Below, one piece after another: positions 1 through 64,000 of a stretch of DNA of 64,000 nucleotides. Source of the DNA: Streptomyces sp. DG1A-41 (GTDB lineage: Bacteria; Actinomycetota; Actinomycetes; Streptomycetales; Streptomycetaceae). Each line of letters begins with the position of its first letter. The first letter of the stretch is position 1. The notes below the pieces were generated by a model. The model was not told where the DNA came from. It saw only the letters and a list, made by a program, of their open reading frames with translations, and ran no database searches. The translations under genes and the position numbers were made by a program. The stretch spans positions 5,789,001 through 5,853,000 of the forward strand of contig NZ_CP146350.1 of the NCBI RefSeq assembly GCF_037055355.1, given 5' to 3'.

Positions 1-10
1 CACAGAAGAC

Positions 11-916
11 ATGGCACAGATGTCGAAGGTGCTGGCCCCCCGCCTCGCGTACTTCGCCGGCGTGGCCCGCACCGAGCACGTCACCCGCGCCGCCCAGGAG
101 ATGAACGTCCCCCAGTCGACCCTCTCCCGGGCCATGGCCCGCCTGGAGCAGGACCTCGGCGTGGATCTCTTCGCCCGCCACGGCCGCACGGTCTCCCTCA
201 CCCCGGCCGGGCGTACCTTCCTCACCTCCGTCGAGCGCGCCCTGGCCGAGGTCGAGCGCGCCGCCGAGCAGGTCCGGGCCGACGCCGACCCCGCCACCGG
301 CAAGGTCGCCTTCGGCTTCCTGCACACCATGGGCGCCGAGACGGTCCCGGGCCTCCTCCAGGCCTTCCGCGCCGATCATCCGCGCGTCCGCTTCAGCCTC
401 GTCCAGAACTACGGCGAGGCCATGCTCGAACGCCTCCGCGCCGGCGAACTGGACCTGTGCCTGACGTCCCCCGTCCCCGACGCCCCCGACCTGGTCGCCC
501 GCCGCCTCGACGAGCAGAAACTCCGCCTGGTCGTCCCGGCCGACCACCCCCTCGCCACCCGTCGGCGCATCCGCCTGGCCGAAGCGGCCGACGAGACCTT
601 CGTCACCCTGGAACCCGGCTACGGCATGCGCCGCATCACCGACGACCTCTGCAAGGAGGCCGGCTTCAAGCCCCGCATCGCCTTCGAGGGCGAGGAGGCG
701 GAAACCCTGCGGGGCCTGGTGGCAGCGGGCCTCGGCGTCGCCCTCCTGCCCCCACCGGCCGTCCCCCGCCCGGGAGTGGTCGAACTGACGGTCACGTCCC
801 CCCGAGCGGCCCGCGAAATCGGCGTGGCCTGGCTGGAGGGCCACCCGGACACACCCCCGGTAGCAGCCTTCAAGAAGTTCCTGCTCTCAAGAAGAGGCAG
901 CTTGTTGCCGACCTAG
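11..916 (+). CDS. LysR-family transcriptional regulator
   Basis: A 301-residue DNA-binding regulator. The N-terminal winged helix-turn-helix (about residues 8-65) has the LysR pattern in which the recognition helix reads VPQSTLSRAMARLEQDLG, followed by LFARHGRTVSLTPAGR. The rest is a two-lobed substrate-binding domain (about 95-290) that would bind a small effector. The length is normal for the family. ATG at 11 is used; a second in-frame ATG lies four codons later. It faces the hydrolase gene convergently, so the usual divergent LysR target is not visible here and lies, if anywhere, left of the window. Target and effector are unknown. Confidence 0.9.
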   Translation: MAQMSKVLAPRLAYFAGVARTEHVTRAAQEMNVPQSTLSRAMARLEQDLGVDLFARHGRTVSLTPAGRTFLTSVERALAEVERAAEQVRADADPATGKVAFGFLHTMGAETVPGLLQAFRADHPRVRFSLVQNYGEAMLERLRAGELDLCLTSPVPDAPDLVARRLDEQKLRLVVPADHPLATRRRIRLAEAADETFVTLEPGYGMRRITDDLCKEAGFKPRIAFEGEEAETLRGLVAAGLGVALLPPPAVPRPGVVELTVTSPRAAREIGVAWLEGHPDTPPVAAFKKFLLSRRGSLLPT

Positions 917-980
917 CGGCGCGGCTGTATCCATGTGCGGCTCCGCCGCGCGGGCGCGAGCAACCACCGACAACCCGCAC
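914..980 (+). repeat. Probable dispersed Streptomyces intergenic repeat with a short hairpin
   Basis: This begins at the stop codon of the LysR gene. It contains GCGGCTCCGCCGC, which folds into a 5-bp hairpin with a 3-base loop. I recall near-identical sequence (CTGTATCCATGTGCGGCTCC and what follows) downstream of many genes in Streptomyces genomes. Only one copy is in this window, so the repeat nature rests on memory. It may act as a transcript end for the convergent pair. Confidence 0.4.
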
Positions 981-1008
981 CCCGAAACCACAAGCACCTC
1001 AAACGGCG

Positions 1009-1767
1009 CTACCGCCTCGAAGGACTGAACCCCGCAGCCAGTGGCATCCGCAACCCCAACGGCGGTGGCGCGGCAAACGCATCCCGCACAGGCCGGGACA
1101 CGTCCCGCCCGAACAGGACCCCCATCACGAAGTCCTCGGCCAACGCGAGGACTTCGTCCCGGTACTGACTCAACCCGTGCCCGTCCGCATGCACTTCGAA
1201 CCGGCACACATCCCGATTCGCCTTCTTCGCACGCGCCGCCAGCCGGAACGACAACTCGGGATCCGTCCGCGCGTCGTTCGTGCCGTGCACGATCAGCACC
1301 TGCCGCCCCACCAGCTGCTTCACCGGTTCGGGTGGCGCGGCCACATCCTCCTCCGGCAGCCAGGGAGCGAGCGCCAGTACGGAGTTGACGGCCTCGTGCC
1401 CAGCCGCCCGCAACCCGGCCCGGCCGCCCATGCCGATACCGGCGAGGCAGACGGGAACGTCTCCGTAACGCCGTACGACCTCGTCGGCCGCCCAGGCCGC
1501 GTCGGCCGCGAGGTTGGCCTCGCTGCCGTTCCAGCCGCGGTAGCGGTAGTGCACCACGTGTGTGACGAGACCCTCGTCCCGGCCCGCGCGGGCCAGGCGG
1601 CGCCCCAGGGCGCGTACGGAGGCGGTCGCCACCATGGGAGACGGTCTGCGGCCGGAGACCTCGTCGCCGCCGGGGAGCAGCAGCACGACGCCGCTCACCG
1701 CCGACGGCGCCGGACCGAATGTCCTGCCCAGCCGGGCCCTGCGAACCGGCGTCGGTTGGTGTGCCAT
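1009..1767 (-). CDS. Alpha/beta-hydrolase fold protein with substituted nucleophile
   Basis: A 252-residue dienelactone-hydrolase-like alpha/beta-hydrolase fold. The first strand and oxyanion loop read VVLLLPGGDE (about 27-36). The nucleophile elbow, normally G-x-S-x-G, reads G110-I-G112-M-G114, so the Ser position is Gly. The likely acid loop HGTNDARTDP and the histidine loop ADGHGLSQYRDE are kept. This makes a classical serine-hydrolase mechanism unlikely; it could be a non-catalytic or altered member. It is divergent from adenosine deaminase across 123 bases that contain that gene's operator. Confidence 0.85.
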   Translation of the reverse strand: MAHQPTPVRRARLGRTFGPAPSAVSGVVLLLPGGDEVSGRRPSPMVATASVRALGRRLARAGRDEGLVTHVVHYRYRGWNGSEANLAADAAWAADEVVRRYGDVPVCLAGIGMGGRAGLRAAGHEAVNSVLALAPWLPEEDVAAPPEPVKQLVGRQVLIVHGTNDARTDPELSFRLAARAKKANRDVCRFEVHADGHGLSQYRDEVLALAEDFVMGVLFGRDVSRPVRDAFAAPPPLGLRMPLAAGFSPSRR

Positions 1768-1862
1768 GACAGAACAGTGTCAGAAGCGCGGGTGTACTCG
1801 ACCCGTCCTTGGGGTCACCGTTAGGTATCGACGGAAACGCAAAGGATACGAGGACCCGCCAT

Positions 1863-1874
1863 CTACGCGCGTAG
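1863..1874. promoter_or_regulatory. Putative nucleoside-regulon operator, copy 1 (before add)
   Basis: A perfect 12-bp palindrome, CTACGCGCGTAG, 16 bases before the adenosine deaminase ATG. It overlaps the start of the AGGAG ribosome-binding sequence (1873-1877). The same 12-mer occurs twice more, before deoC and before purine nucleoside phosphorylase. The position at the 5' leader suggests repression. The binding protein is not known to me. Confidence 0.7.
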
Positions 1875-1890
1875 GAGTTAGAGTGCGGAA

Positions 1891-3048
1891 ATGACGAGCC
1901 AGACCATCGCGAACACCCCGACACCGGAGCAGATCCACCGGGCGCCCAAGGTTCTGCTGCACGACCACCTCGACGGCGGCCTGCGTCCCGCCACGATCGT
2001 CGAACTCGCCCACGCGACGGGCTACTCCCAGCTCCCCGAGACCGACCCGGAGAAACTCGGCGTCTGGTTCCGCGAGGCCGCCGACTCCGGTTCCCTGGAA
2101 CGGTACTTGGAGACCTTCTCGCACACCGTCGGCGTCATGCAGACCCGCGACGCCCTGGTCCGGATCGCCGCCGAGTGCGCCGAGGACCTCGCCGAGGACG
2201 GCGTCGTCTACGCCGAGGTGCGCTACGCCCCCGAGCAGCACCTGGAGGGCGGCCTGAGCCTCGAAGAGGTCGTCGAGGCAGTCAACGAGGGCTTCCGGGA
2301 AGGGGAGCGCCGGGCGCGGGAGAAGGGCCTGCGCATCCGCGTCGGGGCCCTGCTCACCGCCATGCGGCACGCGGCCCGCGCCCTGGAGATCGCCGAACTC
2401 GCCAACCGCCACCGGGACCTGGGAGTGGTGGGTTTCGACATTGCGGGTGCCGAGGCCGGCTACCCGCCCACCCGGCACCTGGACGCCTTCGAGTACCTCA
2501 AGCGCGAGAACAACCACTTCACCATCCACGCCGGCGAGGCCTTCGGGCTGCCCTCCATCTGGCAGGCCCTCCAGTGGTGCGGCGCCGACCGGCTCGGGCA
2601 CGGCGTGCGGATCATCGACGACATCCGGGTCCACGAGGACGGCAGCGTCGAACTCGGGCGGCTCGCCTCGTACGTCCGGGACAAGCGCATCCCCCTGGAG
2701 CTGTGCCCGAGCTCCAACCTCCAGACCGGGGCGGCGGCCTCGTACGCCGAGCACCCCATCGGACTGCTGCGCCGGCTGCACTTCCGCGCCACGGTGAACA
2801 CCGACAACCGCCTCATGTCCCACACCAGCATGAGCCGGGAATTCGAGCACCTGGTCGAGGCATTCGGTTACACGCTCGACGATATCCAATGGTTTTCTGT
2901 CAATGCTATGAAGTCGGCGTTCATTCCTTTCGATGAACGGCTGGCCATGATCAATGACGTGATCAAGCCCGGATATGCCGAGCTGAAATCCGAATGGCTG
3001 TTCCGGCAGACCGCCTCCACCAGCGGTTCTGCGGCCTCGGAGAACTGA
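1891..3048 (+). CDS. add: Adenosine deaminase
   Basis: This cytoplasmic zinc enzyme converts adenosine and deoxyadenosine to inosine and deoxyinosine, which the nucleoside phosphorylase at 19.0 kb can then split. It has 385 residues, normal for the family. Visible motifs are the metal site H24-D-H26-L-D-G, the active-site H213-A-G-E216, and N303-T-D305-N306, where D305 is the metal-ligand position. The usual second Asp of NTDD is Asn, a form I associate with actinobacterial members. AGGAG at 1873-1877 lies 13 bases before the ATG. The CTACGCGCGTAG palindrome overlaps this leader, so expression is probably tied to the other nucleoside genes. The last 60 codons use clearly more A/T-ending codons than the rest. 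Confidence 0.93.
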
Positions 3049-3189
3049 CCTGGGGTTCATTGGCACGCAGGGGATGCGGGCGGTGTTCACAAGCCGTCCA
3101 TATTTCTATGTTTGCGGCGGGTGGTGCCGCCTGATTACGGTCGTTGCACCGCTCACACACCCCGTCACCCCATGATGAGGACGCATTTC

Positions 3190-3543
3190 ATGAAGCAGTC
3201 TGCTGCCAGGACTCTCGGTGTCGCCGCCCTCGGTGCCGCCTTCGCCGCCGCCGGTGCGGGCGCCGCCAACGCCGCCCCGGCCCTCCCGGACACCGCTCAG
3301 ACGCTGGAGACCGTCACCCAGGCGCTTCCGGCGGAGCAGCCCTCCCGGACGCTGCCGGGCTCGGGTGAGGCGCTGGGTCAGGGGCAGACGGCGGCCGGTG
3401 CCGGTCTCGCCGCCGCCCAGCCCGTCGCCGAGCAGCTGCTCGCCGGGGGCTCGGCCGGGCCCGCCGCCGAGCTGCTCGGCGGGCTGCCGGTGCAGGGCCT
3501 GCCCACGCACGGCCTGCCGGTGAACGGCGTTCCGGTCGGCTGA
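3190..3543 (+). CDS. Small secreted protein, hypothetical
   Basis: A 117-residue protein with a clear signal peptide: MKQSAART, then a run of Ala/Gly/Val, and cleavage probably after NAA (about residue 31). The mature part is rich in Ala, Gly, Leu and Pro and ends in short repeats of the kind GLPVQGLPTHGLPVNGVPVG. ATG at 3190 is chosen because GAGGAC sits 7-12 bases upstream and the signal peptide starts there; a longer in-frame reading begins at 3112. Similar small exported proteins occur in many streptomycetes, but I know of no function. It ends in a strong terminator. Confidence 0.75.
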   Translation: MKQSAARTLGVAALGAAFAAAGAGAANAAPALPDTAQTLETVTQALPAEQPSRTLPGSGEALGQGQTAAGAGLAAAQPVAEQLLAGGSAGPAAELLGGLPVQGLPTHGLPVNGVPVG

Positions 3544-3565
3544 ACCTCCCGCCCGGGCGGAACAC

Positions 3566-3612
3566 ACACCGATGGGGCGCACCCCTGGACACAGGGTGCG
3601 CCCCATCGGTGT
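3566..3612. terminator. Strong bidirectional terminator
   Basis: A 19-bp perfect stem (3566-3584 with 3594-3612), 9-base loop and a following T run. It lies between the convergent secreted-protein gene and the PspC gene, so it can serve both. Confidence 0.9.
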
Positions 3613-3628
3613 TTTCGCGTACAGGCCG

Positions 3629-3841
3629 TTACCAGGCCGTCTGTGCCTTGTTCCGCACCTTGCTCTCCGAGGGCAGCAGGATCCACAGCGCGATGTACAG
3701 CAGGAACTGCGGGCCGGGCAGCAGGCACGAGACCAGGAAGATCACCCGCATCGTCGTCGCGGAGGTGCCGAAGCGCTGTGCCAGCGCGGCGCACACTCCG
3801 CCGATCATGCGGCCGTGGGTGGGGCGGGCGAGGCGGGACAT
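3629..3841 (-). CDS. PspC-domain membrane protein
   Basis: A 70-residue protein that is almost entirely one PspC domain: RLARPTHGRMIGGVCAALAQRFG, then a hydrophobic segment (about 32-57) that includes the LLPGPQFLLYIALWILLP pattern. PspC proteins sit in the inner membrane and in other bacteria take part in envelope-stress responses. Here it stands alone, with no PspA or PspB next to it. It is preceded, 65 bases away, by the VanZ gene on the same strand and could be co-transcribed with it. Confidence 0.85.
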   Translation of the reverse strand: MSRLARPTHGRMIGGVCAALAQRFGTSATTMRVIFLVSCLLPGPQFLLYIALWILLPSESKVRNKAQTAW

Positions 3842-3906
3842 GTGCGGCTCCTTCGTGAGGCGTCGGCGTGAGGTCTCTCGTCCGAGTACCCCATCTGCAC
3901 TCCACG

Positions 3907-4491
3907 CTACGGAGACGAAGGGGGCAAAGCGTCGCTCCAGGGGGCGATCCCGACCCTGGGAATCGTCGGGGTCCGACCCTCAGCCGGCTCCTGCGGGGCA
4001 AGCGGCGTACTGGTCAGACGCGCGAGAGTGCGGCGGCGCAGCCAGGAGCGGCCGGCCGGGACGAGCGCGAGATGCGCGAGGGCCACGCCCGCGGTGTTCA
4101 GGAACAGCGAGTCGACGTCGACGACCTGACCCGGAACGCCGGTCTGGAGCAGTTCGATGCCCAGCGACAGCAGGGCGCCGGCCGTGACGGTGCGCAGCAG
4201 GGACGCCAGGGGCGAGACGGTCAGTCTGCCGCTCACCATCGGCAGCAGCACGCCCAGCGGAGCGAGCAGCGCCAGCTTCTCGCCGATGTGACGGGCCGCC
4301 TCCGGCCATCCCAGGGCGAGATCGGCCCGGATGCCGTCGAACGGCCGCAGATTGGCGGGCATCACCCAGGGCACGTCCAGCGGCCGCAGCGTGAACCAGG
4401 CGACGAACGCGAGGTGTGCGACGAGGAGGACACCTCCTGTCACACGGATGCGGAACTCGGCGCTGCCGCCGATGGAGCCTTGACGCTGCAC
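3907..4491 (-). CDS. VanZ-family membrane protein
   Basis: A 194-residue protein with four hydrophobic segments and the VanZ pattern (FTLRPLDVPW, then EKLALLAPLGVLLP, then ELLQTGVPGQVVDVDSLFLN with its conserved acidic residues). VanZ proteins give low-level teicoplanin resistance in enterococci; most relatives have no known function. The C-terminal 50 residues are a polar tail. Translation starts at GTG 4491 behind AGGGGGG. It follows the afsQ operon on the same strand after 95 bases, and any functional link with it is unproven. Confidence 0.85.
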   Translation of the reverse strand: MQRQGSIGGSAEFRIRVTGGVLLVAHLAFVAWFTLRPLDVPWVMPANLRPFDGIRADLALGWPEAARHIGEKLALLAPLGVLLPMVSGRLTVSPLASLLRTVTAGALLSLGIELLQTGVPGQVVDVDSLFLNTAGVALAHLALVPAGRSWLRRRTLARLTSTPLAPQEPAEGRTPTIPRVGIAPWSDALPPSSP

Positions 4492-4586
4492 GCCCCCCTA
4501 GACGCGACCTCCGGCGGAATCGGTTCCGCGATACCGCCCGATACGCCGGTGAGGCATGCGCCACAACCCCTCGGAGCCCGGCCCGC

Positions 4587-5204
4587 TCACTCTCCGGCCA
4601 CGTCCCTGGACGGCGGTTCCTTGCTGCCCGGGCGGGCCCGCACCTCGTCGGTGCACTGCCAGCGGCGCGGGGGCTCGGCGCCGGGGCCGCCCAGGACCAC
4701 GGAGCCGTCGCCCTCGGCGGCCGCCGAGTCGGAGAAGGTGCAGACGATCTGGGCGAGGGCGTACGAGGTGAGGCTGTCCGGCGCCGTGCTCAGCCGCAGC
4801 GTGTCCTCCGGATCGCCGGGCCGGGGCCCGCTCACGGTGATGCCGCCGCGTACGTCCGTGCTGTCGCCGGCCTCCTTCTCGGCGGGCGACGGCGGCGTCG
4901 CGAGCTGGTTCAGCAGGCCCTGCGCCACCAGCATGCGCCGCCCGGAGTCGGCCGCGCCGTCCGGGACCCGTACGGTCCGGTCGACGGTCACCAGCGACGA
5001 CCCGCACAGCAGGAACACCTGCACCGGCAGCCCCCGGGCGGCCTGTGCCGACGCGTCCGGCTCGGCGAGCGAACAGCGCACCCGCGAGGGCGCGGGCCCG
5101 AAGTTCGTCGGCACCTCCGTGGCCCGGATCCCGCAGCCGGCGAGCAGCAGGGCGAGCACGGACACGGCACCGATCCGAGCCCCGGACACGAGACGTGTGG
5201 TCAT
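4587..5204 (-). CDS. Lipoprotein of the afsQ operon
   Basis: A 205-residue exported lipoprotein. The signal peptide ends in the lipobox LLAGC with the lipidated Cys at about residue 24, followed by a GerMN-like body (SLVTVDRTVRVPD, then NQLATPPSPAEKEAG). Its ATG overlaps the afsQ2 stop (TGATG), so the two are translationally coupled. In S. coelicolor the matching gene is the third of the afsQ cluster (SCO4905 by recall). The position suggests it is an envelope partner or input for the AfsQ2 sensor; that is inference from context. Confidence 0.85.
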   Translation of the reverse strand: MTTRLVSGARIGAVSVLALLLAGCGIRATEVPTNFGPAPSRVRCSLAEPDASAQAARGLPVQVFLLCGSSLVTVDRTVRVPDGAADSGRRMLVAQGLLNQLATPPSPAEKEAGDSTDVRGGITVSGPRPGDPEDTLRLSTAPDSLTSYALAQIVCTFSDSAAAEGDGSVVLGGPGAEPPRRWQCTDEVRARPGSKEPPSRDVAGE

Positions 5205-6841
5205 CAGGCGTCCCCCTTCGAGTCCTCGCCCTGGTCCTGGTCGGTGTCGTCCTCGTGCTTCCGCTCGCCTTCGGCGGGCTGCTCCCCCGGAGCGTACGTG
5301 TGGCGCGGGAGCCGCAGGGTGAACACCGCGCCCGAGTCGGGCGAGTTGGCCGCGGTGAGTTCGCCGCCGTGGATGTGGGCGTTCTCCAGGGCGATGGACA
5401 GGCCCAGGCCGCTGCCCTCGGAGCGCGGCCGGGAGGCGCTGGCCTTGTAGAAGCGGTCGAAGACGTGCGGCAGGACGTCCTCGGGGATGCCGGGCCCGTG
5501 GTCCCGCACCTCGATGACGATCGAGTCGTCCTCCTCACGGACCGACACCCGCACCGGGGAGCCGCCGTGCTTGAGCGCGTTGCCGATGAGGTTGGCCAGG
5601 ATGACGTCCAGACGACGCGGATCGAGGCGGGCGTGGATGCCGCGCTCCGCGTCCAGCTCGACCGCGTCCAGCCAGGCGCGGGCGTCGATGCACGCGGTGA
5701 TCTGGTCGGCGATGTCGACGTCGTCCAGGACGAGCCGGGCCGTGCCCGCGTCGAAGCGGGTGACCTCCATCAGGTTCTCGACCAGGTCGTTCAGCCGCCG
5801 CGTCTCGCTGACCACCAGCCGCACGGCCGGCTCGATCATCGGGTCCATGCTGCCGGTCTCCGCCTCCAGCTCCTCCTCCAGCACCTCCGTCACGGCGGTG
5901 ATGGCGGTGAGTGGCGTACGCAGCTCATGGCTCATGTCGGCCACGAACCGCCGGGACGCCTCGTCCCGCGCGGCCATGTCGGCGACCCGCTTCTCCAGCG
6001 CCTCGGCCGCCTTGTTGAACGTCCGGGACAGGTCGGCGAGTTCGTCGGTCCCGGACACCCTGAGCCGGGTGTCCAGCTTGCCCTCGCCGAGCCGCCGCGC
6101 GGCCGTCCCGAGCCGCTGCACCGGCTTCAGCACCGTCGTCGCCGCGGCCTGCGCGAGCAGCGCCGAGCCGATCAGCGCGAGCCCCGTGGCGATCCCCAGC
6201 GACCAGGCCAGCGAGTTGAGGTCCTTCGCCTCCGGCTCCAGCGACTTCAGCATGTAACCGGTCGGACCGCCGCCGATCACCCGCGTCCCGGCCACTAGGT
6301 ACGGCGTGTCGTGGTCTATGACCCGCTGCCAGTACAGGTGGTGCGGGTGCTTGTCGGCCCCGTCGGTCTTCTGCGTCTTGTTCACCGCCGTGCGCAGCGA
6401 GACCGGCACGTCCCGCAGCGAGAAGCCGCTCAGACCGCCGGAGCTGCCGTAGACGGTCCTGCCCTCGGCGTTGCTCGCGACCAGCAGCACGCTGAAGCGC
6501 TGGTCGCTGCCGGCCATCTGGCCCGCGGTGTGCTGGAGCTCGTCCTGCGTCGGATGCTCGGGCAGTGCGCCCGCCCGGTTCTGCATCTCCTGCTCGAAGT
6601 CGCGCAGCACGGCGTCCTGGGTGCGGGTGAGCACGGCCTCGCGGTTGAGCCAGTAGGCGATGCCGGACGCGGACACGGCGGCCGTCAGCGCCACCAGGCC
6701 GAAGACGACGACCAGCCTCAGCCGCAGGCTCGTGAAGCGCAGCCGCGACAGAACTCCCTTGCGCGCCGCGGTCCAGCCGCGGTCCCCCCTTGGTGGTGCC
6801 GCTGTGTCACTGAGGCGGATCCAGCCGGTAGCCGACACCAC
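5204..6841 (-). CDS. afsQ2: Sensor histidine kinase AfsQ2
   Basis: Membrane sensor of the AfsQ1/Q2 two-component system, which in S. coelicolor affects antibiotic production and morphology in a nitrogen-dependent manner. The 545-residue reading has a transmembrane helix at about 42-66, an extracytoplasmic sensor region, a second helix at about 215-238, a HAMP linker, and a HisKA motif DMSHELRTP with the phosphorylated His at residue 305. It also has the ATPase boxes LIGNALKHGG, DHGPGIPE and GSGLGLSI. The only usable starts are GTG codons at 6841/6838, which overlap afsQ1 by about 35 bases. The start is therefore less sure than the rest. Confidence 0.92.
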   Translation of the reverse strand: MVSATGWIRLSDTAAPPRGDRGWTAARKGVLSRLRFTSLRLRLVVVFGLVALTAAVSASGIAYWLNREAVLTRTQDAVLRDFEQEMQNRAGALPEHPTQDELQHTAGQMAGSDQRFSVLLVASNAEGRTVYGSSGGLSGFSLRDVPVSLRTAVNKTQKTDGADKHPHHLYWQRVIDHDTPYLVAGTRVIGGGPTGYMLKSLEPEAKDLNSLAWSLGIATGLALIGSALLAQAAATTVLKPVQRLGTAARRLGEGKLDTRLRVSGTDELADLSRTFNKAAEALEKRVADMAARDEASRRFVADMSHELRTPLTAITAVTEVLEEELEAETGSMDPMIEPAVRLVVSETRRLNDLVENLMEVTRFDAGTARLVLDDVDIADQITACIDARAWLDAVELDAERGIHARLDPRRLDVILANLIGNALKHGGSPVRVSVREEDDSIVIEVRDHGPGIPEDVLPHVFDRFYKASASRPRSEGSGLGLSIALENAHIHGGELTAANSPDSGAVFTLRLPRHTYAPGEQPAEGERKHEDDTDQDQGEDSKGDA

Positions 6842-7484
6842 GCACGGTACGGATCAGCGTCGGGGACGACGGCACGTCCTCGACCTTGGCGCGCAGCCGC
6901 TGGACACAGGCGTCCACGAGCCGTGAGTCGCCCAGGTAGTCGTGCTCCCACACCAGCCGCAGCAGCTGCTGCCGGGACAGCGCCTGCCCCGGCCGCCGGC
7001 TCAGCTCCAGCAGCAGCCGCAGCTCGGTCGGCGTGAGCTGGAGGTCCTCGCCGTTCTTCGTCACGGTCATCGCCGAGCGGTCGATGACGAGGCTGCCGAA
7101 CGTCGCCGCGTCGTTGGACTCCCGCTCGCCGCGCCGCAGCACGGCCCGGATCCGGGCGTCCAGTACCCGCCCCTGCACGGGCTTGACGACATAGTCGTCG
7201 GCGCCGGACTCCAGGCCGACGACCACGTCGATGTCGTCGCTGCGCGCGGTCAGCAGGATGATCGGCAACTGGTCCGTGCGCCGGATGCGCCGGCACACCT
7301 CGAACCCGTCGATGCCGGGCAGCATCACGTCCAGCACGATCAGATCCGGCCGCTGCTCGCGCAGCAGCTTCAGACCGTCCTCACCACTGGCAGCGGTCGC
7401 CACCCGGTGACCCTGGCGCGTCAGCGAGAGCTCCAGGGCCGTCCGGATGGCGTCGTCGTCCTCGATCAGCAACAGGGAAGGCAC
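6807..7484 (-). CDS. afsQ1: Response regulator AfsQ1
   Basis: OmpR/PhoB-class regulator of 225 residues when started at GTG 7484, the length I recall for AfsQ1. The receiver domain has the acidic pocket E8-D9-D10, the phosphorylated D52 (in LIVLDVMLPG), the T in LLTARSD and K in VVKPVQG. The C-terminal winged helix ends in RTVRGVGYRLDP. The frame stays open upstream to 7694, but that extension does not resemble a receiver domain. GTG 7490 is an alternative start. The gene is divergent from sigQ; the spacer has an AfsQ1-type box. Confidence 0.93.
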   Translation of the reverse strand: MPSLLLIEDDDAIRTALELSLTRQGHRVATAASGEDGLKLLREQRPDLIVLDVMLPGIDGFEVCRRIRRTDQLPIILLTARSDDIDVVVGLESGADDYVVKPVQGRVLDARIRAVLRRGERESNDAATFGSLVIDRSAMTVTKNGEDLQLTPTELRLLLELSRRPGQALSRQQLLRLVWEHDYLGDSRLVDACVQRLRAKVEDVPSSPTLIRTVRGVGYRLDPPQ

Positions 7485-7596
7485 GGGCACATTCTGGCCC
7501 ATGGAGGGGCCGGGGTTCGACCTGTGGGCCGATATGGGGCCCGCGCCTACCGCCGGCGCCTGTGCGCGAGCCGTGGCGGTCCTGTGGCCGACCCCT

Positions 7597-7612
7597 GTGA
7601 CAGGTCTGTGAC
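7597..7612. promoter_or_regulatory. AfsQ1 box between afsQ1 and sigQ
   Basis: GTGAC-AGGTCT-GTGAC is a direct repeat that fits the AfsQ1 recognition pattern GTnAC-n6-GTnAC as I remember it from S. coelicolor, where sigQ is a direct target. It is 109 bases before the sigQ start and 112 bases before the afsQ1 start. Confidence 0.75.
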
Positions 7613-7720
7613 AGTCGGCGGACACGGCCATGAAAGTGCGGCGGCAAGCTTTTCGCACAAGCAGGAAAGCCCGCCCGACCGGCGGGCCGCACACCGGAAG
7701 TCCACGACGGGGGGCGCGAG

Positions 7721-8476
7721 ATGAACACGCTGCACGGCACCAGCACCAGCGCAGTGATCACGCGTCTCCACGACGTGAACCGGGGTTCCGAGAAGTCCGG
7801 TGCCGTGAGCGGGCGGGGGTGCGCTCGCGGCACCGGGCGTCAGCACACCGCGTTCATGACGGTGGTTGACGCGCACACGGGGGACAGCAAGGGGACGGGG
7901 GCGGTTCACGGGGGAGCCGCGTACAGGGAGGACTCGGGGGAGCGCCGCTCGCTGTCGGAGGCGGAGTTCACCGCCTACGTCCAGGAGCGCCGCGCCTCCC
8001 TGTACGCCACCGCCTACCACCTCACCGGCGACCGCTTCGAGGCCGAGGACCTGCTCCAGAGCGCGCTGTTCTCGACGTACCGGGCGTGGGACCGGATCAG
8101 TGACAAGGCCGCGGTCGGCGGATACCTCCGCCGCACCATGACCAACCTGCACATCAGCGCCTGGCGGCGCCGCAAGCTCAACGAATACCCGACCGAGGAA
8201 CTGCCGGAGACGCCCGGCGACACGGACGCGATGCGCGGCACCGAACTGCGCGCGGTCCTGTGGCAGGCGCTGGCCCGGCTGCCCGAGCTCCAGCGCACCA
8301 TGCTGGTCCTGCGCTACTACGAGGGCCGCACGGACCCGGAGATCGCGGAGATCCTCGACATCAGTGTCGGCACGGTGAAGTCCAGCATCTGGCGGTCGCT
8401 CCGCCGGCTGCGCGAGGACGAGGTCCTCAGCTTCGGCCGTGACGAGGAGGACGCCTTCGGCGAGCTCGTGGCCTGA
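7721..8476 (+). CDS. sigQ: RNA polymerase sigma factor SigQ
   Basis: ECF-type sigma factor of 251 residues. An N-terminal extension of about 80 residues precedes region 2 (EFTAYVQERRASLYATAYHLTGDRFEAEDLLQ, with YRAWDRI and YLRRTMTNLHISAWRRRK). Region 4 (LPELQRTMLVLRYYEGRTDPEIAEILDISVGTVKSSIWRSLRRLR) lies at about 185-235. It belongs to the SigE-like group typical of actinobacteria. ATG 7721 follows GGGGGGCGCGAG. It is divergent from afsQ1/afsQ2, which control it in S. coelicolor, with the AfsQ1 box in the shared spacer. Confidence 0.92.
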   Translation: MNTLHGTSTSAVITRLHDVNRGSEKSGAVSGRGCARGTGRQHTAFMTVVDAHTGDSKGTGAVHGGAAYREDSGERRSLSEAEFTAYVQERRASLYATAYHLTGDRFEAEDLLQSALFSTYRAWDRISDKAAVGGYLRRTMTNLHISAWRRRKLNEYPTEELPETPGDTDAMRGTELRAVLWQALARLPELQRTMLVLRYYEGRTDPEIAEILDISVGTVKSSIWRSLRRLREDEVLSFGRDEEDAFGELVA

Positions 8477-8588
8477 AGGTTGGGGGGAAGCACCAAAGAG
8501 GCCCCACGGGGGACTGGAACCGGGGCCCACGGGGGAACTGCGGAGACGCTGGGGGGCGTCTCCTCAGGACAGTGGGGGACACGGGGGA

Positions 8589-8632
8589 GCGGGACTGGAG
8601 GGCCGGGGGGTCCGTCCAGTCCCGCATTTTTT
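8589..8632. terminator. Terminator after sigQ
   Basis: An 11-bp perfect stem (8589-8599 with 8615-8625) followed by ATTTTTT. It separates sigQ from the convergent kinase gene. The 110 bases before it hold three imperfect copies of a CACGGGGGA motif and no gene. Confidence 0.85.
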
Positions 8633-8638
8633 CGCTGC

Positions 8639-9298
8639 CTAGGCCGCCGTACCGAGACTCGCGCACCGGCCCGCCGCCGCGGCCGCCAGCCGGCCCATCG
8701 CCTCGTCGCGGTCGCAGGCGTACGCGCCCAGCGCCGTCTGACGGGCGACGATCGAGCGCTCCTGACGCATCAGGCGCCAACCGCGGCGCAGCAGGAACGG
8801 CACCGACTTGCGGCCCTCCTTCAGATCCCGCAGGAAGCGGCGGCGGAACGTCTTCACCGGGCCGCGGCTCAGGCACAGCGCGTCGGCGAGGACGCCGAGC
8901 TCCCGGCAGCGCGTGACGATCTCCGCGGCGAAGATGCCCTCCGCGATGAACAGCGGGGTCCGCCCGATGTCCACCGTCTCCGTGCCGGTGCGGGCGCTCA
9001 GCGCGATGTCGTAGACGGGGACGTCCGTACGGCCCGTGCGGCACAGCCGGGTGATCGCGGCTATGGCAGTGTCCGCGTCCCACGACTCCGGATGGTCCCA
9101 GTCGATGTCCGAACTCCCCGCCACCAGCGGCAGCGTCGGGTCGTCGCCCTCCTTGTAGAAGTCGTCGAGCCGCAGCACCGGGAGGCCGGAGCGGGCCGCG
9201 AGGAGGGACTTGCCGGAGCCGGAGGGGCCGCAGAGCAGCACGACTCGCGTCGGTAGGGGCAGAGGGGAACTCACGGGACACCAGTGTGACGCATCCAT
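8639..9298 (-). CDS. P-loop kinase, uridine-kinase-like
   Basis: A 219-residue nucleotide-binding protein. Walker A is GPSGSGKS (about residues 24-31), followed by LRLDDFYKEGDDP and DWDHPESWD, the signature pair of uridine/phosphoribulokinase-type kinases, and LFIAEGIFAAEI. It probably phosphorylates a nucleoside or similar small molecule. Whether it is a true uridine kinase cannot be settled from sequence alone. ATG 9298 is used; GTG 9274 and GTG 9343 are in frame and no good ribosome-binding sequence decides between them. Confidence 0.85.
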   Translation of the reverse strand: MDASHWCPVSSPLPLPTRVVLLCGPSGSGKSLLAARSGLPVLRLDDFYKEGDDPTLPLVAGSSDIDWDHPESWDADTAIAAITRLCRTGRTDVPVYDIALSARTGTETVDIGRTPLFIAEGIFAAEIVTRCRELGVLADALCLSRGPVKTFRRRFLRDLKEGRKSVPFLLRRGWRLMRQERSIVARQTALGAYACDRDEAMGRLAAAAAGRCASLGTAA

Positions 9299-9482
9299 CG
9301 GGGGCCGTACGACCCCGCAGGGCGCCTTTGATGCGCGCGTCACATCTCAACTGCTCTTTGTGTCGCATCGATTACCCAGAGTGCCGGTAGGCGGTAGCGA
9401 TGGCCCGGCTCTCAAAGTCGACGCGCTCGACAACGGTGTCGGCACCCAGCTCGCCGATTTCAAGCCGATGACGCCCCAGGCG

Positions 9483-11024
9483 CTACCGGCCCCGCAGCGG
9501 GACCTCCCGGACCAGCCAGGACACCGCGAACGCCACGGCGCACAGTGCGGCCGTGCCGAGCGCGACTCCGTGCAGCCCGTCCACCACGCCCGTCCGGAAG
9601 GCGTGCCGGACCGGTTCCGGCAGGTCGCGCAGCAGCTCGGGGGTGAGCTCGCCGCCGGTCAGCCGCGCGCCGTCGGCACCGAGCCGGTCCGTGACGACGT
9701 CGGTGAGCCGTCCCGTGTAGACGGAGCCGAGGACGGCGACACCGAGCGAGCCGCCGATGGTGCGCAGCAGCGTCTGGGTGCCACTGGCCGCACCCATGTC
9801 GCGCGGTTCCGCGCTGTTCATCGTGATGAGCATCGTCGGTTGCATCAGGCAGCCGATGCCCACGCCGAGCAGCAGCGTCAGGCCGGAGGCCACGGGCGTC
9901 GACGTGCTGGTGCCGAGGGTCAGCAGGGCCAGCGCCCCGGCCGCGGCCAGCGCGCCGCCCGCGATGGGGTAGAGGCGGTAGTGGCCGCCTTCGGCGACCC
10001 GGCGGCCGATGACGAGCTGGGCGCCCATCATGCCCAGCATCAACGGGAGCAGCAGCATCCCGCTCTCGGTGGACGACATGTCCCGCACGAACTGCATGTA
10101 CTGCGGCAGATAGCTCGCCGCCGCCAGCATGGCCGCGCCGGTGACAAAGCTGAGGATCTGCGCCACGGTGAAGTTGCGGTCGCGGAACAGCCGGGGCGGG
10201 ATCACCGGTTCCAGGGCGCGCCGCTCGACCCGCACGAAGGCGGCAAGCGCGATGGCGGAGGCCACGGCGAGCCCGATGACCTGCGGTGACGACCAGGCGT
10301 ACGTCGTCCCGGCCCAACTCCCCAGCAGCGTCAGGGCGAGGATCGCGCCGGTCAGCAGCCCGGCGCCGGCGAGGTCGATGCGCGGCTCGGTGCGGGTGGC
10401 GCGCAGCCGCACCCCGAAGCCGATGAGGACGAGCGCCACGGCGCCGACCGGAACGTTGACGTAGAACACCCAGCGCCAGTCGAGCTGGTCGGTGAGGAAG
10501 CCGCCGACCAGTGGGCCGCCGATCATCGCGGCGGGCAGCAGTATCCCGATCAGCGACTGGGCGCGCCCGGCCTCCGCCGGGGTGAGCAGCGTGCCGATGA
10601 GCGCGAGCGCTCCCACGAACAGCCCGCCCGCGCCGATCCCCTGAAGGGCGCGGAAGGCGATCAACTGGCCCATGTCCTGGGCGATTCCGCACAGCACGGA
10701 GCCGATGAGGAACACGGTGATGGAGGTGAGGTAGCCGTACTTGTGGCCGTACAGGTCGCCGAGTTTGCCCCAGATGGGCGTGGTGACGGCGGTGGTGAGC
10801 AGGTAGGCCGTGATCACCCAGGACAGGTGGTCCAGGCCGCCCAGGTCTCCGACGATGGTGGGCAGTGCGGTGCCGACGACGGTTCCGTCGAGCGTGGCGA
10901 GCACGATGCCGAGCAGCAGGCCGAGGACGACGAGCCGGGAGGGCGGGGCGTCCGGCCGGGCCGGGTCCGCTGTGGTGCCCGCAGGTGAGTCCATGGCCTC
11001 CTCGGGCCGGGCCCCGGCCGTCAT
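9483..11024 (-). CDS. MFS efflux transporter (DHA2, 14-helix type)
   Basis: A 513-residue drug:proton antiporter of the EmrB/QacA class. It shows motif VLATLDGTVVGTALPTIVGDL in helix 1, the loop motif WGKLGDLYGHKYGY after helix 2, and about 14 hydrophobic segments. An extracytoplasmic loop lies near the C-terminus (VVTDRLGADGARLTGGELT). ATG 11024 overlaps the stop of the flavin reductase gene (ATGA), so the two are coupled. Export substrate is unknown; control by the divergent TetR protein is likely. Confidence 0.93.
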   Translation of the reverse strand: MTAGARPEEAMDSPAGTTADPARPDAPPSRLVVLGLLLGIVLATLDGTVVGTALPTIVGDLGGLDHLSWVITAYLLTTAVTTPIWGKLGDLYGHKYGYLTSITVFLIGSVLCGIAQDMGQLIAFRALQGIGAGGLFVGALALIGTLLTPAEAGRAQSLIGILLPAAMIGGPLVGGFLTDQLDWRWVFYVNVPVGAVALVLIGFGVRLRATRTEPRIDLAGAGLLTGAILALTLLGSWAGTTYAWSSPQVIGLAVASAIALAAFVRVERRALEPVIPPRLFRDRNFTVAQILSFVTGAAMLAAASYLPQYMQFVRDMSSTESGMLLLPLMLGMMGAQLVIGRRVAEGGHYRLYPIAGGALAAAGALALLTLGTSTSTPVASGLTLLLGVGIGCLMQPTMLITMNSAEPRDMGAASGTQTLLRTIGGSLGVAVLGSVYTGRLTDVVTDRLGADGARLTGGELTPELLRDLPEPVRHAFRTGVVDGLHGVALGTAALCAVAFAVSWLVREVPLRGR

Positions 11025-11617
11025 GCGACGTAGCCGCGGACGGACTTGGCGTCCCGTAGGGCGTGGCCCCACCAGGCGAGCTGGTCGAGCAGGGCCTTCG
11101 CGGCCGTGTCGGCGGCGGGGTCGGTGCAGTTGCCGTCCGCGTCGAAGCGGCCCCACGCGTCGTGGAGGCTGACGGTGTTGCGAATGGTCATGGCGTTCAG
11201 CTCGGCCATGACGACCCGCAGCTGTTCCACGGCGCGCAGACCGCCGGACAGGCCGCCGTACGAGACGAAGCCGACGGGCTTGCCGTGCCACTCCTCGTTG
11301 TGCCAGTCGATGGCGTTCTTCAGGGACGCCGGGAAGCTGTGGTTGTACTCGGGCGTGACGAGGACGAAGGCGTCGGCCTCTGCGAGCCGCGGTGACACGC
11401 GGGCCAACCGCTCCTCGGTGCCGGGTGGAGGCTGCTGGCCGAACGCCGGGAACACCGTCGGGAGCGGTGTCTCCGCCAGGTCCACGACGTCGGCGTGCAG
11501 ATCGTCGCGCTGGTCGAGGTGGCCGGTCAGCCACTTCGTCACGACGGGCGCGAAACGTCCCTCACGTGTCGAGCCGACGAGGACGGCGACGCGGAGGGGT
11601 GGGGTGGTGGTGGGCAT
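11021..11617 (-). CDS. NADPH-dependent FMN reductase-like flavoprotein
   Basis: A 198-residue flavodoxin-fold protein. The FMN phosphate loop is GSTREGRFAP (about 14-23), and the second flavin contact is TPEYNHSFPASLKNAIDW with its usual S/YGGLSGG loop. ATG 11617 follows GGGGAGACCC. Members reduce flavins, azo dyes, quinones or chromate using NAD(P)H. It is first in a two-gene unit with the MFS pump, which suggests detoxification of an aromatic or quinone-like compound. Confidence 0.9.
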   Translation of the reverse strand: MPTTTPPLRVAVLVGSTREGRFAPVVTKWLTGHLDQRDDLHADVVDLAETPLPTVFPAFGQQPPPGTEERLARVSPRLAEADAFVLVTPEYNHSFPASLKNAIDWHNEEWHGKPVGFVSYGGLSGGLRAVEQLRVVMAELNAMTIRNTVSLHDAWGRFDADGNCTDPAADTAAKALLDQLAWWGHALRDAKSVRGYVA

Positions 11618-11659
11618 GGGTCTCCCCTGGTGGTGTACGACGTATCTCGGTGCGTACAA

Positions 11660-11679
11660 CGTACACATCAATGTGTACG
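11660..11679. promoter_or_regulatory. Putative TetR operator
   Basis: The inverted repeat CGTACACAT-CA-ATGTGTACG (9-bp perfect arms) lies in the 114-base spacer between the flavin reductase/pump unit and the TetR gene. A further half-site-like GTGTACGA is at 11633. The position between divergent promoters is the usual one for a TetR repressor. Confidence 0.7.
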
Positions 11680-11731
11680 ACGTCTACTGGCGATACGCTG
11701 TACACGACAGTCGAGGGAGAGGAGCCGGGTC

Positions 11732-12475
11732 ATGCCGGTCGCGAAGCAGGAGGGCCAAGAGAGCGGGACCGAGGCACCTTCTCTCTGGGAGCGCATGGAG
11801 CGGTCCGCCCCGGCGCCCCGCGCCTCGCTGACCCTGGAGCGGATCGCCGCCGCCGCGGTCGAGATCGCCGACGAGGAGGGCGGCGCCGCCGTCACCATGC
11901 GCCGCCTCGCGACGAAGCTCGGCGTCGCCCCCATGGCGGCCTATCGGCACGTCGACGGCAAGGACGACCTCTGGGCGCTCATGATCGACCGGGTGTCCCG
12001 GGAGCTGACCGTGCCGGACGGGACGACGGACTGGCGGGAGGTGCTGCGCTCATACGCCCTCCAGGCGCGGGAGCTGATGCTCGCCCACCCGTGGATGGCG
12101 GCCATGCCCACCCCGGTGATCATGCTGACGCCGTCGCGCATGGCCGTGGCGGACCGGCAGTTGGCCGCGCTCGCCGCCTGCGGCCTGGACGCCGACTCGG
12201 TGATGGCCGCCTTGCGGACCGTCACCTCCTTCGTGCACGGTTCGGCCCAGACCGAGATCGGCCTGCGGGAGTACCAGGAACGCCACGGATGGACCAGCGG
12301 CGACGAGACGCGTCAGGCGCTCGCCCCGCAGATGCGCTACCTGATGAGCACGGGCCGATACCCGGCATTCGAGCAGTACCTCCTCAACGCGTCCCGCAAG
12401 GACGACCGGGCTTGGGAGTTCGTTTTCGGCCTCGACTGCGTGCTCGACGGCATCGCACAGAGGCTCGGCATCTGA
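11732..12475 (+). CDS. TetR-family repressor
   Basis: A 247-residue regulator. The N-terminal helix-turn-helix (about 31-78) reads TLERIAAAAVEIADEEGGAAVTMRRLATKLGVAPMAAYRHVDGKDDL, typical of the branch related to TetR itself, and the C-terminal ligand domain matches that branch (LMLAHPWMAAMP, with FVHGSAQTE). ATG 11732 has GAGAGGAG 8 bases upstream. It is divergent from the flavin reductase and MFS pump and probably represses them through the palindrome at 11660-11679. The inducer is unknown. Confidence 0.9.
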   Translation: MPVAKQEGQESGTEAPSLWERMERSAPAPRASLTLERIAAAAVEIADEEGGAAVTMRRLATKLGVAPMAAYRHVDGKDDLWALMIDRVSRELTVPDGTTDWREVLRSYALQARELMLAHPWMAAMPTPVIMLTPSRMAVADRQLAALAACGLDADSVMAALRTVTSFVHGSAQTEIGLREYQERHGWTSGDETRQALAPQMRYLMSTGRYPAFEQYLLNASRKDDRAWEFVFGLDCVLDGIAQRLGI

Positions 12476-12498
12476 CCGGGAGGCGTGCGCGCACGAGA

Positions 12499-12548
12499 GA
12501 AGCCCCGGCCCTCCCGGACGGAGAAGGGACGGGGCTTCCGCTGTGAGG
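12499..12548. terminator. Terminator between TetR and aldehyde dehydrogenase genes
   Basis: A 9-bp perfect outer stem (12499-12507 with 12540-12548) with further partial pairing inside, located between convergent genes. There is no T run, as often in Streptomyces. Confidence 0.7.
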
Positions 12549-12553
12549 GGTGC

Positions 12554-13465
12554 CTAGTACGAGGAACCCGACGCGCCCAGTGACCCCGTGGGGTGCCAGA
12601 CCGTTTTCGTCTCCAGGAACGCCGTCATGCGGTCGATGCCGGGAGTCTCCGCGTAATCCACAGGCTGTGGACGCAGGACGCGCTTGAGGTTGTCGGCCGC
12701 GGCGATCTCCAGTTCCTTCGCCAGGGTCTCGTCGGCGCCCGCGAGGTCGATCGCGTTGACGTCCTGGTGGGCTGCCAGCGGAGCCGCGATCTCCGCCGTG
12801 CGGCCCGAGAGGACGTTGACCACACCGCCGGGGACGTCGGAGGTGGCCAGGACCTCGGCGAGGGACAGGGCGGGGAGCGGGGACTTCTCGCTGGCCACCA
12901 CGACCGCCGTGTTGCCGGTGGCGATCACCGGGGCGACGACCGACACCAGGCCCAGGAAGGACGACTCCTGGGGCGCCAGGACCGCGACCACGCCCGTCGG
13001 CTCGGGGGAGGACAGGTTGAAGAACGGGCCCGCGACCGGGTTGCCGCCGCCGACCACCTGGGCGATCTTGTCGGTCCAGCCCGCGTACCAGACCCAACGG
13101 TCGATCGTGGCGTCCACGACCGCCGCCGCCTTGGACTTCGACAGGCCCTCGGCGTCGGCCACCTCACGCGTGAACTGGTCGCGGCGGCCCTCCAGCATCT
13201 CCGCGACGCGGTAGAGGACCTGGCCGCGGTTGTACGCCGTCGCGCCGGACCAGCCGCCGAACGCCTTGCGGGCGGCCACTACGGCGTCACGGGCGTCCTT
13301 GCGGGAGGACAGGGGCGCGTTCGCCAGCCACTTGCCCTTGCCCGCCGCGTCAGCGGCTGATGTCTTCGTGGTCACCTCGTACACCCGGCCGCTCTCGGAA
13401 CGCGGGAACTTGCCGCCCACGTACAGCTTGTAGGTCTTGAGGACACTGAGTCGCGAGTCAGACAT
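12554..13465 (-). CDS. Half-length aldehyde dehydrogenase-family protein
   Basis: A 303-residue protein covering only the N-terminal NAD-binding half of the aldehyde dehydrogenase fold (normal members are about 480-500). It has KLYVGGKFPRSESGRVY, ARKAFGGWSGATAYNRGQVLYR, and a Rossmann-like part GVVAVLAPQESSFLGLVSVVAPVIATGNTAVV. The usual PWNFP motif is lost (PQESS) and the catalytic Cys/Glu region is absent. It overlaps the full-length aldehyde dehydrogenase gene by 8 bases, so it is made from the same mRNA and may be a partner subunit rather than an enzyme. It shows no internal stop, so it is probably not a decaying gene. Confidence 0.82.
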   Translation of the reverse strand: MSDSRLSVLKTYKLYVGGKFPRSESGRVYEVTTKTSAADAAGKGKWLANAPLSSRKDARDAVVAARKAFGGWSGATAYNRGQVLYRVAEMLEGRRDQFTREVADAEGLSKSKAAAVVDATIDRWVWYAGWTDKIAQVVGGGNPVAGPFFNLSSPEPTGVVAVLAPQESSFLGLVSVVAPVIATGNTAVVVASEKSPLPALSLAEVLATSDVPGGVVNVLSGRTAEIAAPLAAHQDVNAIDLAGADETLAKELEIAAADNLKRVLRPQPVDYAETPGIDRMTAFLETKTVWHPTGSLGASGSSY

Positions 13466-14894
13466 CGAGGTACGCCTCCAGGCCGTGGCGGCCGCCCTCG
13501 CGGCCGAAGCCCGACTCCTTGTAGCCGCCGAACGGCGAGGTCGGGTCGAACTTGTTGAACGTGTTGGACCAGACGACGCCCGCGCGGAGCCTGTTCGCGA
13601 CCGCCAGGATGCGGGAGCCCTTCTCCGTCCAGATGCCGGCGGAGAGGCCGTACGGCGTGTTGTTGGCCTTGGCGACCGCCTCGTCCGGGGTGCGGAAGGT
13701 CAGGACCGACAGCACCGGGCCGAAGATCTCGTCCCGGGCGATGGTGTGCGCCTGGGTGACGTTCGTGAACAGCGTCGGGGCGAACCAGTAGCCGCTCTCC
13801 GGCAGTTCGCAGGCCGGGGACCAGCGCTCGGCGCCCTCCGCCTCGCCCTGCTCGACGAGGGAGGTGATGCGCGTGAGCTGTTCCTCGGAGTTGATCGCGC
13901 CGATGTCCGTGTTCTTGTCGAGCGGGTCGCCCAGGCGGAGCGTCGACAGGCGCCGCTTCAGGGACTCCAGGAGGTCCTCCTGGATCGACTCCTGGACCAG
14001 CAGGCGGCTGCCCGCGCAGCAGACCTGGCCCTGGTTGAAGAAGATGCCGTTCACGATGCCCTCGACGGCCTGGTCGATCGGGGCATCGTCGAAGACGATG
14101 TTGGCGCCCTTGCCGCCCAGTTCGAGCGTGACCTTCTTGCGGGTGCCGGCGACCGTGCGGGCGATCTCCTTGCCGACGGCCGTGGAGCCGGTGAAGGCGA
14201 CCTTGTTCACGTCCGGGTGGGCGACCAGCGCCGCGCCCGCGCCGCCGTAGCCCGGGAGGATGTTGACCACGCCCTTCGGCAGGCCCGCCTGGCGGCAGAT
14301 GTCCGCGAAGAAGAGCGCCGAGAGAGGCGTGGTCTCCGCCGGCTTCAGGACGACCGTGTTGCCGGTGGCGAGCGCGGGCGCGATCTTCCACGCCAGCATC
14401 AGCAGCGGGAAGTTCCAGGGGATGACCTGGCCCGCCACGCCCAGCGGCCGCGGGTTCGCGCCGAAGCCGGCGTGGTCGAGCTTGTCGGCCCAGCCCGCGT
14501 AGTAGAAGAAGTGCGCCGCGACCAGGGGAAGGTCCGCGTCGCGGGTCTCCTTGATCGGCTTGCCGTTGTCGAGGGTTTCGAGGACGGCGAGCTCGCGGGA
14601 GCGCTCCTGGATGATCCGCGCGATGCGGAACAGGTACTTGGCGCGCTCCGAGCCGGGCAGCGCCGACCACTTCTCGAAGGCCTTGCGGGCGGCCTGTACC
14701 GCGCGGTCGACGTCCGCCTCGCCGGCCTGGGCGACCTCGGAGAGCACCTCCTCGGTGCTCGGCGAGACCGTCTTGAAGACCTTGCCGTCGGCCGCCTCCA
14801 CGAACTCGCCGTCGATGAACAGGCCGTACGAGGGAGCGATGTCGACGATCGAGCGCGACTCGAGGGCCGGGGCGTATGCGAATACCGAAGCCAT
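13458..14894 (-). CDS. NAD-dependent aldehyde dehydrogenase
   Basis: A full-length 478-residue enzyme that oxidises an aldehyde to an acid. Motifs include PWNFPLLMLAWKIAPALATGN, the cofactor loop FTGSTAVGKEI, the general base in ELGGKGANIV, the nucleophile in FFNQGQVCCAGS, and EIFGPVLSV. Its ATG is 5 bases after the deoC stop and it overlaps the half-length paralogue by 8 bases. DeoC releases acetaldehyde, so this is the obvious candidate to convert it to acetate; the substrate is inferred from context. Confidence 0.9.
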   Translation of the reverse strand: MASVFAYAPALESRSIVDIAPSYGLFIDGEFVEAADGKVFKTVSPSTEEVLSEVAQAGEADVDRAVQAARKAFEKWSALPGSERAKYLFRIARIIQERSRELAVLETLDNGKPIKETRDADLPLVAAHFFYYAGWADKLDHAGFGANPRPLGVAGQVIPWNFPLLMLAWKIAPALATGNTVVLKPAETTPLSALFFADICRQAGLPKGVVNILPGYGGAGAALVAHPDVNKVAFTGSTAVGKEIARTVAGTRKKVTLELGGKGANIVFDDAPIDQAVEGIVNGIFFNQGQVCCAGSRLLVQESIQEDLLESLKRRLSTLRLGDPLDKNTDIGAINSEEQLTRITSLVEQGEAEGAERWSPACELPESGYWFAPTLFTNVTQAHTIARDEIFGPVLSVLTFRTPDEAVAKANNTPYGLSAGIWTEKGSRILAVANRLRAGVVWSNTFNKFDPTSPFGGYKESGFGREGGRHGLEAYLDV

Positions 14895-14899
14895 GGTGA

Positions 14900-15862
14900 T
14901 CAGTCCACCGTCACGTAGTCGGGGCCGGAGTAGCGGCCGGTGGCCAGCTTCTGGCGCTGCATCAGCAGGTCGTTCAGCAGCGACGAGGCGCCGAAGCGGA
15001 ACCAGTGGTTGTCCAGCCAGTCCTCGCCCGCGGTCTCGTTGACCAGGACGAGGAACTTGATGGCGTCCTTCGAGGTGCGGATGCCGCCGGCCGGCTTCAC
15101 GCCGACCTGGATGCCGGTCTGCGCGCGGAAGTCACGTACCGCCTCCAGCATGAGGAGCGTGTTCGCCGGGGTCGCGTTGACGGCGACCTTTCCGGTGGAC
15201 GTCTTGATGAAGTCCGCGCCCGCCAGCATCCCGAGCCAGCTCGCGCGGCGGATGTTGTCGTACGTCGACAGCTCGCCCGTCTCGAAGATGACCTTCAGGC
15301 GCGCGGACGTGCCGCAGGCCTCCTTCACGGCGGTGATCTCGTCGTACACCTTCAAGTATCGGCCCGAGAGGAACGCGCCGCGGTCGATGACCATGTCGAT
15401 CTCGTCGGCGCCCGCGGCGACGGCCTCGCGGACGTCGGCCAGCTTGACGGTGAGCGGCGCGCGCCCGGCCGGGAACGCCGTGGCGACGGAGGCGACCTTC
15501 ACGCCGGAGCCGGCGACTGCCTCCTTGGCCACGGCCACCATGTCGGGGTAGACGCAGACCGCCGCCGTCGTGGGCGCCGTACGGTCGGTCGGGTCGGGCC
15601 GGACCGCCTTCGCGCCGAGCGCCCGGACCTTGCCCGGGGTGTCCGCGCCTTCCAGCGTCGTCAGGTCGACCATCGAGATGGCGAGGTCGATGGCGTACGC
15701 CTTCGCGGTCGTCTTGATCGAACGGGTACCGAGCGAGGCCGCACGGCCCTCCAGCCCGACCGCGTCGACGCCGGGGAGCCCGTGGAGGAAGCGGCGCAGC
15801 GCGCTGTCGGACGCGATGACGTCCTTGAGGGGGTGAGCTGCGGTGAGTGCAGAACTGGGCAT
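14900..15862 (-). CDS. deoC: Deoxyribose-phosphate aldolase
   Basis: This enzyme cleaves 2-deoxyribose 5-phosphate to glyceraldehyde 3-phosphate and acetaldehyde, the last step of deoxynucleoside breakdown. It is a TIM-barrel class I aldolase, 320 residues from ATG 15862. Visible motifs are VCVYPDMV, the KVASVATAFPAGR strand, the LKVIFETGEL strand, the Schiff-base lysine strand FIKTSTGK, and GVKPAGGIRT. It is longer than the 220-250-residue E. coli-type enzymes and resembles the long form found in actinobacteria and animals. GTG 15868 is an alternative start. The operator CTACGCGCGTAG lies 19 bases upstream, and two aldehyde dehydrogenase genes follow in the same operon. Confidence 0.92.
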   Translation of the reverse strand: MPSSALTAAHPLKDVIASDSALRRFLHGLPGVDAVGLEGRAASLGTRSIKTTAKAYAIDLAISMVDLTTLEGADTPGKVRALGAKAVRPDPTDRTAPTTAAVCVYPDMVAVAKEAVAGSGVKVASVATAFPAGRAPLTVKLADVREAVAAGADEIDMVIDRGAFLSGRYLKVYDEITAVKEACGTSARLKVIFETGELSTYDNIRRASWLGMLAGADFIKTSTGKVAVNATPANTLLMLEAVRDFRAQTGIQVGVKPAGGIRTSKDAIKFLVLVNETAGEDWLDNHWFRFGASSLLNDLLMQRQKLATGRYSGPDYVTVD

Positions 15863-15881
15863 GGTCACCAGACGAGCATAT

Positions 15882-15893
15882 CTACGCGCGTAG
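15882..15893. promoter_or_regulatory. Putative nucleoside-regulon operator, copy 2 (before deoC)
   Basis: Perfect palindrome CTACGCGCGTAG, flanked by AT on the left, 19 bases upstream of the deoC ATG on the minus strand. It lies in the 102-base spacer shared with the PH-domain gene, so it could affect both. Confidence 0.7.
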
Positions 15894-15964
15894 CGGCTGT
15901 ACAGCCCCCGGCTTTGCTCGGGTGGGGTTGAGGTGGTCGGCAACAGGTCCGGCAGAATCGAGGC

Positions 15965-16669
15965 ATGACGAGCCCCGAACCCCAGTCACCAGCGCCGCAG
16001 CCTGCGGAGCCCGAGTCCGAGGACCGGGTGTACCGGTCGGTTCCGGCCATCGCCGGTGGCGTGCTGCTGCTTGCCGTCGCCGGGTGGCTCGGCATCGACG
16101 CGGTGATCTCGGGCGAGGGGCGTACGCCGTGGATGGCGCTCGCCGTGCTGATCCTGATCGTGCCGCTGGTCGTCGCCTTCACGCTGCGGCCCGCGGTGTA
16201 CGCGGGCGACGACCGGCTGCGCATCCGCAACCCGTTCCGCGTCATCGTGCTGCCCTGGGGGCGGATCGCCTCGCTGAAGTCCGCCTACACGAACGAGGTC
16301 CTCACCGAGTCCGGCGCGAAGTACCAGCTGTGGGCCGTGCCCGTCTCGCTGCGCGCCCGCAAGAAGGCCGCGCGGCGTGAGATGCGGGCGACCGCGCAGG
16401 CGCGGCGGGAGATGGGCCGGGACGAGGGGCGCGGCAGTGCGCTCGGGATGCGGGCGGGGCTGGGCGGCGGCCTCGGCGGCGGGCCCGCGTCCGACGGGCT
16501 CGTGCGGGCGGAGACCGACCGGATCATGGATGAGCTGCGGGGGCTGCACGAGGCGCGGCACCGGGCGGACACGGCGCAGGGGGAGGTGACCGTGCGGTGG
16601 GCCTACGAGGTGGTGGGGCCGGCGGTTGCGGGGGCGGTGTTGGTGGTGATTCTTCTGGTGGTGGGTTGA
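15965..16669 (+). CDS. Membrane protein with bacterial PH-like domain
   Basis: A 234-residue protein with a Pro/Glu-rich N-terminus, two transmembrane helices (about 28-44 and 54-74), a PH-like stretch (RPAVYAGDDRLRIRNPFRVIVLPWGRIASLKSAYTNEVLTESGAKYQLWAVPV) and a basic Arg/Ala-rich region. A third hydrophobic segment sits at the very C-terminus (about 213-233). Related actinobacterial PH-domain membrane proteins have no defined job. It is divergent from deoC and shares its operator region, but nothing in the protein points to nucleosides. Confidence 0.8.
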   Translation: MTSPEPQSPAPQPAEPESEDRVYRSVPAIAGGVLLLAVAGWLGIDAVISGEGRTPWMALAVLILIVPLVVAFTLRPAVYAGDDRLRIRNPFRVIVLPWGRIASLKSAYTNEVLTESGAKYQLWAVPVSLRARKKAARREMRATAQARREMGRDEGRGSALGMRAGLGGGLGGGPASDGLVRAETDRIMDELRGLHEARHRADTAQGEVTVRWAYEVVGPAVAGAVLVVILLVVG

Positions 16670-16938
16670 CCGCGTGGTAAGTCCGCCGGGTGGGGCGACC
16701 GGGCGTGGATGACCGGGTTGTGGAGGCGATCCCGGGCAGGGGCCCTCGGTCTTGTGGGGGCGGCCCTGGGGCGGGGCTCTTGGCTTCGGGGCGCTCGGCC
16801 CCAGGTTGAGCTCTTGGCTTCGGGGGGTGTCCGGCCCCGGGGCGGAGCCCTCGGCTCTGTGCGGGTGCCCGGCCCCGGGGCGGCGTGCTCGGCTTCGTCG
16901 GGGCCGGCTTGATCTCCGTGCCCGGGTTCGGCGTGCGG

Positions 16939-18612
16939 CTACGAGAACCGCGCGTACGGTCGGATACCTGCCGCCGTGGACAGGTCGCGCTTGATCGACT
17001 CCAGTAGGTCCGTCGCCCGGGCACGGGCGTCGGGGAGGTCGGCGTGGGTGGCGACCGGCAGCACGACCTCCAGGTAGCACTTCAGCTTCGGCTCCGTGCC
17101 GCTCGGGCGGACGATCACCCGGGCGCCGTCGAGGGTGTAGCGCAGGCCGTCGGTGGGCGGGAGGGTGGCCGTGCCCCGGGTCAGGTCGTCGGTGCGGGTG
17201 ATCGGCAGGCCGGCGAGTTCGGTCGGGGGCTGTTCGCGCAGGCGGCGCATCGCGGCCGTGATGAGGGAGAGGTCCTCGACGCGGACCGAGAGCTGGTCCG
17301 TCGCGTGCAGGCCGTGTTCCACGGCCAGGTCGTCGAGGAGGTCGAGGAGGGTGCGGCCCTCCTCCTTGAGCTGCGACGCCAGTTCCGTGATCAGGAGCGC
17401 TGCCGTGATGCCGTCCTTGTCGCGTACGCCGTCCGGGTCGACGCAGTAGCCGAGGGCCTCCTCGTATCCGTAGCGCAGGCCCTCGGCTCGGGCGATCCAC
17501 TTGAAGCCGGTGAGCGTCTCGACGTGGGGGAGGCCCGCCTTCTCGGCGATACGGCCGAGGAGGGAGGACGAGACGATCGACTCCGCGAAGGTCCCGGTCG
17601 CTCCGCGGCGGACCAGGTGGGCGGCGAGGAGGGCGCCGACCTCGTCACCGCGGAGCATGCGCCAGTCGTCGCCGTCCTGGACGGCGACGGCGCAGCGGTC
17701 CGCGTCCGGGTCGTTGGCGATGATCAGGTCGGGGGCGGGGGTGGTCGCGCGGGCCTTCGCGAACGCCAGGTCCATCGCGCCGGGCTCCTCCGGGTTGGGG
17801 AACGCGACGGTCGGGAAGTCCGGGTCGGGGTCGGCCTGCTCCGTGACGAGGGCCGGTTCCGGGAAGCCGGCGCGGGCGAAGGCGGCGAGGAGGACGTCCT
17901 TGCCGACGCCGTGCATCGCCGTGTACACCGTGCGGGCGGTGCGCGGGGAATCCTTGGCGAGTACGGCGTCGGTGCGGGCGAGGTAGGCGTCGAGGACGCT
18001 GTCGTCGAGGGTGTCCCAGCCTTCGGTGGGGCGCCGGACGGTGGTGAGGGACGGGACGGCGGCGATCTCTGCCGCGATGTCGATGTCCGCCGGGGGGACG
18101 ATCTGGGAGCCGTCGCCGAGGTACACCTTGTAGCCGTTGTCGCGGGGCGGGTTGTGGCTGGCGGTGACCTCCACGCCGGCGACCGCGCCGAGGTGCCTTA
18201 TCGCGAAGGCGAGGACGGGGGTGGGGAGGGGGCGGGGGAGCACGGCCGCGCGGAGGCCGGCGCCGGTCATGACGGCGGCGGTGTCGCGGGCGAAGTCGTG
18301 CGACTTGTGGCGGGCGTCATAGCCGATGACGACGAGACCGGCGCCCCCTTCCCTCTGGGAGAAACCCTGCTTCTTGAGGTACGCGGCGAGGCCGGCGGCC
18401 GCACGGATGACGACCGAGCTGTTCATGCGCATGGGGCCGGCGCCGAGTTCGCCGCGGAGGCCGGCCGTGCCGAACTGGAGGGTGCCGCTGAAGCGGGCGG
18501 CGAGCTCGGCGTGGTCCTGGGCGTCGATGAGGCGGGCGAGCTCGGTGCGGGTCTCCGGGTCGGGGTCCTCGGTGAGCCACGCCTGGGCCTGTGCGATGAG
18601 TTCGTCGTGCAC
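16939..18612 (-). CDS. Phosphosugar mutase (alpha-D-phosphohexomutase family), probable phosphopentomutase role
   Basis: A 557-residue enzyme from GTG 18612. It has the catalytic phosphoserine loop EVTASHNPPRDNGYK, the metal loop NDPDADRCAV, the sugar-specificity loop YEEALGY, and the phosphate clamp RPSGTEPKLK. The subgroup is that of PGM2-type mutases, many of which move phosphate on ribose or deoxyribose as well as hexoses. It lies directly downstream of purine nucleoside phosphorylase on the same strand, so converting (deoxy)ribose 1-phosphate to the 5-phosphate for DeoC is the best guess. It is often labelled phosphomannomutase. A TTG start at 18654 is also in frame; GGAGAGG upstream of GTG 18612 favours the shorter form. 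Confidence 0.88.
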   Translation of the reverse strand: MHDELIAQAQAWLTEDPDPETRTELARLIDAQDHAELAARFSGTLQFGTAGLRGELGAGPMRMNSSVVIRAAAGLAAYLKKQGFSQREGGAGLVVIGYDARHKSHDFARDTAAVMTGAGLRAAVLPRPLPTPVLAFAIRHLGAVAGVEVTASHNPPRDNGYKVYLGDGSQIVPPADIDIAAEIAAVPSLTTVRRPTEGWDTLDDSVLDAYLARTDAVLAKDSPRTARTVYTAMHGVGKDVLLAAFARAGFPEPALVTEQADPDPDFPTVAFPNPEEPGAMDLAFAKARATTPAPDLIIANDPDADRCAVAVQDGDDWRMLRGDEVGALLAAHLVRRGATGTFAESIVSSSLLGRIAEKAGLPHVETLTGFKWIARAEGLRYGYEEALGYCVDPDGVRDKDGITAALLITELASQLKEEGRTLLDLLDDLAVEHGLHATDQLSVRVEDLSLITAAMRRLREQPPTELAGLPITRTDDLTRGTATLPPTDGLRYTLDGARVIVRPSGTEPKLKCYLEVVLPVATHADLPDARARATDLLESIKRDLSTAAGIRPYARFS

Positions 18613-18879
18613 GGTCTGTGTCAGCCTCTCCGTTGTGGTGTGTTGCGGGTGCAAGCGAGTGCCTGCGGCGGCCTGTGCAGCTTCGGTGGGGCTGTGTCGC
18701 GCGCGGGTGGTGGGTCGGGGCCGCGCCGGGGGTGTCCGTCCTCGGAACGGCGCGATGGGGTCGCGTACCGACTAACCGTCCGTTGACGCGCCAACCGCCG
18801 CGGGCGGACACCCCCAGACACATCCCCTTCTCGCCGTGCGCGGGTGCGGGCGCGCCTCGGCTCAGCTGCCTGCGCCGAG

Positions 18880-18950
18880 CTGCGGGCAGTCGTGCCGCTC
18901 GGGGCGGCACTGTCCCAAAGAAGCGGCACCCCGCTCCGCCGGGTTGCGGA
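18880..18950 (-). repeat. Dispersed 3'-end repeat, copy A
   Basis: Read on the minus strand, this carries the block AGCGGGGTGCCGCTTCTTTG and then a hairpin-forming GCCGC...GCGGC and ACGACTGCCCGCAG. Close copies are at 29641-29706 and 32761-32831, and a weaker one is at 23183-23250. It lies immediately downstream of the nucleoside phosphorylase stop, in the sense direction. The rest of the 370-base spacer (18613-18982) shows no gene. Confidence 0.75.
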
Positions 18951-18982
18951 CCCACCCGGCCGCAGTCCCAGCGCCGGGTTGC

Positions 18983-19807
18983 CTACAGGCGCCCCAGGAC
19001 CTGGGCGAGCAGTGAACCCATGCGGGTCGCCGAATCCCGGCCCGCCTGGAGAACCTCCTCGTGGTTCAGCGGCTCTCCCGTCATCCCCGCCGCCAGATTC
19101 GTCACCAGGGAAATGCCCAGAACCTCCGCACCCGCCTCGCGCGCCGCGATCGCCTCCAGAACCGTCGACATCCCCACCAGGTCCGCACCGATGACCCGGG
19201 CCATACGGATCTCGGCCGGAGTCTCGTAGTGCGGGCCGGGGAACTGGGCGTAGACGCCCTCCTCCAGGGTGGGGTCGACCTCCTTGCACAGCGCCCGCAG
19301 GCGCGGGGAGTAGAGGTCCGTGAGGTCGACGAAGTTGGCGCCGATGATCGGGGACGTCGCCGTGAGGTTGATGTGGTCGCTGATCAGGACCGGCTGGCCG
19401 GGGCGCATGCCCTCGCGCAGGCCGCCGCAGCCGTTGGTGAGGACGATCGTCTTGCAGCCGGCCGACACGGCGGTACGGACGCCGTGGGCGACGGCGGCCA
19501 CGCCGCGGCCCTCGTAGTAGTGCGTGCGGCCGAGGAAGACGAGGGCGCGCTTGTTGCCGATCCGGTACGAGCGGATCTTGCCTCCGTGGCCCTCGACCGC
19601 CGGCGGCGGGAAGCCGGGCAGCTCGGTGACCTGGAGTTCGGCCTCGGGGGCGCCGAGGGCGTCCACGGCCGGGGCCCAGCCGGAGCCCATCACGAGGGCG
19701 ACGTCGTGGGTCTCGGCGCCCGTGAGTTCGCGCAGGCGGGCGGCGGCGGCGTCGGCGGCGGAGTGGGGGTCGCCCTGGATGTCGTCCGGAAGAAGAGATG
19801 CGTTCAC
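18983..19807 (-). CDS. Purine nucleoside phosphorylase
   Basis: This enzyme splits inosine, guanosine and their deoxy forms with phosphate to give the base and (deoxy)ribose 1-phosphate. It has 274 residues and is of the trimeric class: [12 protein letters not shown] (phosphate loop), [56 protein letters not shown], and the base-binding region near [19 protein letters not shown]. Start at GTG 19807 is chosen because the protein begins there in homologues as I recall them; the frame extends to 20032. The operator palindrome is 25 bases upstream. The mutase gene follows on the same strand. Confidence 0.92.
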
Positions 19808-19832
19808 GCGCACGAGGGTAACCGGTGATGGC

Positions 19833-19844
19833 CTACGCGCGTAG
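19833..19844. promoter_or_regulatory. Putative nucleoside-regulon operator, copy 3 (before nucleoside phosphorylase)
   Basis: Perfect palindrome CTACGCGCGTAG, 25 bases upstream of the GTG start on the minus strand. It is identical over all 12 bases to the copies before add and deoC, and sits in the 92-base spacer after the GGCT-like gene. Confidence 0.7.
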
Positions 19845-19899
19845 ATGGCAGAGCTCACGGGTTGGCGATCGTTGTCTTGTCGTTTCCGACGAGGCGGGC

Positions 19900-20337
19900 T
19901 CAGCAGGGACGCTTGCGGAGTTCCATCACGTAGTCGTGCGGGGCACCGGCCGACTCGGCCGCGTCGGCGATCTCGCCCAGGTAGCGGGCGGAGGGCAGAC
20001 CGCCCTCGTAGGCGTTGAGGGTGAAGGCCCACGCCTGTTCATCACCCTCCAGCGTGTGGACTCGTACGCGCGTACGGCGGTAGATGTCGAGCCCCACGCC
20101 CTCCCAGCGGTCGAGCGACTCCTCGTCCATGGGGGCGATGTCGTACAGCGCGACGAAGACCTGGGAGACGGGGTCCTCGACGATCGTCGGCAGGGCGCCC
20201 TCCCAGCCCATGTGCTCGCCGCCGAAGGTCAGTCGCCACCCGTTCAGCCAGCCGGTGGCGCGCAGCGGCGAGTGCGGGGCGCGGCGGGACATCAGCCGCG
20301 CGTCGAGGTTGCCGGCGTACGCGGCGTAGAGCGACAT
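19900..20337 (-). CDS. Gamma-glutamylcyclotransferase-fold protein
   Basis: A 145-residue protein. It opens with [20 protein letters not shown], the substrate-loop pattern of the GGCT/AIG2 family (usually YGSNL), and has [23 protein letters not shown] with the conserved acidic residue. Family members cyclise gamma-glutamyl amines; the true substrate here is unknown. It ends ELRKRPC. ATG 20337 is used, without a clear ribosome-binding sequence. The gene is divergent from the flavoprotein at 20434. Confidence 0.82.
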
Positions 20338-20433
20338 GGGGAGAGGGTACGGCAGGTGCCCCGGGGTCACTCGCGTAACGGAGCCGCATCGGGCGGCCCC
20401 CCGGGACGGTGCCATGTTGAGGCGTGCGGGACA

Positions 20434-21882
20434 ATGGAGTACGTGACTCGGATCGTGATCATCGGTGGCGGACCCGGCGGATACGAAGCGGCCCTGGTGG
20501 CCGCGCAACTCGGTGCGGAGGTGACCGTCGTCGATTGCGACGGTCTGGGCGGTGCGTCGGTGCTGACCGACTGCGTGCCGTCGAAGACCCTGATCGCCAC
20601 GGCCGAGGTGATGACCACCTTCGACTCCTCCTACGAGGAGCTGGGGATCATCGTCGCGGACGACACCCCGCCCCTGGAGCAGAGCGCCCGGGTGGTGGGA
20701 GTCGACCTGGGGAAGGTCAACCGGCGTGTGAAGCGGCTCGCGCTCGCCCAGTCGCACGACATCACGGCCTCCGTGACGCGTGCCGGGGCGCGTGTCCTGC
20801 GCGGGCGCGGGCGGCTGGAGGGCATGCAGGCGCTCGACGGGTCGCGCAAGGTCGTGGTGCGCGCCGCCGACGGGAGTGAGGAGATCCTCACGGCCGACGC
20901 GGTGCTCATCGCCACCGGCGGGCATCCCCGCGAGCTGGCCGACGCGCGGCCGGACGGTGAGCGGATCCTGAACTGGACCCAGGTCTACGACCTCGACGAG
21001 CTCCCCGAGGAGCTGATCGTGGTCGGGTCCGGTGTGACCGGTGCCGAGTTCGCCGGCGCCTATCAGGCGCTGGGCTCGAAGGTGACGCTGGTGTCGTCGC
21101 GGGACCGGGTGCTGCCCGGTGAGGACCCGGACGCGGCCGCCGTGCTGGAGGAGGTCTTCCGGCGGCGCGGCATGAACGTCATGGCGCGCTCGCGGGCCCA
21201 GTCCGCCAAGCGGGTGGGCGACCGGGTCGAGGTGACCCTCTCCGACGGGCGGGTCATCACCGGGTCGCACTGCCTCATGGCCGTCGGTGCCGTTCCCAAC
21301 AGCGCGGGCATGGGGCTGGAGGAAGCCGGGGTCAGGCTGCGCGAGTCCGGTCACATCTGGACCGACAAGGTGTCGCGTACGACCGCTCCGGGCGTGTACG
21401 CGGCCGGTGACGTGACGGGCGTGTTCGCCCTCGCCTCCGTGGCCGCCATGCAGGGACGTATCGCCATGTACCACTTCCTGGGCGATGCCGTGGCCCCGCT
21501 GAACCTGAAGACCGTCTCGTCGAACGTCTTCACCGACCCGGAGATCGCCACCGTCGGCTACACCCAGGCCGACGTCGACGGCGGGAAGATCGACGCCCGG
21601 GTCGTGAAGCTGCCGCTGCTGCGCAACCCGCGCGCGAAGATGCAGGGCATCCGCGACGGCTTCGTCAAGATCTTCTGTCGGCCCGGGACCGGGATCGTGG
21701 TCGGCGGTGTGGTTGTGGCGCCGCGTGCCTCGGAACTGATCCACCCCATCTCGATCGCGGTCGACAACAATCTGACAGTCGAACAGATTGCGAACGCCTT
21801 CACCGTCTATCCCTCGTTGTCGGGCTCGATCGCCGAGGTGGCACGGCAGTTGCACACCCGGAAGGACACCGGCGAGGGCTGA
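20434..21882 (+). CDS. LpdA-like NAD(P)H flavoprotein (not a true dihydrolipoamide dehydrogenase)
   Basis: A 482-residue FAD/NAD(P) pyridine-nucleotide oxidoreductase. The FAD loop is GGGPGGYEAA (11-20), the NAD(P) loop VVGSGVTGAEFA and the second FAD motif TTAPGVYAAGDVTG. The redox CxxxxC of lipoamide dehydrogenase is not intact: the first Cys is Ser42 (GGASVLTDC47VPSK), and the C-terminal HPxxxE is YPSLSG. Mycobacterium tuberculosis LpdA (Rv3303c) shows the same loss and acts as a quinone reductase. It is therefore better called an NAD(P)H:quinone reductase-like protein. ATG 20434 or GTG 20443 could be the start. Confidence 0.88.
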   Translation: MEYVTRIVIIGGGPGGYEAALVAAQLGAEVTVVDCDGLGGASVLTDCVPSKTLIATAEVMTTFDSSYEELGIIVADDTPPLEQSARVVGVDLGKVNRRVKRLALAQSHDITASVTRAGARVLRGRGRLEGMQALDGSRKVVVRAADGSEEILTADAVLIATGGHPRELADARPDGERILNWTQVYDLDELPEELIVVGSGVTGAEFAGAYQALGSKVTLVSSRDRVLPGEDPDAAAVLEEVFRRRGMNVMARSRAQSAKRVGDRVEVTLSDGRVITGSHCLMAVGAVPNSAGMGLEEAGVRLRESGHIWTDKVSRTTAPGVYAAGDVTGVFALASVAAMQGRIAMYHFLGDAVAPLNLKTVSSNVFTDPEIATVGYTQADVDGGKIDARVVKLPLLRNPRAKMQGIRDGFVKIFCRPGTGIVVGGVVVAPRASELIHPISIAVDNNLTVEQIANAFTVYPSLSGSIAEVARQLHTRKDTGEG

Positions 21883-22047
21883 GGCCGAATCCGACTCCTC
21901 CCTGGTCACGGGGAGTGTTCGACCATGCGTACGGCATAGGCGGTCGGACTAGGCCCTATACCACTTCGCGCTGGTGCGTGCGAACATCTTCTGCTATTCA
22001 GCGCAAACTGCTGAAAGCAGACGGTCGCTGGCGTTACTGTCAGTTTC

Positions 22048-23010
22048 GTGTTCGCTGCAGAACGTCGCCAATTGATCCTCGAAATGGTGCGAGCGAACGG
22101 GGCCGTGTCGCTCCGTGAGCTCGCCCGCGTCGTCCAGACCTCCGAAGTGACCGTACGGCGGGACGTGCGCGCGCTGGAGGCAGAAGGACTCCTCGACCGC
22201 CGGCACGGCGGTGCGGTACTGCCGGGCGGTTTCACGCGGGAGTCCGGCTTTCCGCAGAAGTCTCATCTCGCGACCGCCGAGAAGACCGCCATCGCCGACC
22301 TCGCCGCGAATTTCGTGGAGGAGGGCGAGGCGATCGTGGTCGGGGCGGGTACGACGACCCAGGAGCTGGCCCGCCGGCTCGCCCGGGTGCCCGGGCTGAC
22401 CGTCGTCACCAACTCACTGCTCGTCGCACAGGCGTTGGCCCATGCCAACCGGGTCGAGGTCGTGATGACCGGCGGTACGCTCCGCGGCTCGAACTACGCC
22501 CTGGTCGGCAGCGGTGCCGAGCAGTCCCTGCACGGGCTGCGGGTGTCGCGGGCGTTCCTCTCCGGGAGCGGTCTGACCGCGGAGCGCGGGCTGTCCACGT
22601 CCAACATGCTGTCGGCCTCGGTCGACCGGGCGCTGGTGCAGGCGGCCGCGGAGGTCGTGGTCCTCGCCGACCACACCAAGCTCGGGACGGACACGATGTT
22701 CCAGACCGTGCCGACGGATCTCATCACCCGCCTTGTGACGGACGAACCGCCCGCCCACGAGGACCGTGCGGCGACGGAGCTTCAGGCGCTTGCCGACCAG
22801 GGAGTGCAGATCGCTGTCGCGGGGTCGGCGGGGGCGGGGGGCTCCGGGGGTGATGCCGGCCCGGCTCGTCAGCAGCGTCGGGATGTGCCGTTGCCCGGGC
22901 CTCGGCGGCAGGTGCCGGGGGCGGGGGGTGGGTTGCGGTCGGCCACGGTGCTCGGGGAGCAGAGTCCTGGGGCGGAGCGGAGCAGGGTTGCGGATCTGCG
23001 GCGGCGTTGA
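22048..23010 (+). CDS. DeoR/GlpR-family regulator
   Basis: A 320-residue repressor-type protein. The winged helix (about 1-56) begins AAERRQLILEMVRANGAVSLRELARVVQTSEVTVRRDVRALEAEGLLDRRHGGAV, and a sugar-phosphate-sensing DeoRC domain follows (GAGTTTQELARRL, VTNSLLVAQAL, MTGGTLRGSNYALVG, VVVLADHTKLG). The last 65 residues are a low-complexity Gly/Arg-rich tail not seen in most relatives. The start is GTG 22048. It is 2.2 kb from the nucleoside phosphorylase operator and is one candidate for its regulator. Confidence 0.9.
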   Translation: MFAAERRQLILEMVRANGAVSLRELARVVQTSEVTVRRDVRALEAEGLLDRRHGGAVLPGGFTRESGFPQKSHLATAEKTAIADLAANFVEEGEAIVVGAGTTTQELARRLARVPGLTVVTNSLLVAQALAHANRVEVVMTGGTLRGSNYALVGSGAEQSLHGLRVSRAFLSGSGLTAERGLSTSNMLSASVDRALVQAAAEVVVLADHTKLGTDTMFQTVPTDLITRLVTDEPPAHEDRAATELQALADQGVQIAVAGSAGAGGSGGDAGPARQQRRDVPLPGPRRQVPGAGGGLRSATVLGEQSPGAERSRVADLRRR

Positions 23011-23182
23011 CCCGACGGGTGGGTTGAGTCGCTGCTGGTTTGCCAGGTGCTCAACGTTTGTTGCTCGGCCGGGCCGTTGCGGAGCCCGGCGCTGCGGCGG
23101 CCGGCGGCAGCCGAGCCGGTGCGGGTTCCTCGGTCCGGCGTTGCGGGGTGCTGCCGGCGGCTGCTGAGGCCGGGGCGCTGCG

Positions 23183-23250
23183 CAGCCCGGCGCTGCGGGG
23201 TGCCGCTGCGCCCACCCGTGCCGCCCCTGGCGGCACGACTGCCCGCAGCT
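23183..23250 (+). repeat. Dispersed 3'-end repeat, copy D (degenerate)
   Basis: This matches copies A-C in GCGGGGTGCCGCT and in the second half (GCCGCCCCTGGCGGCACGAC plus TGCCCGCAG). The middle TCTTTGGGACGGG is replaced. It lies downstream of the DeoR gene in the sense orientation. The whole spacer 23011-23364 is very GC-rich with short CGGC/GCTG reiterations; I see no gene in it. Confidence 0.6.
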
Positions 23251-23364
23251 GGGGCGGCCGCAGCGGTCCGCAGCTGGGGCGTCCATGGCGGTTCGCAGCT
23301 GAGCGGAGGCGTCCCACGGCGCGGTCCCGACTCGGCGCCGCGCCGTGGGTGTCGTCCGTCCTGG

Positions 23365-25140
23365 TCAGTCCTTGATCTCGCAGATCGCCGCGCCCGACGT
23401 GACCGACGCGCCGATTTCCGCGCTGAGGCCCTTGATCGTGCCGGACCTGTGGGCGTTGAGGGGCTGTTCCATCTTCATGGCCTCGAGGACGACGACCAGG
23501 TCGCCCTCCTTGACCTCCTGGCCCTCCTCCACCGCGATCTTGACGATGGTGCCCTGCATCGGGGAGGCGAGGGTGTCGCCGGAGGCGGCGGGGCCCGACT
23601 TCTTGGCCGCGCGGCGCTTGGGCTTGGCCCCGGCCGCGAGGCCCGTGCGGGCCAGGGACATGCCCAGGGACGCCGGGAGGGAGACCTCCAGGCGCTTGCC
23701 GCCGACCTCGACGACCACCGTCTCGCGGCCCGGCTCCTCGTCCGCCTCCAAGGCGTCCGCAGCCGCCGCGAAGGGCTTGATCTCGTTGACGAACTCCGTC
23801 TCGATCCAGCGGGTGTGGACCGTGAACGGCCCGTCCTGGCCGTGCACCTCAGGCGCGAACGCCGGGTCCGTCACCACCGCACGGTGGAACGGGATCGCCG
23901 TCGCCATGCCCTCGACCTGGAACTCCTCCAGGGCACGGGCGGCGCGCTCCAGCGCCTCCTTGCGCGTGCGGCCGGTGACGATCAGCTTGGCCAGCAGGGA
24001 GTCCCACGCCGGGCCGATGACCGCCCCGGACTCCACGCCCGCGTCCAGCCGCACGCCCGGCCCGGACGGCGGGGCGAAGGCCGTGACCGTGCCGGGGCCG
24101 GCAGGAAGTTGCGGCCCGGGTCCTCGCCGTTGATGCGGAACTCCAAGGAGTGCCCCCGCAGCGCCGGGTCGTCGTAGCCGAGCTCCTCGCCGTCGGCGAT
24201 GCGGAACATCTCGCGGACGAGGTCGATGCCGGCGACCTCCTCGGTGACCGGGTGCTCCACCTGGAGGCGGGTGTTGACCTCCAGGAAGGAGATGGTGCCG
24301 TCGTTGCCGACGAGGAACTCGACCGTGCCGGCGCCGACGTCAGCCGGCCTCCTTCAGGATCGCCTTGGAGGCCGAGTACAGCTGCTCCACCTGCGCGTCG
24401 GACAGGAAGGGGGCGGGCGCCTCCTCGACCAGCTTCTGGTGGCGGCGCTGGAGGGAGCAGTCACGCGTGGAGACCACGACCACGTTGCCGTGCTGGTCGG
24501 CCAGGCACTGGGTCTCCACGTGGCGGGGCTTGTCGAGGTAGCGCTCGACGAAGCACTCGCCCCGGCCGAAGGCCGCCACGGCCTCGCGCACCGCCGAGTC
24601 GTAGAGCTCCGGGACCTCTTCCAGCGTCCGCGCGACCTTCAGACCGCGGCCACCGCCGCCGAACGCCGCCTTGATGGCGATCGGCAGCCCGTGCTGCTCG
24701 GCGAAGGCGACGACCTCCTCCGCACCGGACACCGGGTCGGGCGTGCCCGCCACCAGCGGGGCGCCCGCGCGCTGCGCGATGTGCCGGGCGGCGACCTTGT
24801 CGCCCAGGTCGCGGATCGCCTGCGGGGGCGGGCCGATCCAGATCAGGCCCGCGTCCAGGACCGCCTGCGCGAAGTCGGCGTTCTCGGACAGGAAGCCGTA
24901 GCCGGGGTGGATCGCGTCCGCGTCCGACTCGCGCGCGGCCTTCAGCACCTTCTCGATGTCGAGGTAGCTGGTGCCCGGCGTGTCACCGCCCAGGGCGAAC
25001 GCCTCATCCGCGGCGCGGACATGCAGAGCGTCCCGGTCCGGGTCGGCGTAGACGGCCACGCTCTTGATGCCGGCATCCCGACAGGCCCGGGCCACGCGGA
25101 CAGCGATTTCGCCACGGTTGGCGATGAGCACCTTGCGCAC
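23365..25140 (-). pseudogene. accA2: Acyl-CoA carboxylase alpha subunit (biotin carboxylase plus biotin carrier), broken by two one-base indels
   Basis: This biotin-carrying subunit carboxylates its own biotin with ATP and bicarbonate for acetyl- and propionyl-CoA carboxylation. From GTG 25140 (behind AAGGAGGG) the protein reads [22 protein letters not shown], then the ATP-grasp part [14 protein letters not shown]. An extra C at 24341 makes a TGA after [10 protein letters not shown] missing base near 24092-24094 then restores the frame, which ends with the carrier domain and its biotinyl Lys in [10 protein letters not shown]. The repaired length is about 591 residues, matching S. coelicolor AccA2, which I recall as essential. 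The breaks are therefore probably sequence errors. The beta and epsilon subunits are encoded at 26.8-28.6 kb. Confidence 0.85.
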
Positions 25141-25475
25141 GATGAGGCTCCCTCCTTGAAACAAGCCGAGTTTAGGGACTGCCGACACGGCACTTCGACC
25201 CGTCCCCAGTGGTGAGCTTGCCCACACGGAGCGTGATGCGAGGCTAGCTCGACCCGCGAAATCCCTTGTCGCACCGCGGTACGCAGTACTCCTTCGGCAA
25301 ACCCTAGCCCTCCCCTGTGGCCAAGGTCTCTGTCATCACGTGCTGCGGGCCACTCGGTTTCTTTGTGGAGTCCCTACGAATGGCCCAATGATTCTTTGCC
25401 CGCCGCAAAACCCTTGTCCCGAGGTTTACCCGTTAGTAGCGTTCGCGATGTCTCGAACGTACTAGGGGTAAGTGG
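25141..25475. other. Spacer between the divergent carboxylase alpha gene and a membrane-protein gene
   Basis: 335 bases without an ORF of coding character. The composition is less GC-rich than the flanks in 25330-25470. A promoter-like pair for the rightward gene is noted separately; nothing else recognisable is present. Confidence 0.5.
25414..25442 (+). promoter_or_regulatory. Possible sigma-70-type promoter
   Basis: TTGTCC (25414-25419) and TAGCGT (25437-25442) are separated by 17 bases, ending 33 bases before the GTG start at 25476. Each hexamer differs from the consensus, so this is only a candidate. Confidence 0.3.
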
Positions 25476-25961
25476 GTGGGCCCGGTGGTGCGCAGGCCGG
25501 TGGCGTGGATCGTGGCGGTGGTGCTGTTCGGGGAGGCACTCGGCATCGCCGCGCTGAACTGGTTCCTCGGCGTCGTCGTCGACCGGCAGGACATGTCCCT
25601 GGCCGGGCTCGACCCGCACATGATGTCCGTGTCGTCGAAGATCGGCGGGATCGTCTTCGGCCTCTACTTCGCGCTGTGCGGCCTGGTCGCCCTGCTGGTG
25701 GCCCTGCGGGACCGGCCCCCGGCGGGACTCGGGCGGGTGCTGCTGATCAGCGCGGCGGTCGTGCACGGGCTGCTCGGCGCCTTCACCTGGGGCCTCGTCG
25801 GCTGGCACGCGTTCCTGTTCATGATGCTGGTGCTCGGCCTGATCGTGCTGCTGCTGATGACCTACGACCGTCCGGCCGAGCCCGCCGACGCCGCGCCCCG
25901 GGACGGGACCGGCGGCGACGGGGCCCCGCTCACTTCTCCGCCGGCGCCCACAACTCCGTGA
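25476..25961 (+). CDS. Four-helix integral membrane protein, hypothetical
   Basis: A 161-residue protein with four hydrophobic segments (about 9-33, 55-78, 86-105, 110-130) and a Pro/Ala/Asp-rich cytoplasmic tail. The loop between helices 1 and 2 ([22 protein letters not shown]) is probably outside. I do not recognise a domain. Its last 32 bases overlap the end of the convergent maf gene. It sits in the conserved carboxylase neighbourhood in streptomycetes as I recall it, but no function follows from that. GTG 25476 is the first start; GTG 25486-25489 lies just inside. Confidence 0.75.
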
Positions 25962-26550
25962 TGCCGACGCCCAGTTCGGCGAGGAGTCGCCGTACGAGGG
26001 GCAGGCTGAGGCCGATCACGTTGCCGTGGTCGCCGTCGATGCCGTCGATGAACGGGGCCGAGCGGCCGTCCAGCGTGAAAGCCCCGGCGACGTAGAGGGG
26101 TTCGCCGGAGGCGACATAAGCGGCGATCTCCTCGTCGGTGGGCTCGCCGAAGTGGACGACGGTGGACGCCGTGGCGGAGGCGTAGCGGCCGGAGAGCGTG
26201 TCGTAGACGCAGTGGCCGGTCTGGAGGGTTCCGGCGCGTCCGCGCATCGCCTTCCAGCGGGCGGTGGCCTCCTCGGCGTCCGCGGGCTTGCCGAGGGCCT
26301 GGCCGTCCAGGTCGAGCACCGAGTCGCAGCCGATCACGAGCGCGCCCTTGGCCTCCGGCCGGGCAGCCACCACGGAGGCCTTCGCCTCGGCGAGGGCGAG
26401 CGCCAGCTCGGCGGGGGTGGGTGCGGTGACGGCGTCCTCGTCGACGCCGCTCACGATCACCTCGGGGGCGAATCCGGCCTGGCGGAGCAGTCCGAGCCGG
26501 GCGGGGGACTGGGAGGCGAGGACGAGTCGGCGGCGCGGCTGATCTGTCAT
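25930..26550 (-). CDS. Maf-like nucleoside triphosphate pyrophosphatase
   Basis: A 206-residue house-cleaning enzyme that hydrolyses non-canonical or selected nucleoside triphosphates to monophosphates. It has the Maf signature [19 protein letters not shown] at the N-terminus, the catalytic/metal region [24 protein letters not shown], and [18 protein letters not shown] near the end. Its 3' end overlaps the convergent membrane-protein gene by 32 bases. It stands between mmpB and the carboxylase alpha gene on the same strand. Confidence 0.9.
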
Positions 26551-26582
26551 GCGTTCAGCGTATCGGCGTCACCTGTCGCCTC

Positions 26583-26720
26583 TCACCTCACTCCGATCAC
26601 GATCATCGCCAGCACCATGGCCAACGCCATGAGAACGCCCAGCCGCCGAAGCATGTCCTGCGTGTCCCGCAGTTCTTTCGGCGGTTCGTTCTCGGGGTCG
26701 GACCACAGCATGCCTTCCAT
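26583..26720 (-). CDS. mmpB: Small morphogenic membrane protein MmpB-like
   Basis: A 45-codon gene. The protein begins MEGMLWSDPENEPPKELRD, continues TQDMLRRLG and ends in one hydrophobic helix (about 29-43, VLMALAMVLAMIVIG) closing with VR. The acidic/proline N-terminus followed by a single C-terminal helix and its place between maf and the carboxylase epsilon gene match the small Streptomyces membrane protein named MmpB, as I recall it. ATG 26711 is an alternative start (MLWSDPENEP). Neither ATG has a good ribosome-binding sequence. It would sit in the cell membrane and has been linked to morphological development. Confidence 0.75.
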   Translation of the reverse strand: MEGMLWSDPENEPPKELRDTQDMLRRLGVLMALAMVLAMIVIGVR

Positions 26721-26788
26721 GGTCGGACGGGGGCGGGGGCGGCGCCTGAGTACGAGTACTCAACTTGTCCGGCCCCCACCCCTACGGG

Positions 26789-26998
26789 TCAGCCCGGCCA
26801 GTACGTGCGGCCCCATGCCGTCGGCCCCGGCTGGGGCAGGCGGTGGGCCGCGATGCGGGACGGGTCGGACCAGGCATCGCGGATGGCCGGCGCGCCGGGC
26901 GGCGTTGCGGCCGCCGCCGCGGCGCGGGCCCTGACCACCGCCAGAGCGGCGGCCAGCTCCTCCGGGGTCGGGTTGCCCCGTACGACCTTGATCGTCAT
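26789..26998 (-). CDS. pccE: Acyl-CoA carboxylase epsilon subunit
   Basis: A 69-residue protein starting MTIKVVRGNPTPEELAAALA, the signature of actinobacterial carboxylase epsilon subunits. These bind the beta subunit, hold it to the alpha subunit and raise activity. An Ala-rich helix follows, then AWSDPSRIAAHRLPQPGPTAWGRTYWPG, where the terminal WxRTYWPG is characteristic. The start is 24 bases after the pccB stop, so the two genes are co-transcribed. Confidence 0.9.
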   Translation of the reverse strand: MTIKVVRGNPTPEELAAALAVVRARAAAAAATPPGAPAIRDAWSDPSRIAAHRLPQPGPTAWGRTYWPG

Positions 26999-27022
26999 GT
27001 GGGCCTCCTGGGCTCGCCGGTG

Positions 27023-28624
27023 CTAGAGGGGGATGTTGCCGTGCTTCTTCGGAGGCAGGGATTCCCGCTTCGTCCGCAGTTGACGCAGACCGCGTACGAC
27101 GTGCCGGCGGGTGTCGGACGGCAGGATCACCGCGTCGATGTAGCCGCGCTCGGCCGCCACGTAGGGGTTCAGGAGGGCGTCCTCGTACTCCTGGATCAGC
27201 CGGGCCCGGACCGCCTCCAGGTCCTCGCCGTTCGCCTCGGCCTCGGCGATCGTCCGGCGGTGCAGGATGTTGACCGCACCCTGGGCGCCCATGACGGCGA
27301 TCTGGGCGGTGGGCCAGGCGAGGTTGAGGTCGGCGCCGAGGTGCTTGGAGCCCATGACGTCGTACGCCCCGCCGAACGCCTTGCGCGTGATGACGGTGAT
27401 GAGCGGGACGGTCGCCTCGGCGTAGGCGTAGATCAGCTTGGCGCCGCGCCGGATGATGCCGTCGTGCTCCTGGTCGACGCCGGGCAGGAAGCCGGGGACG
27501 TCGACGAAGGTGATGACCGGGACGTTGAAGGCGTCGCAGGTCCGCACGAAGCGGGCCGCCTTCTCGCTCGCCTTGATGTCCAGGCACCCGGCGAACTGCA
27601 TCGGCTGGTTGGCGACGATGCCGACCGGCCGGCCCTCGACCCGTCCGAAGCCGGTGACGATGTTCGGCGCGTACAGCGGCTGCGTCTCGAAGAACTCGGC
27701 GTCGTCCAGGACGTGCTCGATCACCGCGTGCATGTCGTACGGCTGGTTCGCGCTGTCCGGCACGATCACGTCCAGCTCGCGGTCCTCGTCGGTGACCTCG
27801 AGGTCGGCCTCCTCGGGGAAGGCCGGCGGCTCGGAGAGGTTGTTGGACGGCAGGTACGACAGCAGCTGCTTGATGTACTCGATGGCGTCCTTCTCGTCGC
27901 CCGCCATGTGGTGGGCGACGCCGGACGTCGAGTTGTGGGTCCTGGCTCCGCCCAGCTCCTCGAAGCCGACGTCCTCGCCGGTGACGGTCTTGATGACGTC
28001 GGGCCCGGTGATGAACATGTGCGAGGTCTGGTCGACCATGACCGTGAAGTCGGTGATGGCGGGCGAGTAGACGGCCCCGCCCGCACACGGGCCGACGACC
28101 AGGCTGATCTGCGGGATGACACCCGACGCGTGGGTGTTGCGGCGGAAGATCTCGCCGTAGGCACCGAGGGAGGCGACGCCCTCCTGGATCCGGGCGCCGC
28201 CGGAGTCGTTGATGCCGATGACCGGGCAGCCGGTCTTCAGGGCGAAGTCCATGACCTTGACGATCTTCTGCCCGTAGACCTCGCCGAGGGCCCCGCCGAA
28301 GACGGTGAAGTCCTGGGAGAACACGGCGACGGGCCGGCCGTCGACGGTGCCGTAACCGGTGACGACCCCGTCCCCGTACGGCCGGTTCTTGTCGAGGCCG
28401 AAGTTGGTGGAGCGGTGCCGGGCGAACTCGTCCAGCTCGACGAAGGAGCCCTCGTCCAGCAGGAGTTCGATCCGCTCACGGGCCGTCAGCTTGCCCTTGG
28501 CGTGCTGCTTCTCGACGGCGCGTGCGGAGCCGGCGTGCGTCGCTTCCTCGATGCGGCGCTTCAGATCCGCGAGCTTGCCCGCGGTCGTGTGAATGTCAGG
28601 CTGCTGCTCTTCCGGCTCGGACAT
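27023..28624 (-). CDS. pccB: Propionyl-CoA carboxylase beta subunit (carboxyltransferase)
   Basis: This transfers the carboxyl group from biotin to propionyl-CoA, giving methylmalonyl-CoA for polyketide extender units and odd-chain metabolism. It has 533 residues in two crotonase-like halves: the N-half has [13 protein letters not shown] and [16 protein letters not shown], the C-half has [25 protein letters not shown] and [18 protein letters not shown]. The Asp in AYDVM is residue 422, the position known in S. coelicolor PccB to favour propionyl- over acetyl-CoA (Ile in AccB). ATG 28624 is preceded by GGGAG. The epsilon subunit gene follows; the biotin ligase gene is divergent. Confidence 0.94.
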
Positions 28625-28734
28625 CGGGATGCGGCTCCCTGCCTGCTCAAAAGGGGGGACGGTTACTCATCCGTAGCGTAGTGCGGTGCCTCCGCTTCGG
28701 CAGTGCGGCGTTTACCACACCTAGGGTGGCTTGC

Positions 28735-29601
28735 ATGACGCCGCGAGATGCATCAGAGCCGAACGGTAGCCGTTGGTCGGACCTGGACCGTCCGCCCCTC
28801 AACATCACCGCCCTGCGCCGGGGTCTGGTGCGTGAGGGCGGGCTGTGGTCCGAGGTGGACGTGGTCCAGCGCACCGGCTCCACGAACTCCGACCTGGTCG
28901 CGCGGGCTGCCGAGGGCAGGGCCGCCGAGGGCGCGGTGCTCGTCGCCGAGGAGCAGACGGCCGGGCGCGGGCGTCTCGACCGGCAGTGGGCGGCGCCTCC
29001 CCGCTCCGGCCTGTTCTTCTCCGTGCTGCTCACGCCGAGCGAGGTGCCGGTGGAGCGGTGGGGGTGGCTGCCGCTGCTCACGGGCGTCGCGGTGGCGACG
29101 GGGCTGTCGCGGGCGGCGGGTGTCGACACGGCGCTGAAGTGGCCGAACGACCTGTTGGTCACGGTGGGGGGAGAGGAACGCAAGGCCGGGGGGATTCTGG
29201 CCGAGCGGGCGGGTGACGGAGGGGTCGTCATCGGGGTCGGTATCAACGTCACGCTGAAGGAGGACGAGCTGCCGGTGCCCACGGCGGGGTCGCTGGGGCT
29301 GGCCGGGGCCGTGAGCACGGATCGGGACCCGTTGTTGCGGGGGGTGCTGCGGGCGCTGGAGGAGTGGTACGGGAGGTGGCGTGCGGCGGGGGGTGACGCG
29401 GGTTCGTGCGGGTTGCTGGAGGCGTACGCGGCGGGGTGCGCGACGCTCGGGAGGGAAGTGCGGGCGGAGTTGCCGGGGGATCGGGCCGTGGTGGGGGAAG
29501 CGGTTGCGGTCGACGGGGACGGGCGGTTGGTGCTGGCTACGGGGGAGGGGGTGCAGGAGCCTGTCGGCGCCGGGGACATCGTGCACTTGCGGCCTGCTTG
29601 A
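28735..29601 (+). CDS. birA: Biotin-protein ligase
   Basis: This attaches biotin to the carrier lysine of acyl-CoA carboxylases via biotinyl-AMP. A 288-residue protein: biotin/ATP site QRTGSTNSDLVARAAEG and AEEQTAGRGRLDRQWAAPPRSGLFFSVLL, the KWPNDLLV motif and ERKAGGILAE...VVIGVGINV, then a small C-terminal SH3-like domain. No N-terminal DNA-binding domain is present, so it is a ligase without the repressor function of E. coli BirA. It is divergent from pccB, close to its protein substrates. ATG 28735 is chosen because the catalytic domain starts shortly after; its ribosome-binding sequence is weak. Confidence 0.93.
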   Translation: MTPRDASEPNGSRWSDLDRPPLNITALRRGLVREGGLWSEVDVVQRTGSTNSDLVARAAEGRAAEGAVLVAEEQTAGRGRLDRQWAAPPRSGLFFSVLLTPSEVPVERWGWLPLLTGVAVATGLSRAAGVDTALKWPNDLLVTVGGEERKAGGILAERAGDGGVVIGVGINVTLKEDELPVPTAGSLGLAGAVSTDRDPLLRGVLRALEEWYGRWRAAGGDAGSCGLLEAYAAGCATLGREVRAELPGDRAVVGEAVAVDGDGRLVLATGEGVQEPVGAGDIVHLRPA

Positions 29602-29640
29602 CAGGTGCTCGGCCTGGGGCTGGGGGCGGGGCGGTGCGCT

Positions 29641-29706
29641 GCCGGCGGAGCGGGGTGCCGCTTCTTTGGGACGGGCGCCGCCCCTGGCGGCACGACTGCC
29701 CGCAGC
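29641..29706 (+). repeat. Dispersed 3'-end repeat, copy B
   Basis: Contains AGCGGGGTGCCGCTTCTTTG, then GGACGGGCGCCGCCCCTGGC and GGCACGACTGCCCGCAG. It lies 40 bases after the biotin ligase stop, in the sense direction. GCCGCC-CCT-GGCGGC forms a tight hairpin. The rest of the spacer to 29871 shows no gene. Confidence 0.75.
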
Positions 29707-29871
29707 CAAGCGGATCGATCAGCCACGGGGACGGTGGGACGACGCCGAATGCGTGTACAACGCCGGGCACCTCACCCCTCCGCTGAACCTGACGGAGTGA
29801 GCTGGCGCACACCTGCCGTAGAGTTGAGGCCGGTCGATACATGACCGTGACAGATCGGAAGGGCAGCACGC

Positions 29872-30975
29872 GTGACCGTCGACGACTCGGGTTCCGGCAC
29901 GGACGCGCAGGGCGCCGACCCCGGCGAGGATCCGCTCGCCCTGCGTCTGGAACAGCTGATCCTGGGGGCCGAGCGCCGCTACACCCCGTTCCAGGCGGCC
30001 CGCAGTGCCGGCGTCTCCATGGAACTGGCCTCCCGCTTCTGGCGGGCGATGGGCTTCGCCGACATCGGGCAGGCCAAGGCGCTCACGGAGGCCGACGTAC
30101 TCGCACTGCGGCGCCTCGCCGGTCTCGTCGAGGCGGGGCTGCTGAGCGAGGCGATGGCCGTACAGGTGGCCCGGTCCACCGGGCAGACCACCGCGCGGCT
30201 CGCCGAATGGCAGATCGACTCCTTCCTGGAGGGCCTTACCGAGCCGCCCGAGCCGGGCATGACGCGCACCGAGGTGACGTACCCGATCGTCGAGCTGCTC
30301 CTGCCCGAGCTGGAGGAATTCCTGGTCTACGTCTGGCGGCGGCAGCTCGCCGCCTCGGCCGGACGGGTCGTGCAGGCCGCGGACGACGAGGAGATGGTGG
30401 ACCGGCGGCTCGCGGTCGGCTTCGCCGATCTGGTCGGGTTCACGCGGCTCACCCGCCGGATGGAGGAGGAGGAGCTCGGCGAGCTGGTCGAGGCCTTCGA
30501 GACCACCGCCGCCGACCTGGTGGCCGCGAACGGCGGCCGGCTGATCAAGACCCTCGGCGACGAGGTGCTGTACGCCGCCGACGACGCGGGCACGGCCGCC
30601 GAGATCGCCCTGCGGCTGATCGAGACCATGGCGCACGACGAGACGATGCCGGAGCTGCGCGTCGGCATGGCGTTCGGCACGGTGACCACCCGTATGGGTG
30701 ATGTCTTCGGTACGACCGTGAACCTGGCCTCCCGGCTCACCTCGATAGCTCCGAAGGACGCCGTACTCGTCGACACCGCCTTCGCCGAGGAACTGATCCG
30801 CACGCAGGACGCCCCGTCCTCGGAGGCGGAGGCCGCCGAGGAGGCCGCGGCGGCGGAGAAGGAGGGCGAGGAGCCGCCGGCGTACCGGTTCGCGTTGCAG
30901 CCGATGTGGCAGCGGCCGGTGCGTGGGCTGGGCGTCGTGGAGCCGTGGCTGCTCATGCGGCGGGACGGCGGCTGA
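29872..30975 (+). CDS. cya: Adenylate cyclase, class III
   Basis: Makes cyclic AMP from ATP. The 367-residue protein has an N-terminal helical region (about 20-150) with an adenylate-cyclase regulatory character seen in actinobacteria, then the catalytic domain (about 178-310). Metal Asp residues are in GFADLVGFTRL and in GDEVLYA. The adenine-selecting Lys is in LIKTLGDE and the partner Asp in GDVFGTTVNLASRL, where the transition-state Asn and Arg also occur. An Ala/Glu-rich linker follows. GTG 29872 lies behind GGAAGG. In S. coelicolor, cAMP from the corresponding gene influences germination and development. Confidence 0.92.
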   Translation: MTVDDSGSGTDAQGADPGEDPLALRLEQLILGAERRYTPFQAARSAGVSMELASRFWRAMGFADIGQAKALTEADVLALRRLAGLVEAGLLSEAMAVQVARSTGQTTARLAEWQIDSFLEGLTEPPEPGMTRTEVTYPIVELLLPELEEFLVYVWRRQLAASAGRVVQAADDEEMVDRRLAVGFADLVGFTRLTRRMEEEELGELVEAFETTAADLVAANGGRLIKTLGDEVLYAADDAGTAAEIALRLIETMAHDETMPELRVGMAFGTVTTRMGDVFGTTVNLASRLTSIAPKDAVLVDTAFAEELIRTQDAPSSEAEAAEEAAAAEKEGEEPPAYRFALQPMWQRPVRGLGVVEPWLLMRRDGG

Positions 30976-31017
30976 GGGCGGGGGCCTACCGGGGCTGACC
31001 GGGGCCGACTGGGGCTC

Positions 31018-31694
31018 TCAGCGCGGCGGGTCCACGCACAGGCCGATGACCGGCACGCACAGGCCCGGGTCGTCCGGTTTCTTCGGCTTCTCGGGCTCGG
31101 GTGCCGGGGCGGGTGCGGTCCGGTTCGGTGGTGAGGGCGGGGTCTGGGCCGGGCGTGGGGCGATGTCGTTGCCTGTGCCCGGCGGTGCCGGGCGATTCGT
31201 CGTGTCGGCGGTGGTCGCGGGTCGGGGAGTCGCTGCCGTATGCGCGCCTCGGGTGTCGGTGGAGGTCGACGCGTACGTGGACGGAGCGGGCGAGGCGGCG
31301 GCCGGGCCGCGGGTGCCCGGCGACGGGGGCAGGCTGCCCAGGGCGGTGGGCGAGGAAGGTCTCGCCTCGGTGGCGGCGGTGTTCGTGGCCTCGTCCGTGC
31401 CGGTCGTGACCGGGTCCGGGCGGGGCTCGGCCTCGACGGTGCCGACGTTGTCGGTGCCGGGTCCGGGGCCGGAGGCCAGGCACGCGAGGCTCAGGGCGCC
31501 GGCCGCCAGGGCGAGGCCGCCGGCGGCGAGCAGGGCCTTGCGCGGGCGGGGTCTGCGGTGGCGGCCCCGGGCGCGGGGGAGAAGGGGTCGGTTTCCGCCG
31601 CGGCCGGTTCGTAGGGTGTGGCCGGTTCCGGTCGGCGGGGTGCCGGTGCTCCGGTGTTCCGCTGCGGCTTCGGCGGCGTGTTCGTCGTCGTCAT
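31018..31694 (-). pseudogene. Hypothetical single-pass membrane/exported protein, apparent frameshift
   Basis: The likely start is ATG 31694, with GGAGG five bases upstream. That frame reads MTTTNTPPKPQRNTGAPAPR and onward with normal Streptomyces codon use, but it stops at 31491. The second frame supplies a plausible continuation: basic RPRPRKALLAAGG, a hydrophobic helix (LALAAGALSLACLA), a long Thr/Pro/Ala-rich stretch, and the ending PGLCVPVIGLCVDPP with two Cys. One base gained or lost around 31540-31575 would join them into a protein of about 225 residues. Otherwise the frame from 31743 would be the gene, but it has no ribosome-binding sequence. No known domain. Confidence 0.6.
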
Positions 31695-31882
31695 AATCCC
31701 TCCCCGGTACGCACGCGCCCCCAGTGCGCCGTGGCGGATGCACGCTATGCGCTCCTATGGGCGATCGGGCCGGAGTTGGGGTGATGTCACTCGAACGGGT
31801 GGGCGGGGTGGGGGCGCGGGAACCGGGCGCGTCCGCTCTTTCGCGGGCAGGGCGGGACTGCGATGATCGGAGCGGCGATGTT

Positions 31883-31898
31883 GTTAACCTGCGTTAAC
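31883..31898. promoter_or_regulatory. Paired GTTAAC sites before the crotonase gene
   Basis: GTTAAC-CTGC-GTTAAC ends just two bases before the GGAGGG ribosome-binding sequence (31900-31905) of the crotonase gene. It is an unusual A/T island in this GC-rich DNA and could be an operator or the -10 region of the promoter. Confidence 0.4.
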
Positions 31899-31909
31899 CG
31901 GAGGGCGTC

Positions 31910-32710
31910 ATGAGTGAAAAGCGGTTCGGGGAGTTCGTGCTGGTGCGGCGGCATGAGCAGGGGCATGTCGCGGAGCTCGTCCTCGACCGGCCCAAAGCCA
32001 TGAACGCGGTGTCGACGGAGATGGCGCGGTCCGTCGCCGGGGCGTGTGCGGCGCTGGGGGAGGACCGGGACGTACGGGTGGTCGTGCTGACCTCGTCGCA
32101 TGAGCGGGCGTTCTGTGTCGGGGCCGATCTGAAGGAGCGGAACTCGCTCAGCGATGCGGAGCTGGTGCGGCAGCGGCCGGTGGCGCGGGGGGCCTACACC
32201 GGGGTGCTGGAGTTGCCGGTGCCGACGGTGGCGGCGGTGCACGGGTTCGCGCTGGGGGGCGGGTTCGAGCTGGCGCTGGCGTGTGACGTGATCGTGGCGG
32301 ACCGGACGGCGGTCGTGGGGTTGCCGGAGGTGTCGGTGGGGGTGATTCCCGGGGGCGGGGGGACGCAGCTGCTGCCGCGGCGGGTGGGGGCGGCGCGGGC
32401 GGCTGAGCTGATCTTCTCGGCGCGGCGGGTGGAGGCTGCCGAGGCGGGGGAGTTGGGGCTGGTCGATCAGGTGGTGGAGGAGGGGCGGGATCGGGAGTCG
32501 GCGTTGGAACTGGCTGCTCGGATCGCCGGGAATTCACCTGTGGGGCTGCGGGCGGCGAAGCGGGCGTTGCGGTTGGGGCAGGGGTTGGATCTACGGGCTG
32601 GGCTCGAGGTGGAGGATGCGGCTTGGCGGGCTGTGGCGTTTTCGGGGGATCGGGCGGAGGGGGTGGCCGCGTTCAACGAGAAGCGGCGGCCGGAGTGGCC
32701 GGGGGAGTGA
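31910..32710 (+). CDS. Enoyl-CoA hydratase/isomerase (crotonase) family
   Basis: A 266-residue CoA-thioester enzyme. The oxyanion-hole residues are in FCVGADLKER and FALGGGFELALACD. The two catalytic acids of true hydratases are both present, in GGGFELAL and LPEVSVGVIPGGGGTQLLPRRVG. The C-terminus has ARIAGNSPVGLRAAKRAL. The likely reaction is hydration of 2-enoyl-CoA in fatty acid or amino acid breakdown; the exact substrate is open. ATG 31910 has GGAGGG upstream. Confidence 0.9.
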   Translation: MSEKRFGEFVLVRRHEQGHVAELVLDRPKAMNAVSTEMARSVAGACAALGEDRDVRVVVLTSSHERAFCVGADLKERNSLSDAELVRQRPVARGAYTGVLELPVPTVAAVHGFALGGGFELALACDVIVADRTAVVGLPEVSVGVIPGGGGTQLLPRRVGAARAAELIFSARRVEAAEAGELGLVDQVVEEGRDRESALELAARIAGNSPVGLRAAKRALRLGQGLDLRAGLEVEDAAWRAVAFSGDRAEGVAAFNEKRRPEWPGE

Positions 32711-32760
32711 GCTGAGGGTCGGTTGCCGGGTGCTGCCGCGTTGGTGCTGGGGTGGGTGGG

Positions 32761-32831
32761 TCCGCATCCCGGCGTAGCGGGGCGCCGCTTCTTTGGGACG
32801 GGAGCCGCCCCAGCGGCACGACTGCCCGCAG
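32761..32831 (+). repeat. Dispersed 3'-end repeat, copy C
   Basis: Begins TCCGCATCCCGGCGTAGCGG and continues GCCGCTTCTTTGGGACGGG, then GCCGCCCCAGCGGCACGACT and GCCCGCAG. It is 50 bases after the crotonase stop, in the sense orientation. Its 5' part (TCCGCA, one variable base, CCCGGCG) is shared with copy A. Confidence 0.75.
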
Positions 32832-32894
32832 TCGGGCCTCCCCGTTCGCCCCGTCAACAGAGCCAAATGGCTGGAAACTGCCTAGCCTGGGGTG

Positions 32895-34046
32895 ATGGGT
32901 GAGGACAGGCGGCTCGTGGCTGTCGTCGCGTTGGCTCAGGGGATGGCGGCCGCGCAGGGGTCGCGTGAGGCGTGGCGTGCGGCGGCTGTCGGGGCGTGCC
33001 GGGCGCTGGGCGGGAGCTTTGCCGCGCTGTCGGTGTGGGAGCGGGAGCTCGGGCGGCTGAAGGTCCTCGTGAACGTCGGTGAGCTGGCCGACGGGGAAGA
33101 GGAGTTCCCGGAGGACGAGTCCTACCCGGTGCACCAGTTCGCGGAGATCACCGAGTTCCTGCATGAGCAGTGGGCCGGTGGCGGGGAGCCGGACGCGTGG
33201 GTGGAGACGGCTGAGGGGCCCGCCGCCGGGCGGCGTCCCGGGTACTGCCACCAGCGCGTCGCCGCCCTGCGCCGTCGTGGCCGCGGCTGCTGCGTGGTCG
33301 CGCCCATCGTGCTGCACGGCCGGGCCTGGGGCGAGCTGTACGTCGCCCGGCCGGTCGGGGAGCCCGTCTTCGAGCGGGCCGACGCCGACTTCGCCACCGT
33401 CCTGGCCGCCGTCGTCGCCGCCGGCATCGCCCAGACCGAGCGGCTGGAGGAGGCCCGGCGCCTCGCGTTCACCGACGCGCTGACAGGGCTGGCCAACCGC
33501 CGCGCCGTGGACGTCCACCTGGAACAGGCGATCGAGCGGCACCGCAGGGACGGAGCCGTCGTCAGCCTCGTCGTCTGCGATCTGAACGGGCTCAAGCGCG
33601 TCAACGACACCCACGGGCACTCCGTCGGCGACCGGCTCCTGGAGCGTTTCGGCTCGGTGCTGTCGCTGTGCGGGGCCATGCTGCCGGGGGCCCTGGCGGC
33701 ACGGCTCGGAGGGGACGAGTTCTGTCTGCTCGCAATCGGGCCGCCCGCCGACCAGGTCGTCAAGGCCGCCGGTGAACTGTGCCGCAGAGCAGCGGAGTTG
33801 GAGCTCGGGGACGGGGTGGCCTGCGGGGTCGCGTCCACCGAGGACCCGATCGGGCCGGTGCGCTCGGCCCGGCGGCTGTTCCGGCTAGCCGACGCCGCCC
33901 AGTACCGGGCGAAGGCCGAGCGGGCCACGCGGCCGGTCGTCGCCGGGCGGGCCGGGCCCGACGACCCCGTCGTGCGGCTCGCGGACGAGCCGTCCCAGGA
34001 GGCCAACGGTGAGCGCCGGCGGTTCCGGGGGCGGCACGCGCCGTAG
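32895..34046 (+). CDS. GAF-GGDEF diguanylate cyclase
   Basis: A 383-residue protein predicted to make cyclic di-GMP from two GTP. A GAF-like sensory domain (about 10-185) is followed by a GGDEF domain (about 195-345). The catalytic loop RLGGDEFCLL is intact, and the metal-binding stretch LVVCDLNGLKRVNDTHGHSVGD and the start FTDALTGLANRRA are normal. There is no transmembrane segment and no RxxD inhibition site directly before GGDEF (the preceding residues are PGALAARL). It corresponds to the S. coelicolor protein I recall as CdgE (SCO4931). GTG 32892 is an alternative start. Confidence 0.88.
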   Translation: MGEDRRLVAVVALAQGMAAAQGSREAWRAAAVGACRALGGSFAALSVWERELGRLKVLVNVGELADGEEEFPEDESYPVHQFAEITEFLHEQWAGGGEPDAWVETAEGPAAGRRPGYCHQRVAALRRRGRGCCVVAPIVLHGRAWGELYVARPVGEPVFERADADFATVLAAVVAAGIAQTERLEEARRLAFTDALTGLANRRAVDVHLEQAIERHRRDGAVVSLVVCDLNGLKRVNDTHGHSVGDRLLERFGSVLSLCGAMLPGALAARLGGDEFCLLAIGPPADQVVKAAGELCRRAAELELGDGVACGVASTEDPIGPVRSARRLFRLADAAQYRAKAERATRPVVAGRAGPDDPVVRLADEPSQEANGERRRFRGRHAP

Positions 34047-34168
34047 CGGGCGGGCCGTGGCGAGTGGGCTGTGGCATGTGGGCCGTGGTGTGCCTGTGAC
34101 GTATCGGTAAGGGGTGAACCGGGTCCCCAGTGGTGACATCATCGAATTCACTGCGTACGCTCCTGAAT

Positions 34169-35713
34169 ATGGATATGCACACTGTGGTGGTGGGGACGTC
34201 CGGGGTGACCGCGTCCGACGTGCTCGCCGTGGCGCGCGGCGGTGCCCGCGTCCAGCTCTCCGAGGAGGCGGTGGCCGCCCTCGCCGCGGCCCGCGAGATC
34301 GTGGACGCGCTGGCGGCCAAGCCCGACCCCGTGTACGGCGTGAGCACCGGCTTCGGGGCCCTGGCGACCCGGCACATCAGCCAGGAGCTGCGCGCACAGC
34401 TCCAGCGCAACATCGTCCGCTCGCACGCCGCCGGTATGGGGCCGAGGGTGGAGCGGGACGTCGTACGCGCCCTGATGTTCCTGCGGCTGAAGACCGTCTG
34501 CTCCGGACACACCGGCGTACGGCCCGAGGTCGCGCAGACCATGGCCGATCTCCTCAACGCCGGTATCACCCCGGTCGTGCACGAGTACGGCTCCCTCGGC
34601 TGCTCCGGGGACCTCGCGCCGCTCTCCCACTGCGCGCTCACGCTCATGGGGGAGGGGGACGCCGAGGGCCCCGACGGCGTCGTACGCCCGGCCGCCGAAC
34701 TCCTCGCCGCGCACGGCATCCAGCCGGTCGAACTGCGCGAGAAGGAAGGTCTGGCCCTCCTCAACGGCACCGACGGCATGCTCGGCATGCTGGTCATGGC
34801 CCTAGCCGACCTGGACACCCTCTACCGGTCCGCCGACGTCACGGCCGCCCTGTCGCTGGAGGCCCTGCTCGGCACCGACAAGGTCCTCGCCCCCGAGCTG
34901 CACGCCATCCGGCCGCACCCGGGGCAGGCCGCCAGTGCCGCCAACATGCTGGCGGTGCTGAAGGGGTCGGGGCTGACCGGCCATCACCAGGACGACGCGC
35001 CGCGCGTCCAGGACGCCTACTCGGTGCGCTGCGCTCCGCAGGTCGCCGGGGCCGGGCGGGACACCATGGCGCACGCCCGGCTGGTCGCCGACCGCGAGCT
35101 GGCCGCCGCGGTGGACAATCCGGTTGTGCTGCCCGACGGGCGCGTGGAGTCCAACGGCAACTTCCACGGGGCGCCGGTCGCCTACGTCCTGGACTTCCTC
35201 GCCATCGCCGTCGCCGACCTCGGCTCCATCGCCGAGCGGCGTACCGACCGGCTGCTCGACAAGAACCGCAGCCACGGCCTGCCGCCGTTCCTCGCCGACG
35301 ACGCCGGCGTGGACTCGGGCCTGATGATCGCTCAGTACACGCAGGCCGCGCTGGTGAGCGAGATGAAGCGGCTCGCCGTACCGGCGTCCGCCGACTCGAT
35401 CCCGTCCTCCGCCATGCAGGAGGACCACGTTTCGATGGGCTGGTCGGCGGCGCGCAAGCTGCGCACGGCCGTCGACAACCTCACCCGGGTCCTGGCCGTC
35501 GAGCTGTACGCCGCCACGCGCGCGATCGAACTGCGCGAGGAGCTGACCCCGGCGCCCGCGACGCGGGCGGTCATCGACGCCCTGCGGGAAGCGGGAGTCC
35601 AGGGTCCGGGGCCGGACCGGTTCCTGGCGCCCGACCTGGCCGCGGCGGACGCGTTCGTGCGCGACGGACGGCTGCTGGCCGCGGTGGAGACGGTCACCGG
35701 GCCGCTTCGGTAA
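34169..35713 (+). CDS. hutH: Histidine ammonia-lyase
   Basis: Deaminates L-histidine to trans-urocanate, the first step of histidine use. The 514-residue protein is the same length as I recall for S. coelicolor. The MIO cofactor forms from an internal tripeptide, here C145-S146-G147 in GSLGCSGDLAPLSH rather than the more common Ala-Ser-Gly. Other motifs are YGVSTGFGALA, VQDAYSVRCAPQVAG and GNFHGAPV. The gene stands alone, without the rest of a hut operon. There is no clear ribosome-binding sequence before ATG 34169; ATG 34175 is two codons on. Confidence 0.94.
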   Translation: MDMHTVVVGTSGVTASDVLAVARGGARVQLSEEAVAALAAAREIVDALAAKPDPVYGVSTGFGALATRHISQELRAQLQRNIVRSHAAGMGPRVERDVVRALMFLRLKTVCSGHTGVRPEVAQTMADLLNAGITPVVHEYGSLGCSGDLAPLSHCALTLMGEGDAEGPDGVVRPAAELLAAHGIQPVELREKEGLALLNGTDGMLGMLVMALADLDTLYRSADVTAALSLEALLGTDKVLAPELHAIRPHPGQAASAANMLAVLKGSGLTGHHQDDAPRVQDAYSVRCAPQVAGAGRDTMAHARLVADRELAAAVDNPVVLPDGRVESNGNFHGAPVAYVLDFLAIAVADLGSIAERRTDRLLDKNRSHGLPPFLADDAGVDSGLMIAQYTQAALVSEMKRLAVPASADSIPSSAMQEDHVSMGWSAARKLRTAVDNLTRVLAVELYAATRAIELREELTPAPATRAVIDALREAGVQGPGPDRFLAPDLAAADAFVRDGRLLAAVETVTGPLR

Positions 35714-35776
35714 ACGGCGCTTCAGTAGGAGAAGGACTGCTCAGTAGGAGAAGCACGGCGTTTTGGTAGAGAAGAC

Positions 35777-35812
35777 CGGCCGGGGCCCCGCCACGCGGCA
35801 GGGCCCCGGCCG
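35777..35812. terminator. Terminator between hutH and the LAXTG gene
   Basis: A 12-bp perfect stem (35777-35788 with 35801-35812) and 12-base loop between convergent genes. There is no T run. Just upstream, the short sequence TCAGTAGGAGAAG is present twice. Confidence 0.75.
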
Positions 35813-35819
35813 CGTGACG

Positions 35820-36134
35820 TCAGAAGCCGAGCCGTTCCCGGCGGACCGAGTACGCGACGAAGCCCGCGCCCAGCGTGAGGAAGAGCGTGCCGCCGATGAC
35901 GTACGGCGTGCTGTCGAAGCTGCCCGTGTCGGCGAGGCGGGTGCCGGTGACGGAGTCGCCCGCGGTCATGGCCGCGATCCGCGCCTGCTCCGTAACCTGC
36001 GGCGACGGGCTCGCCGCGACCGCGTCTCTCACCGGGGAGTCCGACGTCGCGTTGGCGGACGGGACGAACCACAGGGCGCCCAGCAGGGTCGCCGCGGCAG
36101 TGGCGGTCAGCAACGGACGGCGAGCGGATGACAC
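35820..36134 (-). CDS. Small surface protein with LAXTG sortase signal
   Basis: A 104-residue exported protein. The signal peptide (SSARRPLLTATAAATLLGALWFVPSANA) is followed by a short mature part of about 40 residues. The sorting signal LADTG follows, then a hydrophobic helix (TPYVIGGTLFLTLGAGFVAYSV) and the positive tail RRERLGF. LAXTG is the motif used by class E sortases in Streptomyces, for example for long chaplins. The mature part is too short to suggest a function. Confidence 0.8.
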   Translation of the reverse strand: MSSARRPLLTATAAATLLGALWFVPSANATSDSPVRDAVAASPSPQVTEQARIAAMTAGDSVTGTRLADTGSFDSTPYVIGGTLFLTLGAGFVAYSVRRERLGF

Positions 36135-36243
36135 GGAATATCGATCCCCTTGTGGCGCTGGCGAATTGGCCGTGTGGGGCGATGTTAGTGAAAGTCGCGG
36201 GTCACGGGAAAGTCACGGGAGGTCCTCGACGTACGCTCGCGCC

Positions 36244-36576
36244 ATGAGCACTCCAGAGACATCACGTTTTGTCCGCCTTCGAGTAGAACTCGTTCTTGAG
36301 GTCGAGGACGCGGACGGGATCACCAAGGCCGCGCTGCGCCGGATCGCCGACGACGGTGGGATGCCGGCGGCGGAACGGGCCCATGCCGAGAGCGCTGTGA
36401 CGGAAGACACGGCCGAGGCCCTCGCGTACCTCGTGGACCCGTTCGACCTGGTCAGCCAGGTGCCGGGGGTGGAGCTCCAGCAGGCCTCCTGGAGCAGCGA
36501 GCGGATCGACTACGACCCCGATTCGCCGGAGTGGGACCTCGACGAGGATGATGTCGACGACGACAGCGACAGCTGA
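36244..36576 (+). CDS. Small acidic protein, hypothetical
   Basis: A 110-residue cytoplasmic protein with no hydrophobic segment. The first part (FVRLRVELVLEVEDADGITKAALRRIADDGG) may form a small alpha/beta fold, and the C-terminus is strongly acidic (EWDLDEDDVDDDSDS). I do not recognise a family. ATG 36244 is used; the frame is open far upstream on the opposite side of the LAXTG gene, but that part is antisense. Downstream lie a weak 8-bp hairpin (36595-36624) and the L,D-transpeptidase gene. Confidence 0.75.
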   Translation: MSTPETSRFVRLRVELVLEVEDADGITKAALRRIADDGGMPAAERAHAESAVTEDTAEALAYLVDPFDLVSQVPGVELQQASWSSERIDYDPDSPEWDLDEDDVDDDSDS

Positions 36577-36779
36577 GGCACTTGGGAAAATAGTGACCCC
36601 GGGCGGCAACCGTCGTCCGGGGTCTCCGCGTCTCAAGCAGCGCACCGACCTCATCCGCGCCGTCCGCGCCCGTTCGCCGCGGACGGGCGCGGACGTGGTG
36701 ATCCCCACACGTGCGCGACATGGGGAACCGGACGAACCGGTCGTAGCGTTGAAAGTTCTCGGCGAGGACTCTCGAGTCC

Positions 36780-36821
36780 TGACGGGGGCACTTGGGACTT
36801 TGACGGGGACACTCGGGGTTT
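36780..36821 (+). repeat. Short tandem repeat upstream of the L,D-transpeptidase
   Basis: Two adjacent 21-base units beginning TGACGGGGGCAC and TGACGGGGACAC, 17 of 21 bases alike. They end 32 bases before the gene start and could be part of its control region. Confidence 0.5.
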
Positions 36822-36853
36822 TGGGGAAATCGGCAACGATGGAGAAGCGTGTG

Positions 36854-38104
36854 ATGACGGTCAGCAAGCGGCGCAAGGGCCTGACGGTCGCGTCCGCACT
36901 GCTCGGCGGAGTGCTGGTGCTCTCGGCCTGTTCCGGCGGCGGTGACAACGCCTCCGGGAGCGACGGCGGCGACAGCTCCCAGTCCAAGGTCGACGAGGCC
37001 GCGGCCAAGAAGGCGTCCAAGGCCCAGATCAAGATCACGCCCGAGGACGGCTCCGACAACGCCTCCATCAACAACTCCGCCACCGTGACCGTCAGCAAGG
37101 GCACGCTCACGAGCGTCAAGATGACGACGTCCGACGGCGCGGAGGTCAGCGGCCAGATATCCGCCGACAAGACCAGCTGGAAGCCCAGCACGCAGCTGGA
37201 GCGCTCCACCACCTACAAGCTGGCGGCGGAGGCGAAGGACTCCGAAGGCCGCGTCGCCCACGAGAACGCCTCGTTCACCACGGTCTCCCCGGCCAACAGC
37301 TTCATCGGCACCTTCACTCCGGACGACGGCACCACCGTGGGCGTCGGCATGCCGGTCTCGATCAACTTCGACAAGGCGATCACCAACAAGGCCGCCGTCC
37401 AGAAGGGCATCGAGGTCAGCACGACCAGCGGCCAGGAGGTCGCCTGCCACTGGTTCAACGCCAACCGCATGGACTGCCGCCCCGAGGACTACTGGAAGGA
37501 AGGCTCCACCGTCACGCTGAAACTCGCGCTCGACGGTGTCCAGGGCGCCGAGGGCGTCTACGGCGTCCAGCAGAAGACGGTCACCTTCAAGATCGGCCGC
37601 AACCAGGTCTCGTACGTCGACGCGAAGACCAAGCAGATGAAGGTCACGCAGGACGGCAAGGTCGTCCGGACGATCCCGATCTCCGCCGGCTCGCCGGAGA
37701 ACAAGACCTACGAGGGCATCATGGTGATGTCCGAGAAGTTCAAGGAGACGCGCATGAACGGCGCGACCGTGGGCTTCACGGACGACGACGGCAAGGGCGA
37801 GTACGACATCAAGGACGTGCCGCACGCCATCCGCCTGTCCAGCTCCGGCACGTTCATCCACGGCAACTACTGGGGCGCGAAGTCCATCTTCGGCAACGTG
37901 AACACGAGCCATGGCTGCGTCGGCCTCCAGGACGCGAAGGGCGCGAACGACCCGAACACCCCGGGCGCGTGGTTCTACAACAACTCGATGATCGGTGACG
38001 TGGTGGTCGTCGAGAACACCGGCGACAAGACCATCGCGCCGGACAACGGGCTCAACGGATGGAACATGAGCTGGGCCGACTGGAAGGCCGGCTCGGCGGT
38101 CTGA
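36854..38104 (+). CDS. L,D-transpeptidase lipoprotein
   Basis: A cell-wall cross-linking enzyme that joins peptidoglycan stems through 3-3 links, 416 residues from ATG 36854 (GGAG 9 bases upstream; ATG 36839 is in frame). The signal peptide ends in LVLSAC, a lipobox with Cys at about 26, then a Gly/Ser/Asp linker. Two Ig-like domains follow (TVTVSKGTLTSVKMTTSDGAEV and NSFIGTFTPDDGTTVGVGMPVSINFDKAI). The YkuD catalytic domain (about 255-395) has FIHGNYWGAKSIFGNVNTSHGCVGL with nucleophile Cys355. It ends WADWKAGSAV. Confidence 0.93.
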   Translation: MTVSKRRKGLTVASALLGGVLVLSACSGGGDNASGSDGGDSSQSKVDEAAAKKASKAQIKITPEDGSDNASINNSATVTVSKGTLTSVKMTTSDGAEVSGQISADKTSWKPSTQLERSTTYKLAAEAKDSEGRVAHENASFTTVSPANSFIGTFTPDDGTTVGVGMPVSINFDKAITNKAAVQKGIEVSTTSGQEVACHWFNANRMDCRPEDYWKEGSTVTLKLALDGVQGAEGVYGVQQKTVTFKIGRNQVSYVDAKTKQMKVTQDGKVVRTIPISAGSPENKTYEGIMVMSEKFKETRMNGATVGFTDDDGKGEYDIKDVPHAIRLSSSGTFIHGNYWGAKSIFGNVNTSHGCVGLQDAKGANDPNTPGAWFYNNSMIGDVVVVENTGDKTIAPDNGLNGWNMSWADWKAGSAV

Positions 38105-38124
38105 CGACCCGTACCTTCACATGA

Positions 38125-38168
38125 GGGAGCCGCCGCCCTGCCCCGAGTCCGGGGTGGCGGCGGCTCCC
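38125..38168. terminator. Terminator after the L,D-transpeptidase
   Basis: A 13-bp perfect outer stem (38125-38137 with 38156-38168) with a second inner 5-bp stem (38141-38145 with 38150-38154). The remaining 240 bases before the protease gene hold no gene. The stretch just before its start carries AAGGGGG as ribosome-binding sequence. Confidence 0.85.
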
Positions 38169-38407
38169 GTCGTCTCTCCCCCTTCCGTGTCAAGGGGAAC
38201 ACGCGTGCGCAGTCGTCCAGCTCTGTAACGGAGTTCCGGCGGCCGTGTAACAGCCTGCCCACGGATTTCTTACCTCTCTCTCATCTATTGAGTGCCTGAT
38301 CACCCGTCGGCATACTGCGTGTTCCGGGGGGTGTACGCCCATGCGTACGAGATGACCCCCGGCCGGGTGAACGGGGAATTCGCCCGGTACTTCTGCAAGG
38401 GGGAAAC

Positions 38408-41400
38408 TTGCGCAGACAAGTGAAAAGGGCGTGCGCGGCCACGGTCGCCACAGCGGCAGCCGTGGCCCTGGCGGCGGGAATGACCAGCCCGGCGTCGGCG
38501 AACGGCGAACGGACGACCGCAGCCGCGCAGCAGGCGTCGGTCGCCGCCAAGCACCGCATCACGCTGATCACCGGTGACCGGGTCGTCCTGGACGCCAAGG
38601 GCCGGGTCATCGGCCTGGAGCGGGCCAAGGGACGCGAGGACATTCCCGTCCAGGTCCGCAAGCTCGACGGCCACACGCTGGTGATCCCGGCCGACGCGGC
38701 CCGCCTGGTCGCCACCGGCAAGCTCGACCAGCGGCTCTTCGACGTCACCGAGCTCAACAAGTCCGCGACCCGCAAGGCCCAGAAGAAGGGCCTGAAGGTC
38801 ATCGTCGGCTACCAGGGCAGCGCCGCGGCCACCAAGGCCGACGTCCGCGACGCGGGCCGGCTGAGCCACTCCCTGAAATCCGTGAACGCGGACGCGGTGC
38901 AGACGCCGAAGGAGGACGCGCCCGAGCTGTGGGACGCGGTCACCAACGGCGACAAGACCGCCTCCGGCATCGCGCACGTCTGGCTCGACGGCGTCCGCAA
39001 GGCCAGCCTCGACAAGTCCGTCCCGCAGATCGGCGCCCCCAAGGCGTGGGCCGCCGGCTACGACGGCAAGGGCGTGAAGATCGCCGTCCTGGACACCGGT
39101 GTCGACGCCACCCACGCCGACCTCAAGGGCCAGGTGATCGGCGCCAAGAACTTCACCACCTCGCCCGACACGACCGACAAGGTCGGCCACGGCACGCACG
39201 TCGCCTCCATCGCGGCCGGTACCGGCGCGAAGTCCGGCGGCAAGTACAAGGGTGTCGCGCCCGGCGCGAAGATCCTCAACGGCAAGGTGCTCGACGACGG
39301 CGGATTCGGCAGCGACTCCGAGGTCCTCGCCGGCATCGAGTGGGCCGCCGCGCAGGGCGCCGACGTCGTCAACATGAGCCTGGGCGGCGGCGACACGCCC
39401 GCGATCGACCCGCTGGAAGCGGCGGTGAACAAGCTGTCCGAGGAGAAGGGCATCCTGTTCGCCATCGCGGCCGGCAACGAGGGCGACTTCGGCGAGCAGA
39501 CCATCAGCTCCCCGGGCAGCGCCGCCGCGGCCCTGACCGTCGGCGCGGTCGACGACAAGGACGTGCTGGCCGACTTCTCCAGCCGCGGCCCCGGCATGGA
39601 CGGCGCACTCAAGCCCGACGTGACCGCGCCCGGCGTGGACATCACAGCGGCCTCCGCCAAGGGCAACCTGATAGCCGGCGAGGTCGGCGAGAAGCCGGCC
39701 GGCTACATGACGATCTCCGGTACGTCGATGGCCACCCCGCACGTCGCGGGCGCCGCTGCGCTTCTGAAGCAGCAGCACCCGGCGTGGAAGTACGCCGAGC
39801 TGAAGGGCGCCCTCACCGGCTCCACGAAGGGCGGCACGTACACGCCGTTCCAGCAGGGTTCGGGCCGTATCCAGGTCGACAGGGCCATCAAGCAGTCCGT
39901 GATCGCCGACCCGGCGTCGGTGAGCTTCGGCGTCCAGCAGTGGCCGCACACCGACGACAAGCCGGTCACCAAGGAACTGACGTACCGCAACCTCGGTACG
40001 AAGGACGTCACGCTGAAGCTGACGTCGACCGCCACCAACCCGAAGGGCCAGGCCGCCCCGGCCGGCTTCTTCAAGCTCGGCGCCACCTCGGTGACCGTCC
40101 CGGCCGGCGGCAAGGCCACCGTCCCGTTCACCGTGAACACCAAGCTGGGCGGCACGCTCGACGGCGCCTACTCCTCGTACGTGACGGCGACGGGCGGCGG
40201 CCAGACCGTCCGCACGGCCGCGGCGGTGCAGCGCGAGGTCGAGTCGTACGACGTCACGCTGAAGTTCGTCGGCCGTGACGGCAAGCCCACCAAGAACTAC
40301 AGCGCCGACCTGGCCGCCGTCTCGGGCCTGGGCAAGGGCAAGTTCTTCATGCCGTACGACGCGGACGGCACTGTCACGACCCGTGTGCCCAAGGGCGGTT
40401 ACGTCCTCAACACGAACATCTACGCGGGCGACGACCCGGAGAAGTTCCAGGGCGCCGACTGGCTGGCCCAGCCCAAGCTGAACGTCACCAAGAACACGAC
40501 GGTCACGCTGGACGCCCGCAAGGCCAAGCCGGTGAACATCACCGTGCCGGAGAAGACCGCCAAGTCGGAGTTCGCCTACACCGACTACACGGTCGAGACG
40601 AAGGACTCCAGCTACGGCTTCGGCTGGATGCTCGACTCCTTCGCCGACATCAACACCGCGCACGTCGGCCCGCAGATCACCGACGGTTCGGTGACCCAGC
40701 AGTGGGACGGCCACTGGACCAAGGGTGACAAGGAGCAGTACGACGTCACCGGCGGCGGCAAGGTCAAGCAGCTCGCCACCGGCTACACCAAGCACTACAA
40801 GGCGAGCGAGCTCGCCACGGTGAAGGCGGGCCTCGGCGCCGCGGCGAGCGGCAAGAAGGGCTCCATCAGCGCCGTGGGCTGGATGCCGTGGAGCAGCGGC
40901 GCCTCCTCGATCGGCATCGAGCAGTCCCTGCCCGGCACGCGGACGCTGCACCTGTCCACCGCGAGCGGCGTGCAGTGGCAGCTCGAATTCGCCCAGTACG
41001 GCGGTGTCGACGAGGACGGCTTCCCGGCCGACGAGGCCGGCTACACGCTGGGTACGCAGAAGTACGCCGCCGGCAAGACCTACTCGAAGACCGTCAACAC
41101 GGCCGTCTTCGGACCGCGGATCAACGGCGATTTCGGCCTCTTCCGTGAGGGCAACCAGCTCTACGGCTCCCTGCCGCTGTTCGCGGACGGCAAGGGCAAC
41201 GCGGGCTACTCGAAGTTCTCCTCGGTCGACACGACCCTGTACCGCAACGGCAAGAAGGTCGGCAGCAACGACGACCCGCTGTTCGGCGAGAAGGAGTTCA
41301 AGGTCCCGTCCGGTGACGCCGAGTACAAGCTGACGACGTCGGTCAAGCGCAGCGTCAAGGTCGCGGCGGCCTCCACCCGCATCGACGCCAGCTGGACGTT

Positions 41401-41734
41401 CCGTTCCAAGAAGACCTCCGGCCTCAAGCAGCTGCCCGCCTCCACGGCCCGCTTCAACGCGGTCACGGGGCTGGACAGCAAGGTCCCGGCCGGCAAGACG
41501 GTCAGCATCCCGGTCACCGTCGAGGGCGCGGCCAAGGGCAGCAACCTGAAGTCGCTGTCGGTGTACGTGTCGTACGACTACGGCAAGACCTGGAAGAAGC
41601 TCACCGTCAAGAAGGGCAAGGTCAGCTTCAAGAACCCGGCGAAGGGGAAGGCCATCTCCTTCCACGCCAAGATCGCCGACAAGCAGGGCAACAAGTCGAC
41701 GGTCTCGATCTACAACGCGTACTACGGCAAGTGA
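38408..41734 (+). CDS. Large secreted subtilisin-like serine protease (S8)
   Basis: A 1108-residue secreted protease starting at TTG 38408. The signal peptide (RRQVKRACAATVATAAAVALAAGMTSPASA) and an inhibitor-like propeptide (about 33-200) are followed by the S8 domain. Catalytic residues are Asp in VLDTGVDATH, His in GHGTHVASIAAG and Ser in SGTSMATPHVAGAAAL, with the oxyanion Asn in AAGNEGD. The remaining 600 residues are beta-rich modules, including a fibronectin-III-like section (about 505-600). There is no membrane or sorting anchor, so it is released. It is probably an extracellular or wall-associated protease; the substrate is unknown. Confidence 0.93.
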   Translation: MRRQVKRACAATVATAAAVALAAGMTSPASANGERTTAAAQQASVAAKHRITLITGDRVVLDAKGRVIGLERAKGREDIPVQVRKLDGHTLVIPADAARLVATGKLDQRLFDVTELNKSATRKAQKKGLKVIVGYQGSAAATKADVRDAGRLSHSLKSVNADAVQTPKEDAPELWDAVTNGDKTASGIAHVWLDGVRKASLDKSVPQIGAPKAWAAGYDGKGVKIAVLDTGVDATHADLKGQVIGAKNFTTSPDTTDKVGHGTHVASIAAGTGAKSGGKYKGVAPGAKILNGKVLDDGGFGSDSEVLAGIEWAAAQGADVVNMSLGGGDTPAIDPLEAAVNKLSEEKGILFAIAAGNEGDFGEQTISSPGSAAAALTVGAVDDKDVLADFSSRGPGMDGALKPDVTAPGVDITAASAKGNLIAGEVGEKPAGYMTISGTSMATPHVAGAAALLKQQHPAWKYAELKGALTGSTKGGTYTPFQQGSGRIQVDRAIKQSVIADPASVSFGVQQWPHTDDKPVTKELTYRNLGTKDVTLKLTSTATNPKGQAAPAGFFKLGATSVTVPAGGKATVPFTVNTKLGGTLDGAYSSYVTATGGGQTVRTAAAVQREVESYDVTLKFVGRDGKPTKNYSADLAAVSGLGKGKFFMPYDADGTVTTRVPKGGYVLNTNIYAGDDPEKFQGADWLAQPKLNVTKNTTVTLDARKAKPVNITVPEKTAKSEFAYTDYTVETKDSSYGFGWMLDSFADINTAHVGPQITDGSVTQQWDGHWTKGDKEQYDVTGGGKVKQLATGYTKHYKASELATVKAGLGAAASGKKGSISAVGWMPWSSGASSIGIEQSLPGTRTLHLSTASGVQWQLEFAQYGGVDEDGFPADEAGYTLGTQKYAAGKTYSKTVNTAVFGPRINGDFGLFREGNQLYGSLPLFADGKGNAGYSKFSSVDTTLYRNGKKVGSNDDPLFGEKEFKVPSGDAEYKLTTSVKRSVKVAAASTRIDASWTFRSKKTSGLKQLPASTARFNAVTGLDSKVPAGKTVSIPVTVEGAAKGSNLKSLSVYVSYDYGKTWKKLTVKKGKVSFKNPAKGKAISFHAKIADKQGNKSTVSIYNAYYGK

Positions 41735-41777
41735 GCCGCAGGGCTCGTCCGCAGGGTGAGCTGTAGGGCTCGTCAGT

Positions 41778-41817
41778 GAGCGGCCCGCCGGGAGCCTCGG
41801 CTTCCGGCGGGCCGCTC
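41778..41817. terminator. Terminator after the protease
   Basis: A 14-bp perfect stem (41778-41791 with 41804-41817) and 12-base loop, between convergent genes. Just before it, GTGAG..AGGGCTCGTC is nearly duplicated (41733-41774). Confidence 0.85.
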
Positions 41818-41824
41818 GCGTGCG

Positions 41825-42750
41825 TCAGGCCGGTGGAGGCGAACTCCCCGCCCCCGCCCGGGTCGCGTCCGCGCCCCAGCTCGCCAGCAGCCGCAGCGCC
41901 TCCGCCGACTCCGAGCCCGGTTCCGCGTAGTAGGTGATCAGGGACTGCTCGGCGTCGTCGACCAGGCGGAACGTCTCGAAGGACAGGGTCAGGTCGCCGA
42001 CCAGCGGGTGCCGCATCCGCTTGACGCCGTAGCTCTTCTCCTTGACGTCGTGCGCGGCCCACAGCCGGCGGAACTCCTCGCTTTTCACGGAGAGTTCGCC
42101 CACCAGGGCGGACAGCTGCGGGTCGTCCGGATGACAGCCCGCGTCCCAGCGCAGATAGCCGACCATGTCGGACGCCTTCCGCTCCCACTCCACGTACAGC
42201 TCGCGGTACTCCGGATTCAGGAACACCAGCCGCGCCCAGTTCCGCTCCGGCGCCGGCAGTTCCCCCAGTCGCCGAAGAGGGCAGCGGCCATCCGGTTCCA
42301 GGCCAGGATGTCCGAGCGGCGCCCGACGATGTACGCCGGGACGGTGTCGATCGAGTCCAGCAGATGCCGCAACGTCGGCCGTACCTGCTGGGTCCGCGTC
42401 GCCGGCTTCTTCTTGTGCTGCTTCGGCTTCGCCAGGTGCGTCAGATGGGCGTGCTCGGCGCCGGTCAGCCGCAGGGCGCGCGCGATCGCGTCCAGCACCT
42501 CCGCCGAGACGTTGCGCCCGTTGCCCTGTTCCAGCCGTGTGTAGTACGCCACGGACACCCCGGCCAGCTGGGCCAGCTCCTCGCGGCGCAGCCCCGGCAC
42601 CCGCCGCCGCCCGAAGTCGGGCAGCCCCACGTCCTCCGGCTTCAGCCGGGCACGCCGGGTGCGCAGGAACTCACTGAGGTCGGCACGCCGGTCCAGGCCC
42701 CCGCCGGTCTCCGCTGCGGGCTCCTGTACGGGTTCGGGCTGTTCGTCCAT
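41825..42750 (-). pseudogene. XRE-family regulator with MmyB-like ligand domain, one-base deletion
   Basis: The first part (42750 to about 42268) encodes a Cro/C1-type helix-turn-helix: [44 protein letters not shown]. The start of the MmyB-like domain follows ([26 protein letters not shown]). The frame then breaks at the C5 run 42263-42267; with one more base it continues [48 protein letters not shown] to the end at 41825, giving about 308 residues. A homopolymer sequencing error is the simplest explanation. These proteins usually control an adjacent redox gene; here the alcohol dehydrogenase is divergent and a palindrome lies between. Confidence 0.85.
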
Positions 42751-42799
42751 GCCCTCCAGTATTCACGGTCGTACGCACAGGAGCCTGACCTCACCAGTG

Positions 42800-42818
42800 G
42801 TACGCACGCTGTGCGTAC
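42800..42818. promoter_or_regulatory. Putative XRE operator before the alcohol dehydrogenase
   Basis: GTACGCAC-GCT-GTGCGTAC, perfect 8-bp arms, with an extra half site GTACGCAC at 42771-42778. It lies in the 180-base spacer between the divergent regulator and dehydrogenase genes. Confidence 0.65.
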
Positions 42819-42930
42819 GCAAAACCGTGGTCTGGGTAGACGCTCGCGGGTTTGGCACGGTGGTGATCGTGCCCGGTCAGAACATCCAGAAGGCAGCCGG
42901 GCACGGAACCCTGCTAGGAGAACCCCCGGC

Positions 42931-43971
42931 ATGACCACTGTTGCTGCGTACGCCGCCCCCGCGCCCAAGGCTCCCCTGGAGCGCACCACCATCGAGCGCC
43001 GCGAGGTCGGCGCGTTCGACGTCCTGATCGACATCAAGTTCGCCGGAATCTGTCACTCCGACATCCATCAGGCCCGCGAGGGCTGGGGCGAGGCGATCTT
43101 CCCGATGGTTCCCGGCCACGAGATCGCCGGTGTCGTCTCCGAGGTCGGTCCGGGCGTCACGAAGTTCGCCGTCGGCGACCGCGTGGGCGTCGGCTGTATG
43201 GTCGACTCCTGCCGCGAGTGCGAGAACTGCAAGGCCGGACGCGAGCAGTACTGCGTCCAGGGCAACGTCCCGACGTACAACGGCATCGGCAAGGACGGCG
43301 AGCCCACCTACGGCGGCTACTCGCAGAAGGTCGTCGTCGACGAGAACTTCGTCGTCCGCATCCCCGACGGCCTCTCCCTCGACGTCGCCGCACCGCTGCT
43401 GTGCGCCGGCATCACCCTCTACTCCCCGCTCAAGCGCTTCGGCGCCGGCCCCGGCAAGAAGGTCGCGATCGTCGGCCTGGGCGGCCTCGGCCACATGGGC
43501 GTGAAGATCGCGCACGCGCTGGGTGCCGAGGTGACCGTGCTGTCGCAGTCCCTGCGCAAGCAGGAGGACGGCCTGAAGCTGGGCGCCGACCACTACTACG
43601 CCACCAGCGACCCGAAGACCTTCGAGGAACTGGCCGGCACCTTCGACCTGATCGTCTCCACGGTCTCGGCGCCGCTGGACTTCGGCGCCTACCTCTCGCT
43701 GCTGAGGACCGAGGGCACGCTGGCCAACGTCGGCGCCCCCGAGGAGCCCATCGCCCTCAACCTCTTCTCGGTGATCGGCGGCGGCAAGACCCTCGCCGGT
43801 TCCATGATCGGCGGCATCGCGGAGACCCAGGAGATGCTGGACTTCTGCGCCGAGCACGGCCTCGGCGCCGAGATCGAGCTGATCCGCGGTGACCAGATCA
43901 ACGAGGCCTACGAGCGGGTGGTCGCCAGCGACGTGCGCTACCGGTTCGTGATCGACACCGCGACCATCTGA
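42931..43971 (+). CDS. Zinc-dependent alcohol dehydrogenase, NAD(P)-linked
   Basis: A 346-residue medium-chain dehydrogenase of the YahK/cinnamyl-alcohol type. The catalytic zinc site is CHSDIH and GHEIAG, the structural zinc cysteines are in [15 protein letters not shown], and the cofactor loop is [17 protein letters not shown]. The residues after the second strand ([10 protein letters not shown]) suggest NADP use, as in YahK-type aldehyde reductases. ATG 42931 follows AGGAG with a 10-base gap. Probably controlled by the divergent XRE regulator. The substrate is likely a range of aldehydes. Confidence 0.92.
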
Positions 43972-44004
43972 GACCGACGGCTTTCGCTGAGACCGACGGC
44001 TTCG
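43968..44004 (+). repeat. Direct duplication over the dehydrogenase stop codon
   Basis: CTGAGACCGACGGCTTTCG (43968-43986) is followed at once by CTGAGACCGACGGCTTCG (43987-44004). The first copy contains the TGA stop. Probably a recent tandem duplication. Confidence 0.7.
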
Positions 44005-44008
44005 CATC

Positions 44009-44049
44009 CGCCCTGAGGGCCCCGGCAGCGCGCCGGTGCCCTCAGGGCG
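44009..44049 (+). terminator. Terminator after the alcohol dehydrogenase
   Basis: A 12-bp perfect stem (44009-44020 with 44038-44049), extended by four more pairs after one mismatch. Confidence 0.85.
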
Positions 44050-44137
44050 TTCGTGATGCACGAGGAGGCTCCTGCGGGGTACTCCACACGGGGGGAGTGC
44101 ACCAGGGGTTCGCCAGGTACGTCAGGGGAGGCCCACC

Positions 44138-44521
44138 ATGACCGTGCAGCTGAACCACACCATCGTCGCCGCACACGACAAGCGCGTCTCGGCCCGGTTC
44201 CTCGCCGACATCCTGGGGCTGGACGTGAGTCCGCCCTACGGCCCGTTCCTCCCGGTCGAGATCCCCAACGGCGTGACGCTCGACTACATGGACAGCCCCG
44301 GCGCCATCACGCCGCAGCACTACGCCTTCCTCGTCTCGGAGGACGAGTTCGACCAGATCTTCGCCCGGATCCGGGAGGCCGGTCTGACGTACTGGGCGGA
44401 TCCGTTCCACAGCCGTCCCGGCGAGATCAACCACAACGACGGCGGACGCGGCGCGTACTTCGACGACCCCGACGGCCACCGCCTGGAGATCATCACACGG
44501 CCGTACGGCAGCGGCGGCTGA
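44138..44521 (+). CDS. VOC-superfamily (glyoxalase-like) protein
   Basis: A 127-residue protein with one complete vicinal-oxygen-chelate domain: LNHTIVAAHDKRVSARFLADILGL at the start, HYAFLVSEDEFDQIFARI in the middle and GGRGAYFDDPDGHRLEIITRPYG at the end. The usual metal ligands (His, His, Glu) have counterparts in these segments. The metal-dependent substrate is unknown. ATG 44138 has AGGGGAGG upstream. Confidence 0.88.
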   Translation: MTVQLNHTIVAAHDKRVSARFLADILGLDVSPPYGPFLPVEIPNGVTLDYMDSPGAITPQHYAFLVSEDEFDQIFARIREAGLTYWADPFHSRPGEINHNDGGRGAYFDDPDGHRLEIITRPYGSGG

Positions 44522-44607
44522 GCCCGCGCACCCCGCTCGTCACATCTTCGCGCCGCCCCTCGTCACGGCGAAGGCGACATCAGAAGGCGAAGAGCTGGGG
44601 AGCAGCC

Positions 44608-45370
44608 ATGACATCACCGATCCTGGTCACCGGCGGCACGGGCACCCTGAGCGGCCACGTCCTGCCGCTGCTGCGCGCGTCCGGCCACGACGTACGGGTC
44701 CTCACCCGGTACGCCCGTCCCGCCACGGACGGCGTCGAGCACGTCACCGGCGACCTGCCGAAGGGCGAGGGCGTCGAGGCCGCCGTCGACGGCGTGGAGA
44801 CCGTGCTGCACCTGGCGGGCGGCCCCAAGGGCGACGACGAGGCGACCCGCACCCTGGTGCGCGCCGCGTCCCGGGCCGGCGTACGGCACCTTCTCTACAT
44901 CTCGGTCATCGGCGCGGACCGGGTCCGACTGGCCTGGATGCGGACCAAGCTGGAGTCGGAGCGGGCCGTCGCCGACTCCGGCATCCCATGGACGACCCTG
45001 CGCGGCCCAGTTCCACGACCTGGCGCTGACCATGGTCGAGAAGATGGCGAAGCTGCCGGTCTTCCCGGTGGCCTCCGGCTCCAGCCGGTGGACTCGCGGG
45101 AGGTCGGCCCGCCTCGCGGAACTCACCCTCGGCGACCCGTCGGGCCTCGTCGCGGACATGGCGGGACCGGACGTCCACGACCTCGCAGCCCCTGGCCCGC
45201 CCCTACCTCCGCCTGCGCGGCCGGCGCCGCCCGATGCTGCCGGTGCGGATTCCCAGGAAGGCGGGGCGGGCGTACCCGGCGGGGGCGAACCTGACGCTGG
45301 AGGGGGCGGAGGAAGGGAAGCGGACCTGGGAGGAGTTCCTTCAGGAGAGGCTGGGCCAGAGGGTGTTTGA
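44608..45370 (+). pseudogene. NmrA/SDR-type NAD(P)-binding protein, multiple frameshifts
   Basis: The first 130 codons encode a Rossmann-fold protein: ILVTGGTGTLSGHVLPLLRASGHDVRVLTR, VLHLAGG, LYISVIGADR and KLESERAVADSGIPWTTLR. Near 45001-45006 the frame is lost. AAQFHDLALTMVEKMAKLPVFPVASG continues one frame on, and LRLQPVDSREV is back in the first. RLAELTLGDPSGLVADMAGPDVHDL is again in the second, and from about 45195 LARPYLRLRGRRRPMLPVRIP is in the third. At least three changes are needed to restore a protein of about 250 residues. It is decayed, or this stretch was badly sequenced. Confidence 0.8.
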
Positions 45371-45381
45371 CCCCCAAGGCG

Positions 45382-46299
45382 TCACCCGGAGCGACTCGGC
45401 CGGTCCTGCTCGCCGAAGGTCCACACGGCACGGGCCCCCGGACCGACGACGAGGGCCGAGTGACCGATCCGCTCCTCGTGCCGGTACGACACCGGACTGT
45501 TCAGCGACATCTCGACCTGCCGCAGTCCCACCTGGTCGACGGGCACGGCGTCGAAACGCAGCGTGGTGCCGCCGCCCTTCGCGACGGCGCCGCCGCGCAG
45601 GGACCGTACGGTGAATCCGCCGGCCTTCAGCAGCGGCACCGTATTGGCGAGGTCCCGGGCGGTCACCGCGAGGCGGATGCCGGTCACGTCCCGCATCAGG
45701 TGGTCGCGGTAGCCGTCGGACAGGTAGCGCTCCCGGCCCACGTCACCGGGGTGGGCGGCGGGCTCGGTGTTGCCGCGCGGGTCGGCGAAGTACTCCGGCC
45801 GGTACTCCATGCCCCAGGCGCCGAAGAGGTCGTACTGGTCGGTGGTGAAGACGGCGTCGAACCAGGGCACCGGGACGCCGTCGCCGAAGTCGCGGGTCTG
45901 CCGGAACTCGACGGGGTCGCTGACCCCCACCTCGCGCAGCCGCGCGATCACCCTCGCCAGGTCGCCTTCCCGCTCGGTCGAGACGCCCATGCCGGTGGCT
46001 CCGAGGGTGCCGCCCTTGCCGGGGAGGTCGCCGACCCCGAACAGCTCGAGATAGGTCTCGCGGCCCGTCAGATAGCGGCCGGTCCAGGTCTGCCCGCCGG
46101 AACCGGTCGTGGTGCGGACCTGGACGTTGGCGAAGTCCCGCAGATAGGCGGAGTGCTCGATGGCGTCGGCGGTCTCCCGGTCGAGGACGCCGTAGGCGTG
46201 GTTGCAGAACAGGAGCTGCCGTCCGCCGTCCCCCGCCTGCGCGGAGCTCACCCCGCCCTGCGCCACCCCCGCGAGGGCCAGGGCGACGACCATGATCAC
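45382..46299 (-). CDS. Secreted DUF5829-type protein
   Basis: A 305-residue exported protein. A short signal peptide (MVVALALAGVAQGGVSSAQA) comes before FCNHAYGVLDRETADAIEHSAYLRDFANV and TWTGRYLTGRETYLELFGVGD, the pattern I associate with DUF5829. The fold may resemble VOC proteins. The function is unknown. GTG 46299 is preceded by AGGAG; ATG 46293 is two codons on. The gene runs toward the decayed NmrA-like gene and stops 11 bases from its end. Confidence 0.8.
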   Translation of the reverse strand: MIMVVALALAGVAQGGVSSAQAGDGGRQLLFCNHAYGVLDRETADAIEHSAYLRDFANVQVRTTTGSGGQTWTGRYLTGRETYLELFGVGDLPGKGGTLGATGMGVSTEREGDLARVIARLREVGVSDPVEFRQTRDFGDGVPVPWFDAVFTTDQYDLFGAWGMEYRPEYFADPRGNTEPAAHPGDVGRERYLSDGYRDHLMRDVTGIRLAVTARDLANTVPLLKAGGFTVRSLRGGAVAKGGGTTLRFDAVPVDQVGLRQVEMSLNSPVSYRHEERIGHSALVVGPGARAVWTFGEQDRPSRSG

Positions 46300-46416
46300 C
46301 CGTAATGCTCCTGACCGTCATGCGGAGGAGCGTAGAGCGGGAGGAATCGGTTCGCTGGGGATTGAGGCCTTTGTCAGGAGCCCACGGGCGGAGGTCCCTG
46401 GGACAAGGCCCTTGAG

Positions 46417-47097
46417 TCAGGGGCTCTTTGACAGAGGCCCTCGGTCAGGGGGCTCCTGACCGCCCATGTCGAGGCGGAACGGCGGGTACTGGTCGGTCAT
46501 CAGGGCGGCGTAGGCGGTCACCCGGGCGCACCAGCGCGCGAGGCCGAGCAGGAAGTCGAAGAGGTGCCGCGGATAGCGGGCGGTGAACAGCAGGACGACC
46601 ACCGCGACCAGGGAGAGGAACGGCATCAGCCCGCTGCCCCGCCAGCCGTCCCCGTCGTCCCAGTCCCAGCCGCCGCCCACGAACATCGCGACGACGATGT
46701 ACTGCGGGATCGCCAGCAGCCACCACTTCACCAGGACCAGGCCGCGCGAGAGCCGCTCGGGATGGGCGACGTCGAAGCGGGCCGGATAGTCGGGCACGTC
46801 GGCGAGGGTGAACGGCGGGTACCGATCGGTGCCGAGCGCGGTGTGGGCGTAGTAGCTGACCCGCCAGTTCCACCGCAGCACGCCGACGTTGAAGTCGAAG
46901 AGCGACCGGGGGTACCGGGCGGTGAACAGGATGGCGAAGAACGCGACGACGCTCACGAGCACGAACGCGATCCACAGGAAGAACAGGACGATGTAGTGCG
47001 GGATGGCGAGCAGCCACTTCACCAGCCACAGCCATCGGGACAACCGGGCGTCGAGGGACGCCTCGAGACGCACGGGAGACGCGGTGACAGGAATCAT
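46417..47097 (-). CDS. DUF4389 membrane protein with internal duplication
   Basis: A 226-residue membrane protein made of two similar halves. Half one has RLSRWLWLVKWLLAIPHYIVLFFLW, FTARYPRSLFDFNVGVLRW and TDRYPPFTL. Half two has RLSRGLVLVKWWLLAIPQYIVVAMF, FTARYPRHLFDFLLGLARW and TDQYPPFRL. Each half carries two hydrophobic segments, and the family is DUF4389, function unknown. It lies 84 bases after the AI-2E-family permease gene on the same strand, so they may be one operon. Confidence 0.88.
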   Translation of the reverse strand: MIPVTASPVRLEASLDARLSRWLWLVKWLLAIPHYIVLFFLWIAFVLVSVVAFFAILFTARYPRSLFDFNVGVLRWNWRVSYYAHTALGTDRYPPFTLADVPDYPARFDVAHPERLSRGLVLVKWWLLAIPQYIVVAMFVGGGWDWDDGDGWRGSGLMPFLSLVAVVVLLFTARYPRHLFDFLLGLARWCARVTAYAALMTDQYPPFRLDMGGQEPPDRGPLSKSP

Positions 47098-47181
47098 GGA
47101 GCGGAACTCCCTTCACTCGCAGGCTCGCAAGCGAGAAGGAGCCCCGCGACCTGGGCGGGGCCGTTCGCGCGTCCGGAACCG

Positions 47182-48300
47182 TTACGACGGCACGGGGGCG
47201 GCGCTGTCCGGCTCGTCCGTGGCGTCCGGTTCCTGCGGCGGATCGCCGAGCTGCTCGTGCACGTAGTTCCAGACCACCGCGATCAGTGCCGCGACGGGGA
47301 CGGCCAGCAGGCTGCCCACGATGCCGGCCAGATTGCCGCCCAGTGTCACCGCCAGCAGCACCACGGCCGCGTGCAGGCCGAGCCCACGACTCTGGATCAT
47401 GGGCTGGAACACGTTGCCCTCGAGTTGCTGCACCCCGACGATGATGGCCAGCACGATCAGCGCGTCCGTCGGGCCGTTGTAGACGAGCGCGATGAGGACC
47501 GCGACGAAACCGGCGAACAGGGCGCCGATGATCGGCACGAACGCGGAGACGAAGGTCAGCACCGCCAGTGGGAGCACCAGCGGTACGCCCAGGATCCACA
47601 GGCCCAGGCCGATCAGGACGGCGTCGAGCAGGCCCACGGCGGCCTGGGACCGCACGAAGGCGCCCAGCGTGTTCCAGCCGCGGTCGAACACGGTCGGGAC
47701 GTCGGTGGCGAGCCGGCCGGGCAGCTGACGGGAGAGCCACGGCAGGAACCGCGGGCCGTCCTTGAGGAAGAAGAACATCAGGAAGAGGGCGAGCACGGCG
47801 GTGACGACCCCGTTCACCACGGTGCTCACTCCCGTGACGACAGCTCCCACCATGCTGCCGAGACCCTCCTGAGCGCGGGCGACCGCGCTGTCGAAGGCCT
47901 TGTTGATCTGTGCGTCCCCGATGTTCAGCGGCGGCCCGGCGGCCCACTCGCGCAGCTTCTGGATGCCCTCGACCACGCCGTCGGTCAGCTCACCGGACTG
48001 GGACGCCACGGGCACGGCGATCAGCGCCACGACACCCGCGGCGACCAGCAGGAACAGCACGGTCACGACGGACGCGGCGAGCGCGGGCGGCCACCCGCGG
48101 CGACGCAGGAGACGGGCCAGGGGCCAGGTCAGCGTGGTCAGCAGCAACCCGACGACGAGCGGCCACACAACCGACCACATCCGGCCCAGCAGCCACAGAG
48201 CCACCGTCAGCATCGCGAGCACCAGCAGCAACTCTGCGGAGACACGTGCCGATATCCGGAGCGCGTCACGGGTCTTCGTGGAACTCAAGGGCGCAGTCAC
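47182..48300 (-). CDS. AI-2E family transporter
   Basis: A 372-residue membrane protein of the TqsA/YdiK family, with about seven or eight transmembrane helices in the typical layout. Two helices lie near the N-terminus, then one at about 78-100, a large amphipathic loop (QSGELTDGVVEGIQKLREWA), and a C-terminal bundle containing FVPIIGALFAGFVAVLIALV and VQQLEGNVFQPMIQSRGLGLHAAVVLLAV. The PxxG and EGN motifs are family hallmarks. Members export various solutes; an autoinducer role is shown only for E. coli TqsA. The C-terminus is Pro/Asp/Glu-rich. Confidence 0.9.
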   Translation of the reverse strand: MTAPLSSTKTRDALRISARVSAELLLVLAMLTVALWLLGRMWSVVWPLVVGLLLTTLTWPLARLLRRRGWPPALAASVVTVLFLLVAAGVVALIAVPVASQSGELTDGVVEGIQKLREWAAGPPLNIGDAQINKAFDSAVARAQEGLGSMVGAVVTGVSTVVNGVVTAVLALFLMFFFLKDGPRFLPWLSRQLPGRLATDVPTVFDRGWNTLGAFVRSQAAVGLLDAVLIGLGLWILGVPLVLPLAVLTFVSAFVPIIGALFAGFVAVLIALVYNGPTDALIVLAIIVGVQQLEGNVFQPMIQSRGLGLHAAVVLLAVTLGGNLAGIVGSLLAVPVAALIAVVWNYVHEQLGDPPQEPDATDEPDSAAPVPS

Positions 48301-48479
48301 GGAGGCACCTTATTGCCCCTGCGCCCCACGGGGCTCCGATGGTGCCGCTGTTACCCCCGCGCGTCACAAGCGTCCGGCGCTCATCCGTCGGCCTCGGCCA
48401 CGCCGATCGGGCAGGACACGCCCGTCCCAGCGAGCCTGCGCTGCCATGTGACCCGTGGCGTCTCTGGAGCGTGGGGACC

Positions 48480-48848
48480 TCAGCGATGTCCCTTCGGCGG
48501 GGTTGCCTTCCACGCGCGGTCGAGGGAGTCGTCCCAGGTGCCGTCCCGATCAAAGCTCGCTGCCCGACAGCCTCGCGACATGGGCGGAGCTGCATCGTGG
48601 CGCCAGGCGGAATCGCCCACTCGCATGATCGAGTGTGCACAGTGACGGCACACGGCCTCCCTCACGAGCTTGGTCGCGACGCGTTCGGCTTCCGCCGAGG
48701 CTTCAACCACCAGCTCGTCAAGGCGACGCAGCACTTCGTGTCCACTGAGGTTCGCGTCGTCAGCGAGAATCTGTCTCACGATTCGTCGAGCTTCCCGTAC
48801 AACGCGTACGTGGTCTTCGGTGGCCGCCAAGAGCGCAGCGTCCCTCAT
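48480..48848 (-). CDS. Hypothetical protein, 122 residues
   Basis: A cytoplasmic protein with an N-terminal helical part (RDAALLAATEDHVRVVREARRIVRQILADD and VLRRLDELVVEASAEAERVATKLV), a CRHCAH pair of cysteines with His at about 69-74, and a polar C-terminus (SFDRDGTWDDSLDRAWKATPPKGHR). The CxxC-H could bind metal, but no zinc-finger family is recognised. ATG 48848 follows GGGGGACAC; the frame is open upstream to 49151 without coding character. It lies at the edge of the accessory patch. Confidence 0.65.
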   Translation of the reverse strand: MRDAALLAATEDHVRVVREARRIVRQILADDANLSGHEVLRRLDELVVEASAEAERVATKLVREAVCRHCAHSIMRVGDSAWRHDAAPPMSRGCRAASFDRDGTWDDSLDRAWKATPPKGHR

Positions 48849-49125
48849 GTGTCCCCCAGTAGGTGTTGGTGCTGTCCGTTCCCACGCTAGAGCCACGGAC
48901 TGACAGCGGCGCCTGTTCTCGTAGATCCTCATGCGGACATCACGGCGCGTAGTAGGCGGCGTACCAAGCCGCGTGCCCTGACGGAGAAGTCCGCATGACT
49001 GCGCGCGGTCGGTTTCTCGCCCTCCGGGGAGACCACCGCCGTAGCGACGAGCAGCGACAGGCGATCGCTTGCCGCCCCCACCGACAACAGCACAAACGGG
49101 AACAGCTCGGCTGAGACGGGACAGG

Positions 49126-49345
49126 AACGACGAGATCAGGTCGTGGGGCATCGATGTCCCGCTCGTCGTCGCCGACGGCGGCTACGGCGATGCGGCAACC
49201 TTCCGCCTCGGCCTGGAAGAACGCGGGATGAGCTACGCGGTCGGCATGTCACCACGACCACCGCCCAGCCGGAAAGCGGCACAGCCACACACCCCGCCAT
49301 ATGGCGGTCGCGGCCCGAGCGTCGGTCGGGGCGGGGGCGCTTCAC
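49126..49345 (+). pseudogene. IS701-type transposase remnant
   Basis: A short piece of an IS4/IS701-class DDE transposase: NDEIRSWGIDVPLVVADGGYGDAATFRLGLEERGMSYAVGM, which includes the second catalytic Asp (VVADGGYGD). After about 49247 the match continues in the next frame as TTTTAQPESGTATHPA. Both ends of the gene and any terminal repeats are missing, so it is an immobile relic, perhaps 220 bases long. Confidence 0.75.
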
Positions 49346-50014
49346 GCATCTCCGGGAGCCTTATCCGGTGGCCACTGCGGCAGCTGTGTTGTGCGTTGGT
49401 TCGCCGTTCCCCGACGTCATTGCAACCGGTGTTCGCAGCAATGTTCTGGCGATCGGCACGGTCGTCGCCCCGTTGCCGCGGACTCACCCTCGATCCGCCC
49501 CTCGCCGGAGGATCTGATCCTCGAACCACGGAGCACTCCTTGTGAGCTCCCACCATCCCCACTGGGAGCAGGACAGCCCCGGGGACGCGCCGTGGACCGA
49601 CTGAGCGAAGATCCACCGCTGCTCGGCTTCTGCCGCCGAACTCTCAGTTGGCGCCACCAAGGCTGCGGATCATCCGGCTCCACAGGTGCGTCTGGCAGCG
49701 CCGAAAAGACGCCGGCCTTTGCGTGCCAGCTGCGGAACACGCTACGGAAGATCGGGTGGGGCTCGTGCGGCAGGGGGCCCCTCAAAGAAGACACTGTGCT
49801 CTCCTTCGCTTTTTCCGTGACCGTTAACGTGACCGTTAACGTGATTCTTGCTCAGGGGAGCGGATTCCGTCAACGCCCGCCGCCAGACGGCTCACGATCC
49901 GCCGGTGGCGTTCTGGCGCTGCCTTGCTCTCGTGGCAGTGCCGGGCTGGTGATGGCGCGGCAGGCCGGTGAACCTGATTGACTTGGACACAGGGCGGCAC
50001 AGGAACAGAAGTGA
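49346..50014. other. Gene-poor spacer in the accessory patch
   Basis: About 670 bases between the transposase remnant and the LacI gene. ORFs on both strands lack Streptomyces codon bias and match no family I know. GC content is visibly lower than the surroundings (for example 49370-49560 and 49790-49870). It contains the direct repeat at 49817-49844 and is probably decayed or foreign DNA. Confidence 0.55.
49817..49844 (+). promoter_or_regulatory. Tandem GTGACCGTTAAC repeat
   Basis: Two adjacent perfect copies of GTGACCGTTAAC plus a third partial GTGA. Each has the palindromic core CGTTAACG, the kind of centre LacI-family proteins bind. It is 170 bases upstream of the LacI gene, which may be autoregulated. 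Confidence 0.5.
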
Positions 50015-51052
50015 GTGGGCAGCGTGGCCGGACAGCGGGAAACGGAAGACCAGCGGGCGCGGGGTGTGAGAACCGTCAAGCGCGTCACGCTCCGCGACGT
50101 TGCTCAGGCGGCAGGCGTGTCCCATCAGACCGTCTCCCGGGCGATCAACGGCAAGGGGGAGATCGACCCGGCCACTCAGCAACGCGTGCTCGATGTCGCA
50201 AGGCAGTTGCGGTACCGGCCCAGCCGGTTCGGCCGGGGGCTGGTCCGCCCGGACGTCGTATCCGTCGGGCTCATCGTCCCCGACGTGGTCAACCCCTTCT
50301 TCCCAGAGTTCGTGGCAGGAGTGATTGCGGCCGCGAACGAACGCGACTGGCAGGTGCTCGTGGCCAGCACCGAGAACGACCGGTCCCGGGAACTGGCCTT
50401 GGTCCGCTCACTCGGCCAACAGGTTGACGCTCTTGTCGGCTACATCAGCCATCCCGATGCGCAGCTCGAGCCGTACGTGGGCACCGTGCCGCTGGTCATA
50501 GTCGATCGCGGGTTGGACTCGTCGAACCACGCGTTGGTCCACATCGACACCGCGACCGGAATCCGGGCCGGGCTGCAGCACCTCATCGACCGGGGTCACC
50601 GCCGGATCGGCATGATCGACTGCGAGTGCTTGAGCGCCCCGATGGTCCGGCGCCGCACCTTCCTCGACGTCGTCAGCGAACACGCGCTGCCGGTCGACGA
50701 GGGCTGGGTTGTCATGGGTGAGCAGTCCCCGGCCGGGGGCGCCGCCGCTTTCGAGGCGCTGTACGCCGCGCGCCCAGACCTCACCGCCGTGGTCGCCTTC
50801 AACGACCTGGTTGCGATCGGCGCGCTCCGGGCCGCCCGCCGGCTCGGCGTCCAAGTACCGGACGACTGCGCACTGGTCGGCTACGACGGGCTGAGCGTCG
50901 TCGATCTGGTCGACCCGCCACTGACCACCCTCCACCTCGACAAGCGACGGCTGGGCGAACTGGCCATCCACCAAGTCGACCAACTCCTCGCAGGCGAACT
51001 GCCACCCCCTATCGTCCTGACACCAAGCTTGAATGTCGGCGGCACGACGTGA
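50015..51052 (+). CDS. LacI-family transcriptional regulator
   Basis: A 345-residue sugar-responsive repressor. The headpiece (about 22-70) reads RVTLRDVAQAAGVSHQTVSRAINGKGEIDPATQQRVLDVARQLRYRPSRFGRGL. The periplasmic-binding-protein-like ligand domain has VGLIVPDVVNPFFPEFVAGV and DLTAVVAFNDLVAIGALRAARRLGVQVPDDCALVGYDGL. GTG 50015 is used; GTG 50011 overlaps in another frame. No sugar transporter or enzyme gene is next to it, so it is an orphan here, possibly a leftover of a larger acquired cluster. Confidence 0.88.
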   Translation: MGSVAGQRETEDQRARGVRTVKRVTLRDVAQAAGVSHQTVSRAINGKGEIDPATQQRVLDVARQLRYRPSRFGRGLVRPDVVSVGLIVPDVVNPFFPEFVAGVIAAANERDWQVLVASTENDRSRELALVRSLGQQVDALVGYISHPDAQLEPYVGTVPLVIVDRGLDSSNHALVHIDTATGIRAGLQHLIDRGHRRIGMIDCECLSAPMVRRRTFLDVVSEHALPVDEGWVVMGEQSPAGGAAAFEALYAARPDLTAVVAFNDLVAIGALRAARRLGVQVPDDCALVGYDGLSVVDLVDPPLTTLHLDKRRLGELAIHQVDQLLAGELPPPIVLTPSLNVGGTT

Positions 51053-51333
51053 CCCACCCTTGCCCTCGATCCGTCAGCGGGGGCCGGTCGCTGAGTGGCT
51101 TGGTGGTTCGCCCGTAAAGTTCCCTGACGTCGAGGGCGGGCCGTCGCGTGACGCTGCGGCTGCGCCGGGTTCCCCGGGCCCGGGGTGGTGCGGGTCTCCT
51201 CCGTTTCGCACAGCGCTCATCTACTCAGGCCTGGACGAGTGGGGGCTGCGCGGGGGAGTCGAGCCGTGGCACCGAACAGGACGCTGTGTCACGGCTCGCC
51301 CTCGTCATCAAGTGCCAGCGCTCGCACCACGGG

Positions 51334-52050
51334 CTACCTGTCGGTTACCTCGGGTGCCGACGCGATGCCGGTCGGGCAGGACGCCCCCCAGTTCGTCTCG
51401 AACGGGTCACTTAGCTTGACCCCCGTCCCGCCGATGCCGCAGTAACCCGCCGGGTTCTTGTCCAGGTACTGCTGGTGGTAGCCCTCCGCCGGGTAGAACG
51501 GGCGGCCCTCCGCCTGGACGATCTCCGTGGTGATCTCGCCGTAGCCGGAAGAGGTGAGGACCTTCTGGTAGGCGTCGCGGGAGGACTTGGCGGTGGCCGC
51601 CTGCTCGGGGGTGTGGGTGTAGATCGCCGAGCGGTACTGCGTCCCCACGTCGTTGCCCTGGCGGAAGCCCTGCGTGGGGTCATGGGACTCCCAGAACGTC
51701 TTCAGGAGGCCCTCGTACGAGATCAGCTTCGGGTCGTAGACCACGCGGACGACCTCCGTGTGGCCGGTCAGGCCCGAGCAGACCTCCTCGTACGTCGGGT
51801 TCTCCGTGTAACCGCCCTGGTAGCCGACCAGGGTCGTCCACACCCCAGCCGGGAGCTGCCAGAACTTGCGCTCGGCGCCCCAGAAGCAGCCCAGGCCAAA
51901 GTCGGCGGTCTCCAGGCCCTCGGGGTAGGGGCCAAGCAGCGGGTTGCCGAGGACGGTGTGGCGGTCGGGGACCGAGAACACCGGCTCCGGGCGGCCGGGC
52001 AGCGCCTGCTCGGGGGTCGGCAGCTGGGGCGTACGGCTGTGCAGGAACAT
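51334..52050 (-). CDS. msrA: Peptide-methionine (S)-S-oxide reductase
   Basis: Repairs oxidised methionine (S form) in proteins. A 238-residue enzyme with an N-terminal lead ([21 protein letters not shown]) and the catalytic motif [14 protein letters not shown], followed by [29 protein letters not shown]. The recycling Cys residues near the end are in [12 protein letters not shown] and GASCPTG. ATG 52050 is preceded by GGAGACCGC. The protein runs about ten residues past the usual GASCPTG end. Confidence 0.93.
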
Positions 52051-52094
52051 GCGGTCTCCAATCGGCACGACACCCACGCGGGGCGACGCCAGGT

Positions 52095-52851
52095 TCAACG
52101 TGTGGGGGGTGGAGGGAATTCCGCCTGGGCCCCGCGTCTCGGGTGGCCGGGAACTCCCCTGGCGTACTCCCTCTGCCGTGCCGGGGCCGGCGTCTTGTTC
52201 GGTTTGGAGCCCCCGTGTCGTGCGGTCGGAGCCGTAGCTCGGGCGGCTGGGATCTGCCTCTGGGGGCGTTCGGGGCCGGCGTCTTGGACGGCATGGGCCC
52301 CGCGTCGGGTGGCGGGAGCCGGTCTCTCGGGCGGTCGGAGCCGCGTCTCGGGGTGGACAGCGCCCGCGTCTCGCGAGGCCGGAGTCACGTCTCGCGCGGC
52401 GGGATCGGTGGCTTGGGTGGCCGGGTCTGGTGTCTCGGGTGGCCGTGACCGGCGTCTCGCGCGGGCGGAGCCGCATCTCGGACGGCCGGGGCCCGTGCCT
52501 GGAGGCGGCCGGGCCCGAGCCCCCCCGCACGATCTGGCACGCGTCTGGCACGGGCGCGGCCGTCTGGCCTGTGCGCTCGCCGCGCCGGCGACCACCCTCG
52601 GGTGGCGGAAGCCGGCGTCTCGGGTGGTCGGGACCCGTCTCAGTGTGGGGCCCGCGTCTCGCGCGGCGGGATCGGTGGCTCGGGTGGCCGGAGCCCGCGT
52701 CTGGGGGCGGTCGAGCCCGCCTACCGGGTGGTCGGAGCCCGTCTCAGTGCGGGGCCCGCGTCTCGCGCGGCCGGAGTCACCGTCTCGCGCGGCCGGAGCC
52801 CGCGCCTGGGGGAGGCCGGAGTCCGCCCACCGGGCGGCCCGGGGCCCGTCT
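52095..52851. repeat. Minisatellite-like degenerate tandem repeat region
   Basis: About 750 bases with no convincing gene, built of drifting units of roughly 24 bases around GGCCGGAGCCCGCGTCTCGC. Larger duplications are visible. The 46 bases from 52621 recur from 52725 with three differences (offset 104), and CGTCTCGCGCGGCGGGATCG at about 52388 recurs at about 52656. ORFs over it on both strands are low-complexity Arg/Pro/Ala products and are not believed. It separates msrA from the next gene. Confidence 0.75.
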
Positions 52852-53973
52852 TCAGTGCGGCAGGCTCGCCGGGTTGCCGCCGTTCGCCTCGTAGCCCGCC
52901 ACCGCCAGTGCCCGGTACACCGCGAACTCCGCCGCGGGGTCGGCGGAGAGGGTCCAGGGGAGGGCGCCGACATGGCCGTCGATGTGCACCAGCTGGTTCA
53001 TGGCCTCCGCCCAGCGCTCGCTGCGGACCAGGAAAAAGACCAGCATGTGCCGCACATGCGCCAGCATCGGGTCGTCGGGGCGGGCCGAGTGCACCGCGTG
53101 CAGCGCGCCGTGGACCGCCTTCGTGACGACCTCGGTCTGCCAGAAGCTGCTGACCAGGGTCACCTCCGGGAGGTGCTCGAACACCGCGAAGAGAGGCATC
53201 GCCGCCAGCAGGGAGCCCTTGGGCGCACGGGCCGCCGCGGCCTCCGCGAACTCGTACGCCAGCTCACGCGAGCCGTGCCACTTCTCGCACCAGTAGTGCA
53301 GCGCGGCCAGGTGCGCTCCCATGTGTGCCGGGGCGCGGTCCAGGATCTTCAGCCAGAGCTGCTCGAAGTCCTTCTGCGAGTAGCCCAGCCCGCGGGCCAC
53401 CGACAGCTCGACGATGTACGGGATCGGGTCGCCGGGGGCCAGCAGCGCCGCCTCGCCGCACGCCGCCTTCGCCTCCTCCATGATGATCCGGAACTCGTCC
53501 GTCCCGGGCGTGGCCGTCCGCCACGCCTGCTGCACCAGGAACTCGGCGTGCACCGCCGCGCCGCCCGCGTCCTTGGGCGCCTCGGTCCGCCACACCCGCA
53601 GCCACTGCCCGCCCGGCGCCTCGCTCACCCCGCCGGGCCGCTGGGAGAGCTCCAGCGAGGCCGCACCCGCGAAGGCCTGCACACGCTGCCAGCGGCGCTC
53701 GCCCTCCGTCTCCGTGCCCGCCAGGAGCTGCTGCGCCGCGCGATAGTCCTGCGTGCGCTGCACCACGTCAAGGACGTCCAGCAAGTCCTGGTCGGGGCCG
53801 GGCATACGGATGTCCAGCTCCTCCTCGCGGACGAAGCCGTAGTTCGCCGGGTCCGCGGCGTCCGGGTGGTCGGGCGAGACCAGCCCGATCGCGGCACCGC
53901 GCCTGCGCCGCAGGAAGGGAAGCAGCACGAAGCCCAGCATGACCAGTGCGATCAGGACCCAGAGAATCTCCAT
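52852..53973 (-). CDS. Membrane-anchored hypothetical protein
   Basis: A 373-residue protein. One N-terminal transmembrane helix ([19 protein letters not shown], about 3-21) is followed by RRRR, which marks the cytoplasmic side, and a large soluble part. That part is alpha-helical with TPR-like helix pairs ([79 protein letters not shown]). I do not recognise a named family. It is divergent from the cystathionine gamma-synthase gene. Confidence 0.82.
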
Positions 53974-54135
53974 GCAACAAGCGAACCAGACCGCGCCGAC
54001 AATTGGCCAACCTGGGTCCCGAACCTGTGGAAAACTCGCCGAACCGCACCCGCCGCCCTTGGAAAACCCGGCTCCGGTGCCCGTGTCGCCTCGTCCCCCG
54101 GCACTCAGCGCGTCGGCGCACTACCCTCGGTGCCC

Positions 54136-55290
54136 ATGAGCGACAGGCACATCAGTCAGCACTTCGAGACGCTCGCGATCCACGCGGGCAACACCGCCGA
54201 CCCCCTGACGGGCGCGGTCGTCCCGCCGATCTACCAGGTCTCGACCTACAAGCAGGACGGCGTCGGCGGCCTGCGCGGCGGCTACGAGTACAGCCGCAGC
54301 GCCAACCCGACCAGGGCCGCGCTGGAGGAGAACCTCGCCGCCCTGGAGGGCGGCCGCCGCGGTCTCGCGTTCGCGTCCGGGCTGGCGGCCGAGGACTGCC
54401 TGCTGCGTACGCTGCTCAGCCCCGGCGACCACGTGGTCATCCCCAACGACGCCTACGGCGGCACGTTCCGCCTGTTCGCCAAGGTCGTCGCGCGCTGGGG
54501 CGTGGAGTGGTCGGTCGCCGACACGAGCGACCCGGCCGCCGTACGGGCCGCCATCACCCCGAAGACCAAGGCCGTGTGGGTGGAGACCCCCTCCAACCCG
54601 CTCCTCGGCATCACGGACATCGCCGCCGTCGCTCAGGTCGCCCGGGACGCGGGCGCCCGCCTCGTCGTCGACAACACCTTCGCCACGCCCTACCTCCAGC
54701 AGCCGCTCTCGCTCGGCGCGGACGTCGTCGTGCACTCGCTGACCAAGTACATGGGCGGCCACTCGGACGTCGTCGGCGGCGCGCTGATCACGGACGACCC
54801 GGACCTGGGCGAGGAGCTGGCCTTCCACCAGAACGCGATGGGCGCGGTCGCCGGGCCCTTCGACTCCTGGCTGGTGCTGCGCGGCACCAAGACGCTCGCG
54901 GTGCGCATGGACCGGCACAGCGAGAACGCCGCCAAGGTCGCCGACATGCTCACCCGGCACGCGCGCGTGACGAGCGTCCTGTACCCGGGCCTGCCGGAGC
55001 ACCCCGGTCACGAGGTCGCCGCCAAGCAGATGAAGTCGTTCGGCGGCATGGTCTCCTTCCGCGTGGCGAGCGGCGAGGAGGCGGCCGTCGAGATCTGCAA
55101 CCGCGCCAAGGTGTTCACTCTGGGCGAGTCCCTGGGCGGCGTCGAGTCGCTGATCGAGCACCCCGGCCGCATGACGCACGCCTCCGTGGCCGGCTCGCTC
55201 CTGGAGGTGCCCGGCGACCTGGTGCGGCTGTCCGTCGGCATCGAGAACGCCGACGATCTGCTGGAAGACCTTCAGCAGGCGCTCGGCTAG
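54136..55290 (+). CDS. metB: Cystathionine gamma-synthase
   Basis: A pyridoxal-phosphate enzyme that joins cysteine to an activated homoserine to give cystathionine, in methionine synthesis. It has 384 residues. It shows the family start [54 protein letters not shown], the cofactor region [14 protein letters not shown] and [14 protein letters not shown], and the cofactor lysine K204 in [12 protein letters not shown]. The end [19 protein letters not shown] is normal. A closely related gamma-lyase cannot be excluded by motifs alone. ATG 54136 is used; the ribosome-binding sequence is poor. Confidence 0.9.
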
Positions 55291-55305
55291 GACGCCCCGG
55301 CGGGG

Positions 55306-55557
55306 TCACCAGCCGGTGAGGGGTGGAGTCGTGTCCGACGGCGGCTCCACCCACGGGCGGGCGCTCAGCGCCCACACGGTGAACGCCACGGCCGCCGCGA
55401 ACACCAGCAGCCACAGCAGGCGCCGCGCGACCGTCCTGCGCCGCAGCATCCGGCCGCCCCGGCGCACCGCCTCCGTGTGGATCTCGGGCGGCACGGACGG
55501 CGACGACGCCTGCTCCAGCAGCCGCCGAACGGCCGCCTCACGGTCGTTCCCTCTCAT
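55306..55557 (-). CDS. Small single-pass membrane protein
   Basis: An 83-residue protein. A charged N-terminus (RGNDREAAVRRLLEQASSPSVPPEIHTEAVRRGGRMLRRRTVARR) precedes one transmembrane helix (LLWLLVFAAAVAFTVWAL, about 46-64) and a short outer tail. It follows the sigma-like gene on the same strand by 76 bases. A cytoplasmic peptide plus one helix next to a sigma-like gene could be a reduced anti-sigma factor, but no anti-sigma motif is visible. ATG 55557; a longer frame starts at 55590. Confidence 0.7.
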   Translation of the reverse strand: MRGNDREAAVRRLLEQASSPSVPPEIHTEAVRRGGRMLRRRTVARRLLWLLVFAAAVAFTVWALSARPWVEPPSDTTPPLTGW

Positions 55558-55589
55558 GCCCGCCTCCGCTCGCCGGGACGGCGCTCGCA

Positions 55590-55634
55590 CTCACCGAGGC
55601 GGCTCTCACCGAGGCGGCTCCGGCCGAGGGGGCT
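55590..55634. repeat. Three 15-base tandem units
   Basis: CTCACCGAGGCGGCT occurs twice in direct succession (55590-55619), followed by a third, diverged copy (55620-55634) that runs into the sigma-like gene's stop. It lies in the short spacer between two same-strand genes. Confidence 0.7.
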
Positions 55635-56137
55635 CATGACGGCACCGCCTTCGCGGCCGTCGCCGTCGGCGCCGGGCCCCGCGAGCGGTGCAGCAGGGTC
55701 GTCGTCGCCCGGTGGCGGATGGCCCGTACGCGCTCCGTGGACAGGCCGAGCAGGGCCGCCGTCTGCTCCTCGGCGACGCCTTCGTAGAGCCGGAGCACCA
55801 GGATCAGGCGCTCCTGCGGGGTGAGCGGGGCCAGGGGACTCGCCGGATGCGGTCGGGAGCGGCCGAGACCGCCGTAGTGGTGCCAGGCGCCGCGCGCGAA
55901 GCGGGTGGCCAGGTACTGCCGCGTGCGGTCGTACGGATCCTCGCCGCGCAGCCGGTCCCAGCACGCGTACGTGTGCGCCAGCGACAGGGTCAGCAGGCGT
56001 CGCGCGCGGGGGTTGTCGTCCGGGGCCTCCGCGGTGAGCAGGGTCGCGGTGTGCAGCAGCCGCCCGGCCGCGCCCGCGACGAACGCCTCGAACTCCCGGG
56101 CTCGACGGGTTGCCCGGGACGCATGCCGTTGTCGCAT
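55634..56137 (-). CDS. Sigma-factor-like regulator (SigE-type ECF)
   Basis: A 167-residue protein with a sigma region-2-like part (REFEAFVAGAAGRLLHTATLLT, with YACWDRL and YLATRFARGAWH) and a clear region-4 helix-turn-helix (LTPQERLILVLRLYEGVAEEQTAALLGLSTERVRAIRHRATTTLL). It is shorter than SigQ-type factors and the region-2 core is degenerate, so it may be a weak sigma factor or a regulator derived from one. ATG 56137 has GGGAGG 4 bases upstream, which decides against the longer frame to 56224. Confidence 0.8.
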   Translation of the reverse strand: MRQRHASRATRRAREFEAFVAGAAGRLLHTATLLTAEAPDDNPRARRLLTLSLAHTYACWDRLRGEDPYDRTRQYLATRFARGAWHHYGGLGRSRPHPASPLAPLTPQERLILVLRLYEGVAEEQTAALLGLSTERVRAIRHRATTTLLHRSRGPAPTATAAKAVPS

Positions 56138-56439
56138 CGCGCCTCCCGCCCGACGGCGACCCTGAGGATGCGGGCCCGGCCGGGTACGGCGCGACGGCCG
56201 CGTACGACGGGCACCCGGTCTCATATCAGGCCAGGGGCGGCCCCGCGGTCAAGAGCCGCGCACCGGGTCGGGACGGCGGATGCCCGGCCGGCCCGTCGCC
56301 GAGCCCCCCGGACCCGGCCGCCACTGCCACACGAGCGTCGCGCCCGCCCCCTCCGTCTGCCACGCGCGCGTGGTGGGCACGTTCCGTGCGGGCGGCCCCT
56401 GGAGCGTGAACGGCGCTCGGAAGCCGCGTCGTACGGTGT

Positions 56440-56964
56440 TCAGGACGGCGACTGCGCCTCGGGCCCCGGTACCCCGGACGCTGCCATGCGGGCGGACAAC
56501 GCGCTGTTGAAGCGCGTGAGGAGCGAGCAGAACGCCTCGCGCTCCTCCGGCTCCCAGTCCTCGGTCAGCTCGGCCATCAACTGCCGCCGCGACGAGCGAA
56601 CTTCCTCCAGCCGCGCCTGCCCGCGCGGGGACAGCTGGAGGACCACCGCCCGCCCGTCCTCGGGGTGCGACGTGCGCTTGACCAGGCCGGTGTCGACGAG
56701 CGGAGCCACCTGCCGGGTGACCGTCGACGAGTCGATCCCCATGCTCGCGGCGAGCGCCTTGACACCCATGGGGCCTTCCTTGTCGAGACGGTTGAGCAGC
56801 AGGTACGCGGCGCGGTCCATGGAGTTGCGCACCTGCCCGACCCCGCCGAGCCGGGTCTGTTCCGCACGGCGGGCGAACACCGCCACCTCGTGCTGGAGGG
56901 TGTCGAGAAGACCGGTGTCACCGACGGTCGTCATGTCCATCGACATTTCAGGTGTTGTGGGCAT
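56440..56964 (-). CDS. MarR-family transcriptional regulator
   Basis: A 174-residue winged-helix regulator: LQHEVAVFARRAEQTRLGG, SMDRAAYLLLNRLDKEGPMGVKALAASMGIDSSTVTRQVAPLVDTGLVKRTSHPEDGRAVVLQLSPRGQ with the wing residues DGRAV intact, and a C-terminal dimerisation helix. It is divergent from threonine dehydratase across 145 bases, so control of that gene or of itself is possible. Start is ATG 56964; ATGs eight to ten codons later are alternatives. Confidence 0.88.
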   Translation of the reverse strand: MPTTPEMSMDMTTVGDTGLLDTLQHEVAVFARRAEQTRLGGVGQVRNSMDRAAYLLLNRLDKEGPMGVKALAASMGIDSSTVTRQVAPLVDTGLVKRTSHPEDGRAVVLQLSPRGQARLEEVRSSRRQLMAELTEDWEPEEREAFCSLLTRFNSALSARMAASGVPGPEAQSPS

Positions 56965-57109
56965 GGCCGGGGGCTCACTTCGTGGAGGGCTGGCTGATTG
57001 GGGGACAGGGTACGCGGCCGGGGCGAGGGCCGTACCGGTGCTGCGCAAAGCGGGTCTCGGAGGTTGGTCACAACGGCGGTTCCCGCCCGTGAACTGCGAT
57101 GCTGGAGTC

Positions 57110-58339
57110 ATGAGCTACAGCACGGCTGACTCCTTGCGGCCCGTCACCCTCGACGACGTACGCGGCGCCCAGAAGATGCTCTCGGGCGTGGCGCGGGTGA
57201 CCGCGATGGAGGGCAGCAGGTACCTGTCCCAACTGGTCGGCGCGCCCGTGCATCTCAAGTGCGAGAACCTCCAGCGGACCGGTTCGTTCAAGCTGCGCGG
57301 CGCCTACGTCCGGATCGCGGGTCTGCTGCCCGAGGAACGCGCCGCCGGTGTCGTCGCCGCGAGCGCCGGCAACCACGCGCAGGGTGTCGCCCTGGCGTCC
57401 GCGCTGCTCGGCGTGCGCTCCACGGTGTTCATGCCGAAGGGCGCCCCGCTGCCCAAGGTCAGCGCCACCCGGGACTACGGGGCCGAGGTGCGGCTGCACG
57501 GCCACGTGGTCGACGAGACGCTGGCCGCCGCGCAGGAGTACGCGGCCGAGACGGGCGCGGTGTTCATCCACCCCTTCGACCACCCCGACATCATCGCGGG
57601 CCAGGGCACGGTCGGCCTGGAGATCCTGGAGCAGTGCCCGGAGGCGCGCACGATCGTCGTCGGTATCGGCGGGGGCGGGCTGGCCGCCGGGATCGCGGTG
57701 GCGGTGAAGGCCCTGCGGCCGGACTTGAGGATCGTGGGCGTCCAGGCGGAGGGCGCGGCGGCGTATCCGCCCTCACTGGCGGCGGGCCGGCCCGTCACGG
57801 TCGAGAACCCGGCGACGATGGCCGACGGCATCAAGGTCGGGCGGCCCGGCGACGTGCCGTTCGGGATCGTCGGCGAGCTGGTGGACGAGGTGCGCACGGT
57901 CAGCGAGGACGAGCTGTCCGCCGCGCTGCTGCTGTGCCTGGAGCGGGCCAAGCTGGTCGTGGAGCCGGCCGGGGCGAGCCCGGTCGCGGCGCTGCTGAGC
58001 GAGCCCGGCTCCTTCGAGGGGCCGGTCGTCGCGGTGCTGTCCGGCGGCAACGTCGACCCGGTGCTGATGCAGCGGGTGCTGCGGCACGGCATGGCCGCGC
58101 AGGGCCGCTACCTGGCCGTCCGGCTGCGGCTGACGGACCGGCCCGGCGCTCTGGCCACGCTTCTGGGCGTGTTGTCAGTGGTCGACGCTAACGTCCTCGA
58201 TGTGAGCCATGTGCGAACCGACCCACGGCTCGGGCTCGCGGAGGCGGAGGTCGAGCTGCACCTGGAGACGAAGGGCCCGGCGCACTGCGCCGAGGTTGGC
58301 CAGGCGCTGCGCGAGGCGGGCTACACGGTCATGGGCTGA
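57110..58339 (+). CDS. ilvA: Threonine ammonia-lyase (threonine dehydratase), ACT-domain type
   Basis: Deaminates threonine to 2-oxobutanoate, feeding isoleucine synthesis or threonine breakdown. It has 409 residues. The cofactor lysine is K61 in TGSFKLRGAY; other sites are AASAGNHAQGVALA, the phosphate loop GIGGGGLAAG and LSGGNVDP. It carries one ACT-like domain at the C-terminus (RLTDRPGALATLLGVLSVVDANVLDVSHVR), the catabolic-type layout, not the two-domain biosynthetic form. 2-Oxobutanoate also leads to propionyl-CoA, the substrate of the carboxylase at 27 kb. ATG 57110 follows GGAG. Confidence 0.9.
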   Translation: MSYSTADSLRPVTLDDVRGAQKMLSGVARVTAMEGSRYLSQLVGAPVHLKCENLQRTGSFKLRGAYVRIAGLLPEERAAGVVAASAGNHAQGVALASALLGVRSTVFMPKGAPLPKVSATRDYGAEVRLHGHVVDETLAAAQEYAAETGAVFIHPFDHPDIIAGQGTVGLEILEQCPEARTIVVGIGGGGLAAGIAVAVKALRPDLRIVGVQAEGAAAYPPSLAAGRPVTVENPATMADGIKVGRPGDVPFGIVGELVDEVRTVSEDELSAALLLCLERAKLVVEPAGASPVAALLSEPGSFEGPVVAVLSGGNVDPVLMQRVLRHGMAAQGRYLAVRLRLTDRPGALATLLGVLSVVDANVLDVSHVRTDPRLGLAEAEVELHLETKGPAHCAEVGQALREAGYTVMG

Positions 58340-58407
58340 CCGCCTGGCCGTTTCAGGAGCCGGGTTCAAGATCCTTTCGTCGCATGGAGCACGACGCGGA
58401 AATTTCG

Positions 58408-58436
58408 TTGCGAGACGCGATACATCGCGTTATGAT
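58408..58436 (+). promoter_or_regulatory. Promoter of the ABC exporter operon with embedded operator
   Basis: TTGCGA (58408-58413), a 17-base spacer and TATGAT (58431-58436), a strong sigma-70-type pair for Streptomyces. The spacer holds the perfect palindrome ACGCGAT-AC-ATCGCGT (58415-58430), filling the gap between the two hexamers. A protein bound there would block polymerase. The ATG of the first gene is 58 bases downstream. Confidence 0.75.
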
Positions 58437-58494
58437 GTGTTCGTGCGAAGCGTGACTCACCTGTCCGGCGATCCTCGAAGACGTGGAGACTCAT

Positions 58495-59472
58495 ATGCCA
58501 GGCGCCATTTATGCCGAAGGTCTGATCAAGACCTTCGGTGACGTCAAGGCCTTGGACGGCGTCGACCTCGACGTCCCCGAGGGCACGGTCCTCGGCCTGC
58601 TCGGGCCGAACGGCGCGGGCAAGACGACCACCGTCCGCTGCCTGACCACCCTGCTGCGCCCCGACAGCGGACGGGCGGTCGTCGCGGGCATCGACGTGCT
58701 CAAACAGCCCGACGCCGTCCGCCGATCCATCGGCCTGTCCGGCCAGTTCGCGGCCGTCGACGAGTACCTGACCGGCCGCGAGAACCTCCACATGGTCGGC
58801 CGGCTCTACCAGATGAAGGCCAAGGCGGCGAAGGAGCGCGCGGCCGAGCTGCTGGAGCAGTTCCACCTCGCGGACGCGGCCGACCGCCCGACCAAGACCT
58901 ACTCCGGAGGCATGCGCCGCCGGCTCGACCTCGCGGCGGCCCTCGTCGTCTCGCCGCCCGTGATGTTCATGGACGAGCCGACGACCGGCCTCGACCCCCG
59001 CAACCGCCAGCAGCTGTGGGAGGTCATCAAACAACTGGTCTCCGGCGGCACGACGCTGCTGCTGACCACGCAGTACCTGGAAGAAGCCGACCACCTGGCG
59101 CACGACATCGCGGTGGTCGACCACGGCCGGGTCATCGCCAAGGGCACCTCCGACCAGCTCAAGGCCCGCACCGGCGGCGAGCGCGTCGAGGTCGTGGTGC
59201 ACGAGCGCGAGCACATCCAGGCCGCCGCCGAGGTGCTCGCCGGCTTCGGCAAGGGCGACACCACGGTCGAGGAGCACATGCGCAAGCTCACCGCGCCGGT
59301 GACCGGCGGCGCCAAGCTCCTCGCCGAGGTCATCCGCGAACTGGACACGCGGGGCATCGAGATCGACGACATCGGCCTGCGCCGGCCGACCCTCGACGAC
59401 GTCTTCCTGTCACTGACGGGACACGTGGCCGAGGCGAAGAACGAGGAGAACCACGAGGAGGCCGCGAAGTGA
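58495..59472 (+). CDS. ABC transporter ATP-binding protein (DrrA-like)
   Basis: A 325-residue exporter ATPase of the daunorubicin-resistance type. Walker A is LLGPNGAGKTTT (about 36-47), signature TYSGGMRRRLDLAAAL, Walker B VMFMDEPTTGLDP and the switch His region LLLTTQYLEEADHLA. The C-terminal part RRPTLDDVFLSLTGH is the DrrA-type tail. ATG 58495 is chosen because GGAG lies 6 bases upstream; GTG 58483 is in frame. Its end overlaps the permease start (GTGA), so the pair is coupled. The substrate is unknown, probably a lipophilic compound or drug. Confidence 0.92.
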   Translation: MPGAIYAEGLIKTFGDVKALDGVDLDVPEGTVLGLLGPNGAGKTTTVRCLTTLLRPDSGRAVVAGIDVLKQPDAVRRSIGLSGQFAAVDEYLTGRENLHMVGRLYQMKAKAAKERAAELLEQFHLADAADRPTKTYSGGMRRRLDLAAALVVSPPVMFMDEPTTGLDPRNRQQLWEVIKQLVSGGTTLLLTTQYLEEADHLAHDIAVVDHGRVIAKGTSDQLKARTGGERVEVVVHEREHIQAAAEVLAGFGKGDTTVEEHMRKLTAPVTGGAKLLAEVIRELDTRGIEIDDIGLRRPTLDDVFLSLTGHVAEAKNEENHEEAAK

Positions 59473-60326
59473 GCGCCGTCACCGACACCGTGCGGGTCGC
59501 GCCGGCCGCGAACCCGGTCAGCCAGTCCATCCGGGACTCGATGGTCGTCGCGAAACGCAACCTGATCCGCATGTCCCGGATCCCGGAGATGATCATCTAC
59601 GGGCTGATCCAGCCGATCATGTTCGTGGTGCTGTTCACGTACGTCTTCGGCGGTTCCATGCAGATCGGCAGCAGCACCAGCGCCGTCGACTACAAGAACT
59701 TCCTGATGGCGGGCATCTTCGCGCAGACCGTCACGTTCGCCACCGCCAGCTCCGGCGCCGGTATCGCCGACGACATGCACAAGGGCCTCATCGACCGCTT
59801 CCGCTCCCTGCCCATGGCGCGCGGCGCGGTCCTCACCGGACGCACCCTCGCCGACTCCGTGCAGACGGCCCTCACTCTGGTCGTCCTCGCGGTGGTCGCC
59901 CTCTTGGTCGGCTGGCGCGTCGGGTCGAACGGCGACACGAACCTGGGCAAGGTCCTCGCGGCCTTCGGCCTGCTGCTCCTGCTGGGGTACGCGTTCACCT
60001 GGATCGGCGCCCTGATCGGCATGTCCGTCCGGACCCCGGAGGCGGCCACGTCCAGCGGACTGATCTGGCTCTTCCCGGTCACGTTCATCTCGAACGCGTT
60101 CGTGGACACCAGCCACATGACCCCGTGGCTGCGCCATATCGCCGAGTGGAACCCCTTCAGCGCCACGGTCCAGGCCTGCCGCGTGCTGTTCGCCAACCCG
60201 GGCCGGTCGCAATCGGACGCCTGGCCCATGCAGCACCCCGTGTGGGCCTCGCTGATCTACTCGATCCTGATCCTGGTCGTCTTCCGGACGCTGGCGGTGC
60301 GCAAGTACCGGTCGGCGACGGCATGA
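59469..60326 (+). CDS. ABC-2 type permease (DrrB-like)
   Basis: A 285-residue membrane partner of the preceding ATPase, with six hydrophobic segments. The N-terminal cytoplasmic part SMVVAKRNLIRMSRIPEM leads into the first helix (IIYGLIQPIMFVVLFTYVFG). It carries the ABC-2 motif DMHKGLIDRFRSLPMARGAVLTGR and FISNAFVDTSHMTPWLRHIAEWNPFS near the end. GTG 59469 overlaps the upstream stop by four bases. A 12-bp hairpin follows the gene. Confidence 0.9.
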   Translation: MSAVTDTVRVAPAANPVSQSIRDSMVVAKRNLIRMSRIPEMIIYGLIQPIMFVVLFTYVFGGSMQIGSSTSAVDYKNFLMAGIFAQTVTFATASSGAGIADDMHKGLIDRFRSLPMARGAVLTGRTLADSVQTALTLVVLAVVALLVGWRVGSNGDTNLGKVLAAFGLLLLLGYAFTWIGALIGMSVRTPEAATSSGLIWLFPVTFISNAFVDTSHMTPWLRHIAEWNPFSATVQACRVLFANPGRSQSDAWPMQHPVWASLIYSILILVVFRTLAVRKYRSATA

Positions 60327-60330
60327 CGAT

Positions 60331-60359
60331 GCCCCCGGCGCCGCGAGGGCGCCGGGGGC
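60331..60359. terminator. Terminator between the ABC permease and greA
   Basis: GCCCCCGGCGCC pairs perfectly over 12 bp (60331-60342 with 60348-60359) around a 5-base loop. It lies between convergent genes and has no T run. Confidence 0.85.
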
Positions 60360-60379
60360 AGGTCAGGACGTCGGCTGTG

Positions 60380-60877
60380 TCAGCCCTCGTACGGCTCGGC
60401 CTTGAGGATCTTCACCGAGGCCTTCTTGCCGTTGGGCAGCTCGTACTCCGCGTCCTCGCCGACCTTGTGGCCGATCACGCCGGTGCCCAGCGGGGACTGC
60501 GGGGAGTACGTCTCGATGTCGGCGCTCGCGTACTCGCGTGAGGCGAGCAGGAACGTCAGCGTGTCGTCCTCGTCACCGTCGAACGCGATCGTGACGACCA
60601 TGCCGGGCGCCACGGCACCGTCCGCCGCGGGCGCCTCGCCGACCTTGGCGTTCTCGAGGAGCTGGGTGAGCTGGCGCACACGGAGTTCCTGCTTGCCCTG
60701 CTCCTCCTTGGCTGCGTGGTACCCGCCGTTCTCACGCAGGTCGCCCTCCTCGCGCGCTGCGGCGATCTTCGCGGAGATCTCCGCCCGCGCGGGACCAGTA
60801 AGGTACTCAAGCTCAGCCTTGAGCTTGTTGTACGCCTCCTGGGTCAGCCAGGTGACGTTCTCGCTGGTCTGGGTCAC
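60380..60877 (-). CDS. greA: Transcription elongation factor GreA
   Basis: Rescues stalled RNA polymerase by stimulating cleavage of backtracked RNA. It has 165 residues from GTG 60877 (GAGGAG upstream). The N-terminal coiled coil has WLTQEAYNKLKAELEYLTGPARAEISAKIAAAREEGDLRENGGYHAAKEEQ, where DLRENGGY is the acidic tip. The C-terminal FKBP-like domain has SPQSPLGTGVIGHKVGEDAEYELPNGKKASVKIL. It is next to mca and the DUF4307 gene in an arrangement I recall from many actinobacteria. The longer frame to 60907 is less likely. Confidence 0.94.
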   Translation of the reverse strand: MTQTSENVTWLTQEAYNKLKAELEYLTGPARAEISAKIAAAREEGDLRENGGYHAAKEEQGKQELRVRQLTQLLENAKVGEAPAADGAVAPGMVVTIAFDGDEDDTLTFLLASREYASADIETYSPQSPLGTGVIGHKVGEDAEYELPNGKKASVKILKAEPYEG

Positions 60878-61056
60878 AGGTGCTCCTCGTAGGTACTGGG
60901 AATACAAAGCATCGCCCTACCCAGAAGCATGTTCCTTCACGGATGGGCGAAACCACGAGCCTAACAATTCAGGAGCGGAAGGGGGAGGACATAAGCCACC
61001 AGATTCACGTCAGCGCAGGTCAGGCGCTACGTATTCCGGGGGACTCCGGCGGGGGC

Positions 61057-61455
61057 TCAGCCGGTGTGGCAGCCCAGCAGCTCGGCCGTCGTCCCCGGGG
61101 AGGTCGTACGGAGCGTGACGACCTTGTCGATGCGGGTGGCGTCCCCGTCGAAGCGGAAATCGGCCCGGCCGACCTCGGCACCGTTCTCGGCCTGCGAGCG
61201 CACGGTGCAGTAGCCGTCGGTGCCGGCGTCCTTGCGGACCTCCAGGTGCACCTGCACGGACTCCTTGCCGGGCTCGAAGCTGATCACCTCGGCGCTGATC
61301 TCGTTCTGGGCGACGTAGTGGTAGCCGAACCAGCCGACGAGCCCCAGCAACGCCACCGCGAGGACGGCGCCGACGACCTTGAGTGTGCGGTCGGCGCGCT
61401 CGTCCGAGGAACGGCCGTAGCGGCCCTCGGGCAGTCGCGTGCTCGCCGTACTCAT
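61057..61455 (-). CDS. DUF4307 membrane protein
   Basis: A 132-residue protein: a polar N-terminus with LPEGRYGRSSDERADRTLKVVG, one transmembrane helix (VGAVLAVALLGLVGWFGYHYV) and an outer beta-rich domain (ISAEVISFEPGKESVQVHLEVRK, CTVRSQAENGAEVG) with two Cys that could form a disulfide (CTV and LLGCHTG). This matches DUF4307, an actinobacterial family often found between greA and mca. Function unknown. Confidence 0.88.
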   Translation of the reverse strand: MSTASTRLPEGRYGRSSDERADRTLKVVGAVLAVALLGLVGWFGYHYVAQNEISAEVISFEPGKESVQVHLEVRKDAGTDGYCTVRSQAENGAEVGRADFRFDGDATRIDKVVTLRTTSPGTTAELLGCHTG

Positions 61456-61602
61456 GATCGTCCTCCAGACGGGGCCGGAACGAACGTCCCGTAAGGGGGC
61501 CCGGGACCCGGTCCCGGAATTATTCGCCTCCCGATTCGGTCACTATAGAAGCCGCTGATTGCGCCGACGCACACAGGGCGCCGACTTACTGAGGATTGAG
61601 TC

Positions 61603-62484
61603 TTGACTGACCAGTTGCGACTGATGGCCGTTCATGCCCACCCCGACGACGAGTCGAGCAAGGGCGCGGCGACCATGGCCAAGTACGTGTCCGAGGGGGT
61701 GGACGTGCTGGTCGTGACCTGCACGGGCGGGGAACGCGGTTCCATCCTCAATCCGAAGCTTCAGGGTGACAAGTACGTCGAGGAGCACATCCACGAGGTA
61801 CGCAAGAAGGAGATGGACGAGGCCCGGGAGATCCTGGGCGTCAAGCAGGAGTGGCTCGGCTTCGTCGACTCGGGCCTGCCCGAGGGGGACCCGCTGCCGC
61901 CGCTGCCGGAGGGCTGCTTCGCCCTGGAGGACGTCGACCACGCGGCCGGTGAGCTGGTGCGGAAGATCCGCGCCTTCCGTCCCCAGGTGATCACCACCTA
62001 CGACGAGAACGGCGGCTACCCGCACCCCGACCACATCATGACCCACAAGATCTCGATGGTGGCGTTCGAGGGGGCGGCGGACACCGAGAAGTACCCGGAA
62101 GCCGAGTACGGCCCGGCGTACCAGCCGCAGAAGCTCTACTACAACCAGGGCTTCAACCGCCCCCGCACCGAGGCGCTGCACCAGGCGATGCTCGACCGCG
62201 GCCTGGAGTCGCCCTACGGGGACTGGCTCAAGCGCTGGGAGGAGTTCGGGATGAAGCAGCGCACGCTCACCACGCACATCCCCTGCGCCGACTTCTTCGA
62301 GATCCGTGACAAGGCGCTGATCGCGCACGCCACGCAGATCGACCCGGACGGCGGCTGGTTCAAGGTGCCGATGGAGATCCAGAAGGAGGTCTGGCCGACG
62401 GAGGAGTACGAGCTGGCGAAGTCCCTCGTCGATACCTCCCTCCCCGAGGACGACCTCTTCGCGGGCGTCCGCGACAATGCCTGA
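61603..62484 (+). CDS. mca: Mycothiol S-conjugate amidase Mca
   Basis: Cleaves mycothiol conjugates of toxins to a mercapturic acid, which is exported, and GlcN-inositol, which is recycled. A 293-residue zinc enzyme of the LmbE/MshB family. The metal motif is AHPDDESSKGAATMAKY, where the Lys after SS distinguishes Mca from MshB. Other motifs are TCTGGERGSILNP, and GGYPHPDHIMTH with the third metal ligand. It starts at TTG 61603 with GAGGA upstream. Possession of mycothiol is typical of actinobacteria. Confidence 0.92.
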   Translation: MTDQLRLMAVHAHPDDESSKGAATMAKYVSEGVDVLVVTCTGGERGSILNPKLQGDKYVEEHIHEVRKKEMDEAREILGVKQEWLGFVDSGLPEGDPLPPLPEGCFALEDVDHAAGELVRKIRAFRPQVITTYDENGGYPHPDHIMTHKISMVAFEGAADTEKYPEAEYGPAYQPQKLYYNQGFNRPRTEALHQAMLDRGLESPYGDWLKRWEEFGMKQRTLTTHIPCADFFEIRDKALIAHATQIDPDGGWFKVPMEIQKEVWPTEEYELAKSLVDTSLPEDDLFAGVRDNA

Positions 62485-62743
62485 CATGAGCGCAAGCGCA
62501 AGCCTGGCAATGACGCACCTCGTCTCCTTCGCCAAGGAGGTCGACGAGGACAAGGTCACCCCCGGCGTCCTCGGCTTCATCGTCTTCGCGGCGATGGCCC
62601 TGGCGGTGTGGGCCCTGATGAAGTCCATGACCCGGCACATGAACAGGGTCGACTTCGCCCAGGCCCCGGACCCCGAGGCCGAGCCGGCCGAGCCGGAGTC
62701 CGCGGACGCCGAGCCCTCCGGTCAGGGCAAGAAGCAAGGCTGA
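62477..62743 (+). CDS. Small conserved membrane protein downstream of mca
   Basis: An 88-residue protein with one transmembrane helix (TPGVLGFIVFAAMALAVWALMKSM, about 28-51) preceded by AMTHLVSFAKEVDEDKV and followed by a Pro/Glu/Ala-rich acidic tail. Its ATG overlaps the mca stop by 8 bases; ATG 62486 just after the stop is an alternative. It is co-transcribed with mca and is a conserved neighbour in streptomycetes by recall. Function unknown. Confidence 0.82.
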   Translation: MPDMSASASLAMTHLVSFAKEVDEDKVTPGVLGFIVFAAMALAVWALMKSMTRHMNRVDFAQAPDPEAEPAEPESADAEPSGQGKKQG

Positions 62744-62824
62744 CGCTCCTCCCCCCACCAGGGGCGGCACCCGTCGGTGGCCGTATCGCCGCCGACGGGT
62801 GTCCGCGTACCTCGAGACCCGGGC

Positions 62825-64000
62825 CTACGCCTTCGCCTCCACGGCCACGCCCATCACCTCGCGCGCATGCCGGTTCGGCACCATGCCCAGCCGCCAGGCC
62901 TGCCAGCCCGCCTCCAGGGTCACGCCGCGTTCCAGCAGCAAGGCGTACGCGTCGAGGTAGTCGTCCAGCTTCTGGTCGCGCAGCGGATGGCTCGCGCGGG
63001 ACAGCTCGGCCAGTTCCTCCTGGGCCACGGCCGTACCGACCTCCACACCGCCCGGGGCGGCGTACGGCAGGAGCGTGCAGCGCAGGAAGCGGGCCCAGTC
63101 CTCGCCCCGGCGGTCGCCGTACGACGTGAAGAGGGCCGCCGCCTCGTCGCACAGTGCCAGGGCCTGCTGGGTGCGGGCGTTGCCCGCGTCCACGACCGCC
63201 AGTTCCAGGCAGGTCCACGCCTCGCCGTGGGCGACGCCGATGCGCTGGAAGTCGGCTCGGGCGTCCACGAGGAGCTGACGGGCGAAACCGGAGTTCCGCA
63301 GGGAGCCCGTCTGCGCGGCGCGCTGGTCGCGGGTGACGCGCGCCGAGTGGTGGCGGGCGCAGGCCAGGCCGTAGACGTCCCGCATGCGGGAGAACATCGT
63401 GCGGGAGCGTTCCAGTTCGCGGACCGCCTGGTCCAGGTTGCCCGTCTCCTCCAGGGCCTGGCCGAGGTAGTACAGCGTCCACGCCTCGCCGCGCGCGTCC
63501 TCGTTCTCGCGGTGCCGGGCGGCGGCCCCGCGCAGGTCCTCCACGGCCGGGGACGCATCACCGGCGACCAGCCGGGCGCGGGCCAGCTGGGTCAGGGCCC
63601 AGGCCTCGCCGCGGGCGTCGCGGGTGCGGCCGTACAGCTCCAGGGCCGCGCGCAGCTCGGACTCGGCGCGCGGGACGTCGCCCATGCGCAGGCCCAGCTG
63701 GCCGAGCTGGAAGTGGGCCCACGCCTGGCCGTGCACGGACTCGCCGGCGCGGTGCAGCACCAGCGACTCGGTGAGCAGCTCCAGCGCCTCGGCCAGCCGG
63801 GCGCGGTCCCGCTCCACCGCCGCCAGGGCGTGCATCGTCCACGCCCGGTCCGTCGCCAGCTCGGGGAGGACTGGAGGGCCAGGGCCTCGCGGAGCTTCGC
63901 CGACGCCTCCGTCAGATTGCCCTGGTGGTGCAGGGTGATGCCGAGGGAGCACAGGGCGCGAGCGGCACCCGCGTCGTGATGGGCCTCCCGGTAGAGGTCG
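62825..64000 (-). CDS. Tetratricopeptide-repeat protein, C-terminal part, runs off the right edge; one-base deletion
   Basis: The visible C-terminal part (about 390 residues) is a chain of TPR units: EALELLTESLVLHRAGESVHGQAWAHFQLGQLGLRMGD, AESELRAALELYGRTRDARGEAWALTQLARARLVAGD, VEDLRGAAARHRENEDARGEAWTLYYLGQALEETGN. The unit near the window edge (LYREAHHDAGAARALCSLGITLHHQGNLTEASAKLREALALQSSP) is in another frame. One base is missing in the G run 63863-63866, after which PELATDRAWTMHALA continues. The 5' part lies outside. Such repeats are common behind regulatory or NB-ARC domains in Streptomyces; which one is not visible. Confidence 0.75.
   Translation of the reverse strand, partial: RPLPGGPSRRGCRSRPVLPRHHPAPPGQSDGGVGEAPRGPGPPVLPELATDRAWTMHALAAVERDRARLAEALELLTESLVLHRAGESVHGQAWAHFQLGQLGLRMGDVPRAESELRAALELYGRTRDARGEAWALTQLARARLVAGDASPAVEDLRGAAARHRENEDARGEAWTLYYLGQALEETGNLDQAVRELERSRTMFSRMRDVYGLACARHHSARVTRDQRAAQTGSLRNSGFARQLLVDARADFQRIGVAHGEAWTCLELAVVDAGNARTQQALALCDEAAALFTSYGDRRGEDWARFLRCTLLPYAAPGGVEVGTAVAQEELAELSRASHPLRDQKLDDYLDAYALLLERGVTLEAGWQAWRLGMVPNRHAREVMGVAVEAKA

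Follow-up and report, generated by a model that had tools for sequence, protein, structure and literature searches.

The stretch of Streptomyces sp. DG1A-41 DNA analysed here (64 kb in full, hereafter the window) carries three genes of nucleoside breakdown, add, deoC and pnp, each preceded by the same perfect palindrome, CTACGCGCGTAG. Is this short sequence the operator of a common repressor and, if so, how far does the regulon reach and which protein reads it? The original prediction had proposed a single repressor of a purine (deoxy)nucleoside regulon, and named a DeoR-type gene at 22.0 kb as its nearest candidate.

The palindrome at add, deoC and pnp

The three exact copies lie where the original prediction had placed them (Table 1), the window holds no further exact copy, and the distances of 16, 19 and 25 bases to the annotated starts of add, deoC and pnp are as claimed. 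The gene names are also right, as adenosine deaminase, deoC and purine-nucleoside phosphorylase all score above NCBIfam equivalog cut-offs. That such copies are improbable by chance was likewise confirmed, with 3 seen versus 0.002-0.004 expected in the window under Markov models of orders 1-4. The only further match at up to two mismatches, GTACGCGCGTAC (20064-20075), sits within a gamma-glutamyl-cyclotransferase-like ORF, and the two-mismatch count in the window is ordinary (4 observed versus 3.95 expected). By number, only exact copies of CTACGCGCGTAG stand out.

Table 1. Features at add, deoC, pnp and the DeoR-type gene (window coordinates)
Feature	Position	Strand	Basis
Putative palindromic operator of add	1863..1874	.	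Exact 12-mer
Predicted -10 box TAGAGT of add	1879..1884	+	Sequence; 6 bases before ATG
add, adenosine deaminase	1891..3048	+	PF00962 2.6e-105; NCBIfam PRK09358.1-2 642 bits, cut-off 412
Putative palindromic operator of deoC	15882..15893	.	Exact 12-mer
Predicted -10 box TATGCT of deoC	15875..15880	-	Sequence
deoC, deoxyribose-phosphate aldolase	14900..15868	-	TIGR00126 181 bits, cut-off 117; start GTG 15868 or ATG 15862
Aldehyde dehydrogenase directly 3' of deoC	13458..14894	-	PF00171 6.1e-168
Second aldehyde-dehydrogenase-family gene, overlapping the first	12554..13465	-	PF00171 1.4e-39
Putative palindromic operator of pnp	19833..19844	.	Exact 12-mer
Predicted -10 box TACCCT of pnp	19815..19820	-	Sequence; 7 bases before GTG 19807
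pnp, purine-nucleoside phosphorylase	18983..19807	-	TIGR01698 345.5 bits, cut-off 302.6
Phosphohexomutase-family gene 3' of pnp	16939..18654	-	PGM_PMM I-IV domains; below every NCBIfam cut-off
DeoR-family regulator, candidate only	22048..23010	+	PF08220 + PF00455

All three genes have a predicted TANNNT box 6-7 bases before the start codon, which is the layout of leaderless Streptomyces promoters, and the add transcript is probably leaderless given the position of its box. These boxes recur in alignment profiles of the promoters that have a site, as conserved TA.agT at add, almost invariant ATATGCT at deoC (92 windows) and conserved TAccCT at pnp (108 windows). Across 92 distinct deoC windows, no base of GTGACCATG falls to 90% conservation or less, which makes the in-frame GTG, 13 bases from the palindrome, a more probable start of deoC than the ATG. 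In the promoters so predicted, the palindrome reaches from the -35 region to a point shortly before the -10 box, and a bound dimer would therefore exclude RNA polymerase. The first aldehyde dehydrogenase, separated from deoC by a gap of 5 bp, is predicted to share its operon and would use acetaldehyde; the phosphohexomutase-family gene may encode a phosphopentomutase.

Conservation and reach of the site

The chromosome of 8,991,014 bases has five exact copies, compared with one of the reversed 12-mer, and four of the five are ahead of nucleoside genes. As anticipated for nucleoside transporter, deoA and cdd genes, the fourth copy, 11.6 kb left of the window, precedes a nucleoside-type ABC transporter operon. 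Bmp/PnrA-like binding proteins come first in it, after them the ATPase and two permeases, and then the genes for cytidine deaminase and thymidine phosphorylase. The fifth is ahead of a membrane protein without a Pfam match or clear link, and is possibly there by chance. Near-copies are not enriched genome-wide (27 within one mismatch versus 26 for the reversed pattern), and are therefore informative only where they are conserved.

All 61 sampled Streptomyces genomes have the exact 12-mer in 2-6 copies each, for a total of 231 versus 38 for the reversed 12-mer, and across the Streptomycetaceae it is present in 80 of 81 sampled genomes and 16 of 17 genera. In a sample of the class, it was found in 28/28 genomes of the same genus and in 10/268 of other genera. 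The original prediction had called for conservation before orthologous genes, and within the Streptomycetaceae the palindrome is indeed kept there. When the pnp protein was used to fetch named Streptomyces loci, the palindrome proved exact before pnp in 80/80 and before deoC in all 65 with the deoC start in reach. In ten Streptomyces genomes, a set biased by having been picked for showing four or five copies, add, deoC and pnp are each preceded by a site in 10/10, and the abcA site of the transporter operon falls within the fetched regions in 8/10. In genera with few exact copies, add retains an exact site at 8/8 loci not fetched by the site, and deoC (10/10) and pnp (10/11) retain it within one mismatch. 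G362, the sole family genome that lacks an exact copy, carries CTACGCGAGTAG ahead of deoC, while its pnp site differs by two mismatches. At the transporter the site is kept less regularly: among the genera poor in exact copies, it was absent from the 7 abcA promoters listed (three orthologues at 74-81% identity and four of a transporter at 47-49%). Three genomes of genus g115 with this different transporter (47-49% identity) have a one-mismatch copy ahead of the operon's leading binding-protein gene.

In alignment profiles of add, deoC, pnp and abcA, which took in only promoters with a site, the 12 bases are almost invariant and the flanks variable, with add and abcA as the clearest cases. Every one of the 29 distinct add windows, many from loci fetched by the site, is exact, with little conservation further upstream. 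Most of the surrounding sequence is much less conserved than the palindrome, which hardly occurs beyond the Streptomycetaceae. In non-family promoters, no site at up to two mismatches was found for pnp (0/24) or purS (0/24), and for this reason the regulon looks like an innovation of Streptomycetaceae, or else its operator elsewhere is too different to recognise. Seven of the ten non-family genomes with an exact copy contributed one copy each to an inspection of loci L068-L074, among them one of the three in G146; the remaining three genomes are G168, G219 and G299. None of the seven loci matched any of the four target genes, and several fall in coding sequence or GC-rich repeats.

From 106 site instances, some at overlapping loci, 89 could be matched to one of add, deoC, pnp and abcA. 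Of the 17 unplaced, 7 come from other families, L005 and L017 show a single place twice over, L032 and L038 are at the ends of contigs, next to pnp and the transporter, and six (L039, L041, L044, L075, L076, L088) are either treated elsewhere in this text or have no clear context. The exact site is ahead of a metallophosphoesterase with an NDLHG motif in L076, and of a HAD phosphatase in L041 and L075. A second adenosine-deaminase paralogue in L029 and L087 has the site across its codons 3-7.

The genome of origin has 22 one-mismatch places, nine of them within ORFs. Conservation was followed for three that are not in ORFs, which point to a secreted nucleotidase-like gene (nt5), an NCS2-type permease (ncs2, PF00860) and purSQL. 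The nt5 product is a secreted metallophosphoesterase/5'-nucleotidase-domain protein, whose best NCBIfam match, a 2',3'-cyclic-nucleotide phosphodiesterase/3'-nucleotidase, is under its cut-off. With up to two mismatches allowed in the 220 bases upstream, a site was found at 29/30 nt5, 30/30 purS and 28/30 ncs2 Streptomyces loci. The 30 nt5 loci come from 27 genomes, with second copies in three genomes included (3/30 genomes are without nt5), and the only one without a site is a partial match. By comparison, five control 12-mers on the same 119 promoters gave 1 match at up to one mismatch and 5 at up to two, of 595. The permease site varies in position, from 38 to 216 bases before the start, and some sites may therefore act differently. 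Under the same thresholds we rejected purN as a general member (0/29 Streptomyces loci), and purF, purM and purC of the genome of origin have no site at up to two mismatches. An exact site does stand ahead of an NCBIfam-confirmed PurN gene in G402, and of PurN-like starts, judged by eye, in G417 and G367. The idea of one shared operator thus gains from the fourth operon copy and from the conservation before orthologues. The label of a purine (deoxy)nucleoside regulon, however, is too narrow, because of the cdd/deoA copy and the conserved near-sites before the nucleotidase-like gene, the purine permease and purSQL.

Probable mode of action and candidate regulators

One type of site is thus found at several functionally linked promoters and is conserved across species, as expected of a repressor-operator regulon. 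We think it likely, from the sequences compared, that CTACGCGCGTAG is the operator of one Streptomycetaceae-wide repressor, which would shut off nucleotide and nucleoside scavenging until a pathway product releases it. Repression is the best reading because the sites overlap predicted core promoters. A single protein would read all sites and, to judge from the enzymes, respond to a nucleoside or a (deoxy)ribose phosphate as inducer. Together, the site-associated enzymes would convert extracellular nucleotides into free base, glyceraldehyde-3-phosphate and acetaldehyde, and through the purSQL site one operon of purine synthesis would answer to that signal as well.

Could the repressor be the DeoR-type protein, sensing a (deoxy)ribose phosphate? 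It is a candidate because of synteny and its sensor domain, but we consider it a doubtful one. Its domains exceed the Pfam gathering scores (HTH_DeoR 53.6 bits, DeoRC 168 bits), which does not tell its binding site, and for the sensor domain a structural match was found in 7L6L (E 1e-7), which bears the name deoxyribose operon repressor. The S. coelicolor orthologue is probably SCO4920. All 81 family genomes have an orthologue at 73% identity or more, where the paralogues listed reach 36-46%, and residues 1-60, the HTH, are identical in 52/54 family loci. Where its gene and pnp are both seen in fetched family regions, they lie ~2-3 kb apart (~10 kb in G381); this synteny is weak evidence because gene order is generally conserved.

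Several observations weigh against the DeoR-type protein. Its own promoter has a site at up to two mismatches in 0/79 pnp-fetched named Streptomyces loci, so that autoregulation through the 12-mer was rejected. Twenty-five genomes outside the family have an orthologue (47-69% identity) with nearly the same recognition helix, yet 24 are without the 12-mer and the other, G168, has one copy. As carriers of the same regulon these orthologues were also rejected, for 20 of their neighbourhoods contain no exact site, add, deoC, pnp or deoA. Instead, sugar-type ABC ATPase genes are nearby in L141-L144 and L147; L141 also has a glycoside hydrolase, and L145 an aldose epimerase. The motif TGATCGG is common to four of the non-family intergenic regions; CTACGCG/CGCGTAG is in 1/20 of the upstream regions (L155). 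The original nomination of this gene found no direct support and met some contrary evidence, and the protein is listed as a candidate only.

An activator, or a dual regulator with activating and repressing effects at different promoters, is an improbable alternative to repression. It would suit purSQL and the permease, where the site is at or upstream of the predicted -35, but the add and deoC sites between the predicted -35 and -10, and the nt5 site directly 3' of a -10-like CAGAAT, are unusual for an activator. We give still less credence to the MarR-type gene beside the purine permease as the source of the regulator. MarR proteins often read short palindromes, and the gene is within reach in 27/30 Streptomyces permease loci, one at only ~40% identity; however, its own upstream region has no site at up to one mismatch, and its link to the permease is general synteny only. 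In G402 the site separates deoC from a divergently oriented TetR gene, a candidate that was rejected as this arrangement is not general among the g127 genomes examined, and no further regulator candidate stood out beside these. A chance repeat, or a site acting at the RNA level, is hardly credible: palindromes can form hairpins and near-sites show no genome-wide enrichment, but the family-wide conservation against controls contradicts it, and at add, deoC and pnp the site is upstream of the predicted transcript start.

Returning to the repressor, we tentatively entertain a broader proposal, in which a master repressor of nucleic-acid salvage peculiar to Streptomycetaceae, with an almost unchanging 12-bp operator, would couple extracellular nucleotide breakdown to the import of nucleosides, the recovery of sugars and bases, the uptake of purines and the purSQL step of their synthesis, outside any described regulon. 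Among the matches listed in the open-access literature, to which the search was confined, neither the operator nor such a nucleoside-purine regulon is described. The available portions of PMC3224704, PMC4848846, PMC7244524, PMC3293853 and PMC7157823 do not describe the palindrome; in the accessible text of such studies, SCO4920 appears in a network inference and a catabolite-repression list, SCO4914 in ArgR and WblC studies, and SCO4901 in a Pho study. As far as the available text goes, a review connects the purine metabolism of Streptomyces with antibiotic production (PMC6627660), and adenosine deaminase has been considered in the context of recycling lysed cells' nucleic acids (PMC7244524). 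If our reading is true, extracellular nucleotides, for example from lysing mycelium, would feed salvage under one repressor. The palindrome provides a ready-made putative operator for a Streptomyces nucleoside/purine regulon, and one short DNA should suffice to fish out the regulator.

Comparison with known systems

In E. coli, DeoR and CytR act as shared negative regulators of nucleoside uptake and of four enzymes: deoxyribose-phosphate aldolase, thymidine phosphorylase, purine-nucleoside phosphorylase and cytidine deaminase. In Streptomyces, a site stands ahead of deoC, pnp and the transporter-cdd-deoA operon, which may be controlled through it, and the putative set adds purSQL and a secreted nucleotidase-like gene. 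The operators differ in sequence and length, that of E. coli DeoR being the 16-bp TGTTAGAATTCTAACA and not CTACGCGCGTAG, and the DeoR-type protein of the window is not an equivalog of E. coli DeoR (73 bits versus a 244-bit cut-off, NCBIfam PRK10681). The Bacillus PurR regulon joins purine biosynthesis with purine uptake, as the Streptomyces site set would do through purSQL and the permease. However, the operator is different, and among purS, purF, purM, purC and purN only purS has the Streptomyces site.

Within Streptomyces, the closest parallel as a repressor of purine-salvage genes is XdhR of S. coelicolor, a (p)ppGpp-responsive repressor of xdhABC that belongs to the TetR family according to a cited title; unlike the putative regulon here, no nucleoside-catabolism regulon is described for it in the available part of that review (PMC6627660). 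The antibiotic-response regulator WblC/WhiB7 is reported to bind and repress the S. coelicolor deoC promoter (SCO4914), and therefore other regulators act there, while nothing in the accessible text links WblC to the palindrome or its further targets (PMC7157823). An ArgR mutant is reported to have had less DeoC protein, a finding that, as available, does not concern the palindrome (PMC3293853). Finally, NupR of B. thuringiensis, a GntR/HutC protein, is described in the available text as mainly controlling nucleoside transport (PMC9430930), and as a regulator of nucleoside uptake it would resemble the proposed repressor in function.

The deoR upstream region and the transporter operon

The sequence upstream of deoR, the DeoR-family gene that is a candidate regulator only, is strongly conserved across 43 Streptomycetaceae loci, and the 12-mer is absent from this conserved region in these loci, the window included. 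Most of the 43 carry TATACCAC or TATAGCAC, followed by a long leader that ends in GTTACTGTCAGTTTC-GTG or a near-identical sequence.

At the ATPase gene of the nucleoside-type ABC transporter, AGGAG provides a good ribosome site. In DG1A-41 and its close relatives, however, the expected start offers only ATC, or ATA in one relative (L065). Judged from the sequence, translation would begin either at a non-AUG codon or else at the GTG at 7516. The transporter of genome G381 lacks the site, and a one-mismatch copy, CAACGCGCGTAG, lies between its cdd and deoA genes.

Positions of the sites and regions described
Feature	Locus	Positions
Conserved region upstream of deoR	window	21880-22047
ATPase gene start region, DG1A-41	L016	7450-7520
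One-mismatch copy, G381	L179	8794-8805
Exact palindrome, second adenosine-deaminase paralogue	L029	1501-1512
Exact palindrome, second adenosine-deaminase paralogue	L087	1501-1512
Exact site at purN, G402	L205	7294-7305
Fifth exact copy, DG1A-41	L017	9672-9683
Tandem near-sites, DG1A-41	L009	1475-1512

Exact copies at other genes

The fifth exact copy in DG1A-41 lies upstream of a membrane-protein gene whose product has no Pfam match, at a distance of 16 bases from a possible ATG. In two genomes a second adenosine-deaminase paralogue has the exact palindrome at the very beginning of its coding sequence, within codons 3-7. The site is absent at purN in 29 Streptomyces; in G402 an exact copy occurs there, with a purH-like gene next, and G417 and G367 also have one upstream of PurN-like starts.

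Secreted proteins

Tandem near-sites, TCTACGCGCGTTA-TCTACGCGCGTCG, precede the secreted nucleotidase-like gene in DG1A-41, and such tandems are also found in some relatives. Pfam, run on the L192 protein only, returned matches all below gathering scores for a secreted protein of the genus coded g127; in three genomes of this genus (L192, L197, and L198), its gene follows an exact site by ~39-48 bases, and the protein contains ..RVLFDNTKG.. or a similar sequence.
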